From positions 372,001 to 436,000 of the forward strand of contig NZ_SMZJ02000002.1 of NCBI RefSeq assembly GCF_004358095.2: a stretch of DNA of 64,000 nucleotides, in the 5' to 3' direction. Positions 1 through 64,000 of the stretch are shown here, piece by piece. A program made the translations under genes and the position numbers. Source of the stretch: Seonamhaeicola sediminis. GTDB lineage: Bacteria > Bacteroidota > Bacteroidia > Flavobacteriales > Flavobacteriaceae. Position 1 is the first letter of the stretch; each line of letters opens with the position of its first letter. Below the pieces are notes generated by a model, which had not been told where the DNA came from, did not search any database, and was given only the letters and a program-made list of their open reading frames with translations.

Positions 1-1
1 G

Positions 2-849
2 CCAGAAATTAAACGTTTACTAGCATATTATGAATTTGATTTTGACTATGCCTTTACAGAATATGAAAGGCACAGTACTGAACTTACATATAAAGCTTTA
101 GAACTTAGCTATAAAAAAATAATTTGCGTAGGCGGTGATGGCACCCTTCATAACATTGTTAATGGGATTATGACTCAAAATTATTTTCCCACACCTGATA
201 TACATGTTGGAGTCATTCCAATAGGAACAGGGAATGATTGGGTAAGAACATTTAAAATTTCTAGACACATAGAATCTGCTATCAAAACTATAAAAAGAGG
301 GCGTGTATTAACCCAAGATATTGGGGTGATTGATTTTATAACTGGTACAAGCCCCTCTGTATATTTTACCAATCTTGCTGGTGCAGGTTTTGATGGTTTT
401 GTGGTTTCTAAAGTAACCAAAATGAAATACTTGGGAAAGATAGCTTACCTCCTTGGAGCTCTTATTAGTATATTTTCGTTTAAAAATTTCAACTCTAAGG
501 TAACCATAGATAATGAACAAGTTTCTGGAAAAACATTGATGATACTTATAGGGTTGTGTAGATATTCTGGTGGAGGCATGCAGTTAACTAATAAGCCCAA
601 TCCTTTTGATGGTAAGTTTGATGTAAGTATAGCTCAAAACTTAAATAAATAGAAATCATTAAAAATATTCCCATACTATTTAATGGAAAAATTACACTCT
701 ACAAAAAGGTAAAAACATATAAGACCTGTACATTAAAAGTGGTATTTAAAAATGAAACTCTTCCTTATATTCAGGCAGATGGCGAGTTGATAGGTAAAGG
801 AAATTTTGAAGTCAAAATCATAGAAAAAGCATTTTCTTTTTATGCTTAA
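2..849 (+). pseudogene. Diacylglycerol/lipid kinase (YegS/BmrU type), 5' truncated by window and frameshifted
   Basis: The reading frame is already open at the left edge (frame starting at base 2) and shows the kinase nucleotide-binding motif GGDGT (about bases 131-145) and IGTGNDW, typical of the DAGK catalytic domain family, which phosphorylates diacylglycerol or related lipids at the cytoplasmic membrane. The frame hits a TAG at 650-652. Directly after it, the -1 frame (from base 649) continues as an uninterrupted tail of about 66 residues (starting IEIIKNIP, containing DGELIGKG, which resembles the usual C-terminal beta-sandwich) and ends at TAA 847-849. Inserting one T in the AAATAG context would restore a continuous ...NKLEIIKN... 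protein. Either a real mutation or a base-calling error. It ends tail to tail with the TonB receptor, overlapping by 4 bp. Confidence 0.8.
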
Positions 850-3197
850 AAATCCATTCTAAACAATAAATTTGGGGTTAACCCAATTGATGATTTATTA
901 ACTTCTCTTAGTGCATCTTCATTATTACTGCCTTGCCTTATTTCATAAGTCCTGCTCAATAAATTACTTCTATTATAAATATTTAAAATGGAAAAACCTA
1001 TCTTACCCTTCCTGTTATTCTTATTTGAGACATTAAAGGTGTAAGTAGTTGATATATCAAGCCTATGATAATCAGGTAAACGTGTTCCATTTACTTTATC
1101 ATATTCAATTTGAGAACCATCTGGAGTATCTACAACACCAATTGCTTTAGTATATGGAATTCCTGTTCTTATATTCCATCCTAATGAAATATTAAAATGG
1201 TTCCACTCATAGGTATGAGACCAATTAAGTTGATGTGTTATGTCTGAGTTTCCTGAAAACTCCTTTCCACTATTTATGTAGTCAAAAGAGAAGTCGTTGT
1301 TTACATAAGAATAACTCAACCAAGTCCTATAATTTTGTATTTTTTTCTTAATTAGGAGATCGATACCAAAGACTTCACTTTCTCCTTTTGAAAAGAAATT
1401 ATCTGCAATTTCAAAACCCAAAGTATAAGATGTTAACCCATTAATTTTTTTGTAATAGGCTTCAATATCAATATTCCATCCTTTTTTTCCAAATATAAAT
1501 CCAGATGTAAATTGGGCACTTTTTAAAATAGGAATTTCACCATCTTCTGATAAAACCCATATTTGATCCTCCAATCCAAACTCCTGAGTATTAAACTCAA
1601 CCACTTGACTCACTGCCTGATGTAGCGTCTCACCAGAAAGCTTATATTTTAATGAAGGAGAAAGACGTGTTTCAAACTGTACTCTAGGCTCAACAAAAAT
1701 TTGATCTAAAACTGAAAAATAATTGGTTCTCAACCCAGCATTTAAAAGCCATTTATTAGATTTTTTATATTGATAATCAAAATAAAGCGCATGGGTGTTA
1801 TTTGTATTCTCATTAGATTCATTAAAATCTTCTTCGGGGCTTTCACTGTCTGAAAAACTTAGACCATAGTTAACTTTATTTGAAGAAAACTCATACCCAA
1901 CACCTACGGTAGTTGGTTCATTTAATTTTAAGTTGGCATTGAACAAAAACCCTAAATCGTCAATGGTATTTAACTTTCTTAATTCATCACTAAATTCATC
2001 TGTGATACTGTTTCCTCCTACATACTCTAAATCGAATTTTGAATAGTATGCGTTAAAATCATGAGAAAATGAATTGTTATAATCATGTTTCCAATTAAGG
2101 CTACTTCCTTGGTTGGTTATTTCTAATTTATCATTTGATGCCTCGTTAAACTCCTCAATTAAAAAACCATAATCCAGTTTGTTCTTAGTAAACAAACTAC
2201 TTATTGATAGTTCATTATTTTCATTTGGCTCAACTAGGGCCTTTATTGTAAAATCTCTAAAGTTAAAAACATCTCTGGTAGTTAACACTTCATCATCTTC
2301 AAAGACCTTATTACCTTCTGAAATTTTAGTTTCCTGAAAAACGCGTTTTGAAAGATTTCTAAAAGTTTCTGTATCAAAAACATCTGTTATGGATCTTCTT
2401 GCTGACATTATAATAGCTGCTTGATTACTAATTGGAGCTTTTAAATAAATATCAGCATGAGTCATATTTAAACCAGCGCCTCCTTCTAATTTGTTTGGAA
2501 TGTTATTATCTGATGTTATATCAATAACACCAGATATTCTATTACCATACTTTGCTCTAGTTCCACTTTTGTACAGTTTAATTTCCTCTGTTATATAGGG
2601 GTTAAATGCTGATATGGTACCGAAAAAATGCCCCGAATGATACATTTTTATACCATCCCACAATATCAGGTTTTGATCTGGCGTTCCCCCTCTTATATAT
2701 AAACCGGAAGCAGTCTCAGTAGGGCTTTGAACCCCTGGCAGCAATTGAATACTTTGTAAAACATCTGGTTCTGTTAAACCGGGAAGAATCCCCAGTTTAT
2801 TAGGTAATAATGCAATAGAGGCATCATCATTTTTTTTACTTATTCCTGTGGTTAGGTACTCTTTTATCAGCACCTCTTGTAGTTGTTGTGTATCTGTTAT
2901 TCTAGCTTTTCTTGGTTTAACTGTATAATATCTTCTAGACTGCTTTTTAAAAACTACTACTGCTTTTTCTTCAAGAATAAATAAAACCTCCTCAAGAGTT
3001 GCATTTTCAATATTTAAACTAACAATCTTACTATTTATAAGATCTGAATTATAAGAAAACTTAATACTAAACTTTTCTTCTATATCTTTGAAAATAGTTG
3101 TTACCTCAACATTAGAATAATCTAAGGAAACTTTCTCTTGGGCAATTAGATTTATTGAGAAAAAGACAAAGACAAACGTTAATAACTTGATGTTCAT
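846..3197 (-). CDS. TonB-dependent outer-membrane receptor with N-terminal STN domain
   Basis: A 783-residue outer-membrane receptor. A signal peptide (about 1-19, ending IAQ) is followed by an STN domain (about 20-95, the short N-terminal domain that contacts FecR-type anti-sigma factors), then a plug domain (about 120-230, with the motif GLYIRGGTPDQN) and a long beta-barrel ending in MDF with a terminal aromatic. It is the last gene of a leftward operon sigma factor / FecR / receptor, with gaps of 55 and 70 bp, the classic cell-surface signalling arrangement. The substrate cannot be told: no SusD partner lies beside it, so iron-siderophore or another small ligand is as likely as a glycan. 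Confidence 0.88.
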   Translation of the reverse strand: MNIKLLTFVFVFFSINLIAQEKVSLDYSNVEVTTIFKDIEEKFSIKFSYNSDLINSKIVSLNIENATLEEVLFILEEKAVVVFKKQSRRYYTVKPRKARITDTQQLQEVLIKEYLTTGISKKNDDASIALLPNKLGILPGLTEPDVLQSIQLLPGVQSPTETASGLYIRGGTPDQNLILWDGIKMYHSGHFFGTISAFNPYITEEIKLYKSGTRAKYGNRISGVIDITSDNNIPNKLEGGAGLNMTHADIYLKAPISNQAAIIMSARRSITDVFDTETFRNLSKRVFQETKISEGNKVFEDDEVLTTRDVFNFRDFTIKALVEPNENNELSISSLFTKNKLDYGFLIEEFNEASNDKLEITNQGSSLNWKHDYNNSFSHDFNAYYSKFDLEYVGGNSITDEFSDELRKLNTIDDLGFLFNANLKLNEPTTVGVGYEFSSNKVNYGLSFSDSESPEEDFNESNENTNNTHALYFDYQYKKSNKWLLNAGLRTNYFSVLDQIFVEPRVQFETRLSPSLKYKLSGETLHQAVSQVVEFNTQEFGLEDQIWVLSEDGEIPILKSAQFTSGFIFGKKGWNIDIEAYYKKINGLTSYTLGFEIADNFFSKGESEVFGIDLLIKKKIQNYRTWLSYSYVNNDFSFDYINSGKEFSGNSDITHQLNWSHTYEWNHFNISLGWNIRTGIPYTKAIGVVDTPDGSQIEYDKVNGTRLPDYHRLDISTTYTFNVSNKNNRKGKIGFSILNIYNRSNLLSRTYEIRQGSNNEDALREVNKSSIGLTPNLLFRMDF

Positions 3198-3270
3198 TTA
3201 TACTTAATTCAAAAAGGGGCTCCTAAAAATATAAATATAGGATAATATTGCTAAATTAAGTATAATTTAA

Positions 3271-4200
3271 CTATTGCCTTGAATTGAGTACAATAATTCC
3301 TTTTTCTTTATTAAAGGTGTAAGACAAATTCATTGGGACTGATACAGTATTTAATGCTAAACTTAAATCTGTATGCGTAAAGGCTCCTGTAAATCTGGTA
3401 TCTAAATTAATGTTTGAGGTGTCAAATGAGATATGAAATTGATTTTCTAAAGCTATCAACACCTGAGAGATTGGTGTGTTATAAAATGTACTTTCTCCTA
3501 ACAACCAATTAGGCTCATTTAAAGTAAAATTCCATTCTTCAAGACTTTTGTTTATGACCCTAACAGCTTCTCCTGGTAATAACAAAACACTCTTTTTCAA
3601 TGAATTACTAGTAACTCTAACTTTCCCTTCCATACATTGTACTTCAAAATAAGTATCTCTAGAAATTACATTAAATTCAGTTCCTAATACTTCTACAATA
3701 CCTTCATCTGTTAAAACCTTAAAAGATTCCCCCTTTTCAACATCAAAAAAAGCTTCACCTTCTAACTCTAAAGCCCTGTTTGATTTCCAATTTAAAGTCT
3801 TATAATTTAAATGGGAGTTTGCGTTAAGTTTCACTTCTGATTTATCAGGAAGTACAACTGCTAACTGTTCACTAAATCCTGTATTGAAATGAGATTGCAT
3901 GTTCATGACATAGAACATACCTAAGGCAATAACCACTACAGCGGCGGCATAAGCCCAATTAGGAATTAGTTTTATTATTGGAGTCTCAGTTGTTTGGGGC
4001 TTCGCGCTAGTTTGTTCTTGTAATTTATTTAATAATACTTGATTGTTAAAAGTAGGAGCTTTTAGCGTTTGGGACGCATCATTAATCTTTTTAAGAACAG
4101 GATAATCTTCTGAATTTTCAAATCTTTCAAGCTCTTCTTTAGAAAGCTCTCCAGCAATCCAACGAGCTAAAAATTCGTCTTCTTTGATAAATTTTTCCAT
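3271..4200 (-). CDS. FecR-type anti-sigma factor
   Basis: A 309-residue inner-membrane anti-sigma regulator. The cytoplasmic N-terminus (1-80) would bind the sigma factor, one transmembrane helix spans about 82-100 (WAYAAAVVVIALG), then comes a periplasmic FecR domain (about 105-205, including LEGEAFFDV and VLGTEFNV, both characteristic) and a C-terminal DUF4974-type domain that resembles an STN fold. It sits between the ECF sigma gene (55 bp upstream) and the TonB receptor (73 bp downstream), consistent with transfer of a receptor signal through the periplasm to the sigma factor. Confidence 0.92.
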   Translation of the reverse strand: MEKFIKEDEFLARWIAGELSKEELERFENSEDYPVLKKINDASQTLKAPTFNNQVLLNKLQEQTSAKPQTTETPIIKLIPNWAYAAAVVVIALGMFYVMNMQSHFNTGFSEQLAVVLPDKSEVKLNANSHLNYKTLNWKSNRALELEGEAFFDVEKGESFKVLTDEGIVEVLGTEFNVISRDTYFEVQCMEGKVRVTSNSLKKSVLLLPGEAVRVINKSLEEWNFTLNEPNWLLGESTFYNTPISQVLIALENQFHISFDTSNINLDTRFTGAFTHTDLSLALNTVSVPMNLSYTFNKEKGIIVLNSRQ

Positions 4201-4255
4201 TATATTTTAAAGTTCTTATAATTATAAAACAGTCGATTATGGTTTTACCCTACTT

Positions 4256-4768
4256 TTATATTTTACCAAATTGATTTCTTAGCGTAACTAGTGCTAAACT
4301 CATCCTTTTTTCAACTGCTTTAACACTTACTCCTGTAATCTCGGCAATCTCAGAATATTTCTTTTTATCTATTCTACTCAACAAAAAAACTTCTCGTTGC
4401 TTTTCTGGCAAATTCGCAATAGCCTTTTTAAGCTTTTGCATGAACTCCTGTTCTTCTAAAATAAACTGTGGTGTTTCATTACTTACTTTATCTGTTTGAG
4501 TATTTTGATGCTCTAGTACAATTTTTTTGTGAGCAACTTCATTTAGAAAAATATTTCTAGCTACTGTATATAAAAACGACTTAGCCTTTTCAAAAAGAAC
4601 CTTAGAACAATTGTTCCATAGTTTTACAAAGGCATCCTGAACAATATCTTCTGCTTGTTGTTCATCTCCACATTTATAATATATATAATTATACAGTGTT
4701 TTAGAGTGCATATTAAATAGGTACTCATAGGTTACTTTTTCACAAACAGATTTGGTTTTGCTACTCAT
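4256..4768 (-). CDS. ECF-family RNA polymerase sigma-70 factor
   Basis: A 170-residue ECF sigma factor with only regions 2 and 4. Region 2 occupies about 12-75 (YNYIYYKCGDEQQAEDIVQDAFVKLW is typical of the core-binding and -10 recognition helices) and region 4 about 110-165 (LPEKQREVFLLSRIDKKKYSEIAEITGVSVKAVEKR), an HTH of the Bacteroidota FecI/RpoE-like group. It is the first gene of the leftward sigma / anti-sigma / receptor operon and very probably activates that operon. A -7 box (TAAATTTG on the minus strand) lies 20 bp before the start codon. Confidence 0.93.
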   Translation of the reverse strand: MSSKTKSVCEKVTYEYLFNMHSKTLYNYIYYKCGDEQQAEDIVQDAFVKLWNNCSKVLFEKAKSFLYTVARNIFLNEVAHKKIVLEHQNTQTDKVSNETPQFILEEQEFMQKLKKAIANLPEKQREVFLLSRIDKKKYSEIAEITGVSVKAVEKRMSLALVTLRNQFGKI

Positions 4769-4788
4769 AAAAAGTTTAAGCTTTTTTT

Positions 4789-4796
4789 CAAATTTA
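4789..4796 (-). promoter_or_regulatory. -7 promoter box for the sigma/FecR/TonB operon
   Basis: On the minus strand the bases read TAAATTTG, a full match to the Bacteroidota housekeeping -7 consensus TAnnTTTG, 20 bp upstream of the sigma-factor ATG. No clear -33 TTTG was seen, so this is a candidate only. Confidence 0.45.
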
Positions 4797-5132
4797 AAAA
4801 AATTAAAGAAAGTAGGTAGGGTGTTTTAGTTTTAAACTGTTTTATATATAAACTAGGGCACTAAAGCCCCAAATAGTGTTGCTAGTTTGCCCCAAAACCC
4901 CAAATTTATAATTTACTTACCTACTCAGTAATGGTTTAGTATCATGTCTTAATGATGGTTTTAAGATTTGGTTGATTAAACTAAACGTTAAGTTTACATG
5001 ATATTTTCAAGTTAAAACTTGGAAAAGGTTGAGTTAGCTAATTTGTGTCAAAGCATGTTCCCCAAATCTATAAGTCTTTGTCACAAATTTGCAGCTTTAA
5101 TATGAAATTATCAATTTACAGGTATAATTGCA
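4797..5132. other. Non-coding gap with one imperfect hairpin
   Basis: No convincing gene is seen here. An imperfect hairpin is formed by AAACTAG (4850-4856) with CTAGTTT (4882-4888), extended inward by CACTA (4859-4863) with TAGTG (4874-4878). It has no T run, so it is not an obvious terminator; its role is unknown. The last 30 bases probably belong to the damaged 5' end of the next gene. Confidence 0.4.
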
Positions 5133-5525
5133 ATGACTTTATTAACGTCGTATTTCGTGAGCAAGAAGGAAGAATTGAAAAATACAAGTGATGCCATACT
5201 AAGTTTATCTAAAGGCAAGGATTTAAATGGTTCTCCTGTTTTTGATTTATGGATTTATAGAAATGGTCAAATTACTTATAACGGAATTGAAAATGTAGAT
5301 AAAATAGGAATACATAATACTTATATTCCTCTAGATATTGTAAAAAAAGTTATTGAGTATACTTCAGTTATAAGTGCCCAAGAAACAGGAGATAATAAAG
5401 GAAGAGATAATCCTCTTAATATTATTAAGTATAATAATAGAATGCTTGTTTTTCAACCTTCTAAAGCTAAAGGAAACTTACAAGAGTTAAATATACTCTT
5501 AGAAAAGATAGCTAATAGTATATAA
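5133..5525 (+). CDS. Hypothetical protein, DUF6438-like; 5' end probably frameshifted
   Basis: A 130-residue protein of unknown function. The stretch around residues 35-60 (GSPVFDLWIYRNGQITYNG followed by VDKIG) resembles the small Bacteroidota DUF6438 proteins, which usually carry CPVY at this place; the cysteines are absent, so assignment is weak. The ATG at 5133 falls inside a hydrophobic stretch: translating upstream in the same frame gives FTGIIA before the M, and the natural N-terminus seems to begin at the ATG at 5102 (M-K) in a different frame. Adding two A to the AAA run at 5105-5107 would join the two as a normal membrane or signal segment. It is followed by a strong terminator at 5578. 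Confidence 0.55.
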   Translation: MTLLTSYFVSKKEELKNTSDAILSLSKGKDLNGSPVFDLWIYRNGQITYNGIENVDKIGIHNTYIPLDIVKKVIEYTSVISAQETGDNKGRDNPLNIIKYNNRMLVFQPSKAKGNLQELNILLEKIANSI

Positions 5526-5577
5526 TATTAAAAATGACAATTAAAAGAAGAATGAGGGTTCGTACTTTTATTGTTAG

Positions 5578-5610
5578 CCTCTGTTAATTAATATTAACAG
5601 AGGTTTTTTT
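5578..5610 (+). terminator. Rho-independent terminator after the DUF6438-like gene
   Basis: A perfect 11-bp stem (CCTCTGTTAAT at 5578-5588 with ATTAACAGAGG at 5593-5603), a 4-base loop and a run of seven T (5604-5610). Confidence 0.9.
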
Positions 5611-5636
5611 GATTTAAGGAACAATCTCCTCTAATT

Positions 5637-5667
5637 AAAAAACCTCTTTTCAACAATTAAAAAGAGG
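5637..5667 (-). terminator. Rho-independent terminator for the OmpH-like gene
   Basis: On the minus strand an 8-bp stem (bases 5660-5667 with 5643-5650, CCTCTTTT/AAAAGAGG) is followed by a T run (complement of 5637-5642). It lies 32 bp after the stop codon of the gene at 5699-6211. Confidence 0.8.
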
Positions 5668-5698
5668 CTAATTATTTGTTTACCAATTACTTAATCTA

Positions 5699-6211
5699 TT
5701 ATTTCATATACTCCGAATCTAAAGCTTCTAAAATAGTTTGTGTTAAATTGTTTTCCTCAGTACCATATAATACTGAAGAAGCTCCATCGCTGGTACCTAA
5801 AATGTAAGTATACCCATTAGCTTTCCCGTAGTCTTTTACAAAGTCTTTTACTTTACTAATTAATGAATCTATTTCAGACTGAAATGATTGTGATATCTGT
5901 TGCTGCTCCAACTGAATTTTTTGTCCTAACAACTGTTCTTTTTGTTGTATTTCTTGAGATAATGCTTGAAGTTTAGACTGAGACATTTTTTGTGCTTTTA
6001 GCTGTGCTTCTTTGAGATCTATCTGATAAGCAGCTATCATACTATCGCGCTTCTTATTAAAGGCATCTTCTTTACCTTTAAACTTTGTCTCTAAATCTTT
6101 CTTTTCTTGAATCTCATTTATTAGCGTTGAATTATCAACGTAACCAATTTTTTGTTGTTGGCAAGAAGTAAATGCAACTATAACAAAAAGAGCGAAAAAA
6201 ATATATTTCAT
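5699..6211 (-). CDS. OmpH/Skp-family periplasmic chaperone-like lipoprotein
   Basis: A 170-residue lipoprotein. The signal peptide ends in the lipobox FTSC (Cys17). The family hallmarks follow: IGYVDNSTLINE at the mature N-terminus, a long charged and glutamine-rich coiled coil (about 35-115) forming the tentacle, and a C-terminal part (YTYILGTSDGASSVLYGT) characteristic of Bacteroidota OmpH/HlpA proteins that hold unfolded outer-membrane proteins in the periplasm. Single-gene unit, with its own -7 box and terminator. The lipid anchor distinguishes it from soluble Skp. The chaperone role is inferred from the family. Confidence 0.87.
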   Translation of the reverse strand: MKYIFFALFVIVAFTSCQQQKIGYVDNSTLINEIQEKKDLETKFKGKEDAFNKKRDSMIAAYQIDLKEAQLKAQKMSQSKLQALSQEIQQKEQLLGQKIQLEQQQISQSFQSEIDSLISKVKDFVKDYGKANGYTYILGTSDGASSVLYGTEENNLTQTILEALDSEYMK

Positions 6212-6232
6212 TTTTAAAATTTTTTAGTCGAA

Positions 6233-6240
6233 CAAATGTA
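6233..6240 (-). promoter_or_regulatory. -7 promoter box for the OmpH-like gene
   Basis: The minus strand reads TACATTTG, matching TAnnTTTG, 21 bp upstream of the ATG. A TTTTG lies 15 bp further upstream, somewhat closer than the usual -33 spacing. Confidence 0.5.
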
Positions 6241-6437
6241 ATAAAGAAAACTATTCAAAATACCTTAATTAACTTTGAATTAATACAATAACTAAAATTT
6301 ATTAACAAATGAGGTGTTGATTGAAAACAACTATTGTTTTCGAATTAAAATAAAGCGTTTTAAGAGCTTTTAGAATTTCAGACAAGACTTGGTTAGAATA
6401 ATTACGAAACCTTAAATAAGGTTGTTAGAAATGTTTT

Positions 6438-7289
6438 TTAGATATTTTTAATGACATATATTAAAGAAGAAGCCTCTTTGGTAACTAATGCTTTAAAATT
6501 AGAAAGTGCTCCAATATAAATACCTTTAACAATATTCATTTTACCAGTTTTATATTTTTCTGAAAGCAGGCTCACATAAAAAGCATCAAACCACATTAGT
6601 TTTATTTTTACAACTTGCATTTTAATTTTTGAGAATAAACTAGAAACTGAAGTTCTATTAAAATGCCATAGATGTCTGGGCACATCATATGCTGCCCAAA
6701 ATTCTTTATAATGTCTTGCATCATAACTTTTATAATTGGGAACGGCAATAACTAAAAAACCATTAGGCTTTAATAATTTTTTAAAGTTTGTAATTTGATC
6801 TTCAAGTTGAGGAAGATGCTCTAAAACATGCCAAAGGGTAATAACATCAAAACTGGCCTCTTTAAAAGTTGAAAGTTTTTCAGTTTCAAAAACTGAGTTT
6901 GTTGTTTTACTGTTTGCAATAAGTCTGGCTTGTTCATTTGGTTCAACTCCAAAAACAGCCCAACCATTTCTTTTAGCAGCTAATAAAAAATCACCTGTGC
7001 CACATCCAATATCCAATAAATTTTTAGATTCTAAATTGAATGAGTTTATTAGACTTATTTTATTTTTCAGGGCCAATTCCCTAACCCAGTGATATGCTTT
7101 TTCAAACAAGTTACGCTGGGAGTCTGTATGAGAAATATAATCTTCACTCTTATAATATCTTGGCAAACTTTCTTTTGAAGGTTGCGGTGATGTTTCTAAA
7201 TAACCGTGTTTAGAATTTTGAATTAACTTAAAAGTTTCCCCTGAAACAGAATGGTCTTTTACAGTTGAAAAAAAAGGTTTTTTATTCAT
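6438..7289 (-). CDS. Class I SAM-dependent methyltransferase (Methyltransf_23 type)
   Basis: A 283-residue cytoplasmic methyltransferase. Motif I LLDIGCGTGDFL (91-102) is the SAM-binding glycine loop; VFGVEPN (motif II acidic residue), FDVITLWHVLEHLP (motif IV) and LKPNGFLVIAVPN (motif V/VI) follow in the expected order. The PRHLWHFNRTSV segment is typical of the Methyltransf_23 group found beside cell-wall or glycan genes, but the substrate is unknown. It stands downstream of mnmG on the same strand, separated from it by the strong palindromic terminator at 7320-7373, so it is probably transcribed on its own. Confidence 0.85.
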   Translation of the reverse strand: MNKKPFFSTVKDHSVSGETFKLIQNSKHGYLETSPQPSKESLPRYYKSEDYISHTDSQRNLFEKAYHWVRELALKNKISLINSFNLESKNLLDIGCGTGDFLLAAKRNGWAVFGVEPNEQARLIANSKTTNSVFETEKLSTFKEASFDVITLWHVLEHLPQLEDQITNFKKLLKPNGFLVIAVPNYKSYDARHYKEFWAAYDVPRHLWHFNRTSVSSLFSKIKMQVVKIKLMWFDAFYVSLLSEKYKTGKMNIVKGIYIGALSNFKALVTKEASSLIYVIKNI

Positions 7290-7319
7290 TTAAGATAAAT
7301 TCAGAAATAAGATTATTGC

Positions 7320-7373
7320 AAAAAAAAATAAACACAAGCCATTGTTCCACGTGGAACAATGGCTTGTGTTTAT
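7320..7373 (-). terminator. mnmG terminator: 46-bp perfect palindrome containing a parS site
   Basis: Bases 7328-7373 form a perfect inverted repeat (23 bp per arm) with no loop bases outside the arms, ending 3 bp before the mnmG stop codon. On the minus strand it is followed by a T run (complement of 7320-7328), giving a typical terminator. Its centre is TGTTCCACGTGGAACA (7343-7358), a parS-type palindrome. Confidence 0.85.
7343..7358. promoter_or_regulatory. parS: parS centromere-like site (copy 1)
   Basis: TGTTCCACGTGGAACA is a perfect 16-bp palindrome matching the bacterial parS consensus TGTTNCACGTGNAACA bound by ParB for chromosome segregation. It is the exact centre of the mnmG terminator palindrome. 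parS sites and mnmG (gidA) commonly lie near the replication origin, so the window may be origin-proximal. Confidence 0.8.
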
Positions 7374-7376
7374 AGT

Positions 7377-9248
7377 TTACCGCCCCATATAAACCAATAA
7401 AACAGAAATGTCATTTGGTGAAACACCGCTAATTCTAGATGCCTGAGATACGGTTACTGGTTGTATTTTTTTAAGCTTTTCCCTTGCTTCAAAACTCATA
7501 GATTTGATTTTAGAATAATCGAAATTTTCTGGTATTTTAACGTACTCCAATCTATTAAGTTTATCGGCATTATTTTTTTCCTTAGCAATATAGCCTGAGT
7601 ATTTTACTTGGATTTCAGCTTGTTCAATTACTTCTCTGTCTAAATTATTTTCCTGAATATACTTTTCAACACTTGATACTTTTCTAACATCTTCCATCTC
7701 AATATTAGGTCGTGCAAATATTTTGAACAACTTTCCAGATTGTTTCACTAGAGCAGATTTTTTACTTTCCAAAATAGGATTTATCTCTTTGGGCGTTACA
7801 CTAGTGGTTTCAAAAAAAGACACAAACTCCTTAGCACTGTTATGCTTCTGTTCCATTCTCCTTAATCGGTTTTCTGTAGCCAAACCTAACTCAAAACCCT
7901 TAGGGGTTAATCGTAAATCTGCATTATCTTGTCGTAACAAAGTCCTATACTCAGCCCTTGATGTAAACATTCTGTAGGGTTCCTCAGTACCCTTAGTAAT
8001 TAAATCATCAATCAAAACACCTATATAAGCTTCATCTCTTTTTAAAGTAAACGAATCACGCTCTTGAACTTTTAAGCTTGCATTAATTCCAGCCATTAAA
8101 CCCTGTGATGCGGCTTCTTCGTATCCTGTAGTCCCATTAATTTGTCCTGCAAAATACAACCCACTTACAATTTTAGTTTCTAAGGTATGTTTTAATTGAG
8201 TGGGTGGAAAATAATCATACTCTATAGCATATCCAGGTCTAAAAAATTTCACATTTTCAAAACCAGCCACTGAGCGCAATGCTTTAAACTGCACATCTTC
8301 TGGAAGGGAAGTTGAAAAGCCATTTACATATACCTCAACAGTATTCCAACCTTCAGGTTCAATGAATAATTGATGTCTATCTTTGTCAGCAAACCGGTTA
8401 ATCTTATCCTCTATTGATGGGCAATAGCGAGGACCCAAGCTCTTAATTCTTCCATTAAACATAGGCGACCTATCGAAACCTTCTCTAAGCAACTCATGCA
8501 CCTCAGGACTAGTATAAGTCATGTGACAAGAGCGTTGTTTATTCAATGGTTTAGTAATATCTAAATATGAGAATTTTTCAGGATTATCATCACCAGGTTG
8601 TTCAATCATTTTAGAATAATCTAACGATCTACCATCTACTCTTGGAGGTGTTCCTGTTTTCATTCTACCTGAATCAAAACCTAAATCAACCAACTGCTCT
8701 GTAATTCCAGTAGCCGCTTTTTCACCTGCCCTTCCTCCTCCAAAATTCTTGTCACCTATATGAATAAGTCCGTTTAAAAAAGTACCATTGGTTAAAACAA
8801 CAGTTTTAGATTTAATCTCAACCCCTAATGATGTTTTAACTCCAACAACCTTATCTCCTTCTATTAACAAACCAGAAACCATTTCCTGATAGAAATCCAA
8901 ATTCTTTGTTTGTTCTAACAACAACCTCCAATCTTCGGCAAAACGCATGCGATCACTTTGAACCCTGGGACTCCACATAGCAGGTCCTTTTGACTTATTG
9001 AGCATTTTAAACTGAATAGCAGATGTGTCAGAAACTATACCGCTATAGCCTCCTAGGGCATCTATCTCCCGAACAATTTGCCCTTTTGCAATACCTCCCA
9101 TAGCAGGGTTACAAGACATTTGAGCAATATTTTGCAAGTTCATAGTAACAAGCAACGTTTTACTGCCCATGTTGGCTGCTGCTGCTGCTGCTTCACTTCC
9201 TGCATGACCTGCGCCAACAACTATAACATCATAAATATCGTTAAACAT
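7377..9248 (-). CDS. mnmG: tRNA uridine-5-carboxymethylaminomethyl modification enzyme MnmG (GidA)
   Basis: A 623-residue FAD enzyme which, with MnmE, modifies the wobble uridine of tRNAs (cmnm5U34). The N-terminal Rossmann motif [12 protein letters not shown] (about 10-21) binds FAD; the family signatures [23 protein letters not shown] and CPSIEDKI-type segments are all present, as is the C-terminal helical domain ending LLVYMGR. Length is normal for the family. A -7 box lies at 9299-9306 on the minus strand, so parS copy 2 (9266-9281) would fall in the 5' untranslated leader and parS copy 1 in the terminator. Confidence 0.97.
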
Positions 9249-9265
9249 TGCTTAATTCTTTAATG

Positions 9266-9281
9266 TGTTCCACGTGGAACA
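9266..9281. promoter_or_regulatory. parS: parS centromere-like site (copy 2)
   Basis: A second exact TGTTCCACGTGGAACA, 17 bp upstream of the mnmG start codon. Unlike copy 1 the palindrome does not extend beyond 16 bp. The two copies bracket mnmG at a centre-to-centre distance of 1,923 bp. Confidence 0.82.
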
Positions 9282-9298
9282 TGAATAATTTAAGTTTG

Positions 9299-9306
9299 CA
9301 AATATA
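9299..9306 (-). promoter_or_regulatory. -7 promoter box for mnmG
   Basis: The minus strand reads TATATTTG (TAnnTTTG), 50 bp upstream of the mnmG ATG and just before parS copy 2. Confidence 0.5.
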
Positions 9307-9322
9307 CATTGAACTTTTGATA

Positions 9323-9736
9323 TTATAAAAGCCTAGATAGGTAGTGATTTTCTTTGTTTCGCATTAATTTAGCGTCTTTTTCAGACTTATCTTTGTAGCC
9401 ACAATAATGAAGAATTCCATGGATGATAACTCTGTTTAATTCTTCACTAAAAGAAACATTAAAATCATTAGCATTATCCTCTACTCTTTGTACTGAAATA
9501 AAAATATCTCCTTGTATAATTTTTCCCACTGAATAATCAAAGCTAATAATGTCTGTTAATGTATCGTGATTAAGAAACTCTTTGTTTAGTTTGTGTAAGT
9601 AATCATCGTCGCAAAACACATAATTTACTTCTTCAATTTTAAACCCCTCCTGTTTAATAGTCTGTAGAATCCAATCTGAAATTCTAAGTTCATCTTCTAT
9701 TATAAATTCGGTTTCATAGTTAAAATTAATCATCAC
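9323..9736 (-). CDS. ybeY: Endoribonuclease YbeY (rRNA maturation factor)
   Basis: A 137-residue protein of the YbeY/UPF0054 family, a single-strand endoribonuclease needed for 16S rRNA 3'-end maturation and ribosome quality control. Near the C-terminus it has HGILHYCGYKD, matching the zinc-binding HGxLHLxGYDH signature except that the third histidine is replaced by Lys-Asp; this form is, to my knowledge, common in Bacteroidota YbeY. TDIISFDY in the middle is also typical. Its start overlaps the 3' end of the DUF4175-like gene by 11 bp, implying co-transcription. Confidence 0.92.
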   Translation of the reverse strand: MMINFNYETEFIIEDELRISDWILQTIKQEGFKIEEVNYVFCDDDYLHKLNKEFLNHDTLTDIISFDYSVGKIIQGDIFISVQRVEDNANDFNVSFSEELNRVIIHGILHYCGYKDKSEKDAKLMRNKENHYLSRLL

Positions 9737-12700
9737 TCGTCTTGAAATATTCTTGCACTTTCTTTTTGTAAATTTGTTGCAAAGGTAGCGCTTGTTTGTC
9801 TAAAATTTCTATGGTGTTAAAATATTGTTTTGCTTTAGGAATTAAATTATTGGAATTATTATTAAATTGATTATCATTGGTTTTAGACTGCCTTTTTTCA
9901 TCCTCGCCTTGTTCAAAGGTGGCATTTTCTAATTTTAATAACTGATGTTTAAGTTCCATCATTTTTTTAAGTGCGCTATTCGTAAACCCCTTATTTAAGA
10001 GTTCTAATTCAATATCCTCCATTTTTCTAACCAGACTATTGGCTTTACTACCCAATCCTTGCTTAGCTATTTTTTCATTTAAAGCTTGACGTAGTTGCTG
10101 CTGTTGTTGATATATTTCGAATAGCAACCCGTTTAATTCTTCACTTCCCCCTTTGCCATTATCACTATCTCTCTGTCCAGACTTTTCATTACTCTTTTCA
10201 CCTTTATTTTCTTCACCTTCTTTTTGTTGTTGCCCTTCTTGAGATTTCTTAATGCCCTCTTCCATCATTTTTTGTAATTGCTCCTGGCTCATAATGATGT
10301 CTGGCAATTGCATATCCCCCTTTCCTTTGCCTGGAGACATACTTAAACTTTCTTGCATGTTATCTAAAATATCACTTAAAAAATCAGCTAAATTATTGGC
10401 TGATGTAACAGCAAACTGTTGCGATCCTATCCCCTGATAAAGTTGGTTTTCTGCCAATAACTCCATAGCCTTATCAATATTAAAATAAACCTCTGAAATT
10501 TCTTTATTTACAGTTTCAGAGAGTTTAGGTTGACGTAATGATAGTGCAAACAAACTATCATCTATATGCTCAAAGTGCTCCTTTAAAACTTGCTGTTTTT
10601 TAAGATAATTAGCAAACTTACTATGGTTAATGTCTACTCGTTTAAAGTTATCCATTAGCCCTTCTTGATCAAATGAGTACAGTACTAAGTTATCAAGAAT
10701 TTGTCGCAACATTTCCATATCTTCTTGCATTTGCTCTCCACCAGAAGCGTTCATAGAACTTTGCATACTTTTAGCCATTTGCTTCATTTTCTTAGCAGCA
10801 TTTTTCTGATTCTTTTGAGCATTTTGTTTACTTTGACTTTGTTGTTCTTGGTTTTGCTCACCTTCATTCTTCTGCCCCTCCTGACTAGGATCCCGTTTTT
10901 CCAGTTCGCTCTTTTTTAAATCATCAGTTGCTTGCTGTTGCTCTTTCTTAATTTCATTTTCTTCTAACCTATCTTGAGGTATCTCCATAGGTTTATTTAA
11001 AGCATCATTGTCCTTATTTAAATCCTCAAGCTCTTTAGTGAAATCATCAAATTTTTTATTTAACTTTTCTTGATTTTCAGGAGTATTATTTTTATTGTTT
11101 TCTTTTGAGAGCTGCTCTTGTTCTTCTGATAATTTATCTAAATCCTCAGCCAGTTTCTCAAGCTTTTTCTCAATATAAAAGCGTTTGGTTAACTCTAAAA
11201 GTTGTTCTAGACTTCGTTTCTTGTTTTTATTTTGTTTGGCCAGTTCCTCTAATTTGTTTACCAATTCTTCTTTACTGATCTTTTCTTTAAGTTTTTCTAA
11301 TTCTTCAAGTAGCTTTTCGTCTTTTTTGAGCTGTTCTTCATTATCTTCTAAACGGCTTTTTAAATCTTCTTTAAATTCATCTTTAATATTTTCCTCTTGA
11401 AATTGTTCTAAATTTTCTTTGAACTTTTTATTGAAATTTTTCATCATCTGGTCTTGTTGTTTCTGACGCTTTAAAAATGATTCTAATTTCTTTTTATCGT
11501 TGAAATTTAAACTTGGTTTTTCCTTTTGAATTTTAGATAACTCCTCAAGGGTTTTTTCCTGTTCTTCAAACTTTTTAAAAGATTTATTCAAATCCTTTAT
11601 AGTTTTACTCTGGTCATTTAATTGCTTTTGAACCTCCTCTTCTTTGGTTCTTTTTCTGTAAGTACAAATACTGCTTTTTATACTTTTGTAGTTGTTAACA
11701 ATATCATTATCAAACACTTGGAAAAATAAATTATAAGAAACCCCTTCTTGGATTTCTAAATTATTCGGGAAAACACTTATAAATTCTGAAACATTGGAGT
11801 TACTAATAGGAATGTTTTCTACCTGTTTAGCTTCTTCTGAATTAGAAGGATAATAAACCAATTGTAGTTTATGAAAGCCATAGTCATCAGTAACTTGACC
11901 ATAGAAATACATTGTTTCCAAATCAAGGGTATCCAACTGCATTTTTATATTTAACTCTGGATATTGGTCTTTAACCACATCTATTCTAAAAGCTAAATTT
12001 TCATAATCTTTTAGATTATTATTACTGGTGCTCACACTGTAATCTAAATTCTTTAATACACGCCTAGAAGCTTCAAAAACACCTTTGTTTGACATACTTA
12101 GCTTAAGAGTGTCCTCTGTGTAAAGGTTAACAAAATCAGTAGACTTAGTTTTAAATTTCCAGGTAATACTGGTACCTTCAGGAACTATAGCATTTCCCGT
12201 GCTCTTTAAACTTTCATCATTCTTTTTAGTGTAGTTTGGATAATCTAGAAACATTTCAAAACCTAATAAAGATGGTGCTTCGATAATCTCTAATACATAC
12301 GGTTTTGACGTTACATTATTAGCAGACAAAACAAAGTCTATGACTGTTTTTGGTTGTGTAAACACATATTCAAATTCCCCAATTCCAGTCTGGTGTAAAA
12401 AGTAAACTTCATTATCATACTCAATTTGAACAGTCTCAGGAATTAAATCACCTACTGTTTTAACAACCAGTGTAAAATCTTTATTCTCTATAGTTTGCAG
12501 CTTATCATTTACCACAAAAAACTGAAAAGGTGCTGGGGGTTGATATTCCGTTTTATAATGAACTACCCTATTGTAACTGTTACTAAACCAATCTAAATTA
12601 TCGGTTAAGAAAGTAATTACTAATATTAAAACTGGAATTGCAGCATACTTTAAATACTTTACATTTTGTTTGAAATTAATGGCTAATTTAAACGGAATAG

Positions 12701-13109
12701 GCTTTAACTCTAACGATTTCTGTTCAATACTAGCCAGTAACAATTCAGAATGTGTTGTGTTTTCATTAAGCTGAAGAACATTTAATAACTTATCGTTCAC
12801 CTCAGGAAAATGATTGCCTATTATTCTTGAAGCATCTTTGTAATCAATACCTGTTTTCAGCTTAAACAGTTTTGCTATGGGTATTACAATAAACTTTACC
12901 AAAAGTGCTAATTCAACAGCAATAAATAACCAAAACAAAACTGCTCTGGCACCCGTACCCAACCATAAAGCGTACTCAATAAACAACGTAAACAAAAAGT
13001 ACAATAAGCCTATGGCGAAAAACAAAATAGCGCCTTTAAGCAACTCATTGGTGTAGTATCGCTTTATGAAACCTTCTAGTTTGTTTTGTATTTTCTTAAA
13101 ATTATTCAT
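9726..13109 (-). CDS. Large membrane coiled-coil protein, DUF4175-like
   Basis: A 1,127-residue inner-membrane protein of unknown function. Two transmembrane helices near the N-terminus (about 31-51 and 56-82) and a third at about 150-170 are followed by a periplasmic-like beta region (180-470) and a very long charged coiled coil (about 500-730, rich in K, E, Q, L). The C-terminal third is Q/M/K-rich with further helices. This layout matches Bacteroidota DUF4175 proteins. It is translationally coupled to ybeY (11-bp overlap). No catalytic motif was seen; a structural or envelope role is a guess. The base composition of the coiled coil creates long spurious reading frames on the other strand. 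Confidence 0.75.
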   Translation of the reverse strand: MNNFKKIQNKLEGFIKRYYTNELLKGAILFFAIGLLYFLFTLFIEYALWLGTGARAVLFWLFIAVELALLVKFIVIPIAKLFKLKTGIDYKDASRIIGNHFPEVNDKLLNVLQLNENTTHSELLLASIEQKSLELKPIPFKLAINFKQNVKYLKYAAIPVLILVITFLTDNLDWFSNSYNRVVHYKTEYQPPAPFQFFVVNDKLQTIENKDFTLVVKTVGDLIPETVQIEYDNEVYFLHQTGIGEFEYVFTQPKTVIDFVLSANNVTSKPYVLEIIEAPSLLGFEMFLDYPNYTKKNDESLKSTGNAIVPEGTSITWKFKTKSTDFVNLYTEDTLKLSMSNKGVFEASRRVLKNLDYSVSTSNNNLKDYENLAFRIDVVKDQYPELNIKMQLDTLDLETMYFYGQVTDDYGFHKLQLVYYPSNSEEAKQVENIPISNSNVSEFISVFPNNLEIQEGVSYNLFFQVFDNDIVNNYKSIKSSICTYRKRTKEEEVQKQLNDQSKTIKDLNKSFKKFEEQEKTLEELSKIQKEKPSLNFNDKKKLESFLKRQKQQDQMMKNFNKKFKENLEQFQEENIKDEFKEDLKSRLEDNEEQLKKDEKLLEELEKLKEKISKEELVNKLEELAKQNKNKKRSLEQLLELTKRFYIEKKLEKLAEDLDKLSEEQEQLSKENNKNNTPENQEKLNKKFDDFTKELEDLNKDNDALNKPMEIPQDRLEENEIKKEQQQATDDLKKSELEKRDPSQEGQKNEGEQNQEQQSQSKQNAQKNQKNAAKKMKQMAKSMQSSMNASGGEQMQEDMEMLRQILDNLVLYSFDQEGLMDNFKRVDINHSKFANYLKKQQVLKEHFEHIDDSLFALSLRQPKLSETVNKEISEVYFNIDKAMELLAENQLYQGIGSQQFAVTSANNLADFLSDILDNMQESLSMSPGKGKGDMQLPDIIMSQEQLQKMMEEGIKKSQEGQQQKEGEENKGEKSNEKSGQRDSDNGKGGSEELNGLLFEIYQQQQQLRQALNEKIAKQGLGSKANSLVRKMEDIELELLNKGFTNSALKKMMELKHQLLKLENATFEQGEDEKRQSKTNDNQFNNNSNNLIPKAKQYFNTIEILDKQALPLQQIYKKKVQEYFKTSDD

Positions 13110-13217
13110 ATGATTTTATAAAAATAGTATAAATCACTAAACCAAAACCTTTAATGTTTGTTAAACCTTTTGTAAGCTAACAATTAAACCTTCAACTAAC
13201 ATTTCAAACATCTTAAA

Positions 13218-14048
13218 ATGAAATATTATTTAACACTCATTATTGCATTGATCTGTAATACTACTTTTGCGCAAAGTGCATGGACTAAAAAAAAGGGCGA
13301 AATCTATTCCCAAGTAGCATTTACAACTATAAATGACTACAATCAAATATTTGGAAATCCAGATTACCTAACTGAGCGCAAAATAACAGATAATACGTTT
13401 CAAATTTACGGTGAATATGGACTTACTGATAACACCACTATTATTGTGAATTTACCTATAAAACTCATAAAAACAGGAAGCCTCGTTAACAATTCTACAT
13501 CTATAACAAATTCCAACTCTATCAATAGCCTTGGTAATATAGACATTGGCCTAAAACATCTTCTCTTAAACAAAAAATGGATAATATCTGCACAAATTAA
13601 TATAGAAGCTAATACCAGTACTTTTAATAATTCCTCAGGTATTAGAACAGGATTTAACGCTTGGTCCTTTACACCTACAATTAACATTGGCAGAAGCTTT
13701 AAAAACTTTTACGCACAAGCATTCTCTGGGGTTGATTTTAGAACAAACAATTACAGTACTAATTTTAGATTAGGTGGTGAAGTTGGAACTCAACCTATTA
13801 AAAGAATAACATTAATAGCTTTCACAGACATTGTAAAATCATTTAAAGATGGTTCCTATATTGTACCGGCAACCAATCAGCAAACCGCACTTTACATAAA
13901 CAACCAAGAGTATGTTGCTTACGGACTTAAAATCATTGGGGAACTTGGCAAAAATTATGGCATAAACGCGGGCTTTGGTGGTGCCTTTTTTGGTAGAAAT
14001 GTTGCAAAGTCAGCTGCCATCACCTTTGGGGTATACCATAGTTTTTAA
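13218..14048 (+). CDS. Outer-membrane beta-barrel-like protein
   Basis: A 276-residue secreted protein: the signal peptide ends TFAQ (about residue 19), then alternating amphipathic strands separated by short polar turns run to a C-terminal YHSF with an aromatic last residue, the pattern of a small outer-membrane barrel. No specific family was recognised; it resembles the transporter-like or DUF-type barrels common in Flavobacteriia. Transcribed alone, divergent from the DUF4175-like gene (108 bp between the starts) and 62 bp before gltX. Confidence 0.6.
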   Translation: MKYYLTLIIALICNTTFAQSAWTKKKGEIYSQVAFTTINDYNQIFGNPDYLTERKITDNTFQIYGEYGLTDNTTIIVNLPIKLIKTGSLVNNSTSITNSNSINSLGNIDIGLKHLLLNKKWIISAQINIEANTSTFNNSSGIRTGFNAWSFTPTINIGRSFKNFYAQAFSGVDFRTNNYSTNFRLGGEVGTQPIKRITLIAFTDIVKSFKDGSYIVPATNQQTALYINNQEYVAYGLKIIGELGKNYGINAGFGGAFFGRNVAKSAAITFGVYHSF

Positions 14049-14083
14049 ACTGCTCTTTTAGCTAACTATACTAAATATCCTTT

Positions 14084-14091
14084 TATCTTTG
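14084..14091 (+). promoter_or_regulatory. -7 promoter box for gltX
   Basis: TATCTTTG matches TAnnTTTG and ends 19 bp before the gltX ATG. No convincing -33 element. Confidence 0.5.
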
Positions 14092-14110
14092 CAGTCAAAT
14101 TAATTTAAGA

Positions 14111-15628
14111 ATGACCAAAAACGTTCGAGTGCGATTTGCACCAAGCCCTACCGGACCATTACATATTGGAGGCGTCCGTACTGCGCTTTTCAACTATCTA
14201 TTTGCCAAAAAGCATGGTGGCGACTTTATTTTAAGAATTGAAGATACCGATCAAAACCGTTATGTTGAAGGGGCAGAAAAGTACATCATTGATGCTTTAA
14301 ATTGGTGTAGAATGCCTTTTGATGAAGGTCCGGGAAAGAATCAAAAATATGGCCCTTATAGACAAAGTGAACGCAAAAGTATATATAAACAATATGCGCA
14401 ACAACTTATTGAAAGTGGTCATGCCTACTACGCTTTTGACACTTCAGAACAGCTAGATTTTCATAGAAAAGACCACGAGGCTAAAGGAAAAACATTTATC
14501 TACAATTGGCATAATCGAGAAAAAGGGCGTTTGATAAACTCACTGGTTTTATCTACTAAAGAGACGCAATCTAAAATTGAAGCTGGGGAGGATTATGTTA
14601 TTAGATTTAAATCGCCTCAAGACGAAACCCTTCATTTAAAAGATATTATTCGTGGTGACATTAAAATTGATACTAATATTTTAGATGATAAAGTATTGTT
14701 TAAAAGTGACGGTATGCCAACCTATCATTTAGCTAATATTGTAGATGATCATCTCATGGGAATCACCCATGTTATACGTGGTGAAGAATGGTTGCCTTCT
14801 TTAGCTTTACATTATCAATTATATCAAGCCTTGGGTTGGGAAACTCCAGAATTTGCGCACTTACCCTTAATTTTAAAGCCTACAGGAAAAGGTAAATTAA
14901 GTAAGCGTGATGGCGATAAATTAGGCTTCCCAGTATTCCCTTTAGAATGGGAAGACCCCAAGACACATGACATATCACGAGGCTATAAAGAAGATGGATA
15001 TTTCCCAGAAGCCGTGGTAAACTTTTTGGCCTTTTTAGGGTGGAACCCAGGAACGGAACAAGAAATTTTTAGTTTAGCAGACCTTATTGACGCATTTGAT
15101 TTAAATCGTGTAAACAAAGCTGGAGCCCGTTTTGATCCTGATAAAATTAAATGGTTTAATCACCATTACATGCAAGAGCAACCCCAAAGTGAATTAGCAG
15201 AAGCCTTTAAAGAGCAGTATGCCCAATTAAGTGATATTGATGTTAATTATATTGAATTAGTCATTGGCTTAGTTAAAGAGCGTGCCACCTTTGTTTCAGA
15301 TTTTTGGGATTTGAGTTATTTCTTCTTTCAAGCACCAAAAAGCTATGATGAAAAAGCTTCAAAAAAAGCCCTTAAAGAGGACACAAAAGTTATTCTTAAC
15401 GCAGTTATTGAGCTAATAAAAAATACCGAGGATTTTACTGTTGAAACCCTTCAAACAAATATTAAAAGCTGGATAACTTCAAATGAAATAGGTTTCGGAA
15501 AAGTTATGATGCCTTTGCGTTTAGCTTTAGTGGGAGCTCTACAAGGACCGGATGTTTTTGATATTATGTTTATGATTGGAAAACCAGAAACTGTGAAACG
15601 TATTCAAACTATAATTAAATCCCTATAA
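14111..15628 (+). CDS. gltX: Glutamyl-tRNA synthetase
   Basis: A 505-residue class I aminoacyl-tRNA synthetase that charges tRNA-Glu in the cytoplasm. The HIGH-type signature is at 18-21 (PSPTGPLHIGG) and the KMSKS-type loop is KLSKR at 262-266 (KGKLSKRDGDKLGFPV). RIEDTDQNRY and the C-terminal helical anticodon-binding part (FDIMFMIGK near the end) are also typical. The length fits bacterial GluRS. glnS is encoded in the same window, so tRNA-Gln is charged directly rather than by GatCAB alone. Confidence 0.97.
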   Translation: MTKNVRVRFAPSPTGPLHIGGVRTALFNYLFAKKHGGDFILRIEDTDQNRYVEGAEKYIIDALNWCRMPFDEGPGKNQKYGPYRQSERKSIYKQYAQQLIESGHAYYAFDTSEQLDFHRKDHEAKGKTFIYNWHNREKGRLINSLVLSTKETQSKIEAGEDYVIRFKSPQDETLHLKDIIRGDIKIDTNILDDKVLFKSDGMPTYHLANIVDDHLMGITHVIRGEEWLPSLALHYQLYQALGWETPEFAHLPLILKPTGKGKLSKRDGDKLGFPVFPLEWEDPKTHDISRGYKEDGYFPEAVVNFLAFLGWNPGTEQEIFSLADLIDAFDLNRVNKAGARFDPDKIKWFNHHYMQEQPQSELAEAFKEQYAQLSDIDVNYIELVIGLVKERATFVSDFWDLSYFFFQAPKSYDEKASKKALKEDTKVILNAVIELIKNTEDFTVETLQTNIKSWITSNEIGFGKVMMPLRLALVGALQGPDVFDIMFMIGKPETVKRIQTIIKSL

Positions 15629-15724
15629 TTGTAGTTAGCTAATTGAACCCTCACATTCCCTAATTCTTATTCGGTGAATAATTAAATAGAGCATTAAGTT
15701 TGTTTTTGATTAAATAATTTTCAG

Positions 15725-16258
15725 ATGAAAAATATACTAGCTTTAACTCTATTCTTGGTAATGTCATGCATTTTAAATGGTCAAACGATTTTAAAGGGAA
15801 ACGTTTGGGATGGTGAACTTGGTTATCCTGGAGTTAGTATTTCTTTAGAAAATACAGAAATATTGACTTTTTCAGATTTTGATGGAAACTTTCAATTGGA
15901 TATTCCTAAGAGTGTTGAAAAAGGTAATGTAATCTTTAAATACGTTGATTTAGCAATCAAAATTGAGAACTTCAAATTTAAAACTGCAATTATAGATTTA
16001 GGCAAAGTAATTATTCCTCTTTTAAAACATATTGATCCCTCTGAATACATAAAACTACCTAAAGAAAAACAAAAAAACATTCAACCGGTAACGTGTTGGG
16101 GACAAATTCTAGGCTACATTAAAAAAGATGAGCTAGAAAAAGATAATCTAATTCTAAATTGTGGTAGAAAAATTAAAAACTATTCTTTTAACTCAAAAAC
16201 AGGAACTATTGCTATAGACTATTCAGAAATTAGAAATTGCATTAAAACGATGCAATAA
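15725..16258 (+). CDS. Secreted protein with CarboxypepD_reg-like domain
   Basis: A 177-residue exported protein. The signal peptide ends about NGQ (residue 20) and is followed by a carboxypeptidase-regulatory-like beta-sandwich (about 22-100): LKGNVWDGELGYPGVSISLENTEI followed by FSDFDGNFQLDIP is the same signature as at the N-terminus of SusC proteins. The C-terminal 70 residues (with CWGQILGYI, and cysteines near 120, 145 and 172) were not recognised. Not part of a TonB receptor here, so it may act as a stand-alone surface or periplasmic domain. It overlaps the convergent barrel gene by 17 bp. Confidence 0.65.
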   Translation: MKNILALTLFLVMSCILNGQTILKGNVWDGELGYPGVSISLENTEILTFSDFDGNFQLDIPKSVEKGNVIFKYVDLAIKIENFKFKTAIIDLGKVIIPLLKHIDPSEYIKLPKEKQKNIQPVTCWGQILGYIKKDELEKDNLILNCGRKIKNYSFNSKTGTIAIDYSEIRNCIKTMQ

Positions 16259-16925
16259 TACCCAGAACCAACATACTGGTGTTCCCTTTTAATCGTGCAT
16301 CACCTCCTGAGGTGTCTAAATTTTCAGACTCCAGCTTCTTAAAAATATTGGTAAACCCGTAAATATATTGGGCTCTTATTTTAATGAATTTATATCCAAC
16401 AGTTGCCCCAACCAATCCATTAAGGTTAAAATGAGTAATGGCGGAAATATCTGCTGCGTTTAAATTGGTATAATTGTTTACGTAATACCCTTTTTGATCA
16501 TCATTTTTAATCTCTAATTTCCCATTATACTGAAGCATTGGGCCTATATCAAGCGTTAAATAACTGCCTACTAGCTTAATATGCCCTAGTAAAGCCAATT
16601 GAGCCGCAAACATTTTATATTCAACAAACTCCTCTTGCCCCATAGTCATTTCTGGTCTGCCTGAAATTTTAATGCTATTCTCAGAAAGTTGCATGCCATA
16701 ACTCATATTATACCACTTGTGAGGTAAATCTACAGTTGCCGACATGCCAAATAAAAAGCCATCGCCTTGTTCAGTAATAAAATTGTCTGTGTCTATGTTA
16801 AATTTGGTAATACCACCAAACACACCTATACCATTTGTGATGTTATAATTTCTTGGTTGCGCAAAGCCAATTGTAACAAAAGATAGCACAAAAGCTACTA
16901 ATAGAATAAATTCATTTTTTTTCAT
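16242..16925 (-). CDS. Outer-membrane beta-barrel protein (porin-like)
   Basis: A 227-residue protein with a signal peptide ending GFAQ (about residue 22) and a succession of amphipathic beta-strands with glycine-rich turns (GIGVFGGITKF, GFLFGMSATVDL, LNGLVGATVGYKF) finishing in GIIASF with a C-terminal phenylalanine, the mark of a BAM-folded outer-membrane barrel. Specific function unknown. A -7 box lies at 16946-16953. Convergent with the preceding secreted protein. Confidence 0.65.
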   Translation of the reverse strand: MKKNEFILLVAFVLSFVTIGFAQPRNYNITNGIGVFGGITKFNIDTDNFITEQGDGFLFGMSATVDLPHKWYNMSYGMQLSENSIKISGRPEMTMGQEEFVEYKMFAAQLALLGHIKLVGSYLTLDIGPMLQYNGKLEIKNDDQKGYYVNNYTNLNAADISAITHFNLNGLVGATVGYKFIKIRAQYIYGFTNIFKKLESENLDTSGGDARLKGNTSMLVLGIIASF

Positions 16926-16945
16926 TGAATCTGAAGTTGTATGCG

Positions 16946-16953
16946 CAAATATA
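16946..16953 (-). promoter_or_regulatory. -7 promoter box for the 227-residue barrel gene
   Basis: The minus strand reads TATATTTG, 20 bp upstream of the ATG. Confidence 0.45.
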
Positions 16954-16998
16954 ACTTAAATTAGTAACACATTATTTTTAACCATTTAATACATAACT

Positions 16999-17931
16999 AT
17001 GGGCTCTTACTTAATTTATCCAATTATTTTTTTCGGATTAATAGTTTTAATCTCTTCTTTTTTTATTGTAAAACAACAAACTGCTGCCATCATTGAACGT
17101 TTTGGTCGTTTTCAGAGTATTCGTCATTCTGGACTTCAATTAAAAATTCCTTTAGTAGATAGAATTTCAGGTAAACTCAGCTTAAAAATTCAACAATTAG
17201 ATGTTATTGTTGAAACCAAAACTTTAGACGATGTGTTTGTAAAGCTAAAAGTATCCGTTCAGTATCTTGTTATAAGAGATAAGGTTTATGAAGCATTTTA
17301 TAAGCTTGAGTATCCTCATGATCAAATAACAAGCTATGTTTTTGATGTAGTGCGTGCCGAAGTGCCAAAAATGAAATTGGATGATGTTTTTGTTAAAAAA
17401 GACGATATTGCTATTGCTGTTAAATCTGAATTACAAGATGCCATGCTAGATTATGGTTATGATATTATAAAAACTCTTGTGACAGATATTGACCCCGATT
17501 CTCAGGTTAAGGAAGCCATGAACCGAATTAATGCTGCAGAGCGCGAAAAAATAGCTGCTCAATTTGAAGGAGACGCACAACGTATTTTAATAGTTGAAAA
17601 AGCAAAAGCAGAAGCAGAAAGTAAACGCTTGCAAGGACAAGGCATTGCTGACCAGCGCAGAGAAATTGCTCGCGGGTTAGAAGAGTCTGTAGAAGTGCTT
17701 AATAAGGTTGGCATTAACTCGCAAGAAGCCTCTGCTTTAATTGTAGTAACGCAGCATTATGACACACTTCAAGCCATTGGCGAAGAAACAAATAGTAACC
17801 TAATTTTATTGCCAAATTCACCTCAAGCTGGAAGCGATATGCTAAACAACATGGTAGCTAGTTTTACCGCTAGCAATCAAATTGGTGAAGCCATGAAAAA
17901 GCAAGCAAAGAAAAAAGAAGATAATGAATAA
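16999..17931 (+). CDS. SPFH/Band 7 (stomatin/prohibitin-like) membrane protein
   Basis: A 310-residue protein. One N-terminal transmembrane helix (about 4-24), an SPFH/Band 7 domain (about 25-195; IKIPLVDRI-like and DVVRAEVPKMKLDDVFVKKDDI are typical) and a coiled-coil, alanine- and glutamate-rich helix (about 175-235, AAEREKIAAQFEGDAQRI) resembling the HflK/C and QmcA group. Such proteins form large membrane microdomain rings that modulate proteases such as FtsH. The next gene begins inside its last codons (8-bp overlap), indicating one transcript. Confidence 0.9.
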   Translation: MGSYLIYPIIFFGLIVLISSFFIVKQQTAAIIERFGRFQSIRHSGLQLKIPLVDRISGKLSLKIQQLDVIVETKTLDDVFVKLKVSVQYLVIRDKVYEAFYKLEYPHDQITSYVFDVVRAEVPKMKLDDVFVKKDDIAIAVKSELQDAMLDYGYDIIKTLVTDIDPDSQVKEAMNRINAAEREKIAAQFEGDAQRILIVEKAKAEAESKRLQGQGIADQRREIARGLEESVEVLNKVGINSQEASALIVVTQHYDTLQAIGEETNSNLILLPNSPQAGSDMLNNMVASFTASNQIGEAMKKQAKKKEDNE

Positions 17932-18448
17932 ACTTGCCGAAACTGTTGTAATCCTGCTAATGTTTAGCGGGATTACTTTTGCACAAACAACTGAAGAATT
18001 AAAAGCATCAGCATTACGGGATGCCAAAATAACTACCAAAGCCACACTTAAATTTGATTTTGAAACCGTTTTTAAACACACCTACCCTACTGTAATTGAC
18101 ATGATGGGCGGTCACGAAGCTGGGATAGCGTTATTAAAATCTACATTCGACAATATGAAAGCCGAAGGTTTTGAATATGAAAAGGCCGATATTATAAATG
18201 TTTCTAATATTATTTTTGAGCAGGATGAATACCGCTGTTGTATTGAAAGCTATAATCAAATGAAAATTGGCGCCATGCGCATAAAAGCTAAAAGTTATTT
18301 GTTAGGTATTTACAATTCTGAAAAAGAAATATGGTATTTCTTAGAGGCCAAACAACTTAAAAATCCCTCAATGGCTGATATGATATTGCCTGATTTTAAA
18401 ACTGAATTAAACATCCCTGATGATGAAATGACTACAGAACAGTTATAA
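17924..18448 (+). CDS. Secreted hypothetical protein co-transcribed with the Band 7 protein
   Basis: A 174-residue protein with a signal peptide ending TFAQ (about residue 21). The mature part is a compact alpha+beta sequence with one Cys-Cys pair (YRCCIES) and a WYFLEAKQL strand. No family was recognised with confidence; the layout resembles small periplasmic proteins with an NTF2-like fold, which is a guess. Its start overlaps the Band 7 gene by 8 bp and it is followed by a strong terminator. Confidence 0.6.
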   Translation: MNKLAETVVILLMFSGITFAQTTEELKASALRDAKITTKATLKFDFETVFKHTYPTVIDMMGGHEAGIALLKSTFDNMKAEGFEYEKADIINVSNIIFEQDEYRCCIESYNQMKIGAMRIKAKSYLLGIYNSEKEIWYFLEAKQLKNPSMADMILPDFKTELNIPDDEMTTEQL

Positions 18449-18450
18449 AT

Positions 18451-18492
18451 AAAAAAGTCTGCCTTAGATACATGTTTAAGGCAGACTTTTTT
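18451..18492. terminator. Bidirectional terminator between convergent genes
   Basis: A 16-bp stem (18451-18466 with 18477-18492; core AGTCTGCCTT/AAGGCAGACT) with a 10-base loop, A run on the left and T run on the right, so it can serve both the gene ending at 18448 and the minus-strand gene ending at 18508. Confidence 0.9.
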
Positions 18493-18507
18493 ATTTATTG
18501 TTATTTA

Positions 18508-18852
18508 CTAATTGTTTTTAGAGGTTACAGCAACTTCTGTTTTACTTTCAGTAGATTCTTTTTTCCAAGGTTTGTAGTTTTTAAATGCTGGCCCTTTAAG
18601 ATCATTTCTTCTAGAATTAAAGGCTATTTGTACATATTCTTTTTTAGAATTGTCTTTCCAAACCTTTTTGTTTTTATACGCTGGCCCTGTTAATTTTTCT
18701 TTCTTTGTAGTTGTATAAACCAAAGTGGGTACACTTTTGTCTTTCCAAGGTTTGTAATTCTTATATGCTGGTCCTTTAAGGTCATTTCGTTTTTGCGCAT
18801 AAACCCCAAAAGAAATAAAAACTAATGCTAGTGTAAAAATTAATGTTCTCAT
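18508..18852 (-). CDS. Small secreted protein with three GPA(Y/F)KNxKxWK repeats
   Basis: A 114-residue protein: signal peptide 1-20 (VYAQ), then three repeats with glycines at 27, 56 and 87. Repeats 1 and 3 share RNDLKGPA(Y/F)KNYKPWK; repeat 2 reads KLTGPAYKNKKVWK. The linkers between them differ in sequence and are 14-16 residues long. The mature part is strongly basic. I do not recognise a characterised family. Single-gene unit with its own -7 box and the shared terminator; located next to a two-component system on the same strand. Confidence 0.75.
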   Translation of the reverse strand: MRTLIFTLALVFISFGVYAQKRNDLKGPAYKNYKPWKDKSVPTLVYTTTKKEKLTGPAYKNKKVWKDNSKKEYVQIAFNSRRNDLKGPAFKNYKPWKKESTESKTEVAVTSKNN

Positions 18853-18876
18853 AGTCTGCTCTTTTTAATTATTAAT

Positions 18877-18884
18877 CAAATTTA
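18877..18884 (-). promoter_or_regulatory. -7 promoter box for the repeat protein
   Basis: The minus strand reads TAAATTTG, 24 bp upstream of the ATG. Confidence 0.45.
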
Positions 18885-18930
18885 AGCACAGAATACACTA
18901 ATTAGGGGTATATGAAATCACCTATTTTAT

Positions 18931-18952
18931 ATCCGTATAAATACGGATTTTT
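18931..18952. other. Small palindromic hairpin beside the response-regulator stop codon
   Basis: ATCCGTAT (18931-18938) and ATACGGAT (18941-18948) form a perfect short palindrome, followed on the plus strand by five T (18948-18952). It lies 3' of the minus-strand response regulator, whose transcript would not see the T run. Weak terminator or operator. Confidence 0.35.
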
Positions 18953-18954
18953 GA

Positions 18955-19587
18955 CTAAATAAGTTTCATGTTCACCGCTTTTATAATAAGTTCTGCGGTG
19001 TTTTTAACATTAAGTTTCTTTAATATGTTGGCACGATGGGTTTCTATAGTTCTAGAGCTAACATAGAGTTGTGCCGCAATTTCCTTAGTAGTATTTCCTT
19101 TTGAGATTAACGTCAAAACCTCGGTTTCCTTTTTAGAAAGTATGTCTTTACTAACAGTGTTATCAGACATATAGTCAATCATTTTTTCAGATATGTTGGG
19201 GGAAAAATACTTTTTACCTCCGCTAACTATACGTACTACTTTTACAAGCTCCTCCTGATCGGTATTTTTTAACAAATAACTGTAAGCTCCCATTTTAGCG
19301 CATTTAGCAATGTAATTGCCCTCATCATGCATAGAAATAATAATAGGCTTAACATTAGTATTTATACTCTTAAGTTTGTTTAAAGCTCCAAACCCATCCA
19401 TGTTAGGCATAGAAATATCCAAAAGAACAATGTCTGTTTCTGGATTAGATTTAATAAATTTTATTAACTCCTCTCCGTCACTTACACATTGTATAACCTC
19501 AATATCATCGTGCCTTTTTAGTAGCTCATTTAAACCATTTCTAAAAAGTTCATGATCATCTGCTATTACCAGTTTAATTGTTTTCAT
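18955..19587 (-). CDS. NarL/FixJ-type response regulator
   Basis: A 210-residue two-component response regulator. The receiver domain (about 4-120) shows the acidic pair DDHE, the phosphorylation site in IVLLDISMPNMDGFGAL (Asp near 56) and the conserved Lys in SYLLKNTD. The C-terminal LuxR HTH (about 145-205) reads LSKKETEVLTLISKGNTTKEIAAQLYVSSRTIETHRANILKKL. Its start overlaps the histidine-kinase gene by 14 bp, so the two are translationally coupled. Confidence 0.95.
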   Translation of the reverse strand: MKTIKLVIADDHELFRNGLNELLKRHDDIEVIQCVSDGEELIKFIKSNPETDIVLLDISMPNMDGFGALNKLKSINTNVKPIIISMHDEGNYIAKCAKMGAYSYLLKNTDQEELVKVVRIVSGGKKYFSPNISEKMIDYMSDNTVSKDILSKKETEVLTLISKGNTTKEIAAQLYVSSRTIETHRANILKKLNVKNTAELIIKAVNMKLI

Positions 19588-21187
19588 TGTCTATAGGCAA
19601 TTCTATATCAAAAGTGGTATTTCTGGGTTTAGATTGTATTTGAATCTTTCCGTTACAAATTTCAACCCTTTCTTTTATGTTAATAATGCCAGAACCCAAA
19701 ATTACATGATCTTCTTTAAAACCTTCTCCATCATCAAAATAAAACAGTGATATAAAGTCATCAAACTCAGATAGTGTAATTCTAATGTTTTTAGCCTTGG
19801 CATGTTTTAAGGTATTATTTACTAATTCTTGAGTTATTCTAAAAATATGAGTTTCTTGATTTTTAGTTATTTTACTGTTTACTGGCTTTAATAGATCCTC
19901 GAAAATAATTGAGACTCCAAATGCTTTTTTGATATCTTTTGTAAAGTTTGTAAGTGCTGCTCCTACACCAAAATCATCCATTATTGAAGGTGCCAAAGCA
20001 TTAGACATAATTCTGATTTCAGAAATGGTGTTATCTATTATTTTTCCCATTTCTAAACGTAATTCTTTATCATCTACATGATTATCAATATAAAATTTTA
20101 AGGACGTTAATAGTGGCCCTAAACCATCATGGAGCTCTCTAGAAAGACGCTGTCTTTCATTTTCTAAACCTTCAACCAATTGACGTTTGTTTTTGATGCG
20201 GCTTATATGCTCATTATTTCTAAACTCTAAAAGCTTATCTCTCATTTTCAGCAAACTCTTTCCTAAAACATCCTTTTTACTTTTTGGGGTGTATTGGGAA
20301 TTTAGGTTCATGCTGCCTATCTCCTTTGAAAAATTTACAGCACCTTGAAGAGACTTTTTTAAATCATCTAGTGCTTCAAACATTTCTTTAATTTCATTAG
20401 AGTTTTTAGTAAACTCGTTAATTTCATTATAATTACCTCCTGCCATTTCCTTTAAACTATTTTTCATGTTTAAAATAGGACTGGTAATGATTCTAGTTAA
20501 AAATAGAGAAATTAAAATAGCAATTACAATTACTAAAAACATCAAAATAAAGAGTCTCTCTTTTAAGTTTTCTAATGGTGCCTCTACTTCGTCTTTATCA
20601 ATTTCAGAAAGAATTACAAGTTTAAGATTCTCTACTTGAATTGGCCCATAAACGCCATAAACGTCAATATTTCGGTAATCTTTATATAATCCTTTACCCA
20701 ATTTATCATTTAAAGCATTGGTTACACCTACTGTTTTAACAACAATACTATGCGGTGTGGAATCTTTAAAAAAACGCGATTGGGTGCGCATTCTATAATC
20801 TTCTCCAACTATGTAGGATTCTCCTGTTTCACCCATTCCTGTTCGCTCCAGCAAAATGTTCATTATTTTTTTGTACGGAATGGTTTTTACACGATAATTC
20901 CCATTACTAGCATCAACTAAACCAATGGTGAATTCATTATTAAAATCATATTTGGTAAAATCATAAATACCTGTTTCCAGTGCTTTATGAGGTAACCTTA
21001 TTTTTAAAGTGTCACCAGAAAAGGTGTCATCTGATGTACTCATAAAACTCTCCCACTCAGCTTTGATTAACTTTTCTACCTGAAATCTTTTTAAGGTTTT
21101 TATAGAATTTAATTGTTGAAGTATTCTGTTTGTTAAAACCTCTGAAAACTGACTATAAAACGTAATGGATAGCATAATTGCTACCAA
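19574..21187 (-). CDS. HisKA_3-type sensor histidine kinase with periplasmic sensor and HAMP
   Basis: A membrane sensor kinase of at least 537 residues, partner of the overlapping response regulator. A periplasmic Cache-like region (about 20-200) precedes a transmembrane helix (about 210-230), a HAMP-like linker (SPILNMKNSLKEMAGGNY) and a HisKA_3 dimerisation domain (RLSRELHDGLGPLLTSLKF, phospho-His in ELHDG) with a HATPase_c domain (NNTLKHAKA as N-box, DDGEGF as G1 box). The start is doubtful: the only standard start codon after the in-frame stop at 21248-21250 is a TTG at 21187, which cuts the first membrane helix; the frame upstream encodes KSHILLIINGLVFL. Initiation at the ATA (21239-21241) or ATT (21233-21235), or a mutated ATG, would give the full helix. 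Confidence 0.9.
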   Translation of the reverse strand: MVAIMLSITFYSQFSEVLTNRILQQLNSIKTLKRFQVEKLIKAEWESFMSTSDDTFSGDTLKIRLPHKALETGIYDFTKYDFNNEFTIGLVDASNGNYRVKTIPYKKIMNILLERTGMGETGESYIVGEDYRMRTQSRFFKDSTPHSIVVKTVGVTNALNDKLGKGLYKDYRNIDVYGVYGPIQVENLKLVILSEIDKDEVEAPLENLKERLFILMFLVIVIAILISLFLTRIITSPILNMKNSLKEMAGGNYNEINEFTKNSNEIKEMFEALDDLKKSLQGAVNFSKEIGSMNLNSQYTPKSKKDVLGKSLLKMRDKLLEFRNNEHISRIKNKRQLVEGLENERQRLSRELHDGLGPLLTSLKFYIDNHVDDKELRLEMGKIIDNTISEIRIMSNALAPSIMDDFGVGAALTNFTKDIKKAFGVSIIFEDLLKPVNSKITKNQETHIFRITQELVNNTLKHAKAKNIRITLSEFDDFISLFYFDDGEGFKEDHVILGSGIINIKERVEICNGKIQIQSKPRNTTFDIELPIDNENN

Positions 21188-21280
21188 GAAAACGAGCCCG
21201 TTTATTATTAATAATATATGAGATTTTAAACTAATATCTATTAGAGTTTAGGGATTTAGTCCTTACTACAAATATAATAT

Positions 21281-21474
21281 TTAAAACCCGTTGTGCATTT
21301 TGAAACATTCAAACGAAATTAATGTCAGTTCGAGTGATTTTGAGGAACGAAAAATTGTATCGAGAACTTTTTTCTTACAAAACCCTTAATTCTCGATACA
21401 AATTTCACTCATTTCAATCATGAAATCCACTCGAATTGACAGAGTTTAATTAAAATGCACAACGGGTTATTTAA
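21281..21474. repeat. Nested palindromic intergenic repeat element
   Basis: About 194 bp of three nested inverted repeats: outer arms 21285-21301 / 21452-21468 (17 bp, core CCCGTTGTGCATTTT), middle arms near 21323-21338 / 21424-21440 (core TCGAGTG / CACTCGA) and inner arms near 21355-21365 / 21390-21400 (TGTATCGAGAA / TTCTCGATACA). No coding potential. The inner part looks like the palindromic elements seen repeatedly in flavobacterial intergenic regions; the outer arms could be terminal repeats of a non-autonomous element. It fills the gap upstream of the histidine kinase and downstream of the FemAB-like gene. Confidence 0.7.
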
Positions 21475-21483
21475 AGCCTTTTT

Positions 21484-22641
21484 CTAATTAAACGGATGTC
21501 TTTCTTCCCATTTACGCATAGGATTCATATATTTAACCACACATTTCAAAACCGTATTGGCAATAAGATTATGGGTGTGCTTCAAGTACACATGCATAAT
21601 ATTGGGCGTGGCACCAATAGAACTTTTAATTTCCATAGCAGTTCTGGCATAAACAATGGTTTTAAAATTGTTTTCAATACCAAAAGAAGCCATATCAAAT
21701 AGCATGTTTAAATACATTTGATGCTTTTGTTGAAGGGCCTTATTATATCCTAAAAAATAGGTTTCTAAAATTTCGCTATTAAGTATTAAAGAGTAGAAAC
21801 CAACCAATTCATTTTCTAAAAAATATCCAAAAACCTTGAAGTTTGCTTTAAGCTGCTGTTTTAAACTTAAAAAATGATTCTTAGCAAGCTTAAACGAATT
21901 GACTCTGGCATTGTTAGAGACATGTTCATAAAGTTCATAAAGTTTGTTAGAATGTGCCTCTATATAGTATTCGTCTAACTCTTCACAATGTAAATTTGCA
22001 ATTTTCTTTCTAGCAGTTTTATAACGCCTTCTATATTTTTTATTAAAGTCTGAAATATAATTGTCTGGGGTTTCCCATGAATCAAGGACATTAAATAACA
22101 TATTGGGTTGTACCTGAACTTTATACAAATTCTGTTTTTTAAAAAAAGAGGTGCATTGGTGAATGGTATCTGTTTCAAAGTAGTCCTTGAATACTATGAT
22201 TCTAATGTTTTTATTGAAGTTTAGTTTAATCTCAATGGTTAAATCATCAATGGCTTTTTGAATGGTCAATAAAAAATCATCTTGAGAAATTTTTTCAGAA
22301 TTAAAATAAATACCATGTTGTCCTGTGTGCATCAAATTCCCAACCACTAGAGCATTGCCTCGTACAAATTTTGATACTAGCTGCTTACCTATTTGTTTTA
22401 GTTTATTATTGGAGGTGCGCCTAAAAACATCATCTAAATACATTTGAACTCTTTGAATAATGGCTATCCCTAGCAATGTTTCAGATTTAAAAACCCCAAT
22501 AAAGTATGTATTAATATTAGTTGGAGATGAGGCTTCTAATGCTTTTAAAAAAGGGGTTTTTAAAAATATATCTTTAACAGGTAGGCCATCCCAATTCGAT
22601 GGAATTTCAGAAACAGTTCGATATATTTTGTATGTTATCAA
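21484..22641 (-). CDS. GNAT/FemAB-like acyltransferase
   Basis: A 385-residue cytoplasmic protein of the FemAB/BioF2-like group of GNAT-fold acyltransferases, which attach amino acids or acyl groups to peptidoglycan precursors or lipids. The C-terminal half carries the recognisable part: a tyrosine- and lysine-rich helix (YRRRYKTARKKI, about 200), then FGYFLENELVGFYSLILNSEILETYFLGYN (about 280-310) as the acetyltransferase core, and HQMYLNMLFDMASFGI. The substrate is unknown. The only likely start is a TTG at 22639-22641, since no ATG is in frame between it and the upstream stop. A terminator hairpin for the upstream gene lies just before it. Confidence 0.7.
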   Translation of the reverse strand: MITYKIYRTVSEIPSNWDGLPVKDIFLKTPFLKALEASSPTNINTYFIGVFKSETLLGIAIIQRVQMYLDDVFRRTSNNKLKQIGKQLVSKFVRGNALVVGNLMHTGQHGIYFNSEKISQDDFLLTIQKAIDDLTIEIKLNFNKNIRIIVFKDYFETDTIHQCTSFFKKQNLYKVQVQPNMLFNVLDSWETPDNYISDFNKKYRRRYKTARKKIANLHCEELDEYYIEAHSNKLYELYEHVSNNARVNSFKLAKNHFLSLKQQLKANFKVFGYFLENELVGFYSLILNSEILETYFLGYNKALQQKHQMYLNMLFDMASFGIENNFKTIVYARTAMEIKSSIGATPNIMHVYLKHTHNLIANTVLKCVVKYMNPMRKWEERHPFN

Positions 22642-22650
22642 TGGTAATGA

Positions 22651-22680
22651 AAAAGACCGAAGTTAATCACTTCAGTCTTT
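22651..22680 (-). terminator. Terminator of the DUF1761 gene
   Basis: A 12-bp stem (22669-22680 with 22652-22663, one G-U pair; core GAAGT/ACTTC) with a 5-base loop, followed on the minus strand by a short T run, 27 bp after the stop codon of the DUF1761-like gene. Confidence 0.65.
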
Positions 22681-22706
22681 GTATATATTAAAAAATTACA
22701 AAAAAA

Positions 22707-23189
22707 TTATTGCCACCCACAAATAATAGCGCCCATAAGCCCCATAGTTACTACCCAATAACCCGAATTAATTAGAATATATTTTGCGCTTTTACGCTCA
22801 AATAAGGCATTAGTGCCTAAAATTGGAAGGGCAATAAAAACACCTGCTAACACACTATGAAAAGCTCCATGTTTAAAGGTTCTAAATTCATTAGCGTATT
22901 CTGCCATAAAAGCCTCATATGAAGGTTGAACACCTAATTCTCCTTGTGCTAAACTAAAAGCTCCCATTTGGTGAATAACCATAGGCATTATTGACATAGC
23001 AAGTAAGACAGCAAAGATAAAAGCCATAATGAAAATTTTAGCCATATTGGCGCCTTTCATCTTTTCTTCACTCATGTCTGCTACTTTCATCCAAGCAGTT
23101 CCAAATACTTTTGGGTTATACCAAATAAAACCCATAACAAGTGCAGAAACAGCAGCCACAAGAATTGCTGCAAAATTCATTGATTCCAT
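22707..23189 (-). CDS. DUF1761 family membrane protein
   Basis: A 160-residue integral membrane protein with four predicted helices (about 5-25, 50-75, 105-125 and 135-157). The start FAAILVAAVSALVMGFIWYNPKVFGTAWMK is the typical DUF1761 signature (a first helix followed by WY-P-FG-W). Function unknown. Monocistronic, with its own terminator. Confidence 0.85.
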   Translation of the reverse strand: MESMNFAAILVAAVSALVMGFIWYNPKVFGTAWMKVADMSEEKMKGANMAKIFIMAFIFAVLLAMSIMPMVIHQMGAFSLAQGELGVQPSYEAFMAEYANEFRTFKHGAFHSVLAGVFIALPILGTNALFERKSAKYILINSGYWVVTMGLMGAIICGWQ

Positions 23190-23267
23190 AATAATATAGT
23201 TTTTAGTTAGAACATAAATATAGCTAAAAATCTTAAATGGAATGCTTATTAACCTAAGTATGAAACA

Positions 23268-25298
23268 TTAAAGTAATTGAGCTTCAGCTACTAAAAGATT
23301 ATTTTCATCTTCTAAAGCCTTAGCAATAAAACTATCAATACTCTCGTTTTTTTCTAAACCTCTATTAAGCAAAACGCCTAATGTAAGGGCCGTTGCAATA
23401 CGTGTTCCCACCTTTTTTGCAGCAGTACCAAAAAGTGGTTCTAGATCTTCATAAGAAACATCTTTTGCCAACTCCAATATTTCAGCTCTAACCTTCTGTT
23501 GTTTAGCCTCTGGTAAATTAGTGTATTTTTTACCTAATTGTTTAATTACATCAATTGGTTTACGTTGTGTTTGCTGTTGCTGTGGTTTAGGCTGATTTTG
23601 ATTATTGGTTTGTACCTTATTTGAACTACCCTCAGCACTAACTTTTTTAGCCCAAGTATCTCTTAAGCCAACCGTTTTATTGAATACTAATTTTTCTGAA
23701 GTTGCATCATCGTCAACATTAAAATACCCTAAGCGTTGAAATTGAAACCTGTCTCCTACTTTAGCTTCAGCTAAACTTGGTTCTGCATATGCTTGAATCG
23801 TTTTTAAGGAATTTGGATTTATAAACTCCATGAAGTCTTTATCTTGATGTCCATCTGGAGATTCATCCATAAACAATCTATCATATTCCCTTACTTCTGC
23901 TTTAACAGCATGAGCAATGGACACCCAATGTAAGGTTCCTTTAACGCGTCTTGTAGTATCTTTAGAATAGGTGCAATGTATCTCGGTTATATTGCCATTA
24001 TTGTCTTTTACAACACTTTCGGCCTTAATAATGTAGGCATTTTTTAAACGCACTTCGCCGCCTAACTTCAACCTAAAAAACTTACTGCCTGCTTCTTCTT
24101 TAAAGTCTTCTTTTTCAATATACACTTCTCTTGAAAAAGGTACTTTTCTAAAACCAGCACTTTCATCTTCTGGATTGTTCTCAGCATCTAACCACTCTAA
24201 TTTATCTTCTGGGTAATTAGTAATCACCAATTTTATAGGGTCTAAAACAGCCATCACCCTAGGCGCTGTTTTATTTAAATCCTCTCGTATACAAAACTCT
24301 AACAGTGAGACATCAATAACATTATCGCGTTTAGCAACTCCTGCAGTTTCAACAAATTTTCTTAAGGCATTTGGGGTATACCCTCTTCTTCGTAACCCAG
24401 AAATAGTTGGCATTCTTGGGTCATCCCATCCATTAACCACACCATCATTCACAAGTTGAAGCAACTTACGCTTACTCATAATGGTGTAGCTTAAGTTTAA
24501 TCTTGCAAACTCGCGTTGTTTTGGAGGCAATGGCAAGGTGTTTTTACTATATTCATGTACAATGTCTCTAAACCAGTTGTAAAGTTTTCTGTGAGGTTTA
24601 AATTCCAATGAACATAATGAGTGCGAAATCTGCTCAATATAGTCACTCTCACCATGTGTCCAGTCATACATAGGATAAATACACCAGTCATTTCCGGTTC
24701 TATGGTGATGCGCATACATAATACGATACATGATAGGATCTCGCATAAGCATGTTAGGGTCTTCCATATCAATTTTTGCACGTAATACATGTGTTCCTGC
24801 TTCAAATTCTCCATGCTTCATGCGCGTGAATAAATCAAGATTTTCTGCAATGCTTCTATCTCTGTATGGACTATTGGTGCCTACCTGAGTGGGAGTTCCC
24901 TTTTGTTCTGCCATAGCTTCACTAGTTTGTGAATCTACATATGCTTTTCCATCCTTAATCATTTGAATAGCCCAGTCATAGAGTTGCTGGAAATAATCTG
25001 AAGAATACAATTCTTTATCCCATTTATAGCCCAACCATGCCACATCGCGCTTTATAGCATCTACATATTCCTGCTCTTCTTTAGAAGGGTTTGTGTCATC
25101 AAACCTGAGGTTTACTGGAGCATTATATTTTTCACCCAACCCAAAACTAATGCCTATAGCTTTGGTATGACCAATATGCAAATAACCATTTGGTTCTGGT
25201 GGAAACCTAAAACGTAAACTGCTTTTGGGCATTCCGTTATTTAAATCTTCTTCTATAATTTGCTCAATAAAATTAAGCGGTTTTCTTTCTTCAGACAT
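23268..25298 (-). CDS. glnS: Glutaminyl-tRNA synthetase with C-terminal extension
   Basis: A 676-residue class I synthetase charging tRNA-Gln. The HIGH motif is at 41-44 (PPEPNGYLHIGH) and the KMSKS-type loop is IMSKR at 273-277. The catalytic and two beta-barrel anticodon domains end near residue 552 (about the normal length of bacterial GlnRS). After a low-complexity Q/P/N-rich linker (about 560-580) comes an extra helical domain of roughly 95 residues (starting DVIKQLGKKY), at the position where some bacterial GlnRS carry a YqeY domain; here it is at most a diverged version. A -7 box (TAATTTTG) lies at 25328-25335, divergent from folB. Confidence 0.95.
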   Translation of the reverse strand: MSEERKPLNFIEQIIEEDLNNGMPKSSLRFRFPPEPNGYLHIGHTKAIGISFGLGEKYNAPVNLRFDDTNPSKEEQEYVDAIKRDVAWLGYKWDKELYSSDYFQQLYDWAIQMIKDGKAYVDSQTSEAMAEQKGTPTQVGTNSPYRDRSIAENLDLFTRMKHGEFEAGTHVLRAKIDMEDPNMLMRDPIMYRIMYAHHHRTGNDWCIYPMYDWTHGESDYIEQISHSLCSLEFKPHRKLYNWFRDIVHEYSKNTLPLPPKQREFARLNLSYTIMSKRKLLQLVNDGVVNGWDDPRMPTISGLRRRGYTPNALRKFVETAGVAKRDNVIDVSLLEFCIREDLNKTAPRVMAVLDPIKLVITNYPEDKLEWLDAENNPEDESAGFRKVPFSREVYIEKEDFKEEAGSKFFRLKLGGEVRLKNAYIIKAESVVKDNNGNITEIHCTYSKDTTRRVKGTLHWVSIAHAVKAEVREYDRLFMDESPDGHQDKDFMEFINPNSLKTIQAYAEPSLAEAKVGDRFQFQRLGYFNVDDDATSEKLVFNKTVGLRDTWAKKVSAEGSSNKVQTNNQNQPKPQQQQTQRKPIDVIKQLGKKYTNLPEAKQQKVRAEILELAKDVSYEDLEPLFGTAAKKVGTRIATALTLGVLLNRGLEKNESIDSFIAKALEDENNLLVAEAQLL

Positions 25299-25327
25299 TT
25301 TCTGAGGTTTTTCAACTAAATAAGCCC

Positions 25328-25335
25328 CAAAATTA
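25328..25335 (-). promoter_or_regulatory. -7 promoter box for glnS
   Basis: The minus strand reads TAATTTTG, 29 bp upstream of the glnS ATG. Confidence 0.45.
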
Positions 25336-25361
25336 CGGAAAATCGACCTATTTTAGCCCAA

Positions 25362-25369
25362 TAACTTTG
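25362..25369 (+). promoter_or_regulatory. -7 promoter box for folB
   Basis: TAACTTTG, a full TAnnTTTG match, ends 9 bp before the ATG at 25379. It covers the TTG at 25367, which argues against that codon as the start and implies a very short leader. Confidence 0.5.
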
Positions 25370-25378
25370 GAAACAATA

Positions 25379-25747
25379 ATGGGAACAATAAAAGTTGAAA
25401 ATATTAAGGTTTATGCATACCACGGGTGCTTAAAAGAAGAAACAAAAATAGGTAGTGATTATAGGGTAGATTTAGAAGTAAAAGCAGATTTACAAACCTC
25501 TGCAATATCTGACGAACTAAATGATACTGTAGATTATGTTTTCTTGAATAGCATTATAAAAGAAGAAATGGCTATTCCATCAAAACTACTGGAAACTGTT
25601 GCAAAACGTATTTTAGATAGAATATTTTCTGAGGATAGCATGGTTAAAAAAGCAACGGTTTGGGTTAGTAAAATAAACCCACCTATTGGCGGTGATGTTG
25701 AGAGCGTGACGATAAAAATGACTGACAGACGTAAAAAGCAGTTTTAA
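25379..25747 (+). CDS. folB: Dihydroneopterin aldolase
   Basis: A 122-residue folate-biosynthesis enzyme converting 7,8-dihydroneopterin to 6-hydroxymethyl-dihydropterin and glycolaldehyde. The family features are present: IKVYAYHGCLKEE (with the conserved Tyr-His-Gly), VDYVFLNSII, a catalytic-region LLETVAKRILDRIF and the C-terminal KINPPIGGDVESV. An in-frame TTG four codons upstream overlaps the -7 box, so the ATG at 25379 is preferred. Divergent from glnS and upstream of tRNA-Cys. Confidence 0.93.
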   Translation: MGTIKVENIKVYAYHGCLKEETKIGSDYRVDLEVKADLQTSAISDELNDTVDYVFLNSIIKEEMAIPSKLLETVAKRILDRIFSEDSMVKKATVWVSKINPPIGGDVESVTIKMTDRRKKQF

Positions 25748-25771
25748 ATAAGAAAAAGTTATAAATTTTTT

Positions 25772-25779
25772 TACATTTG
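25772..25779 (+). promoter_or_regulatory. -7 promoter box for tRNA-Cys
   Basis: TACATTTG, ending 14 bp before the first base of the tRNA. Confidence 0.55.
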
Positions 25780-25793
25780 CACCATAAGATAAT

Positions 25794-25865
25794 GGCGTCA
25801 TGGCCGAGTGGCTTAGGCACAGGTCTGCAAAACCTGGTACAGCGGTTCGAATCCGCTTGACGCCT
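25794..25865 (+). tRNA. tRNA-Cys (anticodon GCA)
   Basis: A complete cloverleaf can be drawn: acceptor GGCGTCA (25794-25800) with TGACGCC (25858-25864), anticodon stem CAGGT/ACCTG (25820-25824 / 25832-25836) with loop CTGCAAA and anticodon GCA at 25827-25829, and a T arm with GGTTCGAATCC. CCA is not encoded. The discriminator base is T, as expected for tRNA-Cys. Confidence 0.97.
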
Positions 25866-25869
25866 CTCT

Positions 25870-25901
25870 AAAGAGATACTACAAAAAGTATCTCTTTTTT
25901 T
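25870..25901 (+). terminator. Terminator of tRNA-Cys
   Basis: An 11-bp stem (25870-25880 with 25887-25897; core AGAGATACT/AGTATCTCT), 6-base loop and a T run to 25901. Confidence 0.9.
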
Positions 25902-25949
25902 ATCCCAATTTTTTAAAATTAGAAAACAATCTCCCAAAAAAGTTTAAAA

Positions 25950-26645
25950 TTAATCTGGAAGTTTTTCTTTAATGGGGTTTATCTGCTCTAGCTTCTCTTT
26001 ATTCTTCTCATAAGTTTCAGGAAATAATCCTTGAACTAACAATAGCACACCAAAACCTAGAACAACTAAAGCCACTACTTTTTTTGTTTTATAAATTAAA
26101 CGAGGGGTTAATTTTTTCTTAATTCTTTTAGCAACCATTATTTTTATTAGATCAACCAATAAATAGGTTAACAATATGGTTGTTAAGAAAATTAAAACAC
26201 CATGCTCTGAAGTTGTCAAAGTATTTGCTAAAGCTATAAAAATAACCCAACCAATAAGCACTCCTATGTTAATGAAGTTGAGCAAAAACCCTTTTACAAA
26301 TAATCTACCATAGCCTTTTTTAAATTCAACAGCATGATATTCTCTAACAATATCTCTGAACGATTTTGAGGTTTTTATAAATGAAATAATACCATAAGCA
26401 ATGAGTAAAACGCCTCCAAAAATTAAAAAATTAGGGTCGCCTTTTACTCTATCTAAAAGTCTATTAGTACTAAAAAAAGCAACTATAATAAAGATAATAT
26501 CTGCCAAAATAACCCCTAAATCAAAAATCAGGGCGCTTCTAAACCCCTTAGTGGCACCGGTTTCTAACAGCACAAAAAACACTGGGCCAATAGTAAATGC
26601 CAGAACAATTCCAAAAGGAATGGCTGTTAAAATGTCATCAAACAT
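25950..26645 (-). CDS. LysE-family membrane exporter
   Basis: A 231-residue inner-membrane protein with six predicted helices. The N-terminus (ILTAIPFGIVLAFTIGPVFFVLLETGATKGFRSAL) carries the LysE/RhtB/ArgO family signature with the G-P-x-x-x-x-x-x-x-x-G motif at the end of the first helix. The family exports amino acids or similar small molecules; the substrate is not predictable. The C-terminal tail (about 200-231) is charged and cytoplasmic. Upstream is the 231-bp region before the PUL regulator. Confidence 0.85.
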   Translation of the reverse strand: MFDDILTAIPFGIVLAFTIGPVFFVLLETGATKGFRSALIFDLGVILADIIFIIVAFFSTNRLLDRVKGDPNFLIFGGVLLIAYGIISFIKTSKSFRDIVREYHAVEFKKGYGRLFVKGFLLNFINIGVLIGWVIFIALANTLTTSEHGVLIFLTTILLTYLLVDLIKIMVAKRIKKKLTPRLIYKTKKVVALVVLGFGVLLLVQGLFPETYEKNKEKLEQINPIKEKLPD

Positions 26646-26779
26646 AATTTCGTGAAGCTTTATTCAATACAAAATAAAGAAATAAAACTAATTATTCTCT
26701 TTAATAGATGCATTAAATAGTGTGGTTTGTTTGAGCAAGGAATTACTTTGTTCAATTCATGTAATAAAAGTCAAGTTTC

Positions 26780-26790
26780 ACCTATACAAT
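26780..26790. promoter_or_regulatory. Single ACCTATACAAT half-site upstream of the PUL regulator
   Basis: This 11-mer fits the ACCWMWACAW consensus of the repeats in front of the three PUL operons and lies 87 bp upstream of the regulator ATG. It is single rather than tandem. Candidate autoregulatory site. Confidence 0.4.
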
Positions 26791-26830
26791 ATATTTAATA
26801 ATAAAAAATAAATATCTATTTTTAAGTGTT

Positions 26831-26852
26831 TTGTAGTATATTGTAACTACAA
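26831..26852. promoter_or_regulatory. Inverted repeat upstream of the PUL regulator
   Basis: TTGTAGT (26831-26837) and ACTACAA (26846-26852) form a 7-8-7 dyad 24 bp before the regulator start codon, a good position for an operator. No standard TAnnTTTG box was found before this gene. Confidence 0.4.
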
Positions 26853-26876
26853 CAAATTTGTATAGTTATAATTAAG

Positions 26877-29687
26877 ATGGGTGTTTATTTAAAATTTCTA
26901 TTTACCATAACTTTATTTGTGTGTGTTTCTATACAAGCACAAGTGCTTCCCCCTATACAGGGTTATTCTCCCGAAATGTACGGTGCCGACAATCAAAACT
27001 GGTCTGTATCACAAACTGAAAACAAATACGTTTATGTTGCTAACAATAGCGGATTACTAGAGTTTGATGGCGAAACTTGGCAACTCTATGAATCTCCCAG
27101 TGGCAAAATGCGCTCTGTAAAAGTTATTGATAATCTAATTTATACAGGATGTTATAGAGAGTTTGGATATTGGAAAAGAGATGTATTAGGTGAACTTAAC
27201 TATACGTCTTTATCTCAAAACCTCAAAGTAGAATTTCTTGAAGATGAAGAATTCTGGAATATAATTGCCTTAGATAATTGGATATTGTTTCAATCTTTAA
27301 GTCGCATTTACATTTATAATAAAACAACCCAATCTTTAAATATTATTGATTCCGATTCTATAATTTATAAAATATTTGAAGTTGGAAAAGTTATTTATTT
27401 CCAAAAGGTCAGAGATGGACTTTACAAAATAGAAGGAGGCAAACCTCAACTTGTAAGTAATCACCAAATTTTTAAAGAAAACTATTTAGTAAACCTTTTT
27501 AACTTAAATAATGAACTTTTAGTTCAAACAGAAAAGAATGGTTTTTATATATTTTCTAAAGACAATAGTTTAAATAAGTGGGATATTCCAGCTAGCAATA
27601 TATTATCTAAAGTTAGTGTTTACAGGAGCAAAAGACTTCAAGACTCAAGCTTTATAATTGGAACAAGATCTAACGGAATATTACATATAACACCCAATGG
27701 AGAAGTTGATTATACTATTAATTTCTCTAATGGGCTACTTAATAATGCTATTCATGATGTATTTGAAGATTCTGAAAATAATATATGGCTTGCCTTAGAA
27801 AATGGCATTAATTGTATTAATGTAAAGTCTCCTTTTGAGTTATATCATGACAAAGATGGTAAATTAGGTACTATTTATACCTCCATTTATTACAATAACA
27901 TTTTATACCTTGGAACCAATCAAGGGCTATTTTACAAACCTAACAATGACTCTAGTTCTTCATTCAAATTTATTGAAGGTACAGAAGGCCCTGTATGGTC
28001 TTTGGTAAGTTATCAAAACACCCTGTTCTGTGGGCATAATCTTGGTACTATAATAATTGAAAACGGAGAGATTAAAAATAAAATAGATATTAATGGTACT
28101 TGGAACATAATTCCTATACCCAATAAGTCAAACCAATTATTGGTAGGAAATTATGATGGTTTAAGTGTTATTGAAAAACGTAATGATATCTGGCGTTTTA
28201 AACATAAAATTGAGGGTTTCAATACCTCTAGTAAATTTTTTGAAGTAGTGGATAACAATATATTTGTTAGTCATGAATATAAAGGAGTATTTAAATTAAA
28301 AACGAATACTGATTTTACTAAAATAATTGAAACCAAAGAGGAAAAATCTCTAGAGCAAGGTTTAAACTCTAGTTTGGTAAAATTCAATGACAAACTGTAC
28401 TATGCATACATTGGCGGTGTGTATAACTATAATAAAAGTCAAGAAGCATTTGTTAAAGATTCCCTCATGAGTGGTTTGTTTGACAATGATACGTATACTT
28501 CTGGTAAGTTAATTGTAGATGCTGAAAATAAAATGCTTTGGAATTTTGCAAGAAAAAAGCTAAGTTATATTTCTTCTGGGAAACTAAGCTCAAACCCAAC
28601 CGTAACAACCATTCCTTTTTCAGAATTATTACCTCATGGTTTAACAGGGTCTGAGAATATTTCTCATCTCAATGACCAAAAATATGTGATAGGTACATCT
28701 GAAGGCTACATCATTCTCAACCTAAATAAAATTAAACATAAAACCTTTAAGATAGCTCTCAATTCAATAGCTGTAAGCGATATAGAAAATGAATTTGTTC
28801 AACGTATTGATAGGTCTAAATTTACAGAGTTTAAGAACAAACATAATAATATTGTCTTCAGCTTTAGTGTTCCTGAGTATAACAAATATTTAGATACTGA
28901 ATACCAATATAAACTCACAGGACTTTATCCTAACTGGAGTCCATGGTCATCCAATCCTAGTATATTTTTTAAGAACTTACCTTATGGTGATTATCAGTTT
29001 CAAGTAAGAGCCAAGGTAGGGGATACATTGTCTGAGAACACCGAAACCTTTAGTTTTACTATAGAAAAACCTTGGTATTTAACCAATGTTATGGTTGTAG
29101 TTTACTTAATAGGTGCACTCATAATAATTGTTACCACCCACAATATTTATAAACGTTATTATAGAAAGCAAAGAGAAAGTTTAATGCGAAAAACAGCCCG
29201 TGAGCTGGAACTAAAAGAACTTGAAAATAAACAGCAGCTCATGCGTTTTAATAACGAAAAACTAAGGCAAGATATAGATAACAAAAGTAGAGAACTAGGA
29301 ATTTCTACCATGAACATCATTAAAAAGAATGAAGTTTTAGGGCATATAAAGAAAGAATTAAGTAATGTAAATGAAGTAAGCCAATTAAAGAAAGTGATTG
29401 GTGTTATTGATAAAAACTTAAATAATTCGGATGATTGGAACTTATTTGAAGAAGCTTTTAATAATGCTGATAAAGATTTCCTAAAAAAAATCAAAGGGAT
29501 GCACCCAGAATTAACTACAAACGATCTTAGGTTGTGTACCTATTTAAGGCTGAACTTATCATCTAAAGAAATTGCCCCTTTGCTAAATATTTCCCCTAGA
29601 AGCGTTGAAGTTAAGCGTTATAGATTACGAAAAAAATTGAATTTAGAACACGAATCTAGTCTTTCAGATTACATTTTAGAGATTTAA
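26877..29687 (+). CDS. Membrane one-component regulator of the glucan PUL (Reg_prop / Y_Y_Y / LuxR HTH)
   Basis: A 936-residue regulator. A signal or anchor sequence (1-22) is followed by a periplasmic sensor made of beta-propeller repeats (about 25-660; pieces such as DVFEDSENNIWLALENGI and IIGTRSNGILHITPNG are Reg_prop-like) and a Y_Y_Y domain (about 680-735, LYPNWSPWSSNPSIFFKNLPYGDYQFQVRA). One transmembrane helix (about 739-761) leads to a cytoplasmic coiled coil (770-835) and a C-terminal LuxR-type HTH (about 870-936, LNLSSKEIAPLLNISPRSVEVKRYRLRKKLNL). There is no kinase or receiver domain, unlike hybrid two-component PUL regulators. It sits directly before SusC on the same strand, so it very probably senses an oligoglucan in the periplasm and activates the locus. 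Confidence 0.9.
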   Translation: MGVYLKFLFTITLFVCVSIQAQVLPPIQGYSPEMYGADNQNWSVSQTENKYVYVANNSGLLEFDGETWQLYESPSGKMRSVKVIDNLIYTGCYREFGYWKRDVLGELNYTSLSQNLKVEFLEDEEFWNIIALDNWILFQSLSRIYIYNKTTQSLNIIDSDSIIYKIFEVGKVIYFQKVRDGLYKIEGGKPQLVSNHQIFKENYLVNLFNLNNELLVQTEKNGFYIFSKDNSLNKWDIPASNILSKVSVYRSKRLQDSSFIIGTRSNGILHITPNGEVDYTINFSNGLLNNAIHDVFEDSENNIWLALENGINCINVKSPFELYHDKDGKLGTIYTSIYYNNILYLGTNQGLFYKPNNDSSSSFKFIEGTEGPVWSLVSYQNTLFCGHNLGTIIIENGEIKNKIDINGTWNIIPIPNKSNQLLVGNYDGLSVIEKRNDIWRFKHKIEGFNTSSKFFEVVDNNIFVSHEYKGVFKLKTNTDFTKIIETKEEKSLEQGLNSSLVKFNDKLYYAYIGGVYNYNKSQEAFVKDSLMSGLFDNDTYTSGKLIVDAENKMLWNFARKKLSYISSGKLSSNPTVTTIPFSELLPHGLTGSENISHLNDQKYVIGTSEGYIILNLNKIKHKTFKIALNSIAVSDIENEFVQRIDRSKFTEFKNKHNNIVFSFSVPEYNKYLDTEYQYKLTGLYPNWSPWSSNPSIFFKNLPYGDYQFQVRAKVGDTLSENTETFSFTIEKPWYLTNVMVVVYLIGALIIIVTTHNIYKRYYRKQRESLMRKTARELELKELENKQQLMRFNNEKLRQDIDNKSRELGISTMNIIKKNEVLGHIKKELSNVNEVSQLKKVIGVIDKNLNNSDDWNLFEEAFNNADKDFLKKIKGMHPELTTNDLRLCTYLRLNLSSKEIAPLLNISPRSVEVKRYRLRKKLNLEHESSLSDYILEI

Positions 29688-29689
29688 GC

Positions 29690-29732
29690 ACCACTACAAT
29701 AATTAAAAATACCTATACAAGACCTATACAAG
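29690..29732. promoter_or_regulatory. Operator-like direct repeats, PUL unit 1
   Basis: Three 11-mers on the plus strand fit ACCWMWACAW: ACCACTACAAT (29690-29700), ACCTATACAAG (29711-29721) and an exact second ACCTATACAAG in tandem (29722-29732). Start-to-start spacing is 21 and 11 bp, that is two turns and one turn of DNA. They begin 185, 164 and 153 bp upstream of the -7-like box. Confidence 0.7.
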
Positions 29733-29824
29733 AATAGTTTTTCTTCAATTCAGAAGCTTCCTTTATTCTCTGAAAACACCTTTATTATTAAGATATTGAC
29801 AAAATTTCATGTGTTTTATTGTGA

Positions 29825-29882
29825 TGTATATTTTTTGTTCAGGTAAAAAATATAGATTCAATAATATATCGTGTTAAGTTTA
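29825..29882 (+). promoter_or_regulatory. Promoter of PUL unit 1 (susC operon): conserved 29-bp element plus -7 box
   Basis: A 29-bp element at 29825-29853 (TGTAT, then TTTTTTGT, then AGGTAAAAAATAT) recurs almost unchanged before unit 2 and recognisably before unit 3. Exactly 21 bp after it is TAAGTTTA (29875-29882), close to TAnnTTTG. No TTTG is present at the normal -33 distance, suggesting dependence on an activator. susC starts 24 bp after the box. Confidence 0.7.
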
Positions 29883-29905
29883 CACCAAACTAAAACTAAA
29901 TTAAC

Positions 29906-32900
29906 ATGAGACACACGTTCTTAAAAATTCTAACATTACTCTTCATGGTACACGCCTCTGCGCAATCCATAGAGATTAATGGTAATGTACAGGACAATTC
30001 TGGATTCCCTATCCCTGGAGTCAATGTAATTGTTAAAAATTCAACTAAAGGAACCGTAACAGATTTTGATGGAAACTTTACACTTTCTGGTGTCGAAATA
30101 GGTTCAACACTTACATTCAGCTACATTGGCTATGTTACTCAAGAAATAACTATTTCGAGTAATACCCAATTAATAGTGAAATTAGAAGATGATATAGCTA
30201 AACTAGATGAAGTAGTAGTGATTGGGTACGGTACTCAAACCAAAAAGGAAATTACTGGAGCCGTTTCGGTAGTTGGGCCAGAGACTATTGAAAAGCTTAA
30301 ACCAACAAGAATTGAGCAAGCTTTACAGGGACAAGTTGCTGGAGTAAACATAACCACCAATTCTGGATCTCCAGGTGCAGGTTCTACTATTAGTATTAGA
30401 GGGGTTTCTACAAATGGTGATAGTAGACCATTAATACTTGTAGACGGTAACGTTGTTGAAGACCTAAGTGTTATTAACCCAAGTGATATTCAGAGTATCA
30501 ACATTCTGAAAGATGCTACTGCAGGTATCTATGGGGTTAGAGCTGCTAATGGTGTGATATTAATTACAACCAAAACAGGTAGAAAATCTATGCCTCTTAC
30601 CATTGAGTATAACGCTTGGGGTGGTTTCCAACAAACTACTCGTAAAATACCTGTTCTAAACGCTACGGAATATGCTGTTATTGTCAATGAAGCTTATGCA
30701 GCAGCTGGCAGTACACCTCCCTTTTCAGATTTATCTAGTCTTGGTATTGGAACCGATTGGCAAGATGAAGTTTTTGAATCAGCTCCCGTGTTTAACCATA
30801 ATATTACATTCAGAGGTGGAGGTGAAAAATCTTCTTACTCATACAGTTCCTCCCTGTTATCACAGGATGGTATTGTAGGTGGTAAAAAATCCAACTTTAC
30901 ACGTTTTACTAATGCAGCTACCTATAATCTAGATTTTTTAGACAACTTCAAATTTAAATCAGGGCTTACTCTAACAAGAACCAAAAAGAATAATCTCCCT
31001 GAAAGTACTTTAGGTTCTGTTTTATTTAATGCATTAAACATGGATCCTACCAAATCTGTAAGAGACTCGAACGGCGAATTTACGTTGGCAAATGGCTTGG
31101 GGGCCGAAGTAGTTAACCCATTAGCCCAAATAGCAAACACCTTTAACAGAAATAAAGTTATGAAGCTCAATGGTTTTGCAGGCTTATCATATAACTTTTT
31201 AGATCATTTTACAGCAGAAGCAAATATACAATTTAACTATTCTGAGGTTGATACTTACCGTTATGATCCAGAAGATTTTTATGGTACAGGAAAAGTATTC
31301 AATACATTTACAAGTGAAGTTTTTGAAGGGTTTGATATTTTTAGAGATTACACTTTTGACGGATTTATTAAATATGAAAACACCTTTAATGATGACCACA
31401 AGTTAAATGTACTTTTAGGGACTTCTGTTTTTAAGACTACAGGTGTATTCTCTGGACGTATAGGTAGAGATTTTCGTGATAACAGCCCTACATCAGCTAG
31501 AGTTGATTTAGCCTTAGATCAAGAAGATATTTTTGAAGAACGCGGTAGTAATCCAAAATTTGATGGTAGATTATTGTCATACTTTGCAAGGTTGCAATAT
31601 GATTATAAAGGAAGATACTTACTATCTGCTGTAATTCGTAGAGATGGTTCCACAAGGTTTGGTCCCGGTAATAAGTTTGGATACTTTCCATCAGGTTCTT
31701 TAGGTTGGGTTATTTCAGATGAAGAGTTTATGGGAAATAATAACTTCTTTGACTTATTAAAACTAAGAGCCTCTTATGGTATTTTGGGTAACGATAGAAT
31801 TGGTGATTACCGCTTTGTATCGCTTCTAACTGGAGAAGGCACCTATTTCTTTGGAGGAAATGATGCCGAAGATGAAGTCTTTGGAAAAGCTACAGGAGGT
31901 ATCGCTAATCCTCAAATTAAATGGGAAAAGCAAAAGACAATCGATATTGGGGTTGACATGCGTATATTAAACAACAAGGTAAATATTACGGCAGACTACT
32001 TTAATAGAAGAACTGAAGATTTGTTGGTTTCTCCTCAAGTTTCTGGGTTGTTAGGTACAGGAGCTGCCCCAGTTGTAAATGCTGGAATTGTAGAAAACAA
32101 AGGTTTTGAATTTGCTATTGGTTATTCAGACACCATAGGAGAGGAATTCAAATTTAATATAAACTATAACATTACAGGAATTAAAAATGAAGTTGTTTCT
32201 GTTAGTGGAGAGGGAGAGTTCCTTGAAGGCGGTGGCTTTGGTATATCGCAACCAGAAATATCCAGAATGGAAGCAGGTTTTCCTCTAGGGTATTTTGTTG
32301 GTTACCAAACCGATGGCGTTTTCCAAACTCAAGATGAAGTAAACAACGCTGCAGTAACAAACGTGGCAACACAACCTGGTGACCTTAAATTTGTTGACCA
32401 AAACGGTGACGGAGTCATTGATTTAGATGACCGTGTTAATCTTGGAAACCCTCTTCCAGATGCTACTATGGGGCTTAATATTTCTTTTGACTACAAAAAG
32501 TTTGATTTTTCTGCTTATGCTTTTGCCTCTGTAGGAAATGACATTGTACGTAATTATGAGCGTAACCAACAATTGGTAAATAAACCTATTTGGTATTTAG
32601 ATAGATGGACAGGACCCAGTTCCACCAACGCTGCGCCAAGACAAACTATTGGTACCAGTCCAAATACATTATTTTCTGACTTTTACGTAGAAGATGGTTC
32701 ATTCATTCGATTACAGAACGTACAGTTAGGATATACCTTTTCTAATGATAATGAAGGCTCTTTTTTCGATCAATTCAGACTATATGTATCAGCAAACAAC
32801 CTGTTTACATTAACTGAATACCGTGGTTATGACCCAACTGCTGGAACAGGAGCTCCTATTGGAGGAGGTATAGATCAGGGTATATATCCTAGTGCTAGTA

Positions 32901-32932
32901 CATTCTTATTAGGCATTAATGTAAAATTCTAA
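29906..32932 (+). CDS. susC: SusC/RagA-type TonB-linked glucan import receptor
   Basis: A 1,008-residue outer-membrane transporter. Signal peptide (to about residue 20, ASAQ), CarboxypepD_reg-like domain (about 22-105, ending VVIGYGTQ, the SusC/RagA hallmark TonB-box region), plug (about 110-225, with GQVAGVNITTNSGSPGAGSTISIRG) and a long beta-barrel to a C-terminal VKF. It would import oligosaccharides across the outer membrane with the SusD lid encoded 10 bp downstream. First gene of PUL unit 1. Confidence 0.97.
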   Translation: MRHTFLKILTLLFMVHASAQSIEINGNVQDNSGFPIPGVNVIVKNSTKGTVTDFDGNFTLSGVEIGSTLTFSYIGYVTQEITISSNTQLIVKLEDDIAKLDEVVVIGYGTQTKKEITGAVSVVGPETIEKLKPTRIEQALQGQVAGVNITTNSGSPGAGSTISIRGVSTNGDSRPLILVDGNVVEDLSVINPSDIQSINILKDATAGIYGVRAANGVILITTKTGRKSMPLTIEYNAWGGFQQTTRKIPVLNATEYAVIVNEAYAAAGSTPPFSDLSSLGIGTDWQDEVFESAPVFNHNITFRGGGEKSSYSYSSSLLSQDGIVGGKKSNFTRFTNAATYNLDFLDNFKFKSGLTLTRTKKNNLPESTLGSVLFNALNMDPTKSVRDSNGEFTLANGLGAEVVNPLAQIANTFNRNKVMKLNGFAGLSYNFLDHFTAEANIQFNYSEVDTYRYDPEDFYGTGKVFNTFTSEVFEGFDIFRDYTFDGFIKYENTFNDDHKLNVLLGTSVFKTTGVFSGRIGRDFRDNSPTSARVDLALDQEDIFEERGSNPKFDGRLLSYFARLQYDYKGRYLLSAVIRRDGSTRFGPGNKFGYFPSGSLGWVISDEEFMGNNNFFDLLKLRASYGILGNDRIGDYRFVSLLTGEGTYFFGGNDAEDEVFGKATGGIANPQIKWEKQKTIDIGVDMRILNNKVNITADYFNRRTEDLLVSPQVSGLLGTGAAPVVNAGIVENKGFEFAIGYSDTIGEEFKFNINYNITGIKNEVVSVSGEGEFLEGGGFGISQPEISRMEAGFPLGYFVGYQTDGVFQTQDEVNNAAVTNVATQPGDLKFVDQNGDGVIDLDDRVNLGNPLPDATMGLNISFDYKKFDFSAYAFASVGNDIVRNYERNQQLVNKPIWYLDRWTGPSSTNAAPRQTIGTSPNTLFSDFYVEDGSFIRLQNVQLGYTFSNDNEGSFFDQFRLYVSANNLFTLTEYRGYDPTAGTGAPIGGGIDQGIYPSASTFLLGINVKF

Positions 32933-32942
32933 AAAAAGAGAC

Positions 32943-34427
32943 ATGAAAAATTTAAAATATATATACTTTACATTACTATTTCTAATAGTATTTTCCTGTA
33001 GTGACGATTTTGTAGATGTTGCTTCAGAAGACGAAAACTCTGAAGAATTCTTTAATTCAGAAAACGACTATCAATTAGCACTAGTTGCTGCTTATGACTA
33101 TTTGCAAACTACAGCAAAGTTTTATCAATATGCTGAAATAGCTTCAGATAATACTTTGTGTGGTGGAGAGAGCGCCACAGATTCTCCTTATATTCAAGAA
33201 ATTGATGATATGATTCATTCTCCTGTTGGGCAAAGCGATGGAGGTTTAAGAACCATGTGGCAATGGATGTACGAAGCCGTAAATCGTTGCAACTACATCA
33301 TGGAGTTTCAGGACAAAACTGATTTTCCAAATAAAACCAGTGTGATTGCTCAAACAAGATTTCTAAGAGCATATTATAATTTTATTTTAGTAAAATGGTG
33401 GGGTGATGTGCCTATGCTAGTAGATAAACGCATTCAATTTGGAGATCAATTTACCATAGATAGAACACCCAAAGGAGAAGTGTATGCACTCATAGAAGAA
33501 GATTTAATCTTCGCAGCTGCTAACCTTCCTTATATTCAAAACGAAACTGGTAGAGTAACTAAAGGAGCTGCTCAAGGGCTTTTAGGTAGAGTTTATCTTT
33601 ATCAAGATAAATTTGCTGAGGCTGCTGATGTTTTAGAAGATTTAATAAACAACGGACCTCACAGATTATTAACCTCTGATGAATATCCAAATATGTTTGA
33701 ACGTGATTGGGAAAACAATATTGAATCTGTTTTCGAAATTCAATATTCCGATGTTGATGGTGGTAGCTACGATTGTTTCCAATGTTTAGAAGGAAACTAT
33801 ACCACATTCTTTAATGGCCCAAGAGATTTTATAGACTCTACCGGTAAATTTGACGCCGGTTATAGCTTTAACATACCAACACAAGAGGCTGTAGATGCTT
33901 TTGAACCTGGAGATTTACGCTTTGAAACCACCATTTTGGATATTGAACAATATATAGCTGACAATCCTGGATCATCCTACGATGCAAATGCTGGTTATGA
34001 GCAAACAGGTTATTTCAACAGAAAGTACATCGCTAGAAAAGGCGATTTAGATATTGCCGATGCTGCTTTGACAAACCCCGACAATTACAGGGCTATACGT
34101 TATGCTGATGTGCTTTTAATGGCCGCAGAGGCACTAAACAGAGGCGGCATAAGTGATACTAGGGCGCAAAATTACTTGAATCAAGTTAGAAATAGAGCCA
34201 TGCTCCCAAGTGTTTCTACAACAGGAACAAACTTAACGAATGATATTTACAAAGAACGTAGAGTAGAGCTTTTTGGAGAAGGTCATCGATTCTTCGATTT
34301 GGTAAGAACCGGCAGAGCTGCTCAAGCTATCGACGGATTTGTTTCTGGAAAACATGAACTATTCCCTATTCCAATTGAAGAAATCAATTTATCTGGAGGA
34401 AGATGGGCACAAAACCCAGGGTATTAA
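32943..34427 (+). CDS. susD: SusD/RagB-type surface glycan-binding lipoprotein
   Basis: A 494-residue surface lipoprotein, lipobox FSC with Cys19 followed by SDD, an acidic export signal for the outer face. It contains the SusD features: tetratricopeptide-like helices (QTRFLRAYYNFILVKWWGDVPML, about 135-160; AAQGLLGRVYLYQDKFAEAADVLEDLI), a C-terminal region with YRAIRYADVLLMAAEALNR and RRVELFGEGHRFFDLVRTG, ending in the usual FPIPIEEINL segment. It closes the SusC pore and captures the glucan. 10 bp after susC and 18 bp before the next lipoprotein gene. Confidence 0.97.
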   Translation: MKNLKYIYFTLLFLIVFSCSDDFVDVASEDENSEEFFNSENDYQLALVAAYDYLQTTAKFYQYAEIASDNTLCGGESATDSPYIQEIDDMIHSPVGQSDGGLRTMWQWMYEAVNRCNYIMEFQDKTDFPNKTSVIAQTRFLRAYYNFILVKWWGDVPMLVDKRIQFGDQFTIDRTPKGEVYALIEEDLIFAAANLPYIQNETGRVTKGAAQGLLGRVYLYQDKFAEAADVLEDLINNGPHRLLTSDEYPNMFERDWENNIESVFEIQYSDVDGGSYDCFQCLEGNYTTFFNGPRDFIDSTGKFDAGYSFNIPTQEAVDAFEPGDLRFETTILDIEQYIADNPGSSYDANAGYEQTGYFNRKYIARKGDLDIADAALTNPDNYRAIRYADVLLMAAEALNRGGISDTRAQNYLNQVRNRAMLPSVSTTGTNLTNDIYKERRVELFGEGHRFFDLVRTGRAAQAIDGFVSGKHELFPIPIEEINLSGGRWAQNPGY

Positions 34428-34445
34428 AAAATAAAAATATTAAAG

Positions 34446-36539
34446 ATGAAAAATTTAAAATTTATATTCAGCTTATTAATTGCTTTAGCGCTTTTCTCTA
34501 ACTGTGCTGAAGATGACAATGATTTGAGTTTCATTGATGAAGTTGTAGCGCCTTCGGAAGTGTCTGCCCTTTTTAAAGTAACTCAGGATAATACGGGTGT
34601 AGTGACCATTACGCCCAATGCCGTTGGGGCATCAAATTTCAACATCACCTTTGGTGATGAAACTCCAGAACCTGTTAATGTTATACAAGGTGAAGGTGTT
34701 TCTCATACCTATAAAGAAGGGGCATATATTGTAAATATAGAAGCTGTTGGGATAACGGGACTAACAACAGAGGCTGCACAAAATCTGGAGGTATCATTTA
34801 AAGCACCAGAAAATGAAATTATTACAATTGCAAACGACGAGGCTATCTCTAAGCAAGTGAATGTTACAGCTACTGCTGACTTTGCTATATCTTATGAAGT
34901 CTACTTTGGTGAAGAAGGAAATGATACCCCGGTAGCTGGTAACATAGGAGATACAGTGTCCTATGTATACCAAGAGCCTGGAACTTATACCATTCGTATA
35001 GTGATTATGGGTGCGGCAATTGAAACAACAGAATATATAGAAGAATTTGAAGTGACTGAAATTCTTCAGCCAGTAGAACCCGCACCAGCACCTCCAAATA
35101 GAGAGGAAACCGATGTTATTTCGTTATATAGCTCAAAATATGATGATGTGCCTGGGACTAACTTCTTTCCTGATTGGGGACAAGGTGGACAGGGTAGTGC
35201 TTGGGCTGAATTCGACCTTAACGGCGATATGATGTTGCAATATATCAACTTAAGCTATCAAGGTATCGCATTAGCCGATGGGACTTCTATAGATGTCTCT
35301 GGAATGAAATATCTCCACTTAGATGTTTGGACAGCTAGTGAAGGTCTAAAGATAGAAACGTCTTTAATCAATAATGCATCAGGAGATGTTACCGAAAAAC
35401 CCGTATGGAGTGATTTAACCTCTGGAGAATGGACGAGCTTAGACATTCCTATTTCAGATTATACAGATCAAGGTCTTACTGTGACAGAAATCTTCCAATT
35501 AAAATTTGTTGGTGACCCTTGGGCAGCAGGAACAGTATTTATAGATAATATTTATTTCTATAAGCCATCTACTGTGGCAGAAGTTCCTGAATATAATGCC
35601 CCTTCGCCAACTCAAAAAGCTGCAAATGTAGTATCCATTTTTAGCGATAGTTATACGAGTGTTGGCATAAGTGAATTAAATCCTAATTGGGGACAAACCA
35701 CAACATTAACCACAGTAGATATAAATGGTAATAATATTTGGTTATACGAAGCATTAAATTACACAGGTATTGTAACAGACTACGGCAACCCAACCAATTT
35801 ATCAGGAATGGATTATGTTCACTTTGATTATTTTACACCAGACGCAGAAAAGCTTGGTTTAAAAATTGTTAATACAGTAGTTGGTCAAGAAGATGTAATT
35901 TTTGTCGACAGAATTGTAAGAGGTACCTGGGTTAGTGTAACTGTACCAATGAGTAAATTCAATGTTGATGCTTCACAAATCACTCAAATGTTATTTGATA
36001 CCGAAGGAGGTAGCGCTAAGGTGTACATAGATAATCTTTATTTCTATTCCGATAGTTCTACACAACCAGAGGTAATCGCACCAGTGCCAACAATTGCACA
36101 AAATGATGTTATTTCAATTTATAGTGATGCTTATTCTGGTGTTACACTTAATGAGGTAAATCCAAATTGGGGGCAAACCACAACATTATCAGACTTTAGT
36201 GTAGATGGAAATAATATTTGGTTGTATGAATCTTTAAATTATTCAGGAATCGTTACAGATTATGGTAACCCAACTGATTTAACAGGTGTAAAATACTTGC
36301 ATTTTGATTATTACACTCCAGATGCTACAACCTTAGGATTTAAAATAGTTAATACCGCTTTAGACCCCGTAATGGAGGACATTGTATTCCTACCAGAAGT
36401 GCTAACTGGTACTTGGATAAGTGTAACAATTCCGTTAACAGATTATAACTTAGATTTTTCAAATATCACGCAGTTAATTTGGGATACCTCAGGAGGTAGC
36501 GCAACAGTATTTATCGATAATATCTATTTTCATAATTAA
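34446..36539 (+). CDS. Surface glycan-binding lipoprotein with PKD-like domains and three repeated binding modules (SusE-like position)
   Basis: A 697-residue lipoprotein (lipobox FSNC, Cys20, followed by AEDD, so probably surface-exposed). Two PKD/Ig-like domains (about 30-120 and 120-205) are followed by three homologous modules of about 145-160 residues (about 220-375, 390-535, 550-697). Each starts with (V/D)-V-(I/V)-S-(I/L)-(Y/F)-S, contains a P-(N/D)-W-G-Q motif and ends with IDN-(I/L)-YF. Modules 2 and 3 are clearly more alike than either is to module 1, indicating a recent duplication. No catalytic motif. By position after SusD and by composition it should bind the glucan at the cell surface; the same module ends the lipoprotein at 42257-43714. 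Confidence 0.85.
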   Translation: MKNLKFIFSLLIALALFSNCAEDDNDLSFIDEVVAPSEVSALFKVTQDNTGVVTITPNAVGASNFNITFGDETPEPVNVIQGEGVSHTYKEGAYIVNIEAVGITGLTTEAAQNLEVSFKAPENEIITIANDEAISKQVNVTATADFAISYEVYFGEEGNDTPVAGNIGDTVSYVYQEPGTYTIRIVIMGAAIETTEYIEEFEVTEILQPVEPAPAPPNREETDVISLYSSKYDDVPGTNFFPDWGQGGQGSAWAEFDLNGDMMLQYINLSYQGIALADGTSIDVSGMKYLHLDVWTASEGLKIETSLINNASGDVTEKPVWSDLTSGEWTSLDIPISDYTDQGLTVTEIFQLKFVGDPWAAGTVFIDNIYFYKPSTVAEVPEYNAPSPTQKAANVVSIFSDSYTSVGISELNPNWGQTTTLTTVDINGNNIWLYEALNYTGIVTDYGNPTNLSGMDYVHFDYFTPDAEKLGLKIVNTVVGQEDVIFVDRIVRGTWVSVTVPMSKFNVDASQITQMLFDTEGGSAKVYIDNLYFYSDSSTQPEVIAPVPTIAQNDVISIYSDAYSGVTLNEVNPNWGQTTTLSDFSVDGNNIWLYESLNYSGIVTDYGNPTDLTGVKYLHFDYYTPDATTLGFKIVNTALDPVMEDIVFLPEVLTGTWISVTIPLTDYNLDFSNITQLIWDTSGGSATVFIDNIYFHN

Positions 36540-36552
36540 AAAATAAGAAATC

Positions 36553-37506
36553 ATGAAAAACATAAAATATATATTAATGCCAATAATAAGCTTGCTGCTA
36601 ATAACAAGCTGTCAAGATGATGAGGGTGTTGTAGGAGATATAATTGCTCCAAGTAACGTTAGCATGTCCTATGAAATTGTTGGCGTAGACGCCAATAACC
36701 CTAATGGCGACGGAACAGGATTAGTGAATTTTACAGCTTCTGCTGATGGTGCTATAACGTATAGATATGATTTTGGAGATGATACCGATGTGGTAGTAGC
36801 ACCTTCAGGTACGGTAACACATCAATTTAGCCTTACAGGCCTAAACACTTATTCTGTTACCGTTATGGCTTCAGGTATTGGAGGTATTACAACTTCAGAA
36901 TCTATGAATATAGATGTATTTAGTTCTTTTGAAGATCAAGAAGCTAAAGACTTCTTAACTGGTGGAGCTGGCTCTAGCAAAACATGGTATTGGGCTGCCG
37001 ATAAACCAGGCAATATTGGTTTAGGACCAAATGACGTACAAGCTAATGGCGAACACACCTATGATTTTTGGTTTAGATCAAACGCATGGCATTCTGATAA
37101 ACTATGTATGTATGATGCTGAGTTTGTATTTACACAGTCTGCTGATGGTAAAGTGACTTTTGAACAATTAAAAGACATAGCGTACACACCTGGTGATTAT
37201 GCTGGAAGTATTGGAATAGATGGTGACACATGCCACGGCACCGATGTGGCTCCAAGTTTAGATGGTATAAAAAATGTGAGTTTCTCTCCTTCAAATTCTA
37301 AAGCAACAAAAGATGGTACTAATCCAGAATACAGAGGTACAACCATGAACTTTTCGGATAATGGTTTTATGTGCTGGTATGTTGGACCAAGTCTTTCCAG
37401 TAAACTCGAAATTATTACGATAACAGCAAATGAATTATACGTTAGAATAGAAGAGGGGCCTAGAGCTTGGTATTGTTTATACCAAACAGACAACCCTAAC
37501 GATTAA
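36553..37506 (+). CDS. PKD-domain glycan-binding lipoprotein
   Basis: A 317-residue lipoprotein (lipobox ITSC, Cys20, followed by QDDE). A PKD-type domain (about 28-125, YRYDFGDD... motif) precedes a C-terminal domain (about 130-317) with KTWYWAADKPGNIGLGPN, WHSDKLCMYDAEFVF and four cysteines, of a kind that recurs next to SusD in flavobacterial glucan loci. No catalytic residues of a hydrolase were seen, so it is taken as a binding protein. Its N-terminal 100 residues are homologous to those of the next gene's GH16. Followed by a strong hairpin. Confidence 0.75.
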   Translation: MKNIKYILMPIISLLLITSCQDDEGVVGDIIAPSNVSMSYEIVGVDANNPNGDGTGLVNFTASADGAITYRYDFGDDTDVVVAPSGTVTHQFSLTGLNTYSVTVMASGIGGITTSESMNIDVFSSFEDQEAKDFLTGGAGSSKTWYWAADKPGNIGLGPNDVQANGEHTYDFWFRSNAWHSDKLCMYDAEFVFTQSADGKVTFEQLKDIAYTPGDYAGSIGIDGDTCHGTDVAPSLDGIKNVSFSPSNSKATKDGTNPEYRGTTMNFSDNGFMCWYVGPSLSSKLEIITITANELYVRIEEGPRAWYCLYQTDNPND

Positions 37507-37512
37507 TAGCTA

Positions 37513-37556
37513 AAAAAGTATCGAAGCATAAGATGATTTCTGCTTCGATACTTTTT
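37513..37556 (+). terminator. Strong terminator inside PUL unit 1
   Basis: A perfect 16-bp stem (37513-37528 with 37541-37556; core GTATCGAAGCA), a 12-base loop and five terminal T, 47 bp before the GH16 gene. It could partly separate the binding proteins from the enzyme. Confidence 0.85.
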
Positions 37557-37602
37557 ACACAATAACTTAAATTAAATTAGCCCAGACATAGGTTCTAATG
37601 AA

Positions 37603-38703
37603 ATGTTGAAACTAAAATATATTTTCAATATAGTTCTTGTATTACTTTTATTGACCTCGTGTTCTTGTGAAGAGGATGGAGATATTATTCCCAATGAACC
37701 AGAAATAATCGTGCCATCTAATTTAGTGTTAACTATAGATATTATTGGATTAGATAACACTAACCCAAATGGAGATGGCTCTGGTACAATTCAATGCACT
37801 GCTACAGCTACCAATGCTGTAAAATATGGATTTAAGTTTGGAAATAATGCTGAAATTGAAGATACAGATGGTAGTTTAGAACATATATTTACTAATAAAG
37901 GAACTAACAATTACCTCATAACAGTATTTGCGTATTCAAGTACCGGTCAAAGCATAAGTACATTTAAAAGCATTGATGTATACGTAACTGACTCTTCTGG
38001 ACCCCAATTAATTTGGAGCGATGAGTTTAACACTGATGGTGCTCCCAATTCTTCTAAATGGACCTATAACACTGGAAATGGATGTCCAAATCTATGTGGT
38101 TGGGGAAATAACGAATCTCAATATTATACAGACAGAGCAGAGAACGTTAAAGTAGAAGGAGGTGTTTTAAAAATCACTGCAAAAAAAGAAAGCTATCAAG
38201 GAGCTCAATATACTTCGGCGCGCTTACTAACTAAGGGTAAATTCAACTTTACCTATGGCACCGTTGAAGTAAGAGCAAAGCTACCTGAATCTAAAGGCAC
38301 TTGGCCTGCAATATGGTTATTAGGCTCAAATATTGATACTGTTGGTTGGCCTGTTTGTGGCGAAATAGATATTATGGAACAAACAGGAGATGATAAAAAC
38401 AAAGTTCTAGGCACTTGCCATTGGTCAGATAATGGTAACAATGCGAGTTATGGTCTTGAAAGTAGCATTTCTAATGCTTCAACAGAGTTTCACATTTACT
38501 CGATGGAATGGACTGAAACGTATATAAAAATATTCTTAGACAATGTTGAATACTATGAAATAGCATTGAACGAAAGTCTACCATTTAATAAAGATTTTTT
38601 CTTGATTTTAAATATTGCTATGGGTGGGACCTTAGGAGGAACCATAGATTCAGGATTCACACAAGATACTATGGAAATAGATTATATAAGAGTTTATCAA
38701 TAA
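37603..38703 (+). CDS. GH16 endo-beta-1,3-glucanase (laminarinase-like) lipoprotein with PKD domain
   Basis: A 366-residue surface lipoprotein (lipobox TSC, Cys20, followed by acidic residues). A PKD-like domain (about 35-125) is followed by a GH16 catalytic domain (about 130-366). The retaining catalytic motif EIDIME is at 254-259, giving Glu254 as nucleophile and Glu259 as acid/base. WSDEFNTDGAPNSSKW, GTWPAIWLLG and the C-terminal DYIRVYQ are typical of laminarinases. It would cut laminarin at the cell surface. Last gene of unit 1, preceded by a terminator hairpin. Confidence 0.93.
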   Translation: MLKLKYIFNIVLVLLLLTSCSCEEDGDIIPNEPEIIVPSNLVLTIDIIGLDNTNPNGDGSGTIQCTATATNAVKYGFKFGNNAEIEDTDGSLEHIFTNKGTNNYLITVFAYSSTGQSISTFKSIDVYVTDSSGPQLIWSDEFNTDGAPNSSKWTYNTGNGCPNLCGWGNNESQYYTDRAENVKVEGGVLKITAKKESYQGAQYTSARLLTKGKFNFTYGTVEVRAKLPESKGTWPAIWLLGSNIDTVGWPVCGEIDIMEQTGDDKNKVLGTCHWSDNGNNASYGLESSISNASTEFHIYSMEWTETYIKIFLDNVEYYEIALNESLPFNKDFFLILNIAMGGTLGGTIDSGFTQDTMEIDYIRVYQ

Positions 38704-38779
38704 TAATTTGATTATTGACATTTAAAGGTCAATTAATAATGTGTACTATGAGTTTCTATCACAACAAAAAGAAACAACC
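38704..38779. other. Gap between PUL units 1 and 2, left part
   Basis: No gene is seen in the 358-bp gap from 38704 to 39061. The left part holds only a weak 6-bp hairpin (38714-38719 with 38728-38733) without a T run. The rest contains the operator-like repeats and promoter listed separately. Confidence 0.4.
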
Positions 38780-38822
38780 ACCTCAACATCGTTATAATAT
38801 ACCTATACAAAACCACAACATA
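38780..38822. promoter_or_regulatory. Operator-like direct repeats, PUL unit 2
   Basis: Three 11-mers fit ACCWMWACAW: ACCTCAACATC (38780-38790), ACCTATACAAA (38801-38811) and ACCACAACATA (38812-38822). Start-to-start spacing is again 21 and 11 bp, and they begin 185, 164 and 153 bp upstream of the -7-like box, the same numbers as in unit 1. Confidence 0.7.
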
Positions 38823-38914
38823 GATTAAAAAGTAAAAAAATAAGGCTTCCTGAAAGCTCAATAAAACCAAGTGATAATTGATGTATTCTCATTTTTTAAC
38901 TATTTTTTTTGATT

Positions 38915-38972
38915 TGTATGTTTTTTGTCGAGGTAAAAAATATCATAATCGCATTTTAATCTTTTAAATTTA
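38915..38972 (+). promoter_or_regulatory. Promoter of PUL unit 2: conserved 29-bp element plus -7 box
   Basis: The element at 38915-38943 matches the unit 1 element at 25 of 29 positions. TAAATTTA (38965-38972) follows after exactly 21 bp, and both units continue with CAC after the box. The first gene starts 90 bp downstream of the box, a longer leader than in unit 1. Confidence 0.7.
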
Positions 38973-39061
38973 CACATAGAGTTCTCATTATTCTTGAGTA
39001 AATCTATCTGAACTACCTAAACAAGGTAGTAACTAAACTAATTGAAATAATTATTAATATT

Positions 39062-42000
39062 ATGAGAAACAACTTCTTTAAACTCATTCTAATCTTGTTT
39101 TCATCTTCATTATTTGCACAAGCAAGTAAAGTTAGTGTAGAAACCAGTAACCAGGGTGTGTATTTAACCGTTAATGATGAAAAATTTATGATTAACGGTA
39201 TGAACTGGGATTACATCCCTATTGGCACCAATACGGTGAATGCAGATTTTTGGAACAAACCAGACGATATTATCAAAGCGGGCTTAGATACAGAAATGAG
39301 CTTGCTAAAGAATATGGGCGTCAATACAATCAGACAATATACGGGGGTTCCTGCAAAATGGATAAAGTATATTTATGAAAAGTATGGTATATACACCATG
39401 CTAAACCATTCTTTTGGCCGCTACGGACTTACCTTAGATGGTGTTTGGACACCAGTAACAATATATGATGAACCAACCACAGAAAAATATCTATTAGATG
39501 AAGTTAAAAATTTGGTGCAAGAATATAAAAACACGCCAGGACTTCTTCTTTATTTATTAGGTAATGAAAATAACTACGGATTGTTTTGGGCAGGTGCTGA
39601 AACCGAAGATTTCCCAGACGATCAAGCAAGAATTGATTTTATTGGTGAGAGTCGAGGAAGACCTATGTATAGATTAATGAATACTGCAGCTAAAATTATG
39701 AAGGAAATAGATGCTTCGCATCCCGTGGCTATCTGTAATGGGGACGTTCTGTTTATTGATATCGTTGCCGATGAGTGTAAAGATGTAGATATATATGGTG
39801 TAAATGCATATAGGGGCCCATCATTTACGGATATGTTTACGGTAGTTGATGAAAAGCTAGATATACCAATAATGCTAACAGAATTCGGAGCCGACGCTTT
39901 CAATGCTATTGAAAATAAAGAAGATCAAAAGGCTCAAGCTTACTACATGGTTGAAAATTGGCGAGAAATTTATGCCAATGCAGCAGGTTTAAATGGTACC
40001 GATAACTCAATTGGTGGTTTCACTTTTCAATTTAGTGATGGTTGGTGGAAATACGGTTTTGATAAAAGAGAAAACGCAGATGTGCACGATACCAATGCCT
40101 CATGGGCCAATGGCGGATACGCTATAGATTTAGCTCCAGGTGAAAATAATATGAACGAAGAATGGTTTGGTATCTGTGCTAAGGGGCCAACAAGCCCAAG
40201 AGGTTTATACGATTTATACCCACGGGCTGCATACTATGCTTTAAAAGAGGCGCATCAATTAAATCCTTACGGCGATGGTGTTAATGAAGGCTTTCTTCAA
40301 AATTACTTCAATAATATTAACTTAATGGATGCCGTTTTGAGAGCCCGAGGTGATAAGGCTGCTCTAGATGCACAAGACGGAGGTAAAATTCAATTTAGTA
40401 ATCTTAGAGCAGAATTTACAACTTTTAATACTGGAGGGTCTTTAATTACAACTCCTGACAATCCAGATCCTACATCGCAGTCTTTTCCAAATCAATCAGG
40501 GTTTGACCATATGCAATCTTATTACGTGGGTATTGAGGGTAAACCAACCTCTAACATGACAGCCGAAGTAAATTTTAATATCCTTGGAAATGTTGCTCAA
40601 AATCCAATAAATGAAATTTTCTATGAAAATGTAGGGCGCCCAGTAACCGTCATTAATGATCAAGGGGAAGAAATTGTCATTACAGATAACAACCGTGTTA
40701 GAGTATATAATGCAGAATTTGAATGGAATGCAAAGCATGCTGATGTTAGAGGGTTCTATAGAACAGGGCATTACCATTGGGGGTATGAAGGTGACTTTTT
40801 TGGCCTTTATCCCGAAGCAAACTATGGTCCAAATTTAGATATATATAATGGTGAAATTTTGGGGGTAGAAATAGATTGGAAACGAGCCTTTAAAGGTTTT
40901 AAAGCTGCGTTTGGTCCCCAATTATGGTGGGGTGCTAACCCAACCATGTTATTTAAATATAGAACAAACTTTAAACATTGGGATATTACCGGTATTTATC
41001 ACAGAGATTTAAATACAGAATTACAATTTGATGAAAACGGTAGACGTATTCTGGATGCCAATCAAATACGAAGTGGTGTTATTCCGCCATGGCCAACTGA
41101 ACGCGCTACGGTTGTTCTTGAAAAAGAATTTGGAAAGCTTGGATTGTCTCTTGGAGGTATTTGGGGCGGTAGACCTTTAAACGGTAGTGTTTTTCAAGAT
41201 GTAACCGGAAGTTCTGGAAACTATGTAGTTTATGAAGATAAAATAAACTCTGATGATAACTGGGGTGGAAAAGCTAAAATAACCTATCAAGGCGGAAAGT
41301 TTAATTGGTATGCGCAAGCCGCTTATATGGGGCTAGTAGCCAATGGTGGTGCAGACGCAACAAGAACTTTTACTGGGTGGAAGCTTAAAGATTCTGGTAG
41401 CGGCAACCAAACCAATATCCTATCTGGTTTTACAGTATTAATGGGAAATTGGCAAATAGCCCCCAACTTTCTTTGGCAAAAACCATTAGTAGACCCAATG
41501 CCTAATGATGTCAATGCACCAGGTAGATTAAGAAACTTCATTGATGATCCATTTGCAGTGAGATGGAATAGAGAAACCACTGCAGGTGAATTATTATTAA
41601 CCTTTGACCCTACTCCTGGAACATGGTTTTACGAATGGGATAACGACCGTGCTGAAGATGCGAAATTAGCCTTTAATCTAGGGTTTGTGTACAAGCATCA
41701 CCCAACAGCACAAGATGCACACATTGGTTTCTTAGCAAACCGTACCTTCTTCGCCTTCCCACAATCTGCACCTGCTCAAGACCTCTGGGAACTTAATTCT
41801 AGAATTGTTTCTAAAGTAAGTCCAGATTTAGGCATCATAGCTAATTTATATGGTGGTACAGCACAAGCTATGGGTGATAGTGATAGAACCATTGAACGAT
41901 TTGGAGGTGATATCAAAATGATATACAAGAAGTGGAAACTGGAATATGGTTTCAAGGTAAATGATTGGGGTCCTTTTGATTACCACAGAGACTTCAACCT

Positions 42001-42250
42001 TACATTCCCAGTTCAGAACATGATTGATATTTCTACTTCTATAGGAAAGCCAGATTGGTTTATTCTACCAGATACGAAGATTGGAATTAAAGGTATTTGG
42101 CGTTCCTTAGATGAATTCTCTCCTAGATATGCACCTACAGCTGTTCAACCAAATACATTCCCTCCTGTCCCTGTTTTAAGTCCAGTTGGATTTGATAATG
42201 GAAACGAATGGGAGATTAGAACGTATGTTCACATCAATATTGGTAAATAA
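39062..42250 (+). CDS. Clan GH-A glycoside hydrolase fused to a predicted outer-membrane beta-barrel
   Basis: A 1,062-residue exported protein (signal peptide to about residue 20, LFAQ). Residues about 30-400 are a TIM-barrel hydrolase of the GH2/GH5-like clan GH-A: the acid/base is probably Glu169 in YLLGNENNYG and the nucleophile Glu274 in IMLTEFGAD. Residues about 440-1062 are a succession of amphipathic strands and aromatic girdle residues (AAFGPQLWWGANPTMLFKY, WDITGIYHRDL, WKLEYGFKVNDWGPFDYHRDF), like a carbohydrate porin. The enzyme would thus be anchored by, or feed, its own barrel. The family and specificity of the catalytic part are not certain (endo-beta-glucanase or transglycosidase by context). 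First gene of unit 2. Confidence 0.75.
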   Translation: MRNNFFKLILILFSSSLFAQASKVSVETSNQGVYLTVNDEKFMINGMNWDYIPIGTNTVNADFWNKPDDIIKAGLDTEMSLLKNMGVNTIRQYTGVPAKWIKYIYEKYGIYTMLNHSFGRYGLTLDGVWTPVTIYDEPTTEKYLLDEVKNLVQEYKNTPGLLLYLLGNENNYGLFWAGAETEDFPDDQARIDFIGESRGRPMYRLMNTAAKIMKEIDASHPVAICNGDVLFIDIVADECKDVDIYGVNAYRGPSFTDMFTVVDEKLDIPIMLTEFGADAFNAIENKEDQKAQAYYMVENWREIYANAAGLNGTDNSIGGFTFQFSDGWWKYGFDKRENADVHDTNASWANGGYAIDLAPGENNMNEEWFGICAKGPTSPRGLYDLYPRAAYYALKEAHQLNPYGDGVNEGFLQNYFNNINLMDAVLRARGDKAALDAQDGGKIQFSNLRAEFTTFNTGGSLITTPDNPDPTSQSFPNQSGFDHMQSYYVGIEGKPTSNMTAEVNFNILGNVAQNPINEIFYENVGRPVTVINDQGEEIVITDNNRVRVYNAEFEWNAKHADVRGFYRTGHYHWGYEGDFFGLYPEANYGPNLDIYNGEILGVEIDWKRAFKGFKAAFGPQLWWGANPTMLFKYRTNFKHWDITGIYHRDLNTELQFDENGRRILDANQIRSGVIPPWPTERATVVLEKEFGKLGLSLGGIWGGRPLNGSVFQDVTGSSGNYVVYEDKINSDDNWGGKAKITYQGGKFNWYAQAAYMGLVANGGADATRTFTGWKLKDSGSGNQTNILSGFTVLMGNWQIAPNFLWQKPLVDPMPNDVNAPGRLRNFIDDPFAVRWNRETTAGELLLTFDPTPGTWFYEWDNDRAEDAKLAFNLGFVYKHHPTAQDAHIGFLANRTFFAFPQSAPAQDLWELNSRIVSKVSPDLGIIANLYGGTAQAMGDSDRTIERFGGDIKMIYKKWKLEYGFKVNDWGPFDYHRDFNLTFPVQNMIDISTSIGKPDWFILPDTKIGIKGIWRSLDEFSPRYAPTAVQPNTFPPVPVLSPVGFDNGNEWEIRTYVHINIGK

Positions 42251-42256
42251 AACTAG

Positions 42257-43714
42257 ATGAAAATGAAAAATATAAAGTTTACATATACAAAAACATACAT
42301 CCTTATAGGATGTATGCTAATGACCCTATTAGGTTGTGAAAGAGAGCTTTCTGAAGAAGCAGTTTTTGCTAAATTTCCAACAACTGCAGAAATCTACATA
42401 GATGATCCTGTTGGGCTTACAGATCAATTTTTTAGATCTTTTGATCCAGCAGCTGGTGCAAACGTGAATGGTTTTGGTGTAGATAGTAATACATTCTATG
42501 AGGGTAGTTCCTCTATTAGAATTGATGTGCCTGCTTCGAATGATCCTGATGGTAACTTTATAGGGGGGATTTTCGAAGACCGTGGCGCTGGAAGAAATCT
42601 AACAGGCTATGATGCACTCACATTCTGGGGATTAGGGACTACATCTGGAACCGTAGAGGTTGGTTTTGGGACCGATTTTGATAGGCCAGAAACCGATCCG
42701 TCATTTGCGGTTTCCACCGTAGTACAAATGACCTCTGGGTGGAAGAAGTATGTGGTGCCAATACCAGATCCTTCAAAGTTAATTCAAGAAACAGGAATGT
42801 TCTTCTTTGCTGCAGGTGGTTTTGATCCTTTGGGAGATGGACCCAATGGAAATGAAATAGCCTGGACATTCTGGATTGATGAGTTAAAGTTTGAAAAACT
42901 AGGTACTGTTTCTCAACCAAGACCAATTGCCTTCAGTGGTCAGGATATAGCGATACAAACATTCACAGGAAGCGAAATAAATATTGTAGCGCAAGGCCTA
43001 ACAATAAAATACGATGTTGATGGTGAAAACTTAGAAGTTAGCGGGGCTCCTGCTTATTTCAATTTTGTTTCTTCAAACACCGATGTTGCTATTGTAAATC
43101 AATTTGGTATTGCAAGTGTTATTGGTGAAGGAACCACTGAAATCACAACTGAGTTAGCAGGTGTTAAGGCATTAGGCTCTTTAGCTGTAAGTTCTAGCGG
43201 CGCATTACCACTTGCTCCCGTGCCAATGAGACCTGCCACCAATGTTAAATCTATATATAGTGATGCCTATACGGCAGATACTGGAAGTGACTTCAATCCA
43301 GGGTTTGGTGGCTCTACTACAGAAACCACAGAGGTTGGTGCTCCAGGAGAGTTGGTTCAAATATACACCAACAATAACTTCACAGGAATTATCTTTGATA
43401 ATACCGTGGATGCGTCAACTTTAACGCACTTACATGTAGACCTTTATACTAATGAACCAGGAACCAATGTTAACATACAAATTAGAGATATTGGAGTGAA
43501 TGGTGAGATAGAAACAAATATCTTCACTGGTTTCCCAGATGGAGATGATAAGGATAAAAGATTTACTGCTGCTGGTTTAACGGTTGGAGCTTGGACGTCT
43601 GTAGATATACCTTTAGATGGAGACCTTGCAACTCAAAAGAACAATCTAGGAGCTATTATTTTAGCTGGAGGACCAGATTTTATTTTAGATAATATTTACT
43701 TCTATAAAGAATAA
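42257..43714 (+). CDS. Glycan-binding lipoprotein with CBM-like, Ig-like and terminal binding modules
   Basis: A 485-residue lipoprotein (lipobox LGC, Cys27, followed by ERE). An N-terminal jelly-roll CBM-like domain (about 50-220; FYEGSSSIRIDVPASNDPDG and a C-terminal FWIDELKFEKL), a BIG2-like Ig domain (about 225-320, SSNTDVAIVNQFGIASVIGEGTTEI) and a C-terminal module (about 330-485) beginning NVKSIYSDAYT and ending LDNIYFYKE. That last module is homologous to the three repeats of the lipoprotein at 34446-36539. No catalytic motif. Translated 6 bp after the GH-barrel fusion, so the two products may work together on the surface. Confidence 0.8.
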   Translation: MKMKNIKFTYTKTYILIGCMLMTLLGCERELSEEAVFAKFPTTAEIYIDDPVGLTDQFFRSFDPAAGANVNGFGVDSNTFYEGSSSIRIDVPASNDPDGNFIGGIFEDRGAGRNLTGYDALTFWGLGTTSGTVEVGFGTDFDRPETDPSFAVSTVVQMTSGWKKYVVPIPDPSKLIQETGMFFFAAGGFDPLGDGPNGNEIAWTFWIDELKFEKLGTVSQPRPIAFSGQDIAIQTFTGSEINIVAQGLTIKYDVDGENLEVSGAPAYFNFVSSNTDVAIVNQFGIASVIGEGTTEITTELAGVKALGSLAVSSSGALPLAPVPMRPATNVKSIYSDAYTADTGSDFNPGFGGSTTETTEVGAPGELVQIYTNNNFTGIIFDNTVDASTLTHLHVDLYTNEPGTNVNIQIRDIGVNGEIETNIFTGFPDGDDKDKRFTAAGLTVGAWTSVDIPLDGDLATQKNNLGAIILAGGPDFILDNIYFYKE

Positions 43715-43737
43715 GTTAGATAATTAAAATTCAAAAT

Positions 43738-44604
43738 ATGAATGAAACAATGAAATATACAAGAAACACAAAATCCTTACTGTTCATGTCTTTTCTATTG
43801 ATAGTGGTTTTAGTTATCTCTAGTTGTGATACAAATGAAACACAAACTGTAGCTACCTTTTCAGAATTGGTAATGGCAGACGAGTTTGATACAGATGGGG
43901 CACCTAACTCTGCAATTTGGAATTATGATATCGGAGACGGAACGGCTAATGGTTTACCAGCTGGTTGGGGAAATGGAGAATTGCAATACTATACAGACCG
44001 TTCAGACAATGTAACGGTTCAAAACGGGGTATTAATTATTACAGCTAAAGAAGAATCTTTCGGGAATTCTGATTACACGTCTGCTAGACTTTTAACTAAA
44101 GGAAAGTTTGAACAAACTTATGGTCGTTTTGAAGCTCGAATTAGATTACCTAACGGGAAAGGTTTATGGCCTGCTTTTTGGCTTTTAGGTGATGATTCCA
44201 ATGGCACTGAGATTTGGCCACAAATTGGAGAGATAGACATTATGGAGTATGTCGGAGATGAGCCTAGCACTGTATTTGGTACCGTGCATGGCCCTGGATA
44301 TGCTGGGGGTGAATCTGTAAGTAAATCATACAAATTAGATAATGATCGTTTTGATAACCGTTTTCACATTTTTGGAATAGAATGGGGACCAGATTATATT
44401 AATTGGTATGTAGATGATGTGTTATATAACCAACTTACCCCAGAAGACGTCCCAGGAGAATGGGTGTTTAATAGAGGGCCTTTTTATATAATTTTAAACG
44501 TAGCGGTTGGAGGGGCGCTTCCAGGAAACCCTAACGAAGAAACCGTTTTTCCACAAACCATGCTTGTAGATTATATACGAGTATATAAAAACAGTAACAA
44601 CTAA
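43738..44604 (+). CDS. GH16 endo-beta-1,3-glucanase (laminarinase-like) lipoprotein
   Basis: A 288-residue lipoprotein (lipobox SSC, Cys30) with a single GH16 domain (about 40-288). The catalytic motif EIDIME spans 165-170 (Glu165 nucleophile, Glu170 acid/base). ADEFDTDGAPNSAIWNYDIG and GKGLWPAFWLLG match the first GH16 of the locus, but the PKD domain is missing. A second ATG at 43750 (MKYTRN) is an alternative start and would leave a more typical signal peptide. The post-cysteine residues DTNE are acidic, consistent with surface export. Confidence 0.93.
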   Translation: MNETMKYTRNTKSLLFMSFLLIVVLVISSCDTNETQTVATFSELVMADEFDTDGAPNSAIWNYDIGDGTANGLPAGWGNGELQYYTDRSDNVTVQNGVLIITAKEESFGNSDYTSARLLTKGKFEQTYGRFEARIRLPNGKGLWPAFWLLGDDSNGTEIWPQIGEIDIMEYVGDEPSTVFGTVHGPGYAGGESVSKSYKLDNDRFDNRFHIFGIEWGPDYINWYVDDVLYNQLTPEDVPGEWVFNRGPFYIILNVAVGGALPGNPNEETVFPQTMLVDYIRVYKNSNN

Positions 44605-44609
44605 AAAAT

Positions 44610-46730
44610 ATGACAATGAAAAAACTAATGAAAACTTTTAAATACATATCAATTTTGATATTAGCATTATCCTTTGTGGGTTGCGAAGACGGTGATGCGG
44701 TTTTACCAACAGTTACTGCGGGCTTTACTTACACGTTAAGTGATGCAGGTGTGGCAACATTTATTAACACATCAGAGAATGCTAATAAATATACTTGGAG
44801 TTTTGGTGATCAAAAAAATACAACTTCAAGATTAATTGATCCTATATTTGCCTATGGTATTGGGTCTTACTCAGTAAAGTTAACCGCAATTAATGTTGCT
44901 GGAGCGTCAGATACGTTTGAGTCGACAATCATGGTCTTAGACAAAGATGCGCCACTTATTGCTTTAATAGGAGATGCAACAATAAATGTAACATTAGGAG
45001 ATACGTTTATAGACCCCGGAGCTACAGCATTAGATGAGGTAGATGGTGATATAACTGCCAATATTGTTGTTGGTGGTGATACTGTAGATACGAATACTGA
45101 AGGTACTTATGTAATTACCTATAATGTATCAGACTCGCAAGGTAATGCAGCAGATGAAGTAGAAAGGACTGTTATTGTTACGGCTGTTACATGCGAGGCT
45201 GAAACGGAAGAAAATATAGATCCAGCTAATGGAGATCTTAAATGGACATTTTTAACAAATGATATAACTCATACTTTTGAAGCATTCGGCAATACATCTG
45301 CAAGCATAGTAGATAATCCATTAATAGAAGGCATAAACACGAGTTGTAATGTACAGCAATTTATTAAAACAGAAGGCTGTGAAACATGGTCTGGAATGGG
45401 AACAGAATTGGCAACTGCATTAGATTTTACAGCACGCATTAATAACGTGTTTAAAATGAAAGTTTTAGCCGAAACGCAAGTAACAGATGTTACTTTGCGC
45501 TTGGAGCGTTTACCGTTCCCAGACACAGATCCTGCAGTTGAGAAAGTGGCGTCCATTACTGCTACTGGAGAGTGGCAAGAGCTAACTTTTGATTTTTCAG
45601 ATGTTACTACTGGTACTTATAAAAGTGTAATTATTTACTTTGAAAGAAATACAGGTTGTGACGGAGACATATACTATTTTGATGACATTATTCAAACATC
45701 TGAAGCTTCTGGAGGTGGAGGCGGTTCTGATGAAACGGTTCTTTTAAATTTTGAAAACAATTTAGCAGGAGTAACCGCTTCAGAATTTAACACAGGAGGC
45801 GCATTAATTGCTAACCCAGTTTCTGGAGGAATAAATACGAGTCCTAATGTATATGAAGCGGCTTACACCACTGCCAATGATTGGTGGGGCGGTATAGGAT
45901 TTGTTTTTGATGCCGGTTTAGATCAAGCAACTACCGTTTACAAAGCGAAATTCTATTCTACTGTAGCCCCAACCAATGTGTTATTTCAAGTAGAGGTAGA
46001 TGGAACAAACCAGCCTGTTGGTGCTGTACAAGAAATTACTACTGCCAACGAGTGGGTAGAACTTACTTTTACGTTGGCAAACATTCCAAGTGGAGTGAAT
46101 AGAATATTGATTCGTCCAGATGTAGGAGATCAAACTGGATTTAAGCCAAATACAGGTTCTCTTTATATAGATGATATAACTAAAGTTGACGGCGGCTCAG
46201 GTGGTGGAGGCGGCGGTACTTGCCCAGCACCACCATCTGGAGATTTTATATCAGATGGAGATTTTGAAGCTAATGCTGATTGTTGGGGTCTTTTTGACAA
46301 TGGAGGGACCACAATCATTTCTACTAGCATAAGTAATGGGGGTGGTACTAATTCAGGTCAAATAACTACAACTACATTCGCAAACCCAGGGTTAAAGCAG
46401 GAAAGATTTGGAATAGGCACAATACAGCCAAATACCACTTACATAGTAACTTTTGATATTCAAGCAAGTTCGCCATTAATAGATGGCGCGGTATTCCAAG
46501 CATTTACATTTTCAGAACCAGCTGATGGGTCTAATGATCCTGCAGTACAGCACGTATTAATAGCTGGAGACGCAAGTGTTACTTCAGGTTGGACGACACG
46601 AACATATGAGTTTACAACTGCTGGTAATGTAGACGGAGGGGTTTCTCTATTATTCGAGTTAATTTGTGGAGGAGCTGCAACTTGTGGTGGAACCGTAAAT
46701 ATTGATAATGTTTCTGTTACTAGCAAATAG
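44610..46730 (+). CDS. Multidomain glycan-binding lipoprotein (PKD, DUF5011, three CBM-like domains)
   Basis: A 706-residue lipoprotein (lipobox VGC, Cys25, followed by EDGD). In order: PKD domain (about 35-110, YTWSFGDQ), DUF5011/HYR-like domain (about 112-197, FIDPGATALDEVDGDIT...), CBM-like jelly roll (about 205-365), glycine linker (GGGGGS), second CBM-like domain (about 375-525), another glycine linker and a CBM4/9-like domain (about 540-706, CWGLFDNGGTTIIS). No catalytic signature. An extended, flexible surface protein for capturing the polysaccharide. A terminator-like hairpin follows 40 bp later. Confidence 0.8.
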   Translation: MTMKKLMKTFKYISILILALSFVGCEDGDAVLPTVTAGFTYTLSDAGVATFINTSENANKYTWSFGDQKNTTSRLIDPIFAYGIGSYSVKLTAINVAGASDTFESTIMVLDKDAPLIALIGDATINVTLGDTFIDPGATALDEVDGDITANIVVGGDTVDTNTEGTYVITYNVSDSQGNAADEVERTVIVTAVTCEAETEENIDPANGDLKWTFLTNDITHTFEAFGNTSASIVDNPLIEGINTSCNVQQFIKTEGCETWSGMGTELATALDFTARINNVFKMKVLAETQVTDVTLRLERLPFPDTDPAVEKVASITATGEWQELTFDFSDVTTGTYKSVIIYFERNTGCDGDIYYFDDIIQTSEASGGGGGSDETVLLNFENNLAGVTASEFNTGGALIANPVSGGINTSPNVYEAAYTTANDWWGGIGFVFDAGLDQATTVYKAKFYSTVAPTNVLFQVEVDGTNQPVGAVQEITTANEWVELTFTLANIPSGVNRILIRPDVGDQTGFKPNTGSLYIDDITKVDGGSGGGGGGTCPAPPSGDFISDGDFEANADCWGLFDNGGTTIISTSISNGGGTNSGQITTTTFANPGLKQERFGIGTIQPNTTYIVTFDIQASSPLIDGAVFQAFTFSEPADGSNDPAVQHVLIAGDASVTSGWTTRTYEFTTAGNVDGGVSLLFELICGGAATCGGTVNIDNVSVTSK

Positions 46731-46770
46731 TGGCTGAATTAATGAAAATGTAAGGATAGAATTTTTATTG

Positions 46771-46806
46771 AAAGGGCTAGTTTGGTTATTAACCCGCTAG
46801 CCTTTT
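46771..46806 (+). terminator. Terminator-like hairpin inside PUL unit 2
   Basis: A 10-bp stem (46771-46780 with 46797-46806, one G-U pair; core GGCTAG/CTAGCC) with a 16-base loop that itself contains GGTTATTAACC, and a T run of five. It may attenuate transcription between surface and intracellular genes. It also covers the TTG at 46782, ruling that out as the next gene's start. Confidence 0.7.
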
Positions 46807-46865
46807 TGACCCAAGTTATTATGATCATAGCTTTAGTAGATAACAAACCAAAAGTAACCAACAGG

Positions 46866-49800
46866 ATGAAAACAGTTAAAGGGGAATTAGTAAATATTAA
46901 CGGCGAACGGTTCTATAAGATATCCAATAGCGATAAAATGCGCCCATTTTTTATGAGTATTGTAAGTGATTCTAATCACTGGATGTTCATTTCAAGTAAC
47001 GGAGGTTTAACTGCTGGACGTAAAAATGCCGATTATTCGTTGTTTCCATATTATACGGATGACAAGATTACAGAAATGGCTGAATTTACAGGGAGTAAAA
47101 CTATTTTTAGAATTCATGAAAATGATAAAACGCATTTATGGGAACCATTCTCTATTCGTCAAACTGGTATTTATGAGACTCAAACAAATCTCTATAAAAA
47201 CCAATATGGAAACAAAGTAATCTTTGAGGAAACTAATCTTGATTTAGGTTTAACCTTTAGGTACCAATGGAATTCTAGTAATCAATTTGGTTTTGTAAAA
47301 AATTCTACCTTAATAAACAATACAGAAGAAGAAGTTGATATATCTGTATTAGATGGTCTTCAAAATATTTTACCCGCCAGTGTAACGGCAGATTTACAGA
47401 ATATTAGAAGCAACCTTGTTGATGCCTATAAGAAAAGTGAATTGCAAACAGACGTAGGTTTGGGTATTTATGCTTTGAGTTCTGTTATTGTAGATAAAGC
47501 AGAACCTAGCGAAGCGCTTAAAGCCAATATTGTTTGGTCTTCCGGTTTGAAAAACCCAACCTATCTAATATCCTCTTTACAGTTAGATAACTTTAGAAAA
47601 GGAAATAGTGTTTCTCAGGAAACAGATATAAAAGCCGAAAAGGGAGCTTACTTTATCAATGCCAAAATAACTTTAAAACCGAATGCCGATAGACGCTGGA
47701 TGTTTGTTGCTAACGTAAACCAATCCATATCGGATGTGGTTGAAATTTCAGAATTGATCAAAAATGAAGATGATTTGGTTGGCTTGTTACAAAAAGATAT
47801 TGATTTAGGCACTACAAACCTCATTGATTTAGTAGGAGCATCTGATGGTATACAACTTTCGGCAGACCCACTTATTAATATGCGTCATTTTTCAAATACC
47901 CTCTTTAATATTATGCGCGGTGGTATTTTTGATGACGGTTACACCATAGAGAAAGATGACTTTATTAAGTATTTAAAAAAGGCTAATAACAACGTTTTTA
48001 GAGAAAAACAAGCACATATAAATAAATTAAAAGAATTATTTGCTCTTAAAGATATTCAAGACTTAGCAAATCAAGATGACCATAAAGATTTCCAACGCCT
48101 TTGTTATGAATATTTACCACTAAAATTTAGTAGAAGACACGGAGACCCTAGTAGGCCTTGGAATAAGTTTTCTATAAATACGAGGAGTGAAGTTGATGGC
48201 TCAAAAGTTTTAGATTACGAAGGTAATTGGCGTGACATTTTTCAAAATTGGGAAGCTTTAGCTTATTCATATCCAGAATTTATAGAGGGAATGATTCATA
48301 AGTTTTTAAATGCTAGTACTTTTGAAGGTTACAATCCTTATAGAGTAACGAAAGACGGGTTTGATTGGGAAGTTATTGAAGAAAACGACCCTTGGTCTTA
48401 CATTGGGTATTGGGGTGATCATCAAATAATCTATCTTCTAAAATTCTTAGAATTTATTGAAGATCACTACCCTAGAACTTTAGAAAAACGATTTAATCAA
48501 GATGTATTTGTTTATGCCAATGTTCCTTACAAAATAAAAAGTTATCAAGATACCTTAAAGAATCCTAAGGACACCATTGACTTTGATCATGACTTGGATA
48601 ATCTTATAAACCAAAGAAGAGAACGCTTAGGGGCAGACGGAGCCTTATTACTAGACCAAAAAGATGACATCTACAGAGTGAATCTTATTGAAAAGTTACT
48701 GGCAACCGTATTGTCTAAAATTTCAAACTTTATTCCAGAAGGTGGTATTTGGCTAAACACTCAAAGACCTGAATGGAATGATGCCAATAACGCCTTAGTA
48801 GGTAATGGCGTATCTATGGTAACACTTTACTACTTATACCGGTTTTTAAACCTATTTGAAAAGCTTTTAACTAAAGCGGAAATAAAACATGTTGAAATTT
48901 CGACCGAGCTACATGATTTCTATTCTGGTATTGTAAATACACTTAAGGCTAATGCGGCTATTCTCTCTGGAACAATTTCAGATAGAGACCGTAAAACGAT
49001 ATTAGATGGATTAGGAATGGCTGGTAGCAACTACAGGGAAGTTATATATGCAGAAGGCTTTTCCGGAAATAAAAAAGCACTAACTCTAGATGATGTTTCT
49101 GATTTTATTGCGGTTACAAAATCATATTTAGAACACAGTATTAAAGCAAATAAGCGTCATGACAACATGTATCATGCTTATAACTTGATGACGGTTGAAA
49201 ATGATAATGAAGTATCTATTTCATACTTATCAGAGATGCTAGAAGGTCAAGTAGCGGCGCTTAGTGCTGGTTATCTTTCTCCAAATCAAGCCTTGAGCTT
49301 ATTGGACGGATTGAAAAACAGCAGATTGTTTAGAGAAGACCAGTATAGCTACATTTTATATCCAGACAAAGAATTACCAAGATTTGACAAAAAAAACAAT
49401 ATACGCGCTGAAAAAGTGCAGGAATCTGCATTATTAAAACAATTAATTGCTGACGGCAATAGGCAGGTTGTTGAACAGGATATATTAGGAAATTGTCACT
49501 TCAACTCAAACTTTAATAATGCAAACAGTTTAAAAGTAGCGCTTGAAGAATTAGACTCAAAGTATCAAGGCTTAGTGAAAAAAGAAGAAGGCTTATTGCT
49601 TCAAGTATTTGAGGATATTTTTGACCATAAATCATTCACAGGGCGTTCAGGTACTTTTTTTGGTTATGAAGGTTTAGGGTCCATATACTGGCATATGGTT
49701 TCCAAATTACTATTAGCCGTTCAAGAAAACTGTTTAATGGCTATTAATAATAATGCAGATGCCGTTACTATTGGTAAACTTTTAGACCATTATTACGAAA

Positions 49801-50276
49801 TCAATGCTGGTATTGGAGTGCATAAATCACCTGAATTATACGGTGCCTTTCCAACAGACCCTTATTCTCATACACCAGCCACCAAAGGAGCACAACAACC
49901 TGGAATGACAGGTCAGGTTAAAGAAGATATTCTGAGTAGATTTGGAGAAATAGGCGTTTTTGTAAAAGATGGCAAAATTGTTTTTAAACCCAATTTATTA
50001 CAAAAAAAGGAGTTTTTAAACACGTCAAAAGTATTCCATTATACCAATGTAAATAAACAGGAACAAACTATTAATGTAAATAGTGGCGCTCTATGCTTTT
50101 TGTATTGTCAGGTTCCGATAATCTATAAACTGTCTAGTGAAGAGGGCTTAATGGTTGAATTGAATGACGGCAAATTTATAAGTGCTAAGGAAATGCATTT
50201 AGACTTAGAAACTTCTAAATCCCTTTTTGAAAGAAAAGGTGAGGTAAATAGAATTACAGTTTCGATAAAAAAATAG
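46866..50276 (+). CDS. GH149-like beta-1,3-oligoglucan phosphorylase (cytoplasmic)
   Basis: A protein of 1,136 residues (from the ATG at 46866; in-frame ATG at 46821 is an alternative) without a signal peptide. Length, the N-terminus (MRPFFMSIVSDSNHWMFISSNGGLTAGRKNA) and the GH94-like architecture (beta-sandwich, helical linker, alpha/alpha barrel, C-terminal beta part) fit family GH149, founded on Euglena beta-1,3-glucan phosphorylase with bacterial relatives in glucan loci. Asp639 in PEWNDANNALVGNG is the likely general acid, matching DWND of GH94. The reaction would release glucose-1-phosphate from beta-1,3-oligoglucan and phosphate. The enzyme is expected to act on oligosaccharides delivered by the symporters encoded downstream. 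Assignment is from memory of the family, not a search. Confidence 0.8.
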   Translation: MKTVKGELVNINGERFYKISNSDKMRPFFMSIVSDSNHWMFISSNGGLTAGRKNADYSLFPYYTDDKITEMAEFTGSKTIFRIHENDKTHLWEPFSIRQTGIYETQTNLYKNQYGNKVIFEETNLDLGLTFRYQWNSSNQFGFVKNSTLINNTEEEVDISVLDGLQNILPASVTADLQNIRSNLVDAYKKSELQTDVGLGIYALSSVIVDKAEPSEALKANIVWSSGLKNPTYLISSLQLDNFRKGNSVSQETDIKAEKGAYFINAKITLKPNADRRWMFVANVNQSISDVVEISELIKNEDDLVGLLQKDIDLGTTNLIDLVGASDGIQLSADPLINMRHFSNTLFNIMRGGIFDDGYTIEKDDFIKYLKKANNNVFREKQAHINKLKELFALKDIQDLANQDDHKDFQRLCYEYLPLKFSRRHGDPSRPWNKFSINTRSEVDGSKVLDYEGNWRDIFQNWEALAYSYPEFIEGMIHKFLNASTFEGYNPYRVTKDGFDWEVIEENDPWSYIGYWGDHQIIYLLKFLEFIEDHYPRTLEKRFNQDVFVYANVPYKIKSYQDTLKNPKDTIDFDHDLDNLINQRRERLGADGALLLDQKDDIYRVNLIEKLLATVLSKISNFIPEGGIWLNTQRPEWNDANNALVGNGVSMVTLYYLYRFLNLFEKLLTKAEIKHVEISTELHDFYSGIVNTLKANAAILSGTISDRDRKTILDGLGMAGSNYREVIYAEGFSGNKKALTLDDVSDFIAVTKSYLEHSIKANKRHDNMYHAYNLMTVENDNEVSISYLSEMLEGQVAALSAGYLSPNQALSLLDGLKNSRLFREDQYSYILYPDKELPRFDKKNNIRAEKVQESALLKQLIADGNRQVVEQDILGNCHFNSNFNNANSLKVALEELDSKYQGLVKKEEGLLLQVFEDIFDHKSFTGRSGTFFGYEGLGSIYWHMVSKLLLAVQENCLMAINNNADAVTIGKLLDHYYEINAGIGVHKSPELYGAFPTDPYSHTPATKGAQQPGMTGQVKEDILSRFGEIGVFVKDGKIVFKPNLLQKKEFLNTSKVFHYTNVNKQEQTINVNSGALCFLYCQVPIIYKLSSEEGLMVELNDGKFISAKEMHLDLETSKSLFERKGEVNRITVSIKK

Positions 50277-50285
50277 AAAACTAAA

Positions 50286-51545
50286 ATGTTGAGAATAACC
50301 CAGTATCTAACACTTTCAATATTATTATTTATGCTAGGATGTATTAAAGCGCCAAAAACTACAAAGCAAATTACGGCAGCCCAAATTTTAGGAAACCCTA
50401 ACTATTTAGCAATTTCTTATGGAGGATACCGTGAAAAATCCCGTGACCTACAACCCTCCATCAACGAGCTAAAAGATGATATGAAATTACTGTCTGCTAT
50501 GGGTATCAAGGTTTTAAGAACTTATAACGTGCAGTTGCCACAAGCTCCAAATATCTTAAAAGCCATTACACAATTAAAAACCGAAGACCCTTCGTTTGAA
50601 ATGTATGTTATGCTTGGTGCTTGGATTGATTGTAAAAACGCTTGGACAGGTTTAGAGCCCAATCATGAAGTGGAAAGCGAGCACAATGAAAGTGAAATTG
50701 CAAGAGCCGTAGCCCTAGCACAACAATACCCAGACATTGTGAAAATTATTGCTGTTGGGAATGAAGCTATGGTGCATTGGGCCACCAGTTATTTTGTGCG
50801 CCCTAATGTAATTCTAAAATGGGTAAATCATTTACAGAATTTAAAAATAAAAGGCAATCTACCTAAAGACCTTTGGATAACCAGTTCAGACGATTTTTCG
50901 TCTTGGGGAGGTGGTGATCCAGCATACCATACCGAAGATTTAAATAACCTTATAAAGTCAGTAGACTATATATCTATGCATACATATCCAATGCATAATA
51001 CACATTATAACCCAGCTTTTTGGTTAATGCCTGAGGATGAGATAAACTTATCTGATAATGAAAAAATTGAATCTGCAATGCTACGCTCCTTAGAATTTGC
51101 CAAAAAACAATATGACAGTGTTGCAAATTATATGAAAAGTTTAGGAGTAAACAAACCCATTCACATAGGAGAAACAGGATGGGCTACGGTATCAAATGGG
51201 CATTATAGTGCCAATGGTTCCAGAGCCTGTGATGAGTATAAGTCTGGCAGATACTATGAGTTAATAAGAGAGTGGACAAACAAAAATAATATTTCCTGTT
51301 TCTATTTCGAGGCTTTTGATGAACAATGGAAAGATGCGGCTAATCCTATGGGTTCTGAAAATCATTTTGGATTAATAAACCTTAAAGGAGAAGCTAAATA
51401 CGCCATTTGGGATTTGGTTGATAAGGGTGTTTTTGAAGGGTTAACAAGAGACGGAAACCCTATTAAAAAAACCTATAAAGGTGATAAAAAAGCCCTAATA
51501 AAAGAGGTCTTAACACCTCCTGTTGCAATGAGCGTTTTACATTAA
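50286..51545 (+). CDS. GH17-like glycoside hydrolase lipoprotein
   Basis: A 419-residue lipoprotein (lipobox LGC, Cys19, followed by IKAPK with no acidic residues, so more likely to stay in the periplasm). A clan GH-A barrel with the GH17-type catalytic segments: acid/base Glu160 in AVGNEAMVHW, nucleophile Glu296 in HIGETGWATV, and CFYFEAFDEQWK at the end of the barrel. It differs from the two short GH17 proteins further along the locus by longer loops and a C-terminal tail. Probable role: exo- or endo-attack on imported beta-1,3-oligoglucans. 10 bp after the phosphorylase gene. Confidence 0.8.
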   Translation: MLRITQYLTLSILLFMLGCIKAPKTTKQITAAQILGNPNYLAISYGGYREKSRDLQPSINELKDDMKLLSAMGIKVLRTYNVQLPQAPNILKAITQLKTEDPSFEMYVMLGAWIDCKNAWTGLEPNHEVESEHNESEIARAVALAQQYPDIVKIIAVGNEAMVHWATSYFVRPNVILKWVNHLQNLKIKGNLPKDLWITSSDDFSSWGGGDPAYHTEDLNNLIKSVDYISMHTYPMHNTHYNPAFWLMPEDEINLSDNEKIESAMLRSLEFAKKQYDSVANYMKSLGVNKPIHIGETGWATVSNGHYSANGSRACDEYKSGRYYELIREWTNKNNISCFYFEAFDEQWKDAANPMGSENHFGLINLKGEAKYAIWDLVDKGVFEGLTRDGNPIKKTYKGDKKALIKEVLTPPVAMSVLH

Positions 51546-51557
51546 AATCTAACAAAA

Positions 51558-53060
51558 GTGAAAGTAAAAAAGTTAACCGTTATAGGTGTTTTTTTAGTTA
51601 TAATGAATTGCCAAGAATCAAATAAAAACAGCTTGCAAGCTGAAATTTTTGAAACCTCAGCCAAAGGTAATAAACTTACCATGATAACTGATTTTAAAAA
51701 AGTTGATGGTTTAGTTACTATTAAACTAATTCCAGAAAATACTTATCAAACCATTACCGGCTTTGGAGGTGCTTTCACAGAATCTTCGGCTTATTTATTG
51801 AAAAAATTGAGTAAAAATAATAGGGATACTATTTTAAAAGCTTACTTCGGAAAAGATGGTGCAAGGTATTCTCTTACCAGAACTCACATGAATTCTTGCG
51901 ATTTTTCCTTAACAAACTACTCTTATACTCCAATTGAGGGTGATAAAAATTTAGAGCACTTCTCTATTAAAGAAGATATGGATGATTTAATCCCAATGAT
52001 AAAAGATGCTCTTGCTATCTCAGAAGATGGCTTTAAAATATTTGCATCGCCTTGGACAGCGGCACCATGGATGAAAGATAACAACCATTGGGTTGGTGGT
52101 AAATTATTACCTGAATATTATGATACATGGGCTTTATTTTTTTCAAAATATTTGGATGCTTACAAATCCGAAGGAATAGACATCTGGGGGTTTACCGTTG
52201 AAAACGAACCCCATGGAAATGGTAATAACTGGGAAAGCATGCATTTTTCACCAAAGGAAATGACTGACTTCGTTCAATTTCACTTAGGTCCTAAATTAGA
52301 AACTGATGGTTTTGGTGATAAAATCATTTTAGGTTATGACCAAAATAGAGCTGGTTTAAAAGAATGGGTTGATGAAATGTACAGAGATGAAGCTTCCTCT
52401 AAATACTTCGATGGCACTGCTATTCATTGGTATGAAAGCACCTATGACTACTTTCCTGAGGCTTTACAATACGCGCATCAAAAAGCTCCAGATAAGTACT
52501 TAATTGAAACTGAAGGTTGTATTGATGCTGAGGTTCCTGTTTGGAAAGATGACGCTTGGTATTGGAAAAAAGAAGCTACTGATTGGGGTTGGGACTGGGC
52601 TTCTGAAGAAGAAAAATATTTGCATCCTAAATATGCACCTGTAAACCGCTATGCCCGTGATATTATTGGTTGTCTTAATAACTGGGTTGATGGTTGGGTA
52701 GATTGGAACATGGTACTAGATAAACAAGGCGGTCCTAATTGGTTTAAAAACTGGTGTATAGCGCCTGTAATTGTAGATCCTGAGTCTGATGAAGTTTATT
52801 TCACACCTCTCTATTATACCATGGCGCATTTTAGTAAATATATTAGGCCAGAAGCCAAAATTATTGGTTTAGAAAATTCTGATGAAAAATTAATGGCAAC
52901 GGCAGCCCAAAACCCTGATGGAACACATGTGGTAATTCTATTTAATGAATTTGAAACACCAAAATCGGTCAATATAGTATTGAACGATAAAAATTTAGAA
53001 ATAACTATAGACGCTCAAGCAATTCAAACTATTGTAATACCACAACCGGTAAAAGAGTAA
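51558..53060 (+). CDS. GH30 glucanase/glucosidase lipoprotein (putative beta-1,6 debranching)
   Basis: A 500-residue lipoprotein (Cys18 in MNCQES; GTG start) with a GH30 (beta/alpha)8 domain plus the associated beta-sandwich (about 440-500). The acid/base is Glu217 in FTVENEPHGNGNNW and the nucleophile Glu319 in LIETEGCID; ITGFGGAFTESSAYLL near the N-terminus is a family signature. GH30 enzymes of flavobacterial laminarin loci remove beta-1,6-linked glucose branches, which fits this neighbourhood. The post-cysteine sequence is only weakly acidic, so periplasmic placement is likelier. Confidence 0.9.
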   Translation: MKVKKLTVIGVFLVIMNCQESNKNSLQAEIFETSAKGNKLTMITDFKKVDGLVTIKLIPENTYQTITGFGGAFTESSAYLLKKLSKNNRDTILKAYFGKDGARYSLTRTHMNSCDFSLTNYSYTPIEGDKNLEHFSIKEDMDDLIPMIKDALAISEDGFKIFASPWTAAPWMKDNNHWVGGKLLPEYYDTWALFFSKYLDAYKSEGIDIWGFTVENEPHGNGNNWESMHFSPKEMTDFVQFHLGPKLETDGFGDKIILGYDQNRAGLKEWVDEMYRDEASSKYFDGTAIHWYESTYDYFPEALQYAHQKAPDKYLIETEGCIDAEVPVWKDDAWYWKKEATDWGWDWASEEEKYLHPKYAPVNRYARDIIGCLNNWVDGWVDWNMVLDKQGGPNWFKNWCIAPVIVDPESDEVYFTPLYYTMAHFSKYIRPEAKIIGLENSDEKLMATAAQNPDGTHVVILFNEFETPKSVNIVLNDKNLEITIDAQAIQTIVIPQPVKE

Positions 53061-53078
53061 TTAACTAAACAAATATGA

Positions 53079-54512
53079 ATGATGTCTAACACAAAAATAA
53101 CTGCTAAAGATAGAGTACCCATAGGCCAAAAAGCTGCTTTTGGAGCAGGACACTTAGTCTTGAACTTATACCCAGGAGCTTTGGGATTCTTTATGTTCTT
53201 CTTATTGACAGCTTTTGGTATGGATCCCTTTTTAGCGGGGCTTCTAGGTGGGCTACCTCGTTTTTTTGATGCTGTAACCGATCCTATTATGGGGTTTATC
53301 TCAGACAACACAAGTTCTAAATGGGGCAGAAGGAGACCATATATTTTGGTTGGAGGCATTCTAAGCGCCATAACATTTGTTCTTTTATGGCAACTTGATG
53401 AAAATAATTCCTCAAACTATAATTTTTGGTACTTTTTAATTATGTCTATGGTTTTTCTCATCGGGAACACCATGTTTGCTACACCTCTTGTAGGTTTAGG
53501 ATATGAAATGACTTCAGACTACAACGAACGTACTCGTTTAATGGCCTTTTCACAAACCGTTGGTTTATTGGCTTGGGTAATTGTGCCTTGGTTTTGGGTA
53601 ATTATTGCAGACCCTGATATATTCAGTAACCAAGCTGAAGGAGTAAGAACTATGGCAATTTATGTGGGAGTAGTATGTTTGTTTTTAGGCCTATTACCGG
53701 CAATATTTTGTAGAGGTATAGATGCTTCTCACATGGGAAATAGAAAAAAATTAACCTTAACCAGTGTATTTAGTAATCTAAAAGATTTGTTCATCAGTAT
53801 TAAAGAGGCTGTAAAAAACAGACCTTTTATGAAGCTATGTGGAGCCACTTTTTTAGTGTTTAATGGTTATCAAATTGTAGCATCTTTTAGTTTCTTCATT
53901 TTCGTTTTTTACATTTTTAATGGAAGCTATGAAGCCACTGCAACATGGCCTGCTTGGTTTAGTTCTATGGGGGCATTGGTTTCTGCATTTTTGGTAATTC
54001 CCATTGTTTCCGCAATGTCTGGAAAATGGGGCAAAAAAAATGCTTTCATTATTTCTACAGCGCTTTCTATAGTGGGTTATATCATGAAATGGTGGGCTTT
54101 TACTCCTGATAATATATGGCTTTCTTTTATTCCAATACCTTTAATGTCATTTGGCTTAGGAAGTTTATTCACATTAATGATGAGTATGACCGCTGATGTT
54201 TGTGATTTAGATGAACTACGTAATGGAATGCCTAGAAAAGAAGGAACCTTTGGAGCCTTATATTGGTGGGTTGTAAAACTCGGACAAGGATTAGCATTAG
54301 TGTTAGGGGGTCTAGTCTTAAAACTTATAGGTTTTGACGGTAACGCAGCAACACAAACTGCAGATACTTTAACAAAATTAAGAATCGCAGATATAGTAAT
54401 TCCTGTGGTAACTGCAGGATTGGCTATATGGGTTATGTGGAAATATAGCTTATCTGAAGAAAGAGCTAAAGAAATTAAAGCGCAATTGGAAGAAAGAAGA
54501 GGTGTATTATAA
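53079..54512 (+). CDS. GPH-type MFS sugar symporter (copy 1)
   Basis: A 477-residue inner-membrane transporter with twelve predicted helices. The glycoside-pentoside-hexuronide:cation symporter signature is clear: GLPRFFDAVTDPIMGFISDNTSSKWGRRRPYILVG (about 45-85) and the central DVCDLDELRNGMPRKEGTFGALYWW (about 365-395). It should import beta-glucan di- or oligosaccharides from periplasm to cytoplasm with a cation. The homologous gene at 56171-57631 is a second copy. 19 bp after GH30. Confidence 0.92.
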   Translation: MMSNTKITAKDRVPIGQKAAFGAGHLVLNLYPGALGFFMFFLLTAFGMDPFLAGLLGGLPRFFDAVTDPIMGFISDNTSSKWGRRRPYILVGGILSAITFVLLWQLDENNSSNYNFWYFLIMSMVFLIGNTMFATPLVGLGYEMTSDYNERTRLMAFSQTVGLLAWVIVPWFWVIIADPDIFSNQAEGVRTMAIYVGVVCLFLGLLPAIFCRGIDASHMGNRKKLTLTSVFSNLKDLFISIKEAVKNRPFMKLCGATFLVFNGYQIVASFSFFIFVFYIFNGSYEATATWPAWFSSMGALVSAFLVIPIVSAMSGKWGKKNAFIISTALSIVGYIMKWWAFTPDNIWLSFIPIPLMSFGLGSLFTLMMSMTADVCDLDELRNGMPRKEGTFGALYWWVVKLGQGLALVLGGLVLKLIGFDGNAATQTADTLTKLRIADIVIPVVTAGLAIWVMWKYSLSEERAKEIKAQLEERRGVL

Positions 54513-54545
54513 TTATATAACGGTTAAACAATAAACCAAAACAAC

Positions 54546-55178
54546 ATGTCAACTAAAATAATCATCATCATTGGGGTTGTTCTTATTTTAATTGCAATCC
54601 TAAGTAGTATAAAAAGAAACTCAGACTCCAGGTTAATAAGTACAAAACTCGGGGTCCCATCGGGAATTATAGGTGTTTTAATGTTAATATATGCTAGCTA
54701 TTCATCCGATTTAGTACAATATAATAGACAAATTGAACAAGTATCAATTGGCAACAAATTGAAAATAGAGGGAGAGGTAATTAACACAAAAGTGGTTTCT
54801 CCTATTGATCAAGATTCTGTGGATTGCAGAATTTTAACCATGGGCGTATACCCAAAAGCTAACAAAAATGATATTTGGGTATTAATTCATCCAACTGATG
54901 ATCGTTACTATCCACAATCAGACCATACCAATACATCATACAAAAGAGATGGTGAATGGCAAGTAGTTACCCGTTTTGGTGGTGATTTAGGGGAAGCTTA
55001 TGACCTAATTGTTTATGAAACAGACAGTATTGCTTCTAATTTCTTTAGTTCAACCATTTTAAAATGGAAAGAAGTCAATGACTATCCTGGTTTAAAACTA
55101 GAAGAAATACCAATCAGTACTAAAGAAGTAGACAGAATTAAAATATATACCAGAAAAAATTGCAGGGGGATATTTTAA
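54546..55178 (+). CDS. Unknown membrane protein within the PUL
   Basis: A 210-residue protein. Two N-terminal transmembrane helices (about 3-22 and 35-53) with a short basic loop, then a single globular domain (about 65-210) that is rich in beta-strands (KLKIEGEVINTKVV, YDLIVYETD, VDRIKIYTRKNC). I do not recognise a family. It lies between a symporter and a GH17 in the middle of the operon (33 and 58 bp gaps), so it is presumably co-expressed with glucan uptake; a signalling or transporter-accessory role is speculation. Confidence 0.6.
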   Translation: MSTKIIIIIGVVLILIAILSSIKRNSDSRLISTKLGVPSGIIGVLMLIYASYSSDLVQYNRQIEQVSIGNKLKIEGEVINTKVVSPIDQDSVDCRILTMGVYPKANKNDIWVLIHPTDDRYYPQSDHTNTSYKRDGEWQVVTRFGGDLGEAYDLIVYETDSIASNFFSSTILKWKEVNDYPGLKLEEIPISTKEVDRIKIYTRKNCRGIF

Positions 55179-55235
55179 AGTCACTTTGTTGAGAAATAGA
55201 ATCGAAAACGTTGAATTAATTAATTACAATTTAAG

Positions 55236-56147
55236 ATGTCGTACAGAGAAGAATCATATTATAAATCTAATTATAGCCAGATAGCAACGGCGGGTATTAA
55301 CCTTTCAGATTATTCTTTAGATGAATTAAAAGCTTTATGGCGTAAAACCATTCAAAATGGTTTTCATGGTATTTGCTTTAGTATGTATAAAGATGGACAA
55401 TCACCAGGAGATAATATAAATATGCAACAAGTTGAAGATCGAATAAAGATACTAAAGACTTATGTAGGTGCCATCCGCTCATTTTCATGCATTGAAGGCA
55501 ATGAATTTGTGCCAATAGCAGCAAAAAAACATGGTTTAAAAACCTTGGTAGGCGCATGGTTAAGCAACGACAAAGAAGATAATGAAAAGGAGATTGCAGG
55601 CTTAATTGAATTGGCAAAATCTGGAAATGTTGATGTAGCTGCTGTAGGTAACGAAGTTCTTTATAGAAATGATTTAACCCTTGATGAATTGGTTGAATAT
55701 ATAAACCGTGTTAAAGAAGCTTTGTCTGGACTTGATATCCCTGTGGGTTACGTAGATGCCTATTACGAGTTTTCAAGACACCCCGTTTTAGTAGAAAGTA
55801 CTGATGTTATATTAGCAAATCTATATCCCTATTGGGAAGGTTGTCCTATTGAATACGCGCTTGGTCATATGCAGTCCATGTATGGCTCTGTGGTAGATGC
55901 TGCTCAAGGTAAACCCATTATTATTACAGAAACGGGGTGGCCTAGTCAAGGTGGTGGTTTAAATGGTGCTATTGCAACCGAAGAATCTGCTATGAGGTAC
56001 TTTATAGATACTATTCGATGGACAAAAGAAAATGACATTCCCATTTTCTACTTTTCATCTTTTGATGAATCTTGGAAAACAGGTGATGAAGGTGATGTTG
56101 GTGCCTATTGGGGGCTTTGGGATAAACATGAAAATCTCAAATTTTAA
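55236..56147 (+). CDS. GH17 beta-1,3-glucanase/transglycosidase without signal peptide (copy 1)
   Basis: A 303-residue GH17 protein. Catalytic residues: Glu140 in AVGNEVLYR as acid/base and Glu232 in ITETGWPS as nucleophile; IFYFSSFDESWK and the C-terminal GAYWGLWDKHENLKF complete the domain. The start MSYREES is not a signal peptide, so the enzyme is cytoplasmic, unusual for a degradative endo-glucanase. It may trim imported oligoglucans for the phosphorylase or transfer glucosyl units. The second copy at 57612-58541 is homologous along its whole length and has the same MSYR start. It is followed by a symporter after 23 bp. Confidence 0.9.
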   Translation: MSYREESYYKSNYSQIATAGINLSDYSLDELKALWRKTIQNGFHGICFSMYKDGQSPGDNINMQQVEDRIKILKTYVGAIRSFSCIEGNEFVPIAAKKHGLKTLVGAWLSNDKEDNEKEIAGLIELAKSGNVDVAAVGNEVLYRNDLTLDELVEYINRVKEALSGLDIPVGYVDAYYEFSRHPVLVESTDVILANLYPYWEGCPIEYALGHMQSMYGSVVDAAQGKPIIITETGWPSQGGGLNGAIATEESAMRYFIDTIRWTKENDIPIFYFSSFDESWKTGDEGDVGAYWGLWDKHENLKF

Positions 56148-56170
56148 AGTCTTATTCATAACTAAAAACC

Positions 56171-57631
56171 ATGTCAATAATTAAAACAACATCAAAAAGT
56201 AAAGTTCCACTAGGGCAAAAAGTGGCGTTTGGTGTTGGCATGCTAGCCAACCAAATGTTTCCTGCTATTCTTGGAATTTTTATGGTGGTTTTAATTCAAG
56301 ATTTAGAGTTTACAGGGTGGATGTGGTCTCTTATATATTTCTTCCCAAGAATTTTTGATGCCATAACAGATCCTATTATGGGTTATATCTCTGATAATAC
56401 AAAATCCAAATGGGGTAGAAGAAGACCCTATGTTTTAATAGGAGCTTTAATAATGGGAGTCTCATATATTTTTATGTGGCAACTATTTAAGGAAAATTCA
56501 TTACAATATAATTTTTGGTATTTCTTCTTATGGTCAATTGTATTTTACTTTGGCCTTACCTTATTTAGCGTGCCTTATGTAGCTATGGGCTATGAAATGA
56601 GTGACGATTTTCATGAACGCACCAGTATTATGGCTGTAGCCCAATGGATAGGACAATGGGCTTGGGTAATAGCTCCTTTATTTTGGATTATCATGTATGA
56701 TCCTAATTGGTTTCCTTCTGCAGAAATAGCTGCACGCCAACTAGCCATTTGGGTAGCCATACCCTGTGCTATTTGTGCTATGGTTCCAGCCATTTTTTTA
56801 AAGAGCAAGTCTACTTTAAATGAAAATTATGAACCAATAAATTTGAAAAAAATAGGTGACAGTTTAAAGAAGATATTTGTTAATAGTTTTGCCGAAGCTT
56901 TCAATATTAAGGAGTTTAGACAACTCTGTGCAGCTACTTTCTTAATTTTCAATGCATTTAATACTGTTGCAGCCCTTACCTTTTTTGTTATTGTTTATAA
57001 GCTGTTTAATGGGGATGCTGCAGCTAGTGGTATTTGGGTGTCTTTGTTCGGGTGTTTGGGTGCTTTGGGTACAACATTTATAGTTATTCCAATAGTTACT
57101 TGGATGTCTAAAATTATGGGTAAGAAAAAAGCATTTATGTGGTCTCAAGGTATTTCAATCATTGGATATATTTTGCTTTGGTTTTTATTTGTTCCTGGTA
57201 AGCCTTGGATGTATATTATTGCACTTCCATTTTTTTCCTTCGGAATAGGCAGTCTTTTTACAATAATGATGTCTATGACAGCCGATGTCATTGATATAGA
57301 TGAATTAAATTCAGGATTAAGAAGGGAAGGTATCTTTGGAGCCATTTATTGGTGGATGGTTAAAATTGGTTTTGCCATTGCCGGAGCTCTAAGTGGTGTT
57401 ATTATTTCTATTGTGGGATTTAACCCCGATCTAACTACCACAGAACAACAAACAGCCGTTGATGGTCTTCATGCTTTTTTCTGTTTTTTCCCAATGGTAG
57501 GTACATTGCTTGCCATGTATATCATGCGTAATTATAATGTAACTGAAGAGCGATCTAATGAGATTAGAGCTGAATTAGATAAAAGAAAAGTGAATTCTAA
57601 TTTTAATGCAAATGTCGTACAGAGTAGATAA
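56171..57631 (+). CDS. GPH-type MFS sugar symporter (copy 2)
   Basis: A 486-residue, twelve-helix transporter closely related to copy 1 at 53079: FFPRIFDAITDPIMGYISDNTKSKWGRRRPYVLIG and DVIDIDELNSGLRREGIFGAIYWW are the matching signatures. Its 3' end overlaps the start of the second GH17 by 20 bp (if that starts at 57612), a sign of translational coupling. Two symporters in one operon suggest different oligosaccharide lengths or linkages, or a simple duplication of a symporter-GH17 cassette. Confidence 0.92.
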   Translation: MSIIKTTSKSKVPLGQKVAFGVGMLANQMFPAILGIFMVVLIQDLEFTGWMWSLIYFFPRIFDAITDPIMGYISDNTKSKWGRRRPYVLIGALIMGVSYIFMWQLFKENSLQYNFWYFFLWSIVFYFGLTLFSVPYVAMGYEMSDDFHERTSIMAVAQWIGQWAWVIAPLFWIIMYDPNWFPSAEIAARQLAIWVAIPCAICAMVPAIFLKSKSTLNENYEPINLKKIGDSLKKIFVNSFAEAFNIKEFRQLCAATFLIFNAFNTVAALTFFVIVYKLFNGDAAASGIWVSLFGCLGALGTTFIVIPIVTWMSKIMGKKKAFMWSQGISIIGYILLWFLFVPGKPWMYIIALPFFSFGIGSLFTIMMSMTADVIDIDELNSGLRREGIFGAIYWWMVKIGFAIAGALSGVIISIVGFNPDLTTTEQQTAVDGLHAFFCFFPMVGTLLAMYIMRNYNVTEERSNEIRAELDKRKVNSNFNANVVQSR

Positions 57632-58541
57632 AGTAATGTCCTTATCAGGAGGTCATCTTGAGAATAAAACCTTAAAGGGATTACAAAACCTTTTTAAGCG
57701 TGTCTTTAATAATGGTATGCATGGACTTTGTTTTAGTCCCTATCTAGAAGGACAGGAACCTGGAGATCATATTACTGAAAAGCAAATTAGAAAGAGAATG
57801 AAAATCATTAAACCATACACAAAATGGATACGTTCTTTTTCTTGTACTGAAGGTAATGAACTTATCCCAATAATAGCAAAAGAGTATGGTATTAAAACTT
57901 TGGTGGGCGCATGGTTAGGTAATGATAATGAAATTAATAAAAAGGAAATAGCAGGTCTTAAAAGACTCGCTAATCAAGGTTATGTAGATATTGGCGCTGT
58001 GGGTAATGAGGTTATGTACAGAGGTGATTTGACTGAGGATGAATTAATAGGCTTTATTTATGATGTAAAACGAGATTTAACTAATACTCCTGTTGGTTAT
58101 GTGGATGCCTATTATGAATTTAGTCACAGACCAAAAATAACCCAGGCTTGTGATGTTATTCTAGCTAACTGTTACCCATTTTGGGAAGGTTGCAGTAATG
58201 AGTACTCTTTAATCTATATCAAAGATATGTATAACCAAGCTATTAAGGCGGCTAATGGTAAAAAAGTAATTATCACAGAAACTGGATGGCCCAGTGATGG
58301 TAAACCTTTACAAGGAGCTATACCATCGTATGAAAATGCTATGAAGTATTTTATAAATACCCAGCAATGGTCTAAAGAAGATAATGTTGATATATTCTAT
58401 TTTTCATCATTCGATGAATCTTGGAAAGTAGGTGCTGAGGGCGATGTTGGTGCCTTTTGGGGATTATGGGATAAGAATGAACAAACAAAGTTTTACAGTA
58501 ACAGTCCATTATCAATTAAAAACATAAAGGTATTTCTATAA
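57612..58541 (+). CDS. GH17 beta-1,3-glucanase/transglycosidase without signal peptide (copy 2)
   Basis: A 309-residue GH17 protein homologous to the one at 55236. Glu133 in AVGNEVMYR is the acid/base and Glu223 in ITETGWPSDG the nucleophile. The start at 57612 is chosen because it gives MSYR, the same N-terminus as copy 1; the ATG at 57606 would add only two residues. No signal peptide, so cytoplasmic. It overlaps the symporter gene by 20 bp. A decayed further copy of its 3' end follows 5 bp after the stop codon. Confidence 0.9.
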   Translation: MSYRVDKVMSLSGGHLENKTLKGLQNLFKRVFNNGMHGLCFSPYLEGQEPGDHITEKQIRKRMKIIKPYTKWIRSFSCTEGNELIPIIAKEYGIKTLVGAWLGNDNEINKKEIAGLKRLANQGYVDIGAVGNEVMYRGDLTEDELIGFIYDVKRDLTNTPVGYVDAYYEFSHRPKITQACDVILANCYPFWEGCSNEYSLIYIKDMYNQAIKAANGKKVIITETGWPSDGKPLQGAIPSYENAMKYFINTQQWSKEDNVDIFYFSSFDESWKVGAEGDVGAFWGLWDKNEQTKFYSNSPLSIKNIKVFL

Positions 58542-58546
58542 AACAC

Positions 58547-58729
58547 TTTATCAATACACAGAAGAGAATGATATTGATATCTTTTATTTCTATTTCATTT
58601 GCTGAGTCTTGTAAAGTTGGTTCAGAGCGAGATGTAGTCGCGTAATGGAGACTTTGGGATAAAAATGAAAAGCATAAATTTTTTAAGCAACCTTCTTTGT
58701 TGAAGAAGGGAAAAAGACCAATTATTTAA
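58547..58729 (+). pseudogene. Decayed 3' fragment of a third GH17 gene
   Basis: Translation gives FINTQ (58547-58561), then, after a frame change, ENDIDIFYF (from 58564), then in another frame SFAESCKVGSERDVVA, a stop, WRLWDKNEKHKFF and a C-terminal tail to TAA 58727-58729. These align in order with YFINTQQWSKEDNVDIFYFSS, SFDESWKVGAEGDVGA and WGLWDKNEQTKFY of the intact upstream GH17, including its C-terminal tail. It has frameshifts and at least one in-frame stop, so it is a dead remnant of about 60 codons. Confidence 0.8.
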
Positions 58730-58868
58730 ATAGGATTCTTGAATTAAAATTATTGGGCCTTTTTATACGATTATAAGACTAATAGCATCAAATTAACTGC
58801 TTTTTAAAGTTTTTAAAGGTCTTAGGTAGCACAACATTAATAATCAGAGCAATACAATAATAAAATAC
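58730..58868. other. Intergenic region before PUL unit 3, left part
   Basis: No gene is seen. One diverged operator-like 11-mer, AGCACAACATT (58828-58838), with a single mismatch to the repeats listed next, lies 41 bp upstream of them. Confidence 0.4.
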
Positions 58869-58890
58869 ACCACAACATTACCACAACATT
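58869..58890. promoter_or_regulatory. Operator-like tandem direct repeat, PUL unit 3
   Basis: ACCACAACATT occurs twice in exact tandem (58869-58879 and 58880-58890), fitting ACCWMWACAW. The repeats begin 184 and 173 bp upstream of the -7 box at 59053, that is 20 bp further than the tandem pair in units 1 and 2. Confidence 0.65.
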
Positions 58891-59002
58891 GGCTGTAAAT
58901 GTTTGACTACACCTATTAAATCGAATATTTCATGCTCGTAATAAACTAATAGAAATAGGGCTTTTATGATATATTAATAAATAAAAGCAATAAATATTAA
59001 AG

Positions 59003-59060
59003 TGTATGTATTTTGTATGGGTGTAAAATAAGGATTCTTTAAATAGACCATTTAACTTTG
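59003..59060 (+). promoter_or_regulatory. Promoter of PUL unit 3: 29-bp element plus -7 box
   Basis: The element at 59003-59031 keeps TGTATGT, TTTTGT, GGT and AAAATA of the other two units. After 21 bp comes TAACTTTG (59053-59060), a perfect TAnnTTTG box. The first gene begins 46 bp downstream. Confidence 0.65.
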
Positions 59061-59105
59061 AGAAACAACAACTTATAATACATTATTAATTATTTAAAAC
59101 TATTT

Positions 59106-60443
59106 ATGATGAAAAAAATTACGTTTTTATTAACCCTTATCACTATTTCTTTGGGGTTCGCTCAACAACAAACCTACCTTATAGACTTCGAAGACGGAAA
59201 TGTAGGTAGCGATGCATCTCTTTGGACTTCTTTTAATTCAAATCCCCCATCAGAGGTGGTTACTAATCCTCAAGCCAATGGTGTTAACACAGATGCTACG
59301 ACTAAGGTGTTAAAAATAGTTACACCACCACTCGCAGCTCCAGGCGGAGGTTGTGCTGCAGGTCTTGAAACTGATAACGGCACTATAGGTACTTGGGATT
59401 TAGATTCTGGGGTTCCTAGTAATACATCACTTAGTATGATGGTACATAAATCAACAGTTGGTAGGATTGGAATGCAATTAATTAATTCTACAGGTGGTCT
59501 TGTTGTTGGATTTACTGATGGCGCTACAATACCAGTAACTGTTGCTAACGAGTGGCAACTGATTACCTTTAACTTTTCAATTGATGCATCTAATGTTAGT
59601 AAGCTTGTTATATTTACAGATTGGACTTGTGACCAAGGAGCTACTAGAGCAACTGAGAGCATTTTACATATAGATAATATTACATGGGGTGGTGATAAAG
59701 TTTTGGATCCTGTTATACCAGGTCCACCTGTTGCTTCATTCGTTGATGATTTTGAATCAGGTTTAGGTGATTATGGTGTTGGTGGAGATGGAGGAACATT
59801 AACTTCAATCGCTAATCCAGATCAGACAGCTCCAAATACCTCGGCCAATGTGGCACAATTGTCAGGTATAAATACTAATTTATATACTCATATTGAGAAA
59901 ACTGTTGCAGATGGATTCGATTTATCATCTGGAGACAGAGGTTTTTCAATTATGGTAAGAGGTTCAAGTACTGTACCTGTTAAATTTAAACTTGAAGGAG
60001 GCGCCGTGGTTGATCTTGATTTAACTTACACAGATGTGGGGAATTGGCAGAAATTAGTTTATGATGTTTCAGGTAATACGTCGACAAATAATACTAAACT
60101 GGTTGTGTTTTTTGATATAGAGAATAATACTACTGTTCCAGGTGGAGATTTTCAATTCGATAATATAGAAATGGGAGCTTTAGCTAGCTTAGGAACGGAT
60201 GATTTAAAATTAGAGTCCTTCAAGGCTTTCCCTAACCCAACCCAAGATAGTTGGACCATTAAAACCAAAAATGAGATTATTAATACCATTAAAGTATATG
60301 ATGTTTTAGGTAAAAATGTATTAACAACATCACCAAATGATAGCGAAGCAAATATAAGCGGGAAACAATTAAAAACAGGACTTTACTTTGCAACCATTTT
60401 AACTCAACAAGGACAACAAACATTAAGGCTAGTAAAGCAATAG
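59106..60443 (+). CDS. Secreted glycan-binding protein with two CBM-like domains and T9SS sorting tail
   Basis: A 445-residue exported protein. Signal peptide (to about residue 19, GFAQ), two jelly-roll domains (about 22-200, FEDGNVGSDASLW to LHIDNITWGG; about 210-360, FVDDFESGLGDYG to FQFDNIEMGA) and a C-terminal type A type IX secretion signal (about 367-445, FKAFPNPTQDSWTI, VYDVLGKNV, LKTGLYFATI). Delivered through T9SS to the surface or medium. No catalytic motif, so it is taken as a polysaccharide-binding protein. First gene of unit 3. Confidence 0.85.
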   Translation: MMKKITFLLTLITISLGFAQQQTYLIDFEDGNVGSDASLWTSFNSNPPSEVVTNPQANGVNTDATTKVLKIVTPPLAAPGGGCAAGLETDNGTIGTWDLDSGVPSNTSLSMMVHKSTVGRIGMQLINSTGGLVVGFTDGATIPVTVANEWQLITFNFSIDASNVSKLVIFTDWTCDQGATRATESILHIDNITWGGDKVLDPVIPGPPVASFVDDFESGLGDYGVGGDGGTLTSIANPDQTAPNTSANVAQLSGINTNLYTHIEKTVADGFDLSSGDRGFSIMVRGSSTVPVKFKLEGGAVVDLDLTYTDVGNWQKLVYDVSGNTSTNNTKLVVFFDIENNTTVPGGDFQFDNIEMGALASLGTDDLKLESFKAFPNPTQDSWTIKTKNEIINTIKVYDVLGKNVLTTSPNDSEANISGKQLKTGLYFATILTQQGQQTLRLVKQ

Positions 60444-60465
60444 AGTTTGTAATAATAATTATTCG

Positions 60466-60493
60466 AAAAGGTGCTTTTTCAGGCACCTTTTTT
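60466..60493 (+). terminator. Terminator after the T9SS binding protein
   Basis: A 9-bp stem (60466-60474 with 60483-60491; core GGTGC/GCACC), an 8-base loop and a T run to 60493. GH81 starts 20 bp later, so read-through is needed unless it has its own promoter. Confidence 0.8.
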
Positions 60494-60513
60494 ATTAAAC
60501 TATACTAAATGCC

Positions 60514-63500
60514 ATGAAAGCGCCAATATCAAGCTTAGTGTTTGTATTATTGTTTATTATTGCCATCACAGCCCATTCACAAGTTGCAGTTGGCAATGGT
60601 AGTTATACAACAACATTCCCTGGAACGGACTCTGCCGGAAGAAATGGATTTCCTTCAGGTACTCCTTTCATATCTGGAACGGCTTCAGGAAAACCTGTTC
60701 CTACAAATGATTGGTGGTCTGCTTTGATAAAAAATGGTTCAGCAGATAATCTGTTTAACTATCCCATGACTATGAAAACAGTTAATCAAGGTGTGGTGGT
60801 AACCTATATTCCATGGGGCGTTATTGATGATCAACAACCAATTATTGTTGGAGTTCAAGGTCTAAATGCCAGCCAAACTACCGTTTCAGATTATTCTGAT
60901 TGGACTGTGACTATGGATTGGTCAAGCAAATTCAAAGCTACCTCGGGTATAGGAATGCCATTTATTTATTTTGAAAAGGAAAATACAGAAGTTGCTTCTA
61001 TTACCATAAACCTTGGAACAGTAAACGTTTCGGGTGAAATGATTACGGTTACTGATGCTAGGAATGGTGGAGATTTTGCTATTTATGCTCCTGTAGGCAG
61101 TACCTGGACGCAAAATGGAAACACCTATACTTCTACGCTAAATGGAAACAATTATTGGTCTATGGCCATGATTCCATTAACCGCATCCAACGTTAACACT
61201 GTGGCTAATGAATATAAAAAATACGCCTATGTATTTCCTACAAATACAGAAGTAGCCTGGAGTTTTAACGAAAGTACATCCAAGGTTACAACAGTCTTTA
61301 ATACAGCGGTTGATGTGAAAGACGGTTCGGTAGTTAACACCAATATACTTCAAGGTTTATTACCGCATCAATGGGATAATTTGGCTTCTGGTTCTCCAGT
61401 ACCTAATGGATATACTTATGATAGTGTAAGAGGTGATTTAAAAACTTTAGTAGGAAACTCGTTTACAGTTGAAAATACTTTTAAAGGGATACTTCCCACC
61501 CTTCCCTACTTAGCAAACTACAGCGACAGTTTTAGTCCAGCAGACCTACAGACGAAAATATCTCAAATTGAAAATGATGCTTTAGCAACTTGGACGGACT
61601 CTTATAACGAAGGCCAGGTAATGAATCGTTTAATACAAACCGCAAGAATTGCTGATCAAATGGGCAATACGGTTGCTAGAGATAAAATGGTGGCAACTAT
61701 TAAAGAGCGATTGGAAGACTGGTTAACCTATCAATCTGGTGAGGTGGCATTTTTGTTTTACTATAATAGCAATTGGTCTGCCATGTTGGGTTATCCGGCA
61801 GGACATGGGCAAGATAACAATATTAATGATCACCATTTTCATTGGGGATACTTTATCCATGCAGCAGCCTTCATGGAACAGTTTGAACCTGGTTGGGCGG
61901 ATCAATGGGGCGATATGGTAAATTTATTAGTTAGGGATGCTGCTTCTTCTAACAGAAGTGACACTCAATTTCCATTCTTAAGAAATTTTAGTCCTTATGC
62001 CGGACATTGCTGGGCTAATGGTTTTGCATCATTTCCGCAAGGAAACGACCAGGAGTCAACATCAGAAAGTATGCAGTTTAACTCCTCTTTAATTCACTGG
62101 GGTTCAATTACTGGAAATGACACTATTAGAGACCTTGGAATTTACCTATATACAACAGAGCAAACGGCAGTAGAAGAGTATTGGCTTGATATGAACGAAA
62201 GAATCTTTCCAACATCTCAATATAGCTTGGTGTCTCGTGTTTGGGGAAATTCTTATGATAATGGGACTTTTTGGACATCAGATATTGCAGCTTCTTACGG
62301 TATAGAGCTATACCCCATGCATGGTGGATCTTTATATCTAGGACAAAATACAGCTTATGTTCAAAAGATATGGAACGAACTAAAGGCGTTTACAGGAATT
62401 TTAAATCCAAATGATACCAATCCAAATTTATGGCACGATACCATTTGGAAGTATTTATCATTTTTAGACCCTGCTGAAGCCATATCGCTTTATAACGCTG
62501 ACCCTGATAGGGTTTTAAAATTTGGTGTTTCTGATGCACAAACCTACCATTGGTTACACGCTATGAATGCCATGGGACAATTAGATGCTACTATAACTGC
62601 TAATCATCCTATAGCAGCAGTATTTAATGACGCAGGAGACAAAACCTATGTGGGGCACAATTATTCAGATACTCCTATCATAATAACGTTTTCAGATGGT
62701 TTTATGTTAGATGTACCAGCCAATTCAATGGCTACTAATAAAGACGTTAATGTTTCTGGAACCATAACATCAAACATCTCAGAAGGTGATGAAAATGATA
62801 GTGCTATCCTAACCGTAACCACTACAGGAGGCAATATCACCAAAGTCGAGTTTTATAATGGCAATACCCTTTTAGGAGAAGATACTACAACACCATACAA
62901 TATGAATACAGGAACTCTACCATTTGGTATTCATAATGTGTATGCAAAAGTTTATGCTGGAACGAACTTTAATGTTACAAACATTGTAAGCATTCAAATA
63001 GGAAGCCAAGTACCATATTCTGGTACAGCCTCTACAATTCCTGGAACCATTGAAGCTGGTCATTATGATGTTTATGAAGGCGGAAATGGCCAAAACATAG
63101 CTTATTTTGATGGATCTATAGACAACCAAGGTGGTTTTAGACCAACAGAATATGTAGATGCTAAAAGCGTAGCTGGAGAAGGTGACACTGTAGGCTGGCT
63201 TTCTGGTGGCGAATGGATGGAATACACTGTAAATGTAGCAACCACCGGATGTTATAATTTAAGTATAAGGTATACTTCAGGAAACACGAGTGGAGGCGGT
63301 CCTATTTATTTTGAAGTAGATGGTATAAAAATTAGTTCAGATATTGCTTTTGCATATACAGGAGATTGGAATAACTGGAGTTCAAAAGCAACAACTATAG
63401 ACTTAACAGCAGGAATCCACGTTTTAAGATTAGGAGTCTCTAATGGTGAGGTTAATATAGGCCGGATGACATTCTCATACAACTCAAATGTTTGTGAACC

Positions 63501-64000
63501 CCCCGTAGAAAATACAGGATTACCATTCGATTTTGAAACAACACCTGTTACTGCTGATTTTGAAGACTTTGATGGTGGCACAGGAACTGTAGAAGCTGTT
63601 TCGGGCCCACGAACTATTGGAAACTCTAGTGCTAACCTAGCTAAAATAGTTAGAAATGGCGGCGCTGTTTGGGCAGGTTCTAAATTAACTTTAAACGAAC
63701 CTTTAAACTTCTCCACTAAGGGATATATTACACTTAAAATTTGGACAGACGCTCCTATTGGAACCACTGTAAAAATGAAATTAGAACAAGGCTCTCCTGC
63801 AGTAAGTGCATATGACCTAGATAGAGTTACCACTAAAACAGGAGAATGGGAAACATTAAGCTGGAATTTCTCTGGGTTAGGTATAACTGCTTTTGATAGA
63901 TTGGCATTTATGTTTGATTTTGGTAACCTTGGCGATGGAACAGCAACCTCTACATTTTATTTTGATGATGTACAACATGTTGCAACGCTATCGTCACAAA
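60514..64000 (+). CDS. GH81 endo-beta-1,3-glucanase with Ig-like and CBM6-like domains (3' end beyond window)
   Basis: An open frame of at least 1,162 codons from the ATG at 60514, still open at the right edge. Signal peptide (to about residue 23, AHSQ). The GH81 domain covers about 30-720: the family motif DHHFHWGY starts at Asp439, and NDQESTSES at 511-519 carries the candidate catalytic glutamates Glu514 and Glu518. An Ig-like (Big_9-type) domain (about 750-835), a CBM6-like domain (about 842-990, EAGHYDVYEGG and GEWMEYTVNV) and a further CBM-like domain (about 1000-1160) follow. A T9SS tail may lie outside the window. It would cut long beta-1,3-glucan chains outside the cell. Confidence 0.92.
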   Translation, partial: MKAPISSLVFVLLFIIAITAHSQVAVGNGSYTTTFPGTDSAGRNGFPSGTPFISGTASGKPVPTNDWWSALIKNGSADNLFNYPMTMKTVNQGVVVTYIPWGVIDDQQPIIVGVQGLNASQTTVSDYSDWTVTMDWSSKFKATSGIGMPFIYFEKENTEVASITINLGTVNVSGEMITVTDARNGGDFAIYAPVGSTWTQNGNTYTSTLNGNNYWSMAMIPLTASNVNTVANEYKKYAYVFPTNTEVAWSFNESTSKVTTVFNTAVDVKDGSVVNTNILQGLLPHQWDNLASGSPVPNGYTYDSVRGDLKTLVGNSFTVENTFKGILPTLPYLANYSDSFSPADLQTKISQIENDALATWTDSYNEGQVMNRLIQTARIADQMGNTVARDKMVATIKERLEDWLTYQSGEVAFLFYYNSNWSAMLGYPAGHGQDNNINDHHFHWGYFIHAAAFMEQFEPGWADQWGDMVNLLVRDAASSNRSDTQFPFLRNFSPYAGHCWANGFASFPQGNDQESTSESMQFNSSLIHWGSITGNDTIRDLGIYLYTTEQTAVEEYWLDMNERIFPTSQYSLVSRVWGNSYDNGTFWTSDIAASYGIELYPMHGGSLYLGQNTAYVQKIWNELKAFTGILNPNDTNPNLWHDTIWKYLSFLDPAEAISLYNADPDRVLKFGVSDAQTYHWLHAMNAMGQLDATITANHPIAAVFNDAGDKTYVGHNYSDTPIIITFSDGFMLDVPANSMATNKDVNVSGTITSNISEGDENDSAILTVTTTGGNITKVEFYNGNTLLGEDTTTPYNMNTGTLPFGIHNVYAKVYAGTNFNVTNIVSIQIGSQVPYSGTASTIPGTIEAGHYDVYEGGNGQNIAYFDGSIDNQGGFRPTEYVDAKSVAGEGDTVGWLSGGEWMEYTVNVATTGCYNLSIRYTSGNTSGGGPIYFEVDGIKISSDIAFAYTGDWNNWSSKATTIDLTAGIHVLRLGVSNGEVNIGRMTFSYNSNVCEPPVENTGLPFDFETTPVTADFEDFDGGTGTVEAVSGPRTIGNSSANLAKIVRNGGAVWAGSKLTLNEPLNFSTKGYITLKIWTDAPIGTTVKMKLEQGSPAVSAYDLDRVTTKTGEWETLSWNFSGLGITAFDRLAFMFDFGNLGDGTATSTFYFDDVQHVATLSSQ

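Follow-up and report, generated by a model that had tools for sequence, protein, structure and literature searches.

Laminarin is a major algal storage sugar, and the window analyzed here (the whole stretch of 64 000 nucleotides from Seonamhaeicola sediminis) contains three PUL transcription units, each preceded by short direct repeats. What do these repeats bind, and how far does the site extend? The candidate reader is a one-component, membrane-spanning regulator with a C-terminal HTH that adjoins susC/susD; its gene is the sole full-length match to this protein in the genome. The regulator comprises a signal helix, periplasmic propellers, a Y_Y_Y domain, a long helix (residues 737–800) and a GerE/LuxR-type HTH (24.9 bits against a Pfam gathering cut-off of 23.5), whose recognition helix spans residues 907–920. 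In the AF2 model (mean pLDDT 86, low in 796–862), the periplasmic part resembles the sensors of BT3049, BT4663 and BT4673 by Foldseek, and the long helix is predicted to begin in the membrane, as read from the sequence and the model without a topology tool. Pfam found no histidine kinase, receiver or AraC domain in the protein. Units 1 and 2 were taken as operons from gene order (Table 1).

Table 1. Coordinates of the regulator, the repeats and the downstream units in the window
Feature	Position	Strand	Description
Half-site upstream of regulator gene	26780..26789	+	ACCTATACAA
Half-site upstream of regulator gene	26846..26855	+	ACTACAACAA; 66 bp (6 x 11) beyond half-site at 26780
Inverted half-site	26858-26867	inverted	AACTATACAA; just beyond ACTACAACAA
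Membrane-anchored one-component regulator, 936 aa	26877..29687	+	Pfam Y_Y_Y + GerE
Triad 1	29690..29731	+	ACCACTACAA 29690, ACCTATACAA 29711, ACCTATACAA 29722
Proximal inverted pair 1	29825..29844	-	TGTATATTTTTTGTTCAGGT on + strand
-7-like box unit 1	29875..29882	+	TAAGTTTA; 50 bp after proximal element start
Unit 1	29906..38703	+	SusC, SusD, two proteins with PKD-like domains, GH16
Triad 2	38780..38821	+	ACCTCAACAT 38780, ACCTATACAA 38801, ACCACAACAT 38812
Proximal inverted pair 2	38915..38934	-	TGTATGTTTTTTGTCGAGGT on + strand
-7-like box unit 2	38965..38972	+	TAAATTTA
Unit 2	39062..58541	+	GH2-C-like, GH16, CBM4/9, three GH17, GH30, two MFS_2 transporters, unassigned ORFs
Triad 3	58848..58889	+	AGCAATACAA 58848, ACCACAACAT 58869, ACCACAACAT 58880
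Proximal inverted pair 3	59003..59022	-	TGTATGTATTTTGTATGGGT on + strand
-7-like box unit 3	59053..59060	+	TAACTTTG
Unit 3	59106..64000	+	T9SS sorting-domain protein 59106-60443; large ORF from ~60513 past window end

All eight repeats that the first-pass annotation had placed upstream of the three units were present, and its figures for units 1 and 2, a start-to-start spacing of 21 and then 11 bp and distances of 185, 164 and 153 bp to the -7-like box, were correct. These boxes were named from the Bacteroidetes -7 box consensus. The repeat had been described as an 11-mer; its pitch is indeed 11 bp, but the motif ACCWMWACAW has 10 letters. Both repeats noted before unit 3 are real, but a degenerate first copy with one mismatch, at 58848, had been overlooked. 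This copy makes all three units full 21+11 triads, and in unit 3 the three repeats lie 205, 184 and 173 bp from the -7-like box. In the 3.54-Mb genome, the tandem pair without mismatches matched three times and the whole triad with up to three mismatches also three times, all before the three operons, against zero matches for the reversed-motif controls in either search; relaxing the pair to two mismatches added eight matches against nine in the controls, which is background. A random scatter of motif pairs over the genome would have spoken against the annotation and was not seen, and these counts and controls exclude random occurrence of the repeats. Judged by the motif, the predicted direct regulon in this genome consists of the three operons alone, apart from possible weak control of the regulator gene itself. 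Half-site scores for an extra repeat were at background both inside the triad gap (offsets 10 and 11) and beyond the triad (offsets 42, 43 and 53), and base conservation was low in the spacer just after the triad; the triad profile is biased by the pattern with which the triads were collected.

The sequence between repeats and promoter had been called non-conserved, which is only partly right, since a 20-bp element, TGTATGTTTTTTGTnnnGGT, is common to all units and starts exactly 50 bp upstream of each -7-like box. It matched the genome only three times, at the same three promoters as the triads, which excludes a general SusC promoter. Read in reverse, the element consists of two further copies of the triad repeat at 11-bp pitch, the outer of which lacks the CC (consensus AAACATACA); by sequence, the triad and the inverted pair are two separated copies of one site. 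The element found by EM in a set of 133 loci, which includes 49 of the 60 further orthologue copies described below, beat every shuffled control in 132 of them; the shuffles used here and for the upstream region of the regulator preserve base composition only. When a half-site matrix derived from the triad repeats alone was run over 126 of these 133 loci (score >20, distance 120–200), the reverse-strand score peaked at +10 (mean 9.4, above 6 in 83% of the loci) and the second-best of 135 offsets lay exactly 11 bp from the peak.

The distance from triad to proximal element was observed to fall into classes of 135.0, 146.5, 158.0 and 169.4 bp (10, 53, 44 and 16 of the 126 loci, with 3 at 195), and its phasing (R 0.74) exceeded the null maximum of 0.29; an independent pattern gave an R of 0.73 for 120 loci. 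The classes were counted on related sequences, and the null smooths the observed distances and ignores descent. For this reason we added two comparisons: at least 15 distance-class changes were counted on a FastTree tree of 62 full-length regulators (18 of its 59 inner branches being poorly supported), and the distances of nearest relatives differed by 0–3 bp in 31 of 48 pairs and by 10–14 bp in 12, but never by 4–9 bp, although these pairs share members. The class period was 11.6 bp (bootstrap 11.4–11.9). Relaxed DNA has a period of 10.5 bp, which is shorter than the one observed. The period of lac loops in vivo, about 10.9 bp in the available part of the source (PMC1831498), is shorter as well. 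The 11.6-bp period was counted against an explanation by looping.

Taken as a whole, the reading that we favor with some confidence is that the triad and the inverted pair form a bipartite, same-face operator of the Y_Y_Y-GerE regulator that loops the PUL DNA. The sequences show the sites, their geometry and conservation, their tie to the regulator and the covariation described below; binding, ligand, activation rather than repression, and looping are inferred. The regulator would probably close a DNA loop of ∼113–147 bp. Phasing shows same-face placement only, however, and the regulator might occupy both elements on one face without any loop, its upstream HTHs directly touching RNA polymerase or a co-regulator, or the protein spreading along the DNA. 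We regard this as unlikely though still worth keeping in mind, as the opposite orientation of the repeats and the variable, near full-turn and weakly conserved spacer fit bridging better than spreading.

In a second alternative, only the triad belongs to the regulator, and the proximal element serves as a promoter signal or is bound by some other factor. Its fixed position 50 bp from the -7-like box is what a promoter element would show, but the element is absent elsewhere in the genome, repeats the reversed triad half-site at 11-bp pitch, and changes its word together with the triad. This covariation was observed at residue 912 of the recognition helix, where Thr goes mostly with an altered word in both elements: base 6 of the repeat was G in 11 of 16 repeats with T912 regulators against 0 of 214 with V/I, and G was present in the proximal element of 6 of the 7 T912 loci that could be scored, against 2 of 119 others. 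Exceptions occurred among the eight T912 loci, one of which (L040) retained A/T words and had no recognizable proximal element, while another (L177) had G in one repeat and none in the proximal element; conversely, the proximal word of unit 2 has G (ACCTCGACAA) despite V912 in the regulator of the window. The T912 loci probably form one clade, and the covariation may amount to one event. One protein at both elements is inferred on an indirect basis only, the shared word and the covariation, and a separate promoter signal or factor seems to us improbable.

The triads were then compared with the distribution of the regulator. Among 397 family genomes, 90 had the triad (reversed motif, 0 matches), and all of these were among the 235 with a regulator orthologue; the triad was missing from all 162 genomes that lacked a regulator match (Fisher 6e-25). 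Loss of the triad in relatives that keep the regulator would have counted against the annotation, but the triad was observed to follow the regulator, even though it was absent at up to two mismatches from 145 of the 235 orthologue genomes. Among the matches listed, 60 more copies of the orthologue were scanned at relaxed thresholds, 53 of them the best copies of genomes that lack a triad of up to two mismatches and 7 of them second copies. Of these, 40 had a triad within five mismatches, whereas the reversed motif gave 2 of 60; in 37 of the 40 the triad started at -2 to +3 bp relative to the stop codon. Eleven of these listed copies (L147, L154, L159, L163, L164, L166, L167, L169, L172, L176 and L178) had no triad within seven mismatches near the stop codon. 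The 21/11 geometry accounted for the 40 loci at five mismatches, against at most 23 for any other geometry tried on the 60. In a draw of 395 phylum genomes, triads occurred in 11, 10 of which belong to the 41 family members drawn, and the single extra-family triad likewise lies behind a regulator homologue (45% identity).

Of the 94 triad places other than our own, 81 were examined (13 were left out); all 81 lay outside ORFs called mechanically at ≥100 aa and shared the strand of the gene that follows. The preceding gene was a regulator homologue for 68, and in 61 of these the triad started -1 to +3 bp from the end of the regulator. That another DNA-binding protein, e.g. an AraC-type HTCS, binds the triad while the adjacent regulator is incidental could appeal to the 21-bp direct repeats that HTCS motifs average in the accessible part of PMC3878776 and to two genome ORFs of ∼1370 aa with matches to the sensor part of the regulator, which may be HTCSs; we consider it very improbable, as triad presence tracks the regulator, whose recognition helix changes along with the repeat word. 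That the repeats act at the RNA level, within the 3' UTR of the regulator transcript, merits next to no credence despite the adjoining stop codon in those 61 of 68 loci, since the triads of units 2 and 3, like 13 of the 81 examined in relatives, do not follow the regulator and yet keep the same distance classes to the proximal element (133–163 bp). A coding or RNA element was excluded by the placement outside called ORFs together with the units not behind the regulator.

Although no binding data exist, genome exclusivity, regulator linkage and helix-word covariation support the annotation in assigning the triads to the regulator encoded at 26877–29687; the assignment was incomplete in that the site has a second part at the promoter, an inverted pair of the same repeat. 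In the bipartite, looped operator that we propose, the propeller/Y_Y_Y part would sense periplasmic beta-1,3-gluco-oligosaccharides and pass the signal by way of a single transmembrane helix and a long coil to HTHs at the inner face of the membrane. Each repeat would be contacted by one GerE-type HTH, and HTHs on the forward triad and on the inverted pair would share one helix face and interact, closing a loop of ∼113, 124, 136 or 147 bp (tandem-pair centre to inverted-pair centre), so that the pair on the promoter side, next to the -33 region, would recruit RNA polymerase.

The regulator gene has no full triad upstream in this genome, which excludes its upstream region as another full operator. 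The two half-sites at 26780 and 26846, 66 bp apart, make weak autoregulation possible. Single half-sites were weak evidence, as they turned up in 39 of 69 loci but also in 25 of 69 shuffled sequences and in 30 of 77 other windows, whereas same-strand forward pairs occurred upstream of the regulator in 15 of 69 loci against 0 of 345 shuffles at score 6 (5 of 345 at score 4), several of them 44–66 bp apart; reverse-strand pairs numbered 2.

The araCBAD and lac looping operators likewise have two separated sites with helical phasing, which in their case are joined by a bridging oligomer; here, in contrast, a membrane-tethered presumed activator, an 11.6-bp period and a triad facing an inverted pair are found. 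SusR-like Bacteroides regulators, for which the part of Ravcheev et al. 2013 available to us (PMC3878776) predicts direct-repeat sites with 67 or 77 bp between centres, are similar as membrane-anchored one-component PUL regulators. The long whole-turn spacers predicted for them resemble those of the pairs 44, 55 or 66 bp apart that precede the regulator gene itself at some loci, not the layout of the PUL operators. The PUL operators described here differ in combining five half-sites, three in the forward triad (21+11) and two in the inverted pair at the promoter 113–147 bp away, and belong to laminarin loci of another family with a propeller/Y_Y_Y sensor and a GerE HTH; ‘SusR-like’ denotes architecture and role only, not sequence homology to SusR (BT3705). 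The HTCSs BT3049 and BT4663 share the periplasmic sensor fold (Foldseek TM 0.62 and 0.60, query-normalised), and the 21-bp direct-repeat spacing given for HTCS sites in the accessible part of PMC3878776 recurs between the first two triad repeats, but the GerE HTH stands here in place of the histidine kinase, receiver and AraC domain. Laminarin PULs of Formosa and Muricauda have a similar GH17/GH30/MFS gene content, and the first gene of many Muricauda clusters is annotated LuxR, according to the available portion of PMC13188888, which describes no operator for them and does not contain the word ‘promoter’. A search that did not cover subscription journals turned up no earlier description of an operator for laminarin PUL regulators of this group, a literature search for the same repeat words returned one unrelated paper only, regulator terms had no match in PMC11345257, and the available parts of PMC5613140 and PMC12125979 held no useful regulator information.

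The finding provides a precise, testable candidate operator for laminarin use, by which regulons become readable from sequence in many genomes, and offers a residue-to-base link in the HTH. For the family, we lean slightly toward the view that laminarin PULs are switched by a membrane-tethered sugar sensor closing a phased loop at the inner membrane between triad and inverted pair, that spacer evolution by whole turns is the record of this, and that residue 912 sets part of the word; the natural spacing variants are material for asking if DNA looping is how a regulator anchored in the membrane acts.

All eight copies of ACCWMWACAW that the first-pass annotation had reported upstream of the three putative operons (units 1-3) were present where it placed them, and a whole-genome scan, which it had put forward as a check, found the arrangement not scattered but confined to these promoters. 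Searching for three repeats (A, B and C) at start-to-start spacings of 21 and 11 bp, hereafter the triad, with up to three mismatches yielded, across 3.54 Mb of genome sequence, exactly 3 hits, which share a strand and each precede one of units 1, 2 and 3; the reversed motif gave no match in the same scan. For unit 3, the two reported copies held, but a degenerate first copy completing a full triad had been overlooked (see table).

Judged by gene content only, the window is a laminarin-type PUL, because it encodes SusC, SusD, PKD-type proteins, GH16, GH17, GH30 and MFS transporters; the substrate is inferred. A large ORF extends past the window edge, and presumably it resembles GH81. The gene content is similar to that of published laminarin clusters (PMC13188888).

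Features located in the window and in relatives
Feature	Position or loci	Strand	Basis or remark
Degenerate first repeat of third triad	58848		triad scan
Half-sites upstream of regulator gene	26780 and 26846	forward	66 bp apart
Inverted half-site upstream of regulator gene	within 26780-26867		
Large ORF at window edge	60513-64000		
Paralogous regulators with same triad geometry	L071, L174, L177, L179-L182, L191		

With at most two mismatches, the triad was found at 97 places in 90 of 397 genomes of the family Flavobacteriaceae, and its reversed controls at none. We inspected the flanks of 81 of the 94 places outside our own genome, with ORFs of at least 100 aa called mechanically. All 81 triads fell outside the called ORFs and were oriented toward the following gene, a homologue of SusC in 58 cases, of the gene at 39062 in 15, of PKD or GH16 in 6 and of the gene at 59106 in 2. 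The preceding gene was a homologue of the regulator, the membrane-anchored Y_Y_Y-GerE protein, in 68 of the 81 places; relative to the end of that gene, the triad start lay between -1 and +3 bp in 61 of these. Regulator orthologues (E ≤1e-120) were present in 235 of the 397 genomes, including all 90 with a triad (Fisher 6e-25). The proposal that the repeats belong to this regulator, which was to fail if close relatives keeping the regulator lacked them before the same operons, was not refuted. Conversely, 145 of the 235 genomes had no triad at ≤2 mismatches. Of 60 orthologue copies, 53 came from genomes lacking a triad at that stringency; the triad was recovered at ≤5 mismatches in 40 of the 60 (2 for the reversed motif), with its start between -2 and +3 bp relative to the stop codon in 37 of the 40. 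The 21/11 geometry was the best of all tried (40 loci versus at most 23). Eleven copies (L147, L154, L159, L163, L164, L166, L167, L169, L172, L176 and L178) had no triad near the stop codon even at ≤7 mismatches. Some of these retain partial repeats, and at L166 and L167 the usual downstream genes are displaced or reversed. A phylum-level survey found the triad in 11 of 395 genomes, and the single case outside the family likewise lay behind a regulator homologue.

Downstream of 133 triads, EM yielded the proximal element TGTATGTTTTTTGTtGnGGT, with the -7-like TAAnTTTA 50 bp from its start. Its score exceeded all shuffled controls in 132 of the 133 loci, and the plain pattern matched with ≤3 mismatches in 120 (73 mismatch-free) against 7 for its reversed control; in this genome it occurs 3 times, at the promoters of units 1, 2 and 3. 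The opposite strand reads ACCnCWACAA-A-AAACATACA. A half-site matrix derived solely from repeats B and C had its reverse-strand peak at the proximal element (mean 9.4; over offsets, mean -24, s.d. 6), and the second-best of 135 offsets was exactly 11 bp away. On the strength of these two peaks, the operator, as read from sequence, is three forward repeats plus two inverted ones at the promoter.

Start-to-start distances between triad and proximal element in 126 loci formed classes of 135.0 (n=10), 146.5 (n=53), 158.0 (n=44), 169.4 (n=16) and 195 bp (n=3), with a phasing R of 0.74 versus a null maximum of 0.29. The distance is 135 bp for units 1 and 2 and 155 bp for unit 3, and 133, 144, 147-148, 157-159 or 163 bp for the 13 relatives' triads not behind a regulator gene. 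The class switches at least 15 times on a tree of 62 regulators. Closest relatives (48 pairs) differed by 0-3 bp in 31 pairs, 10-14 in 12, 24 in 2, 37-38 in 2 and 181 in 1, the last including L040, a locus without a detected proximal element. The period is 11.6 bp (bootstrap 11.4-11.9), longer than the in vivo value of ∼10.9 bp for lac loops (PMC1831498), and the classes are 11.5 bp apart, not 10.5 bp; neither excess is explained. At 29688-29690 and in relatives L037-L116, the triad keeps to ≤3 bp from the regulator stop codon (61 of 68 regulator-adjacent loci) although the triad-promoter distance varies, so the regulator gene and its operator may move together as a single cassette. Just past the triad, A/T-rich stretches (+49 to +52 and +59 to +61 in triad numbering, 84 loci) are spaced ∼10 bp and look as if the DNA were pre-bent.

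The regulator is the sole full-length match of its kind in the genome. Its structure model (low confidence in 796-862) shows propellers and Y_Y_Y besides a signal helix; residues 737-800 form a further helix, and the recognition helix of the HTH spans 907-920. The periplasmic part matches the BT3049 and BT4663 sensors. Recognition-helix residue 912 is V or I in 118 of 126 aligned regulators and T in 8. Where residue 912 is T, 11 of 16 B and C repeats have G at base 6, against 0 of 214 where it is V or I. The proximal pair carries G in 6 of the 7 T912 loci that could be scored, against 2 of the 119 remaining loci, and unit 2 of the window accounts for one of these 2. Among T912 loci, L040 retains A/T words and L177 has G in one repeat only. 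This covariation is strong in kind, but perhaps reflects one event, since the T912 loci are probably a single paralogue clade. Among the paralogues, T912 was read in L071, L174, L177 and L179-L182; that of L071 is followed by SusC/SusD, a GDPD-GH16 protein, an Exo_endo_phos protein and GH3. The L191 paralogue locus has similarly distant SusC and GH16.

As regards possible autoregulation, no triad was found upstream of the regulator gene. Same-strand half-site pairs occurred there in 15 of 69 loci versus 0 in 345 shuffles, with spacings (11, 12, 23, 33, 41, 44, 45, 55, 56, 66 and 78 bp) mostly near multiples of 11 bp; single half-sites in this region were not clearly over background. The window's 66-bp pair is similar to the predicted sites of SusR-like proteins in Bacteroides, whose spacing is 67 or 77 bp (PMC3878776). 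In that study, Ravcheev et al. (2013) proposed sites by prediction for 16 HTCSs and for four SusR-like regulators of Bacteroides. Literature searches, which did not cover subscription journals, found no laminarin operator of this kind among the entries listed.

Whereas the sites, their geometry, the regulator linkage and the covariation are observed, the ligand, binding, activation and looping are all inferred, and a mechanism without a DNA loop cannot be excluded. Most likely, the ligand-bound regulator would grip the triad and the proximal element on one DNA face and, bound at both, would close a DNA loop that sets its HTHs next to the -33 region.
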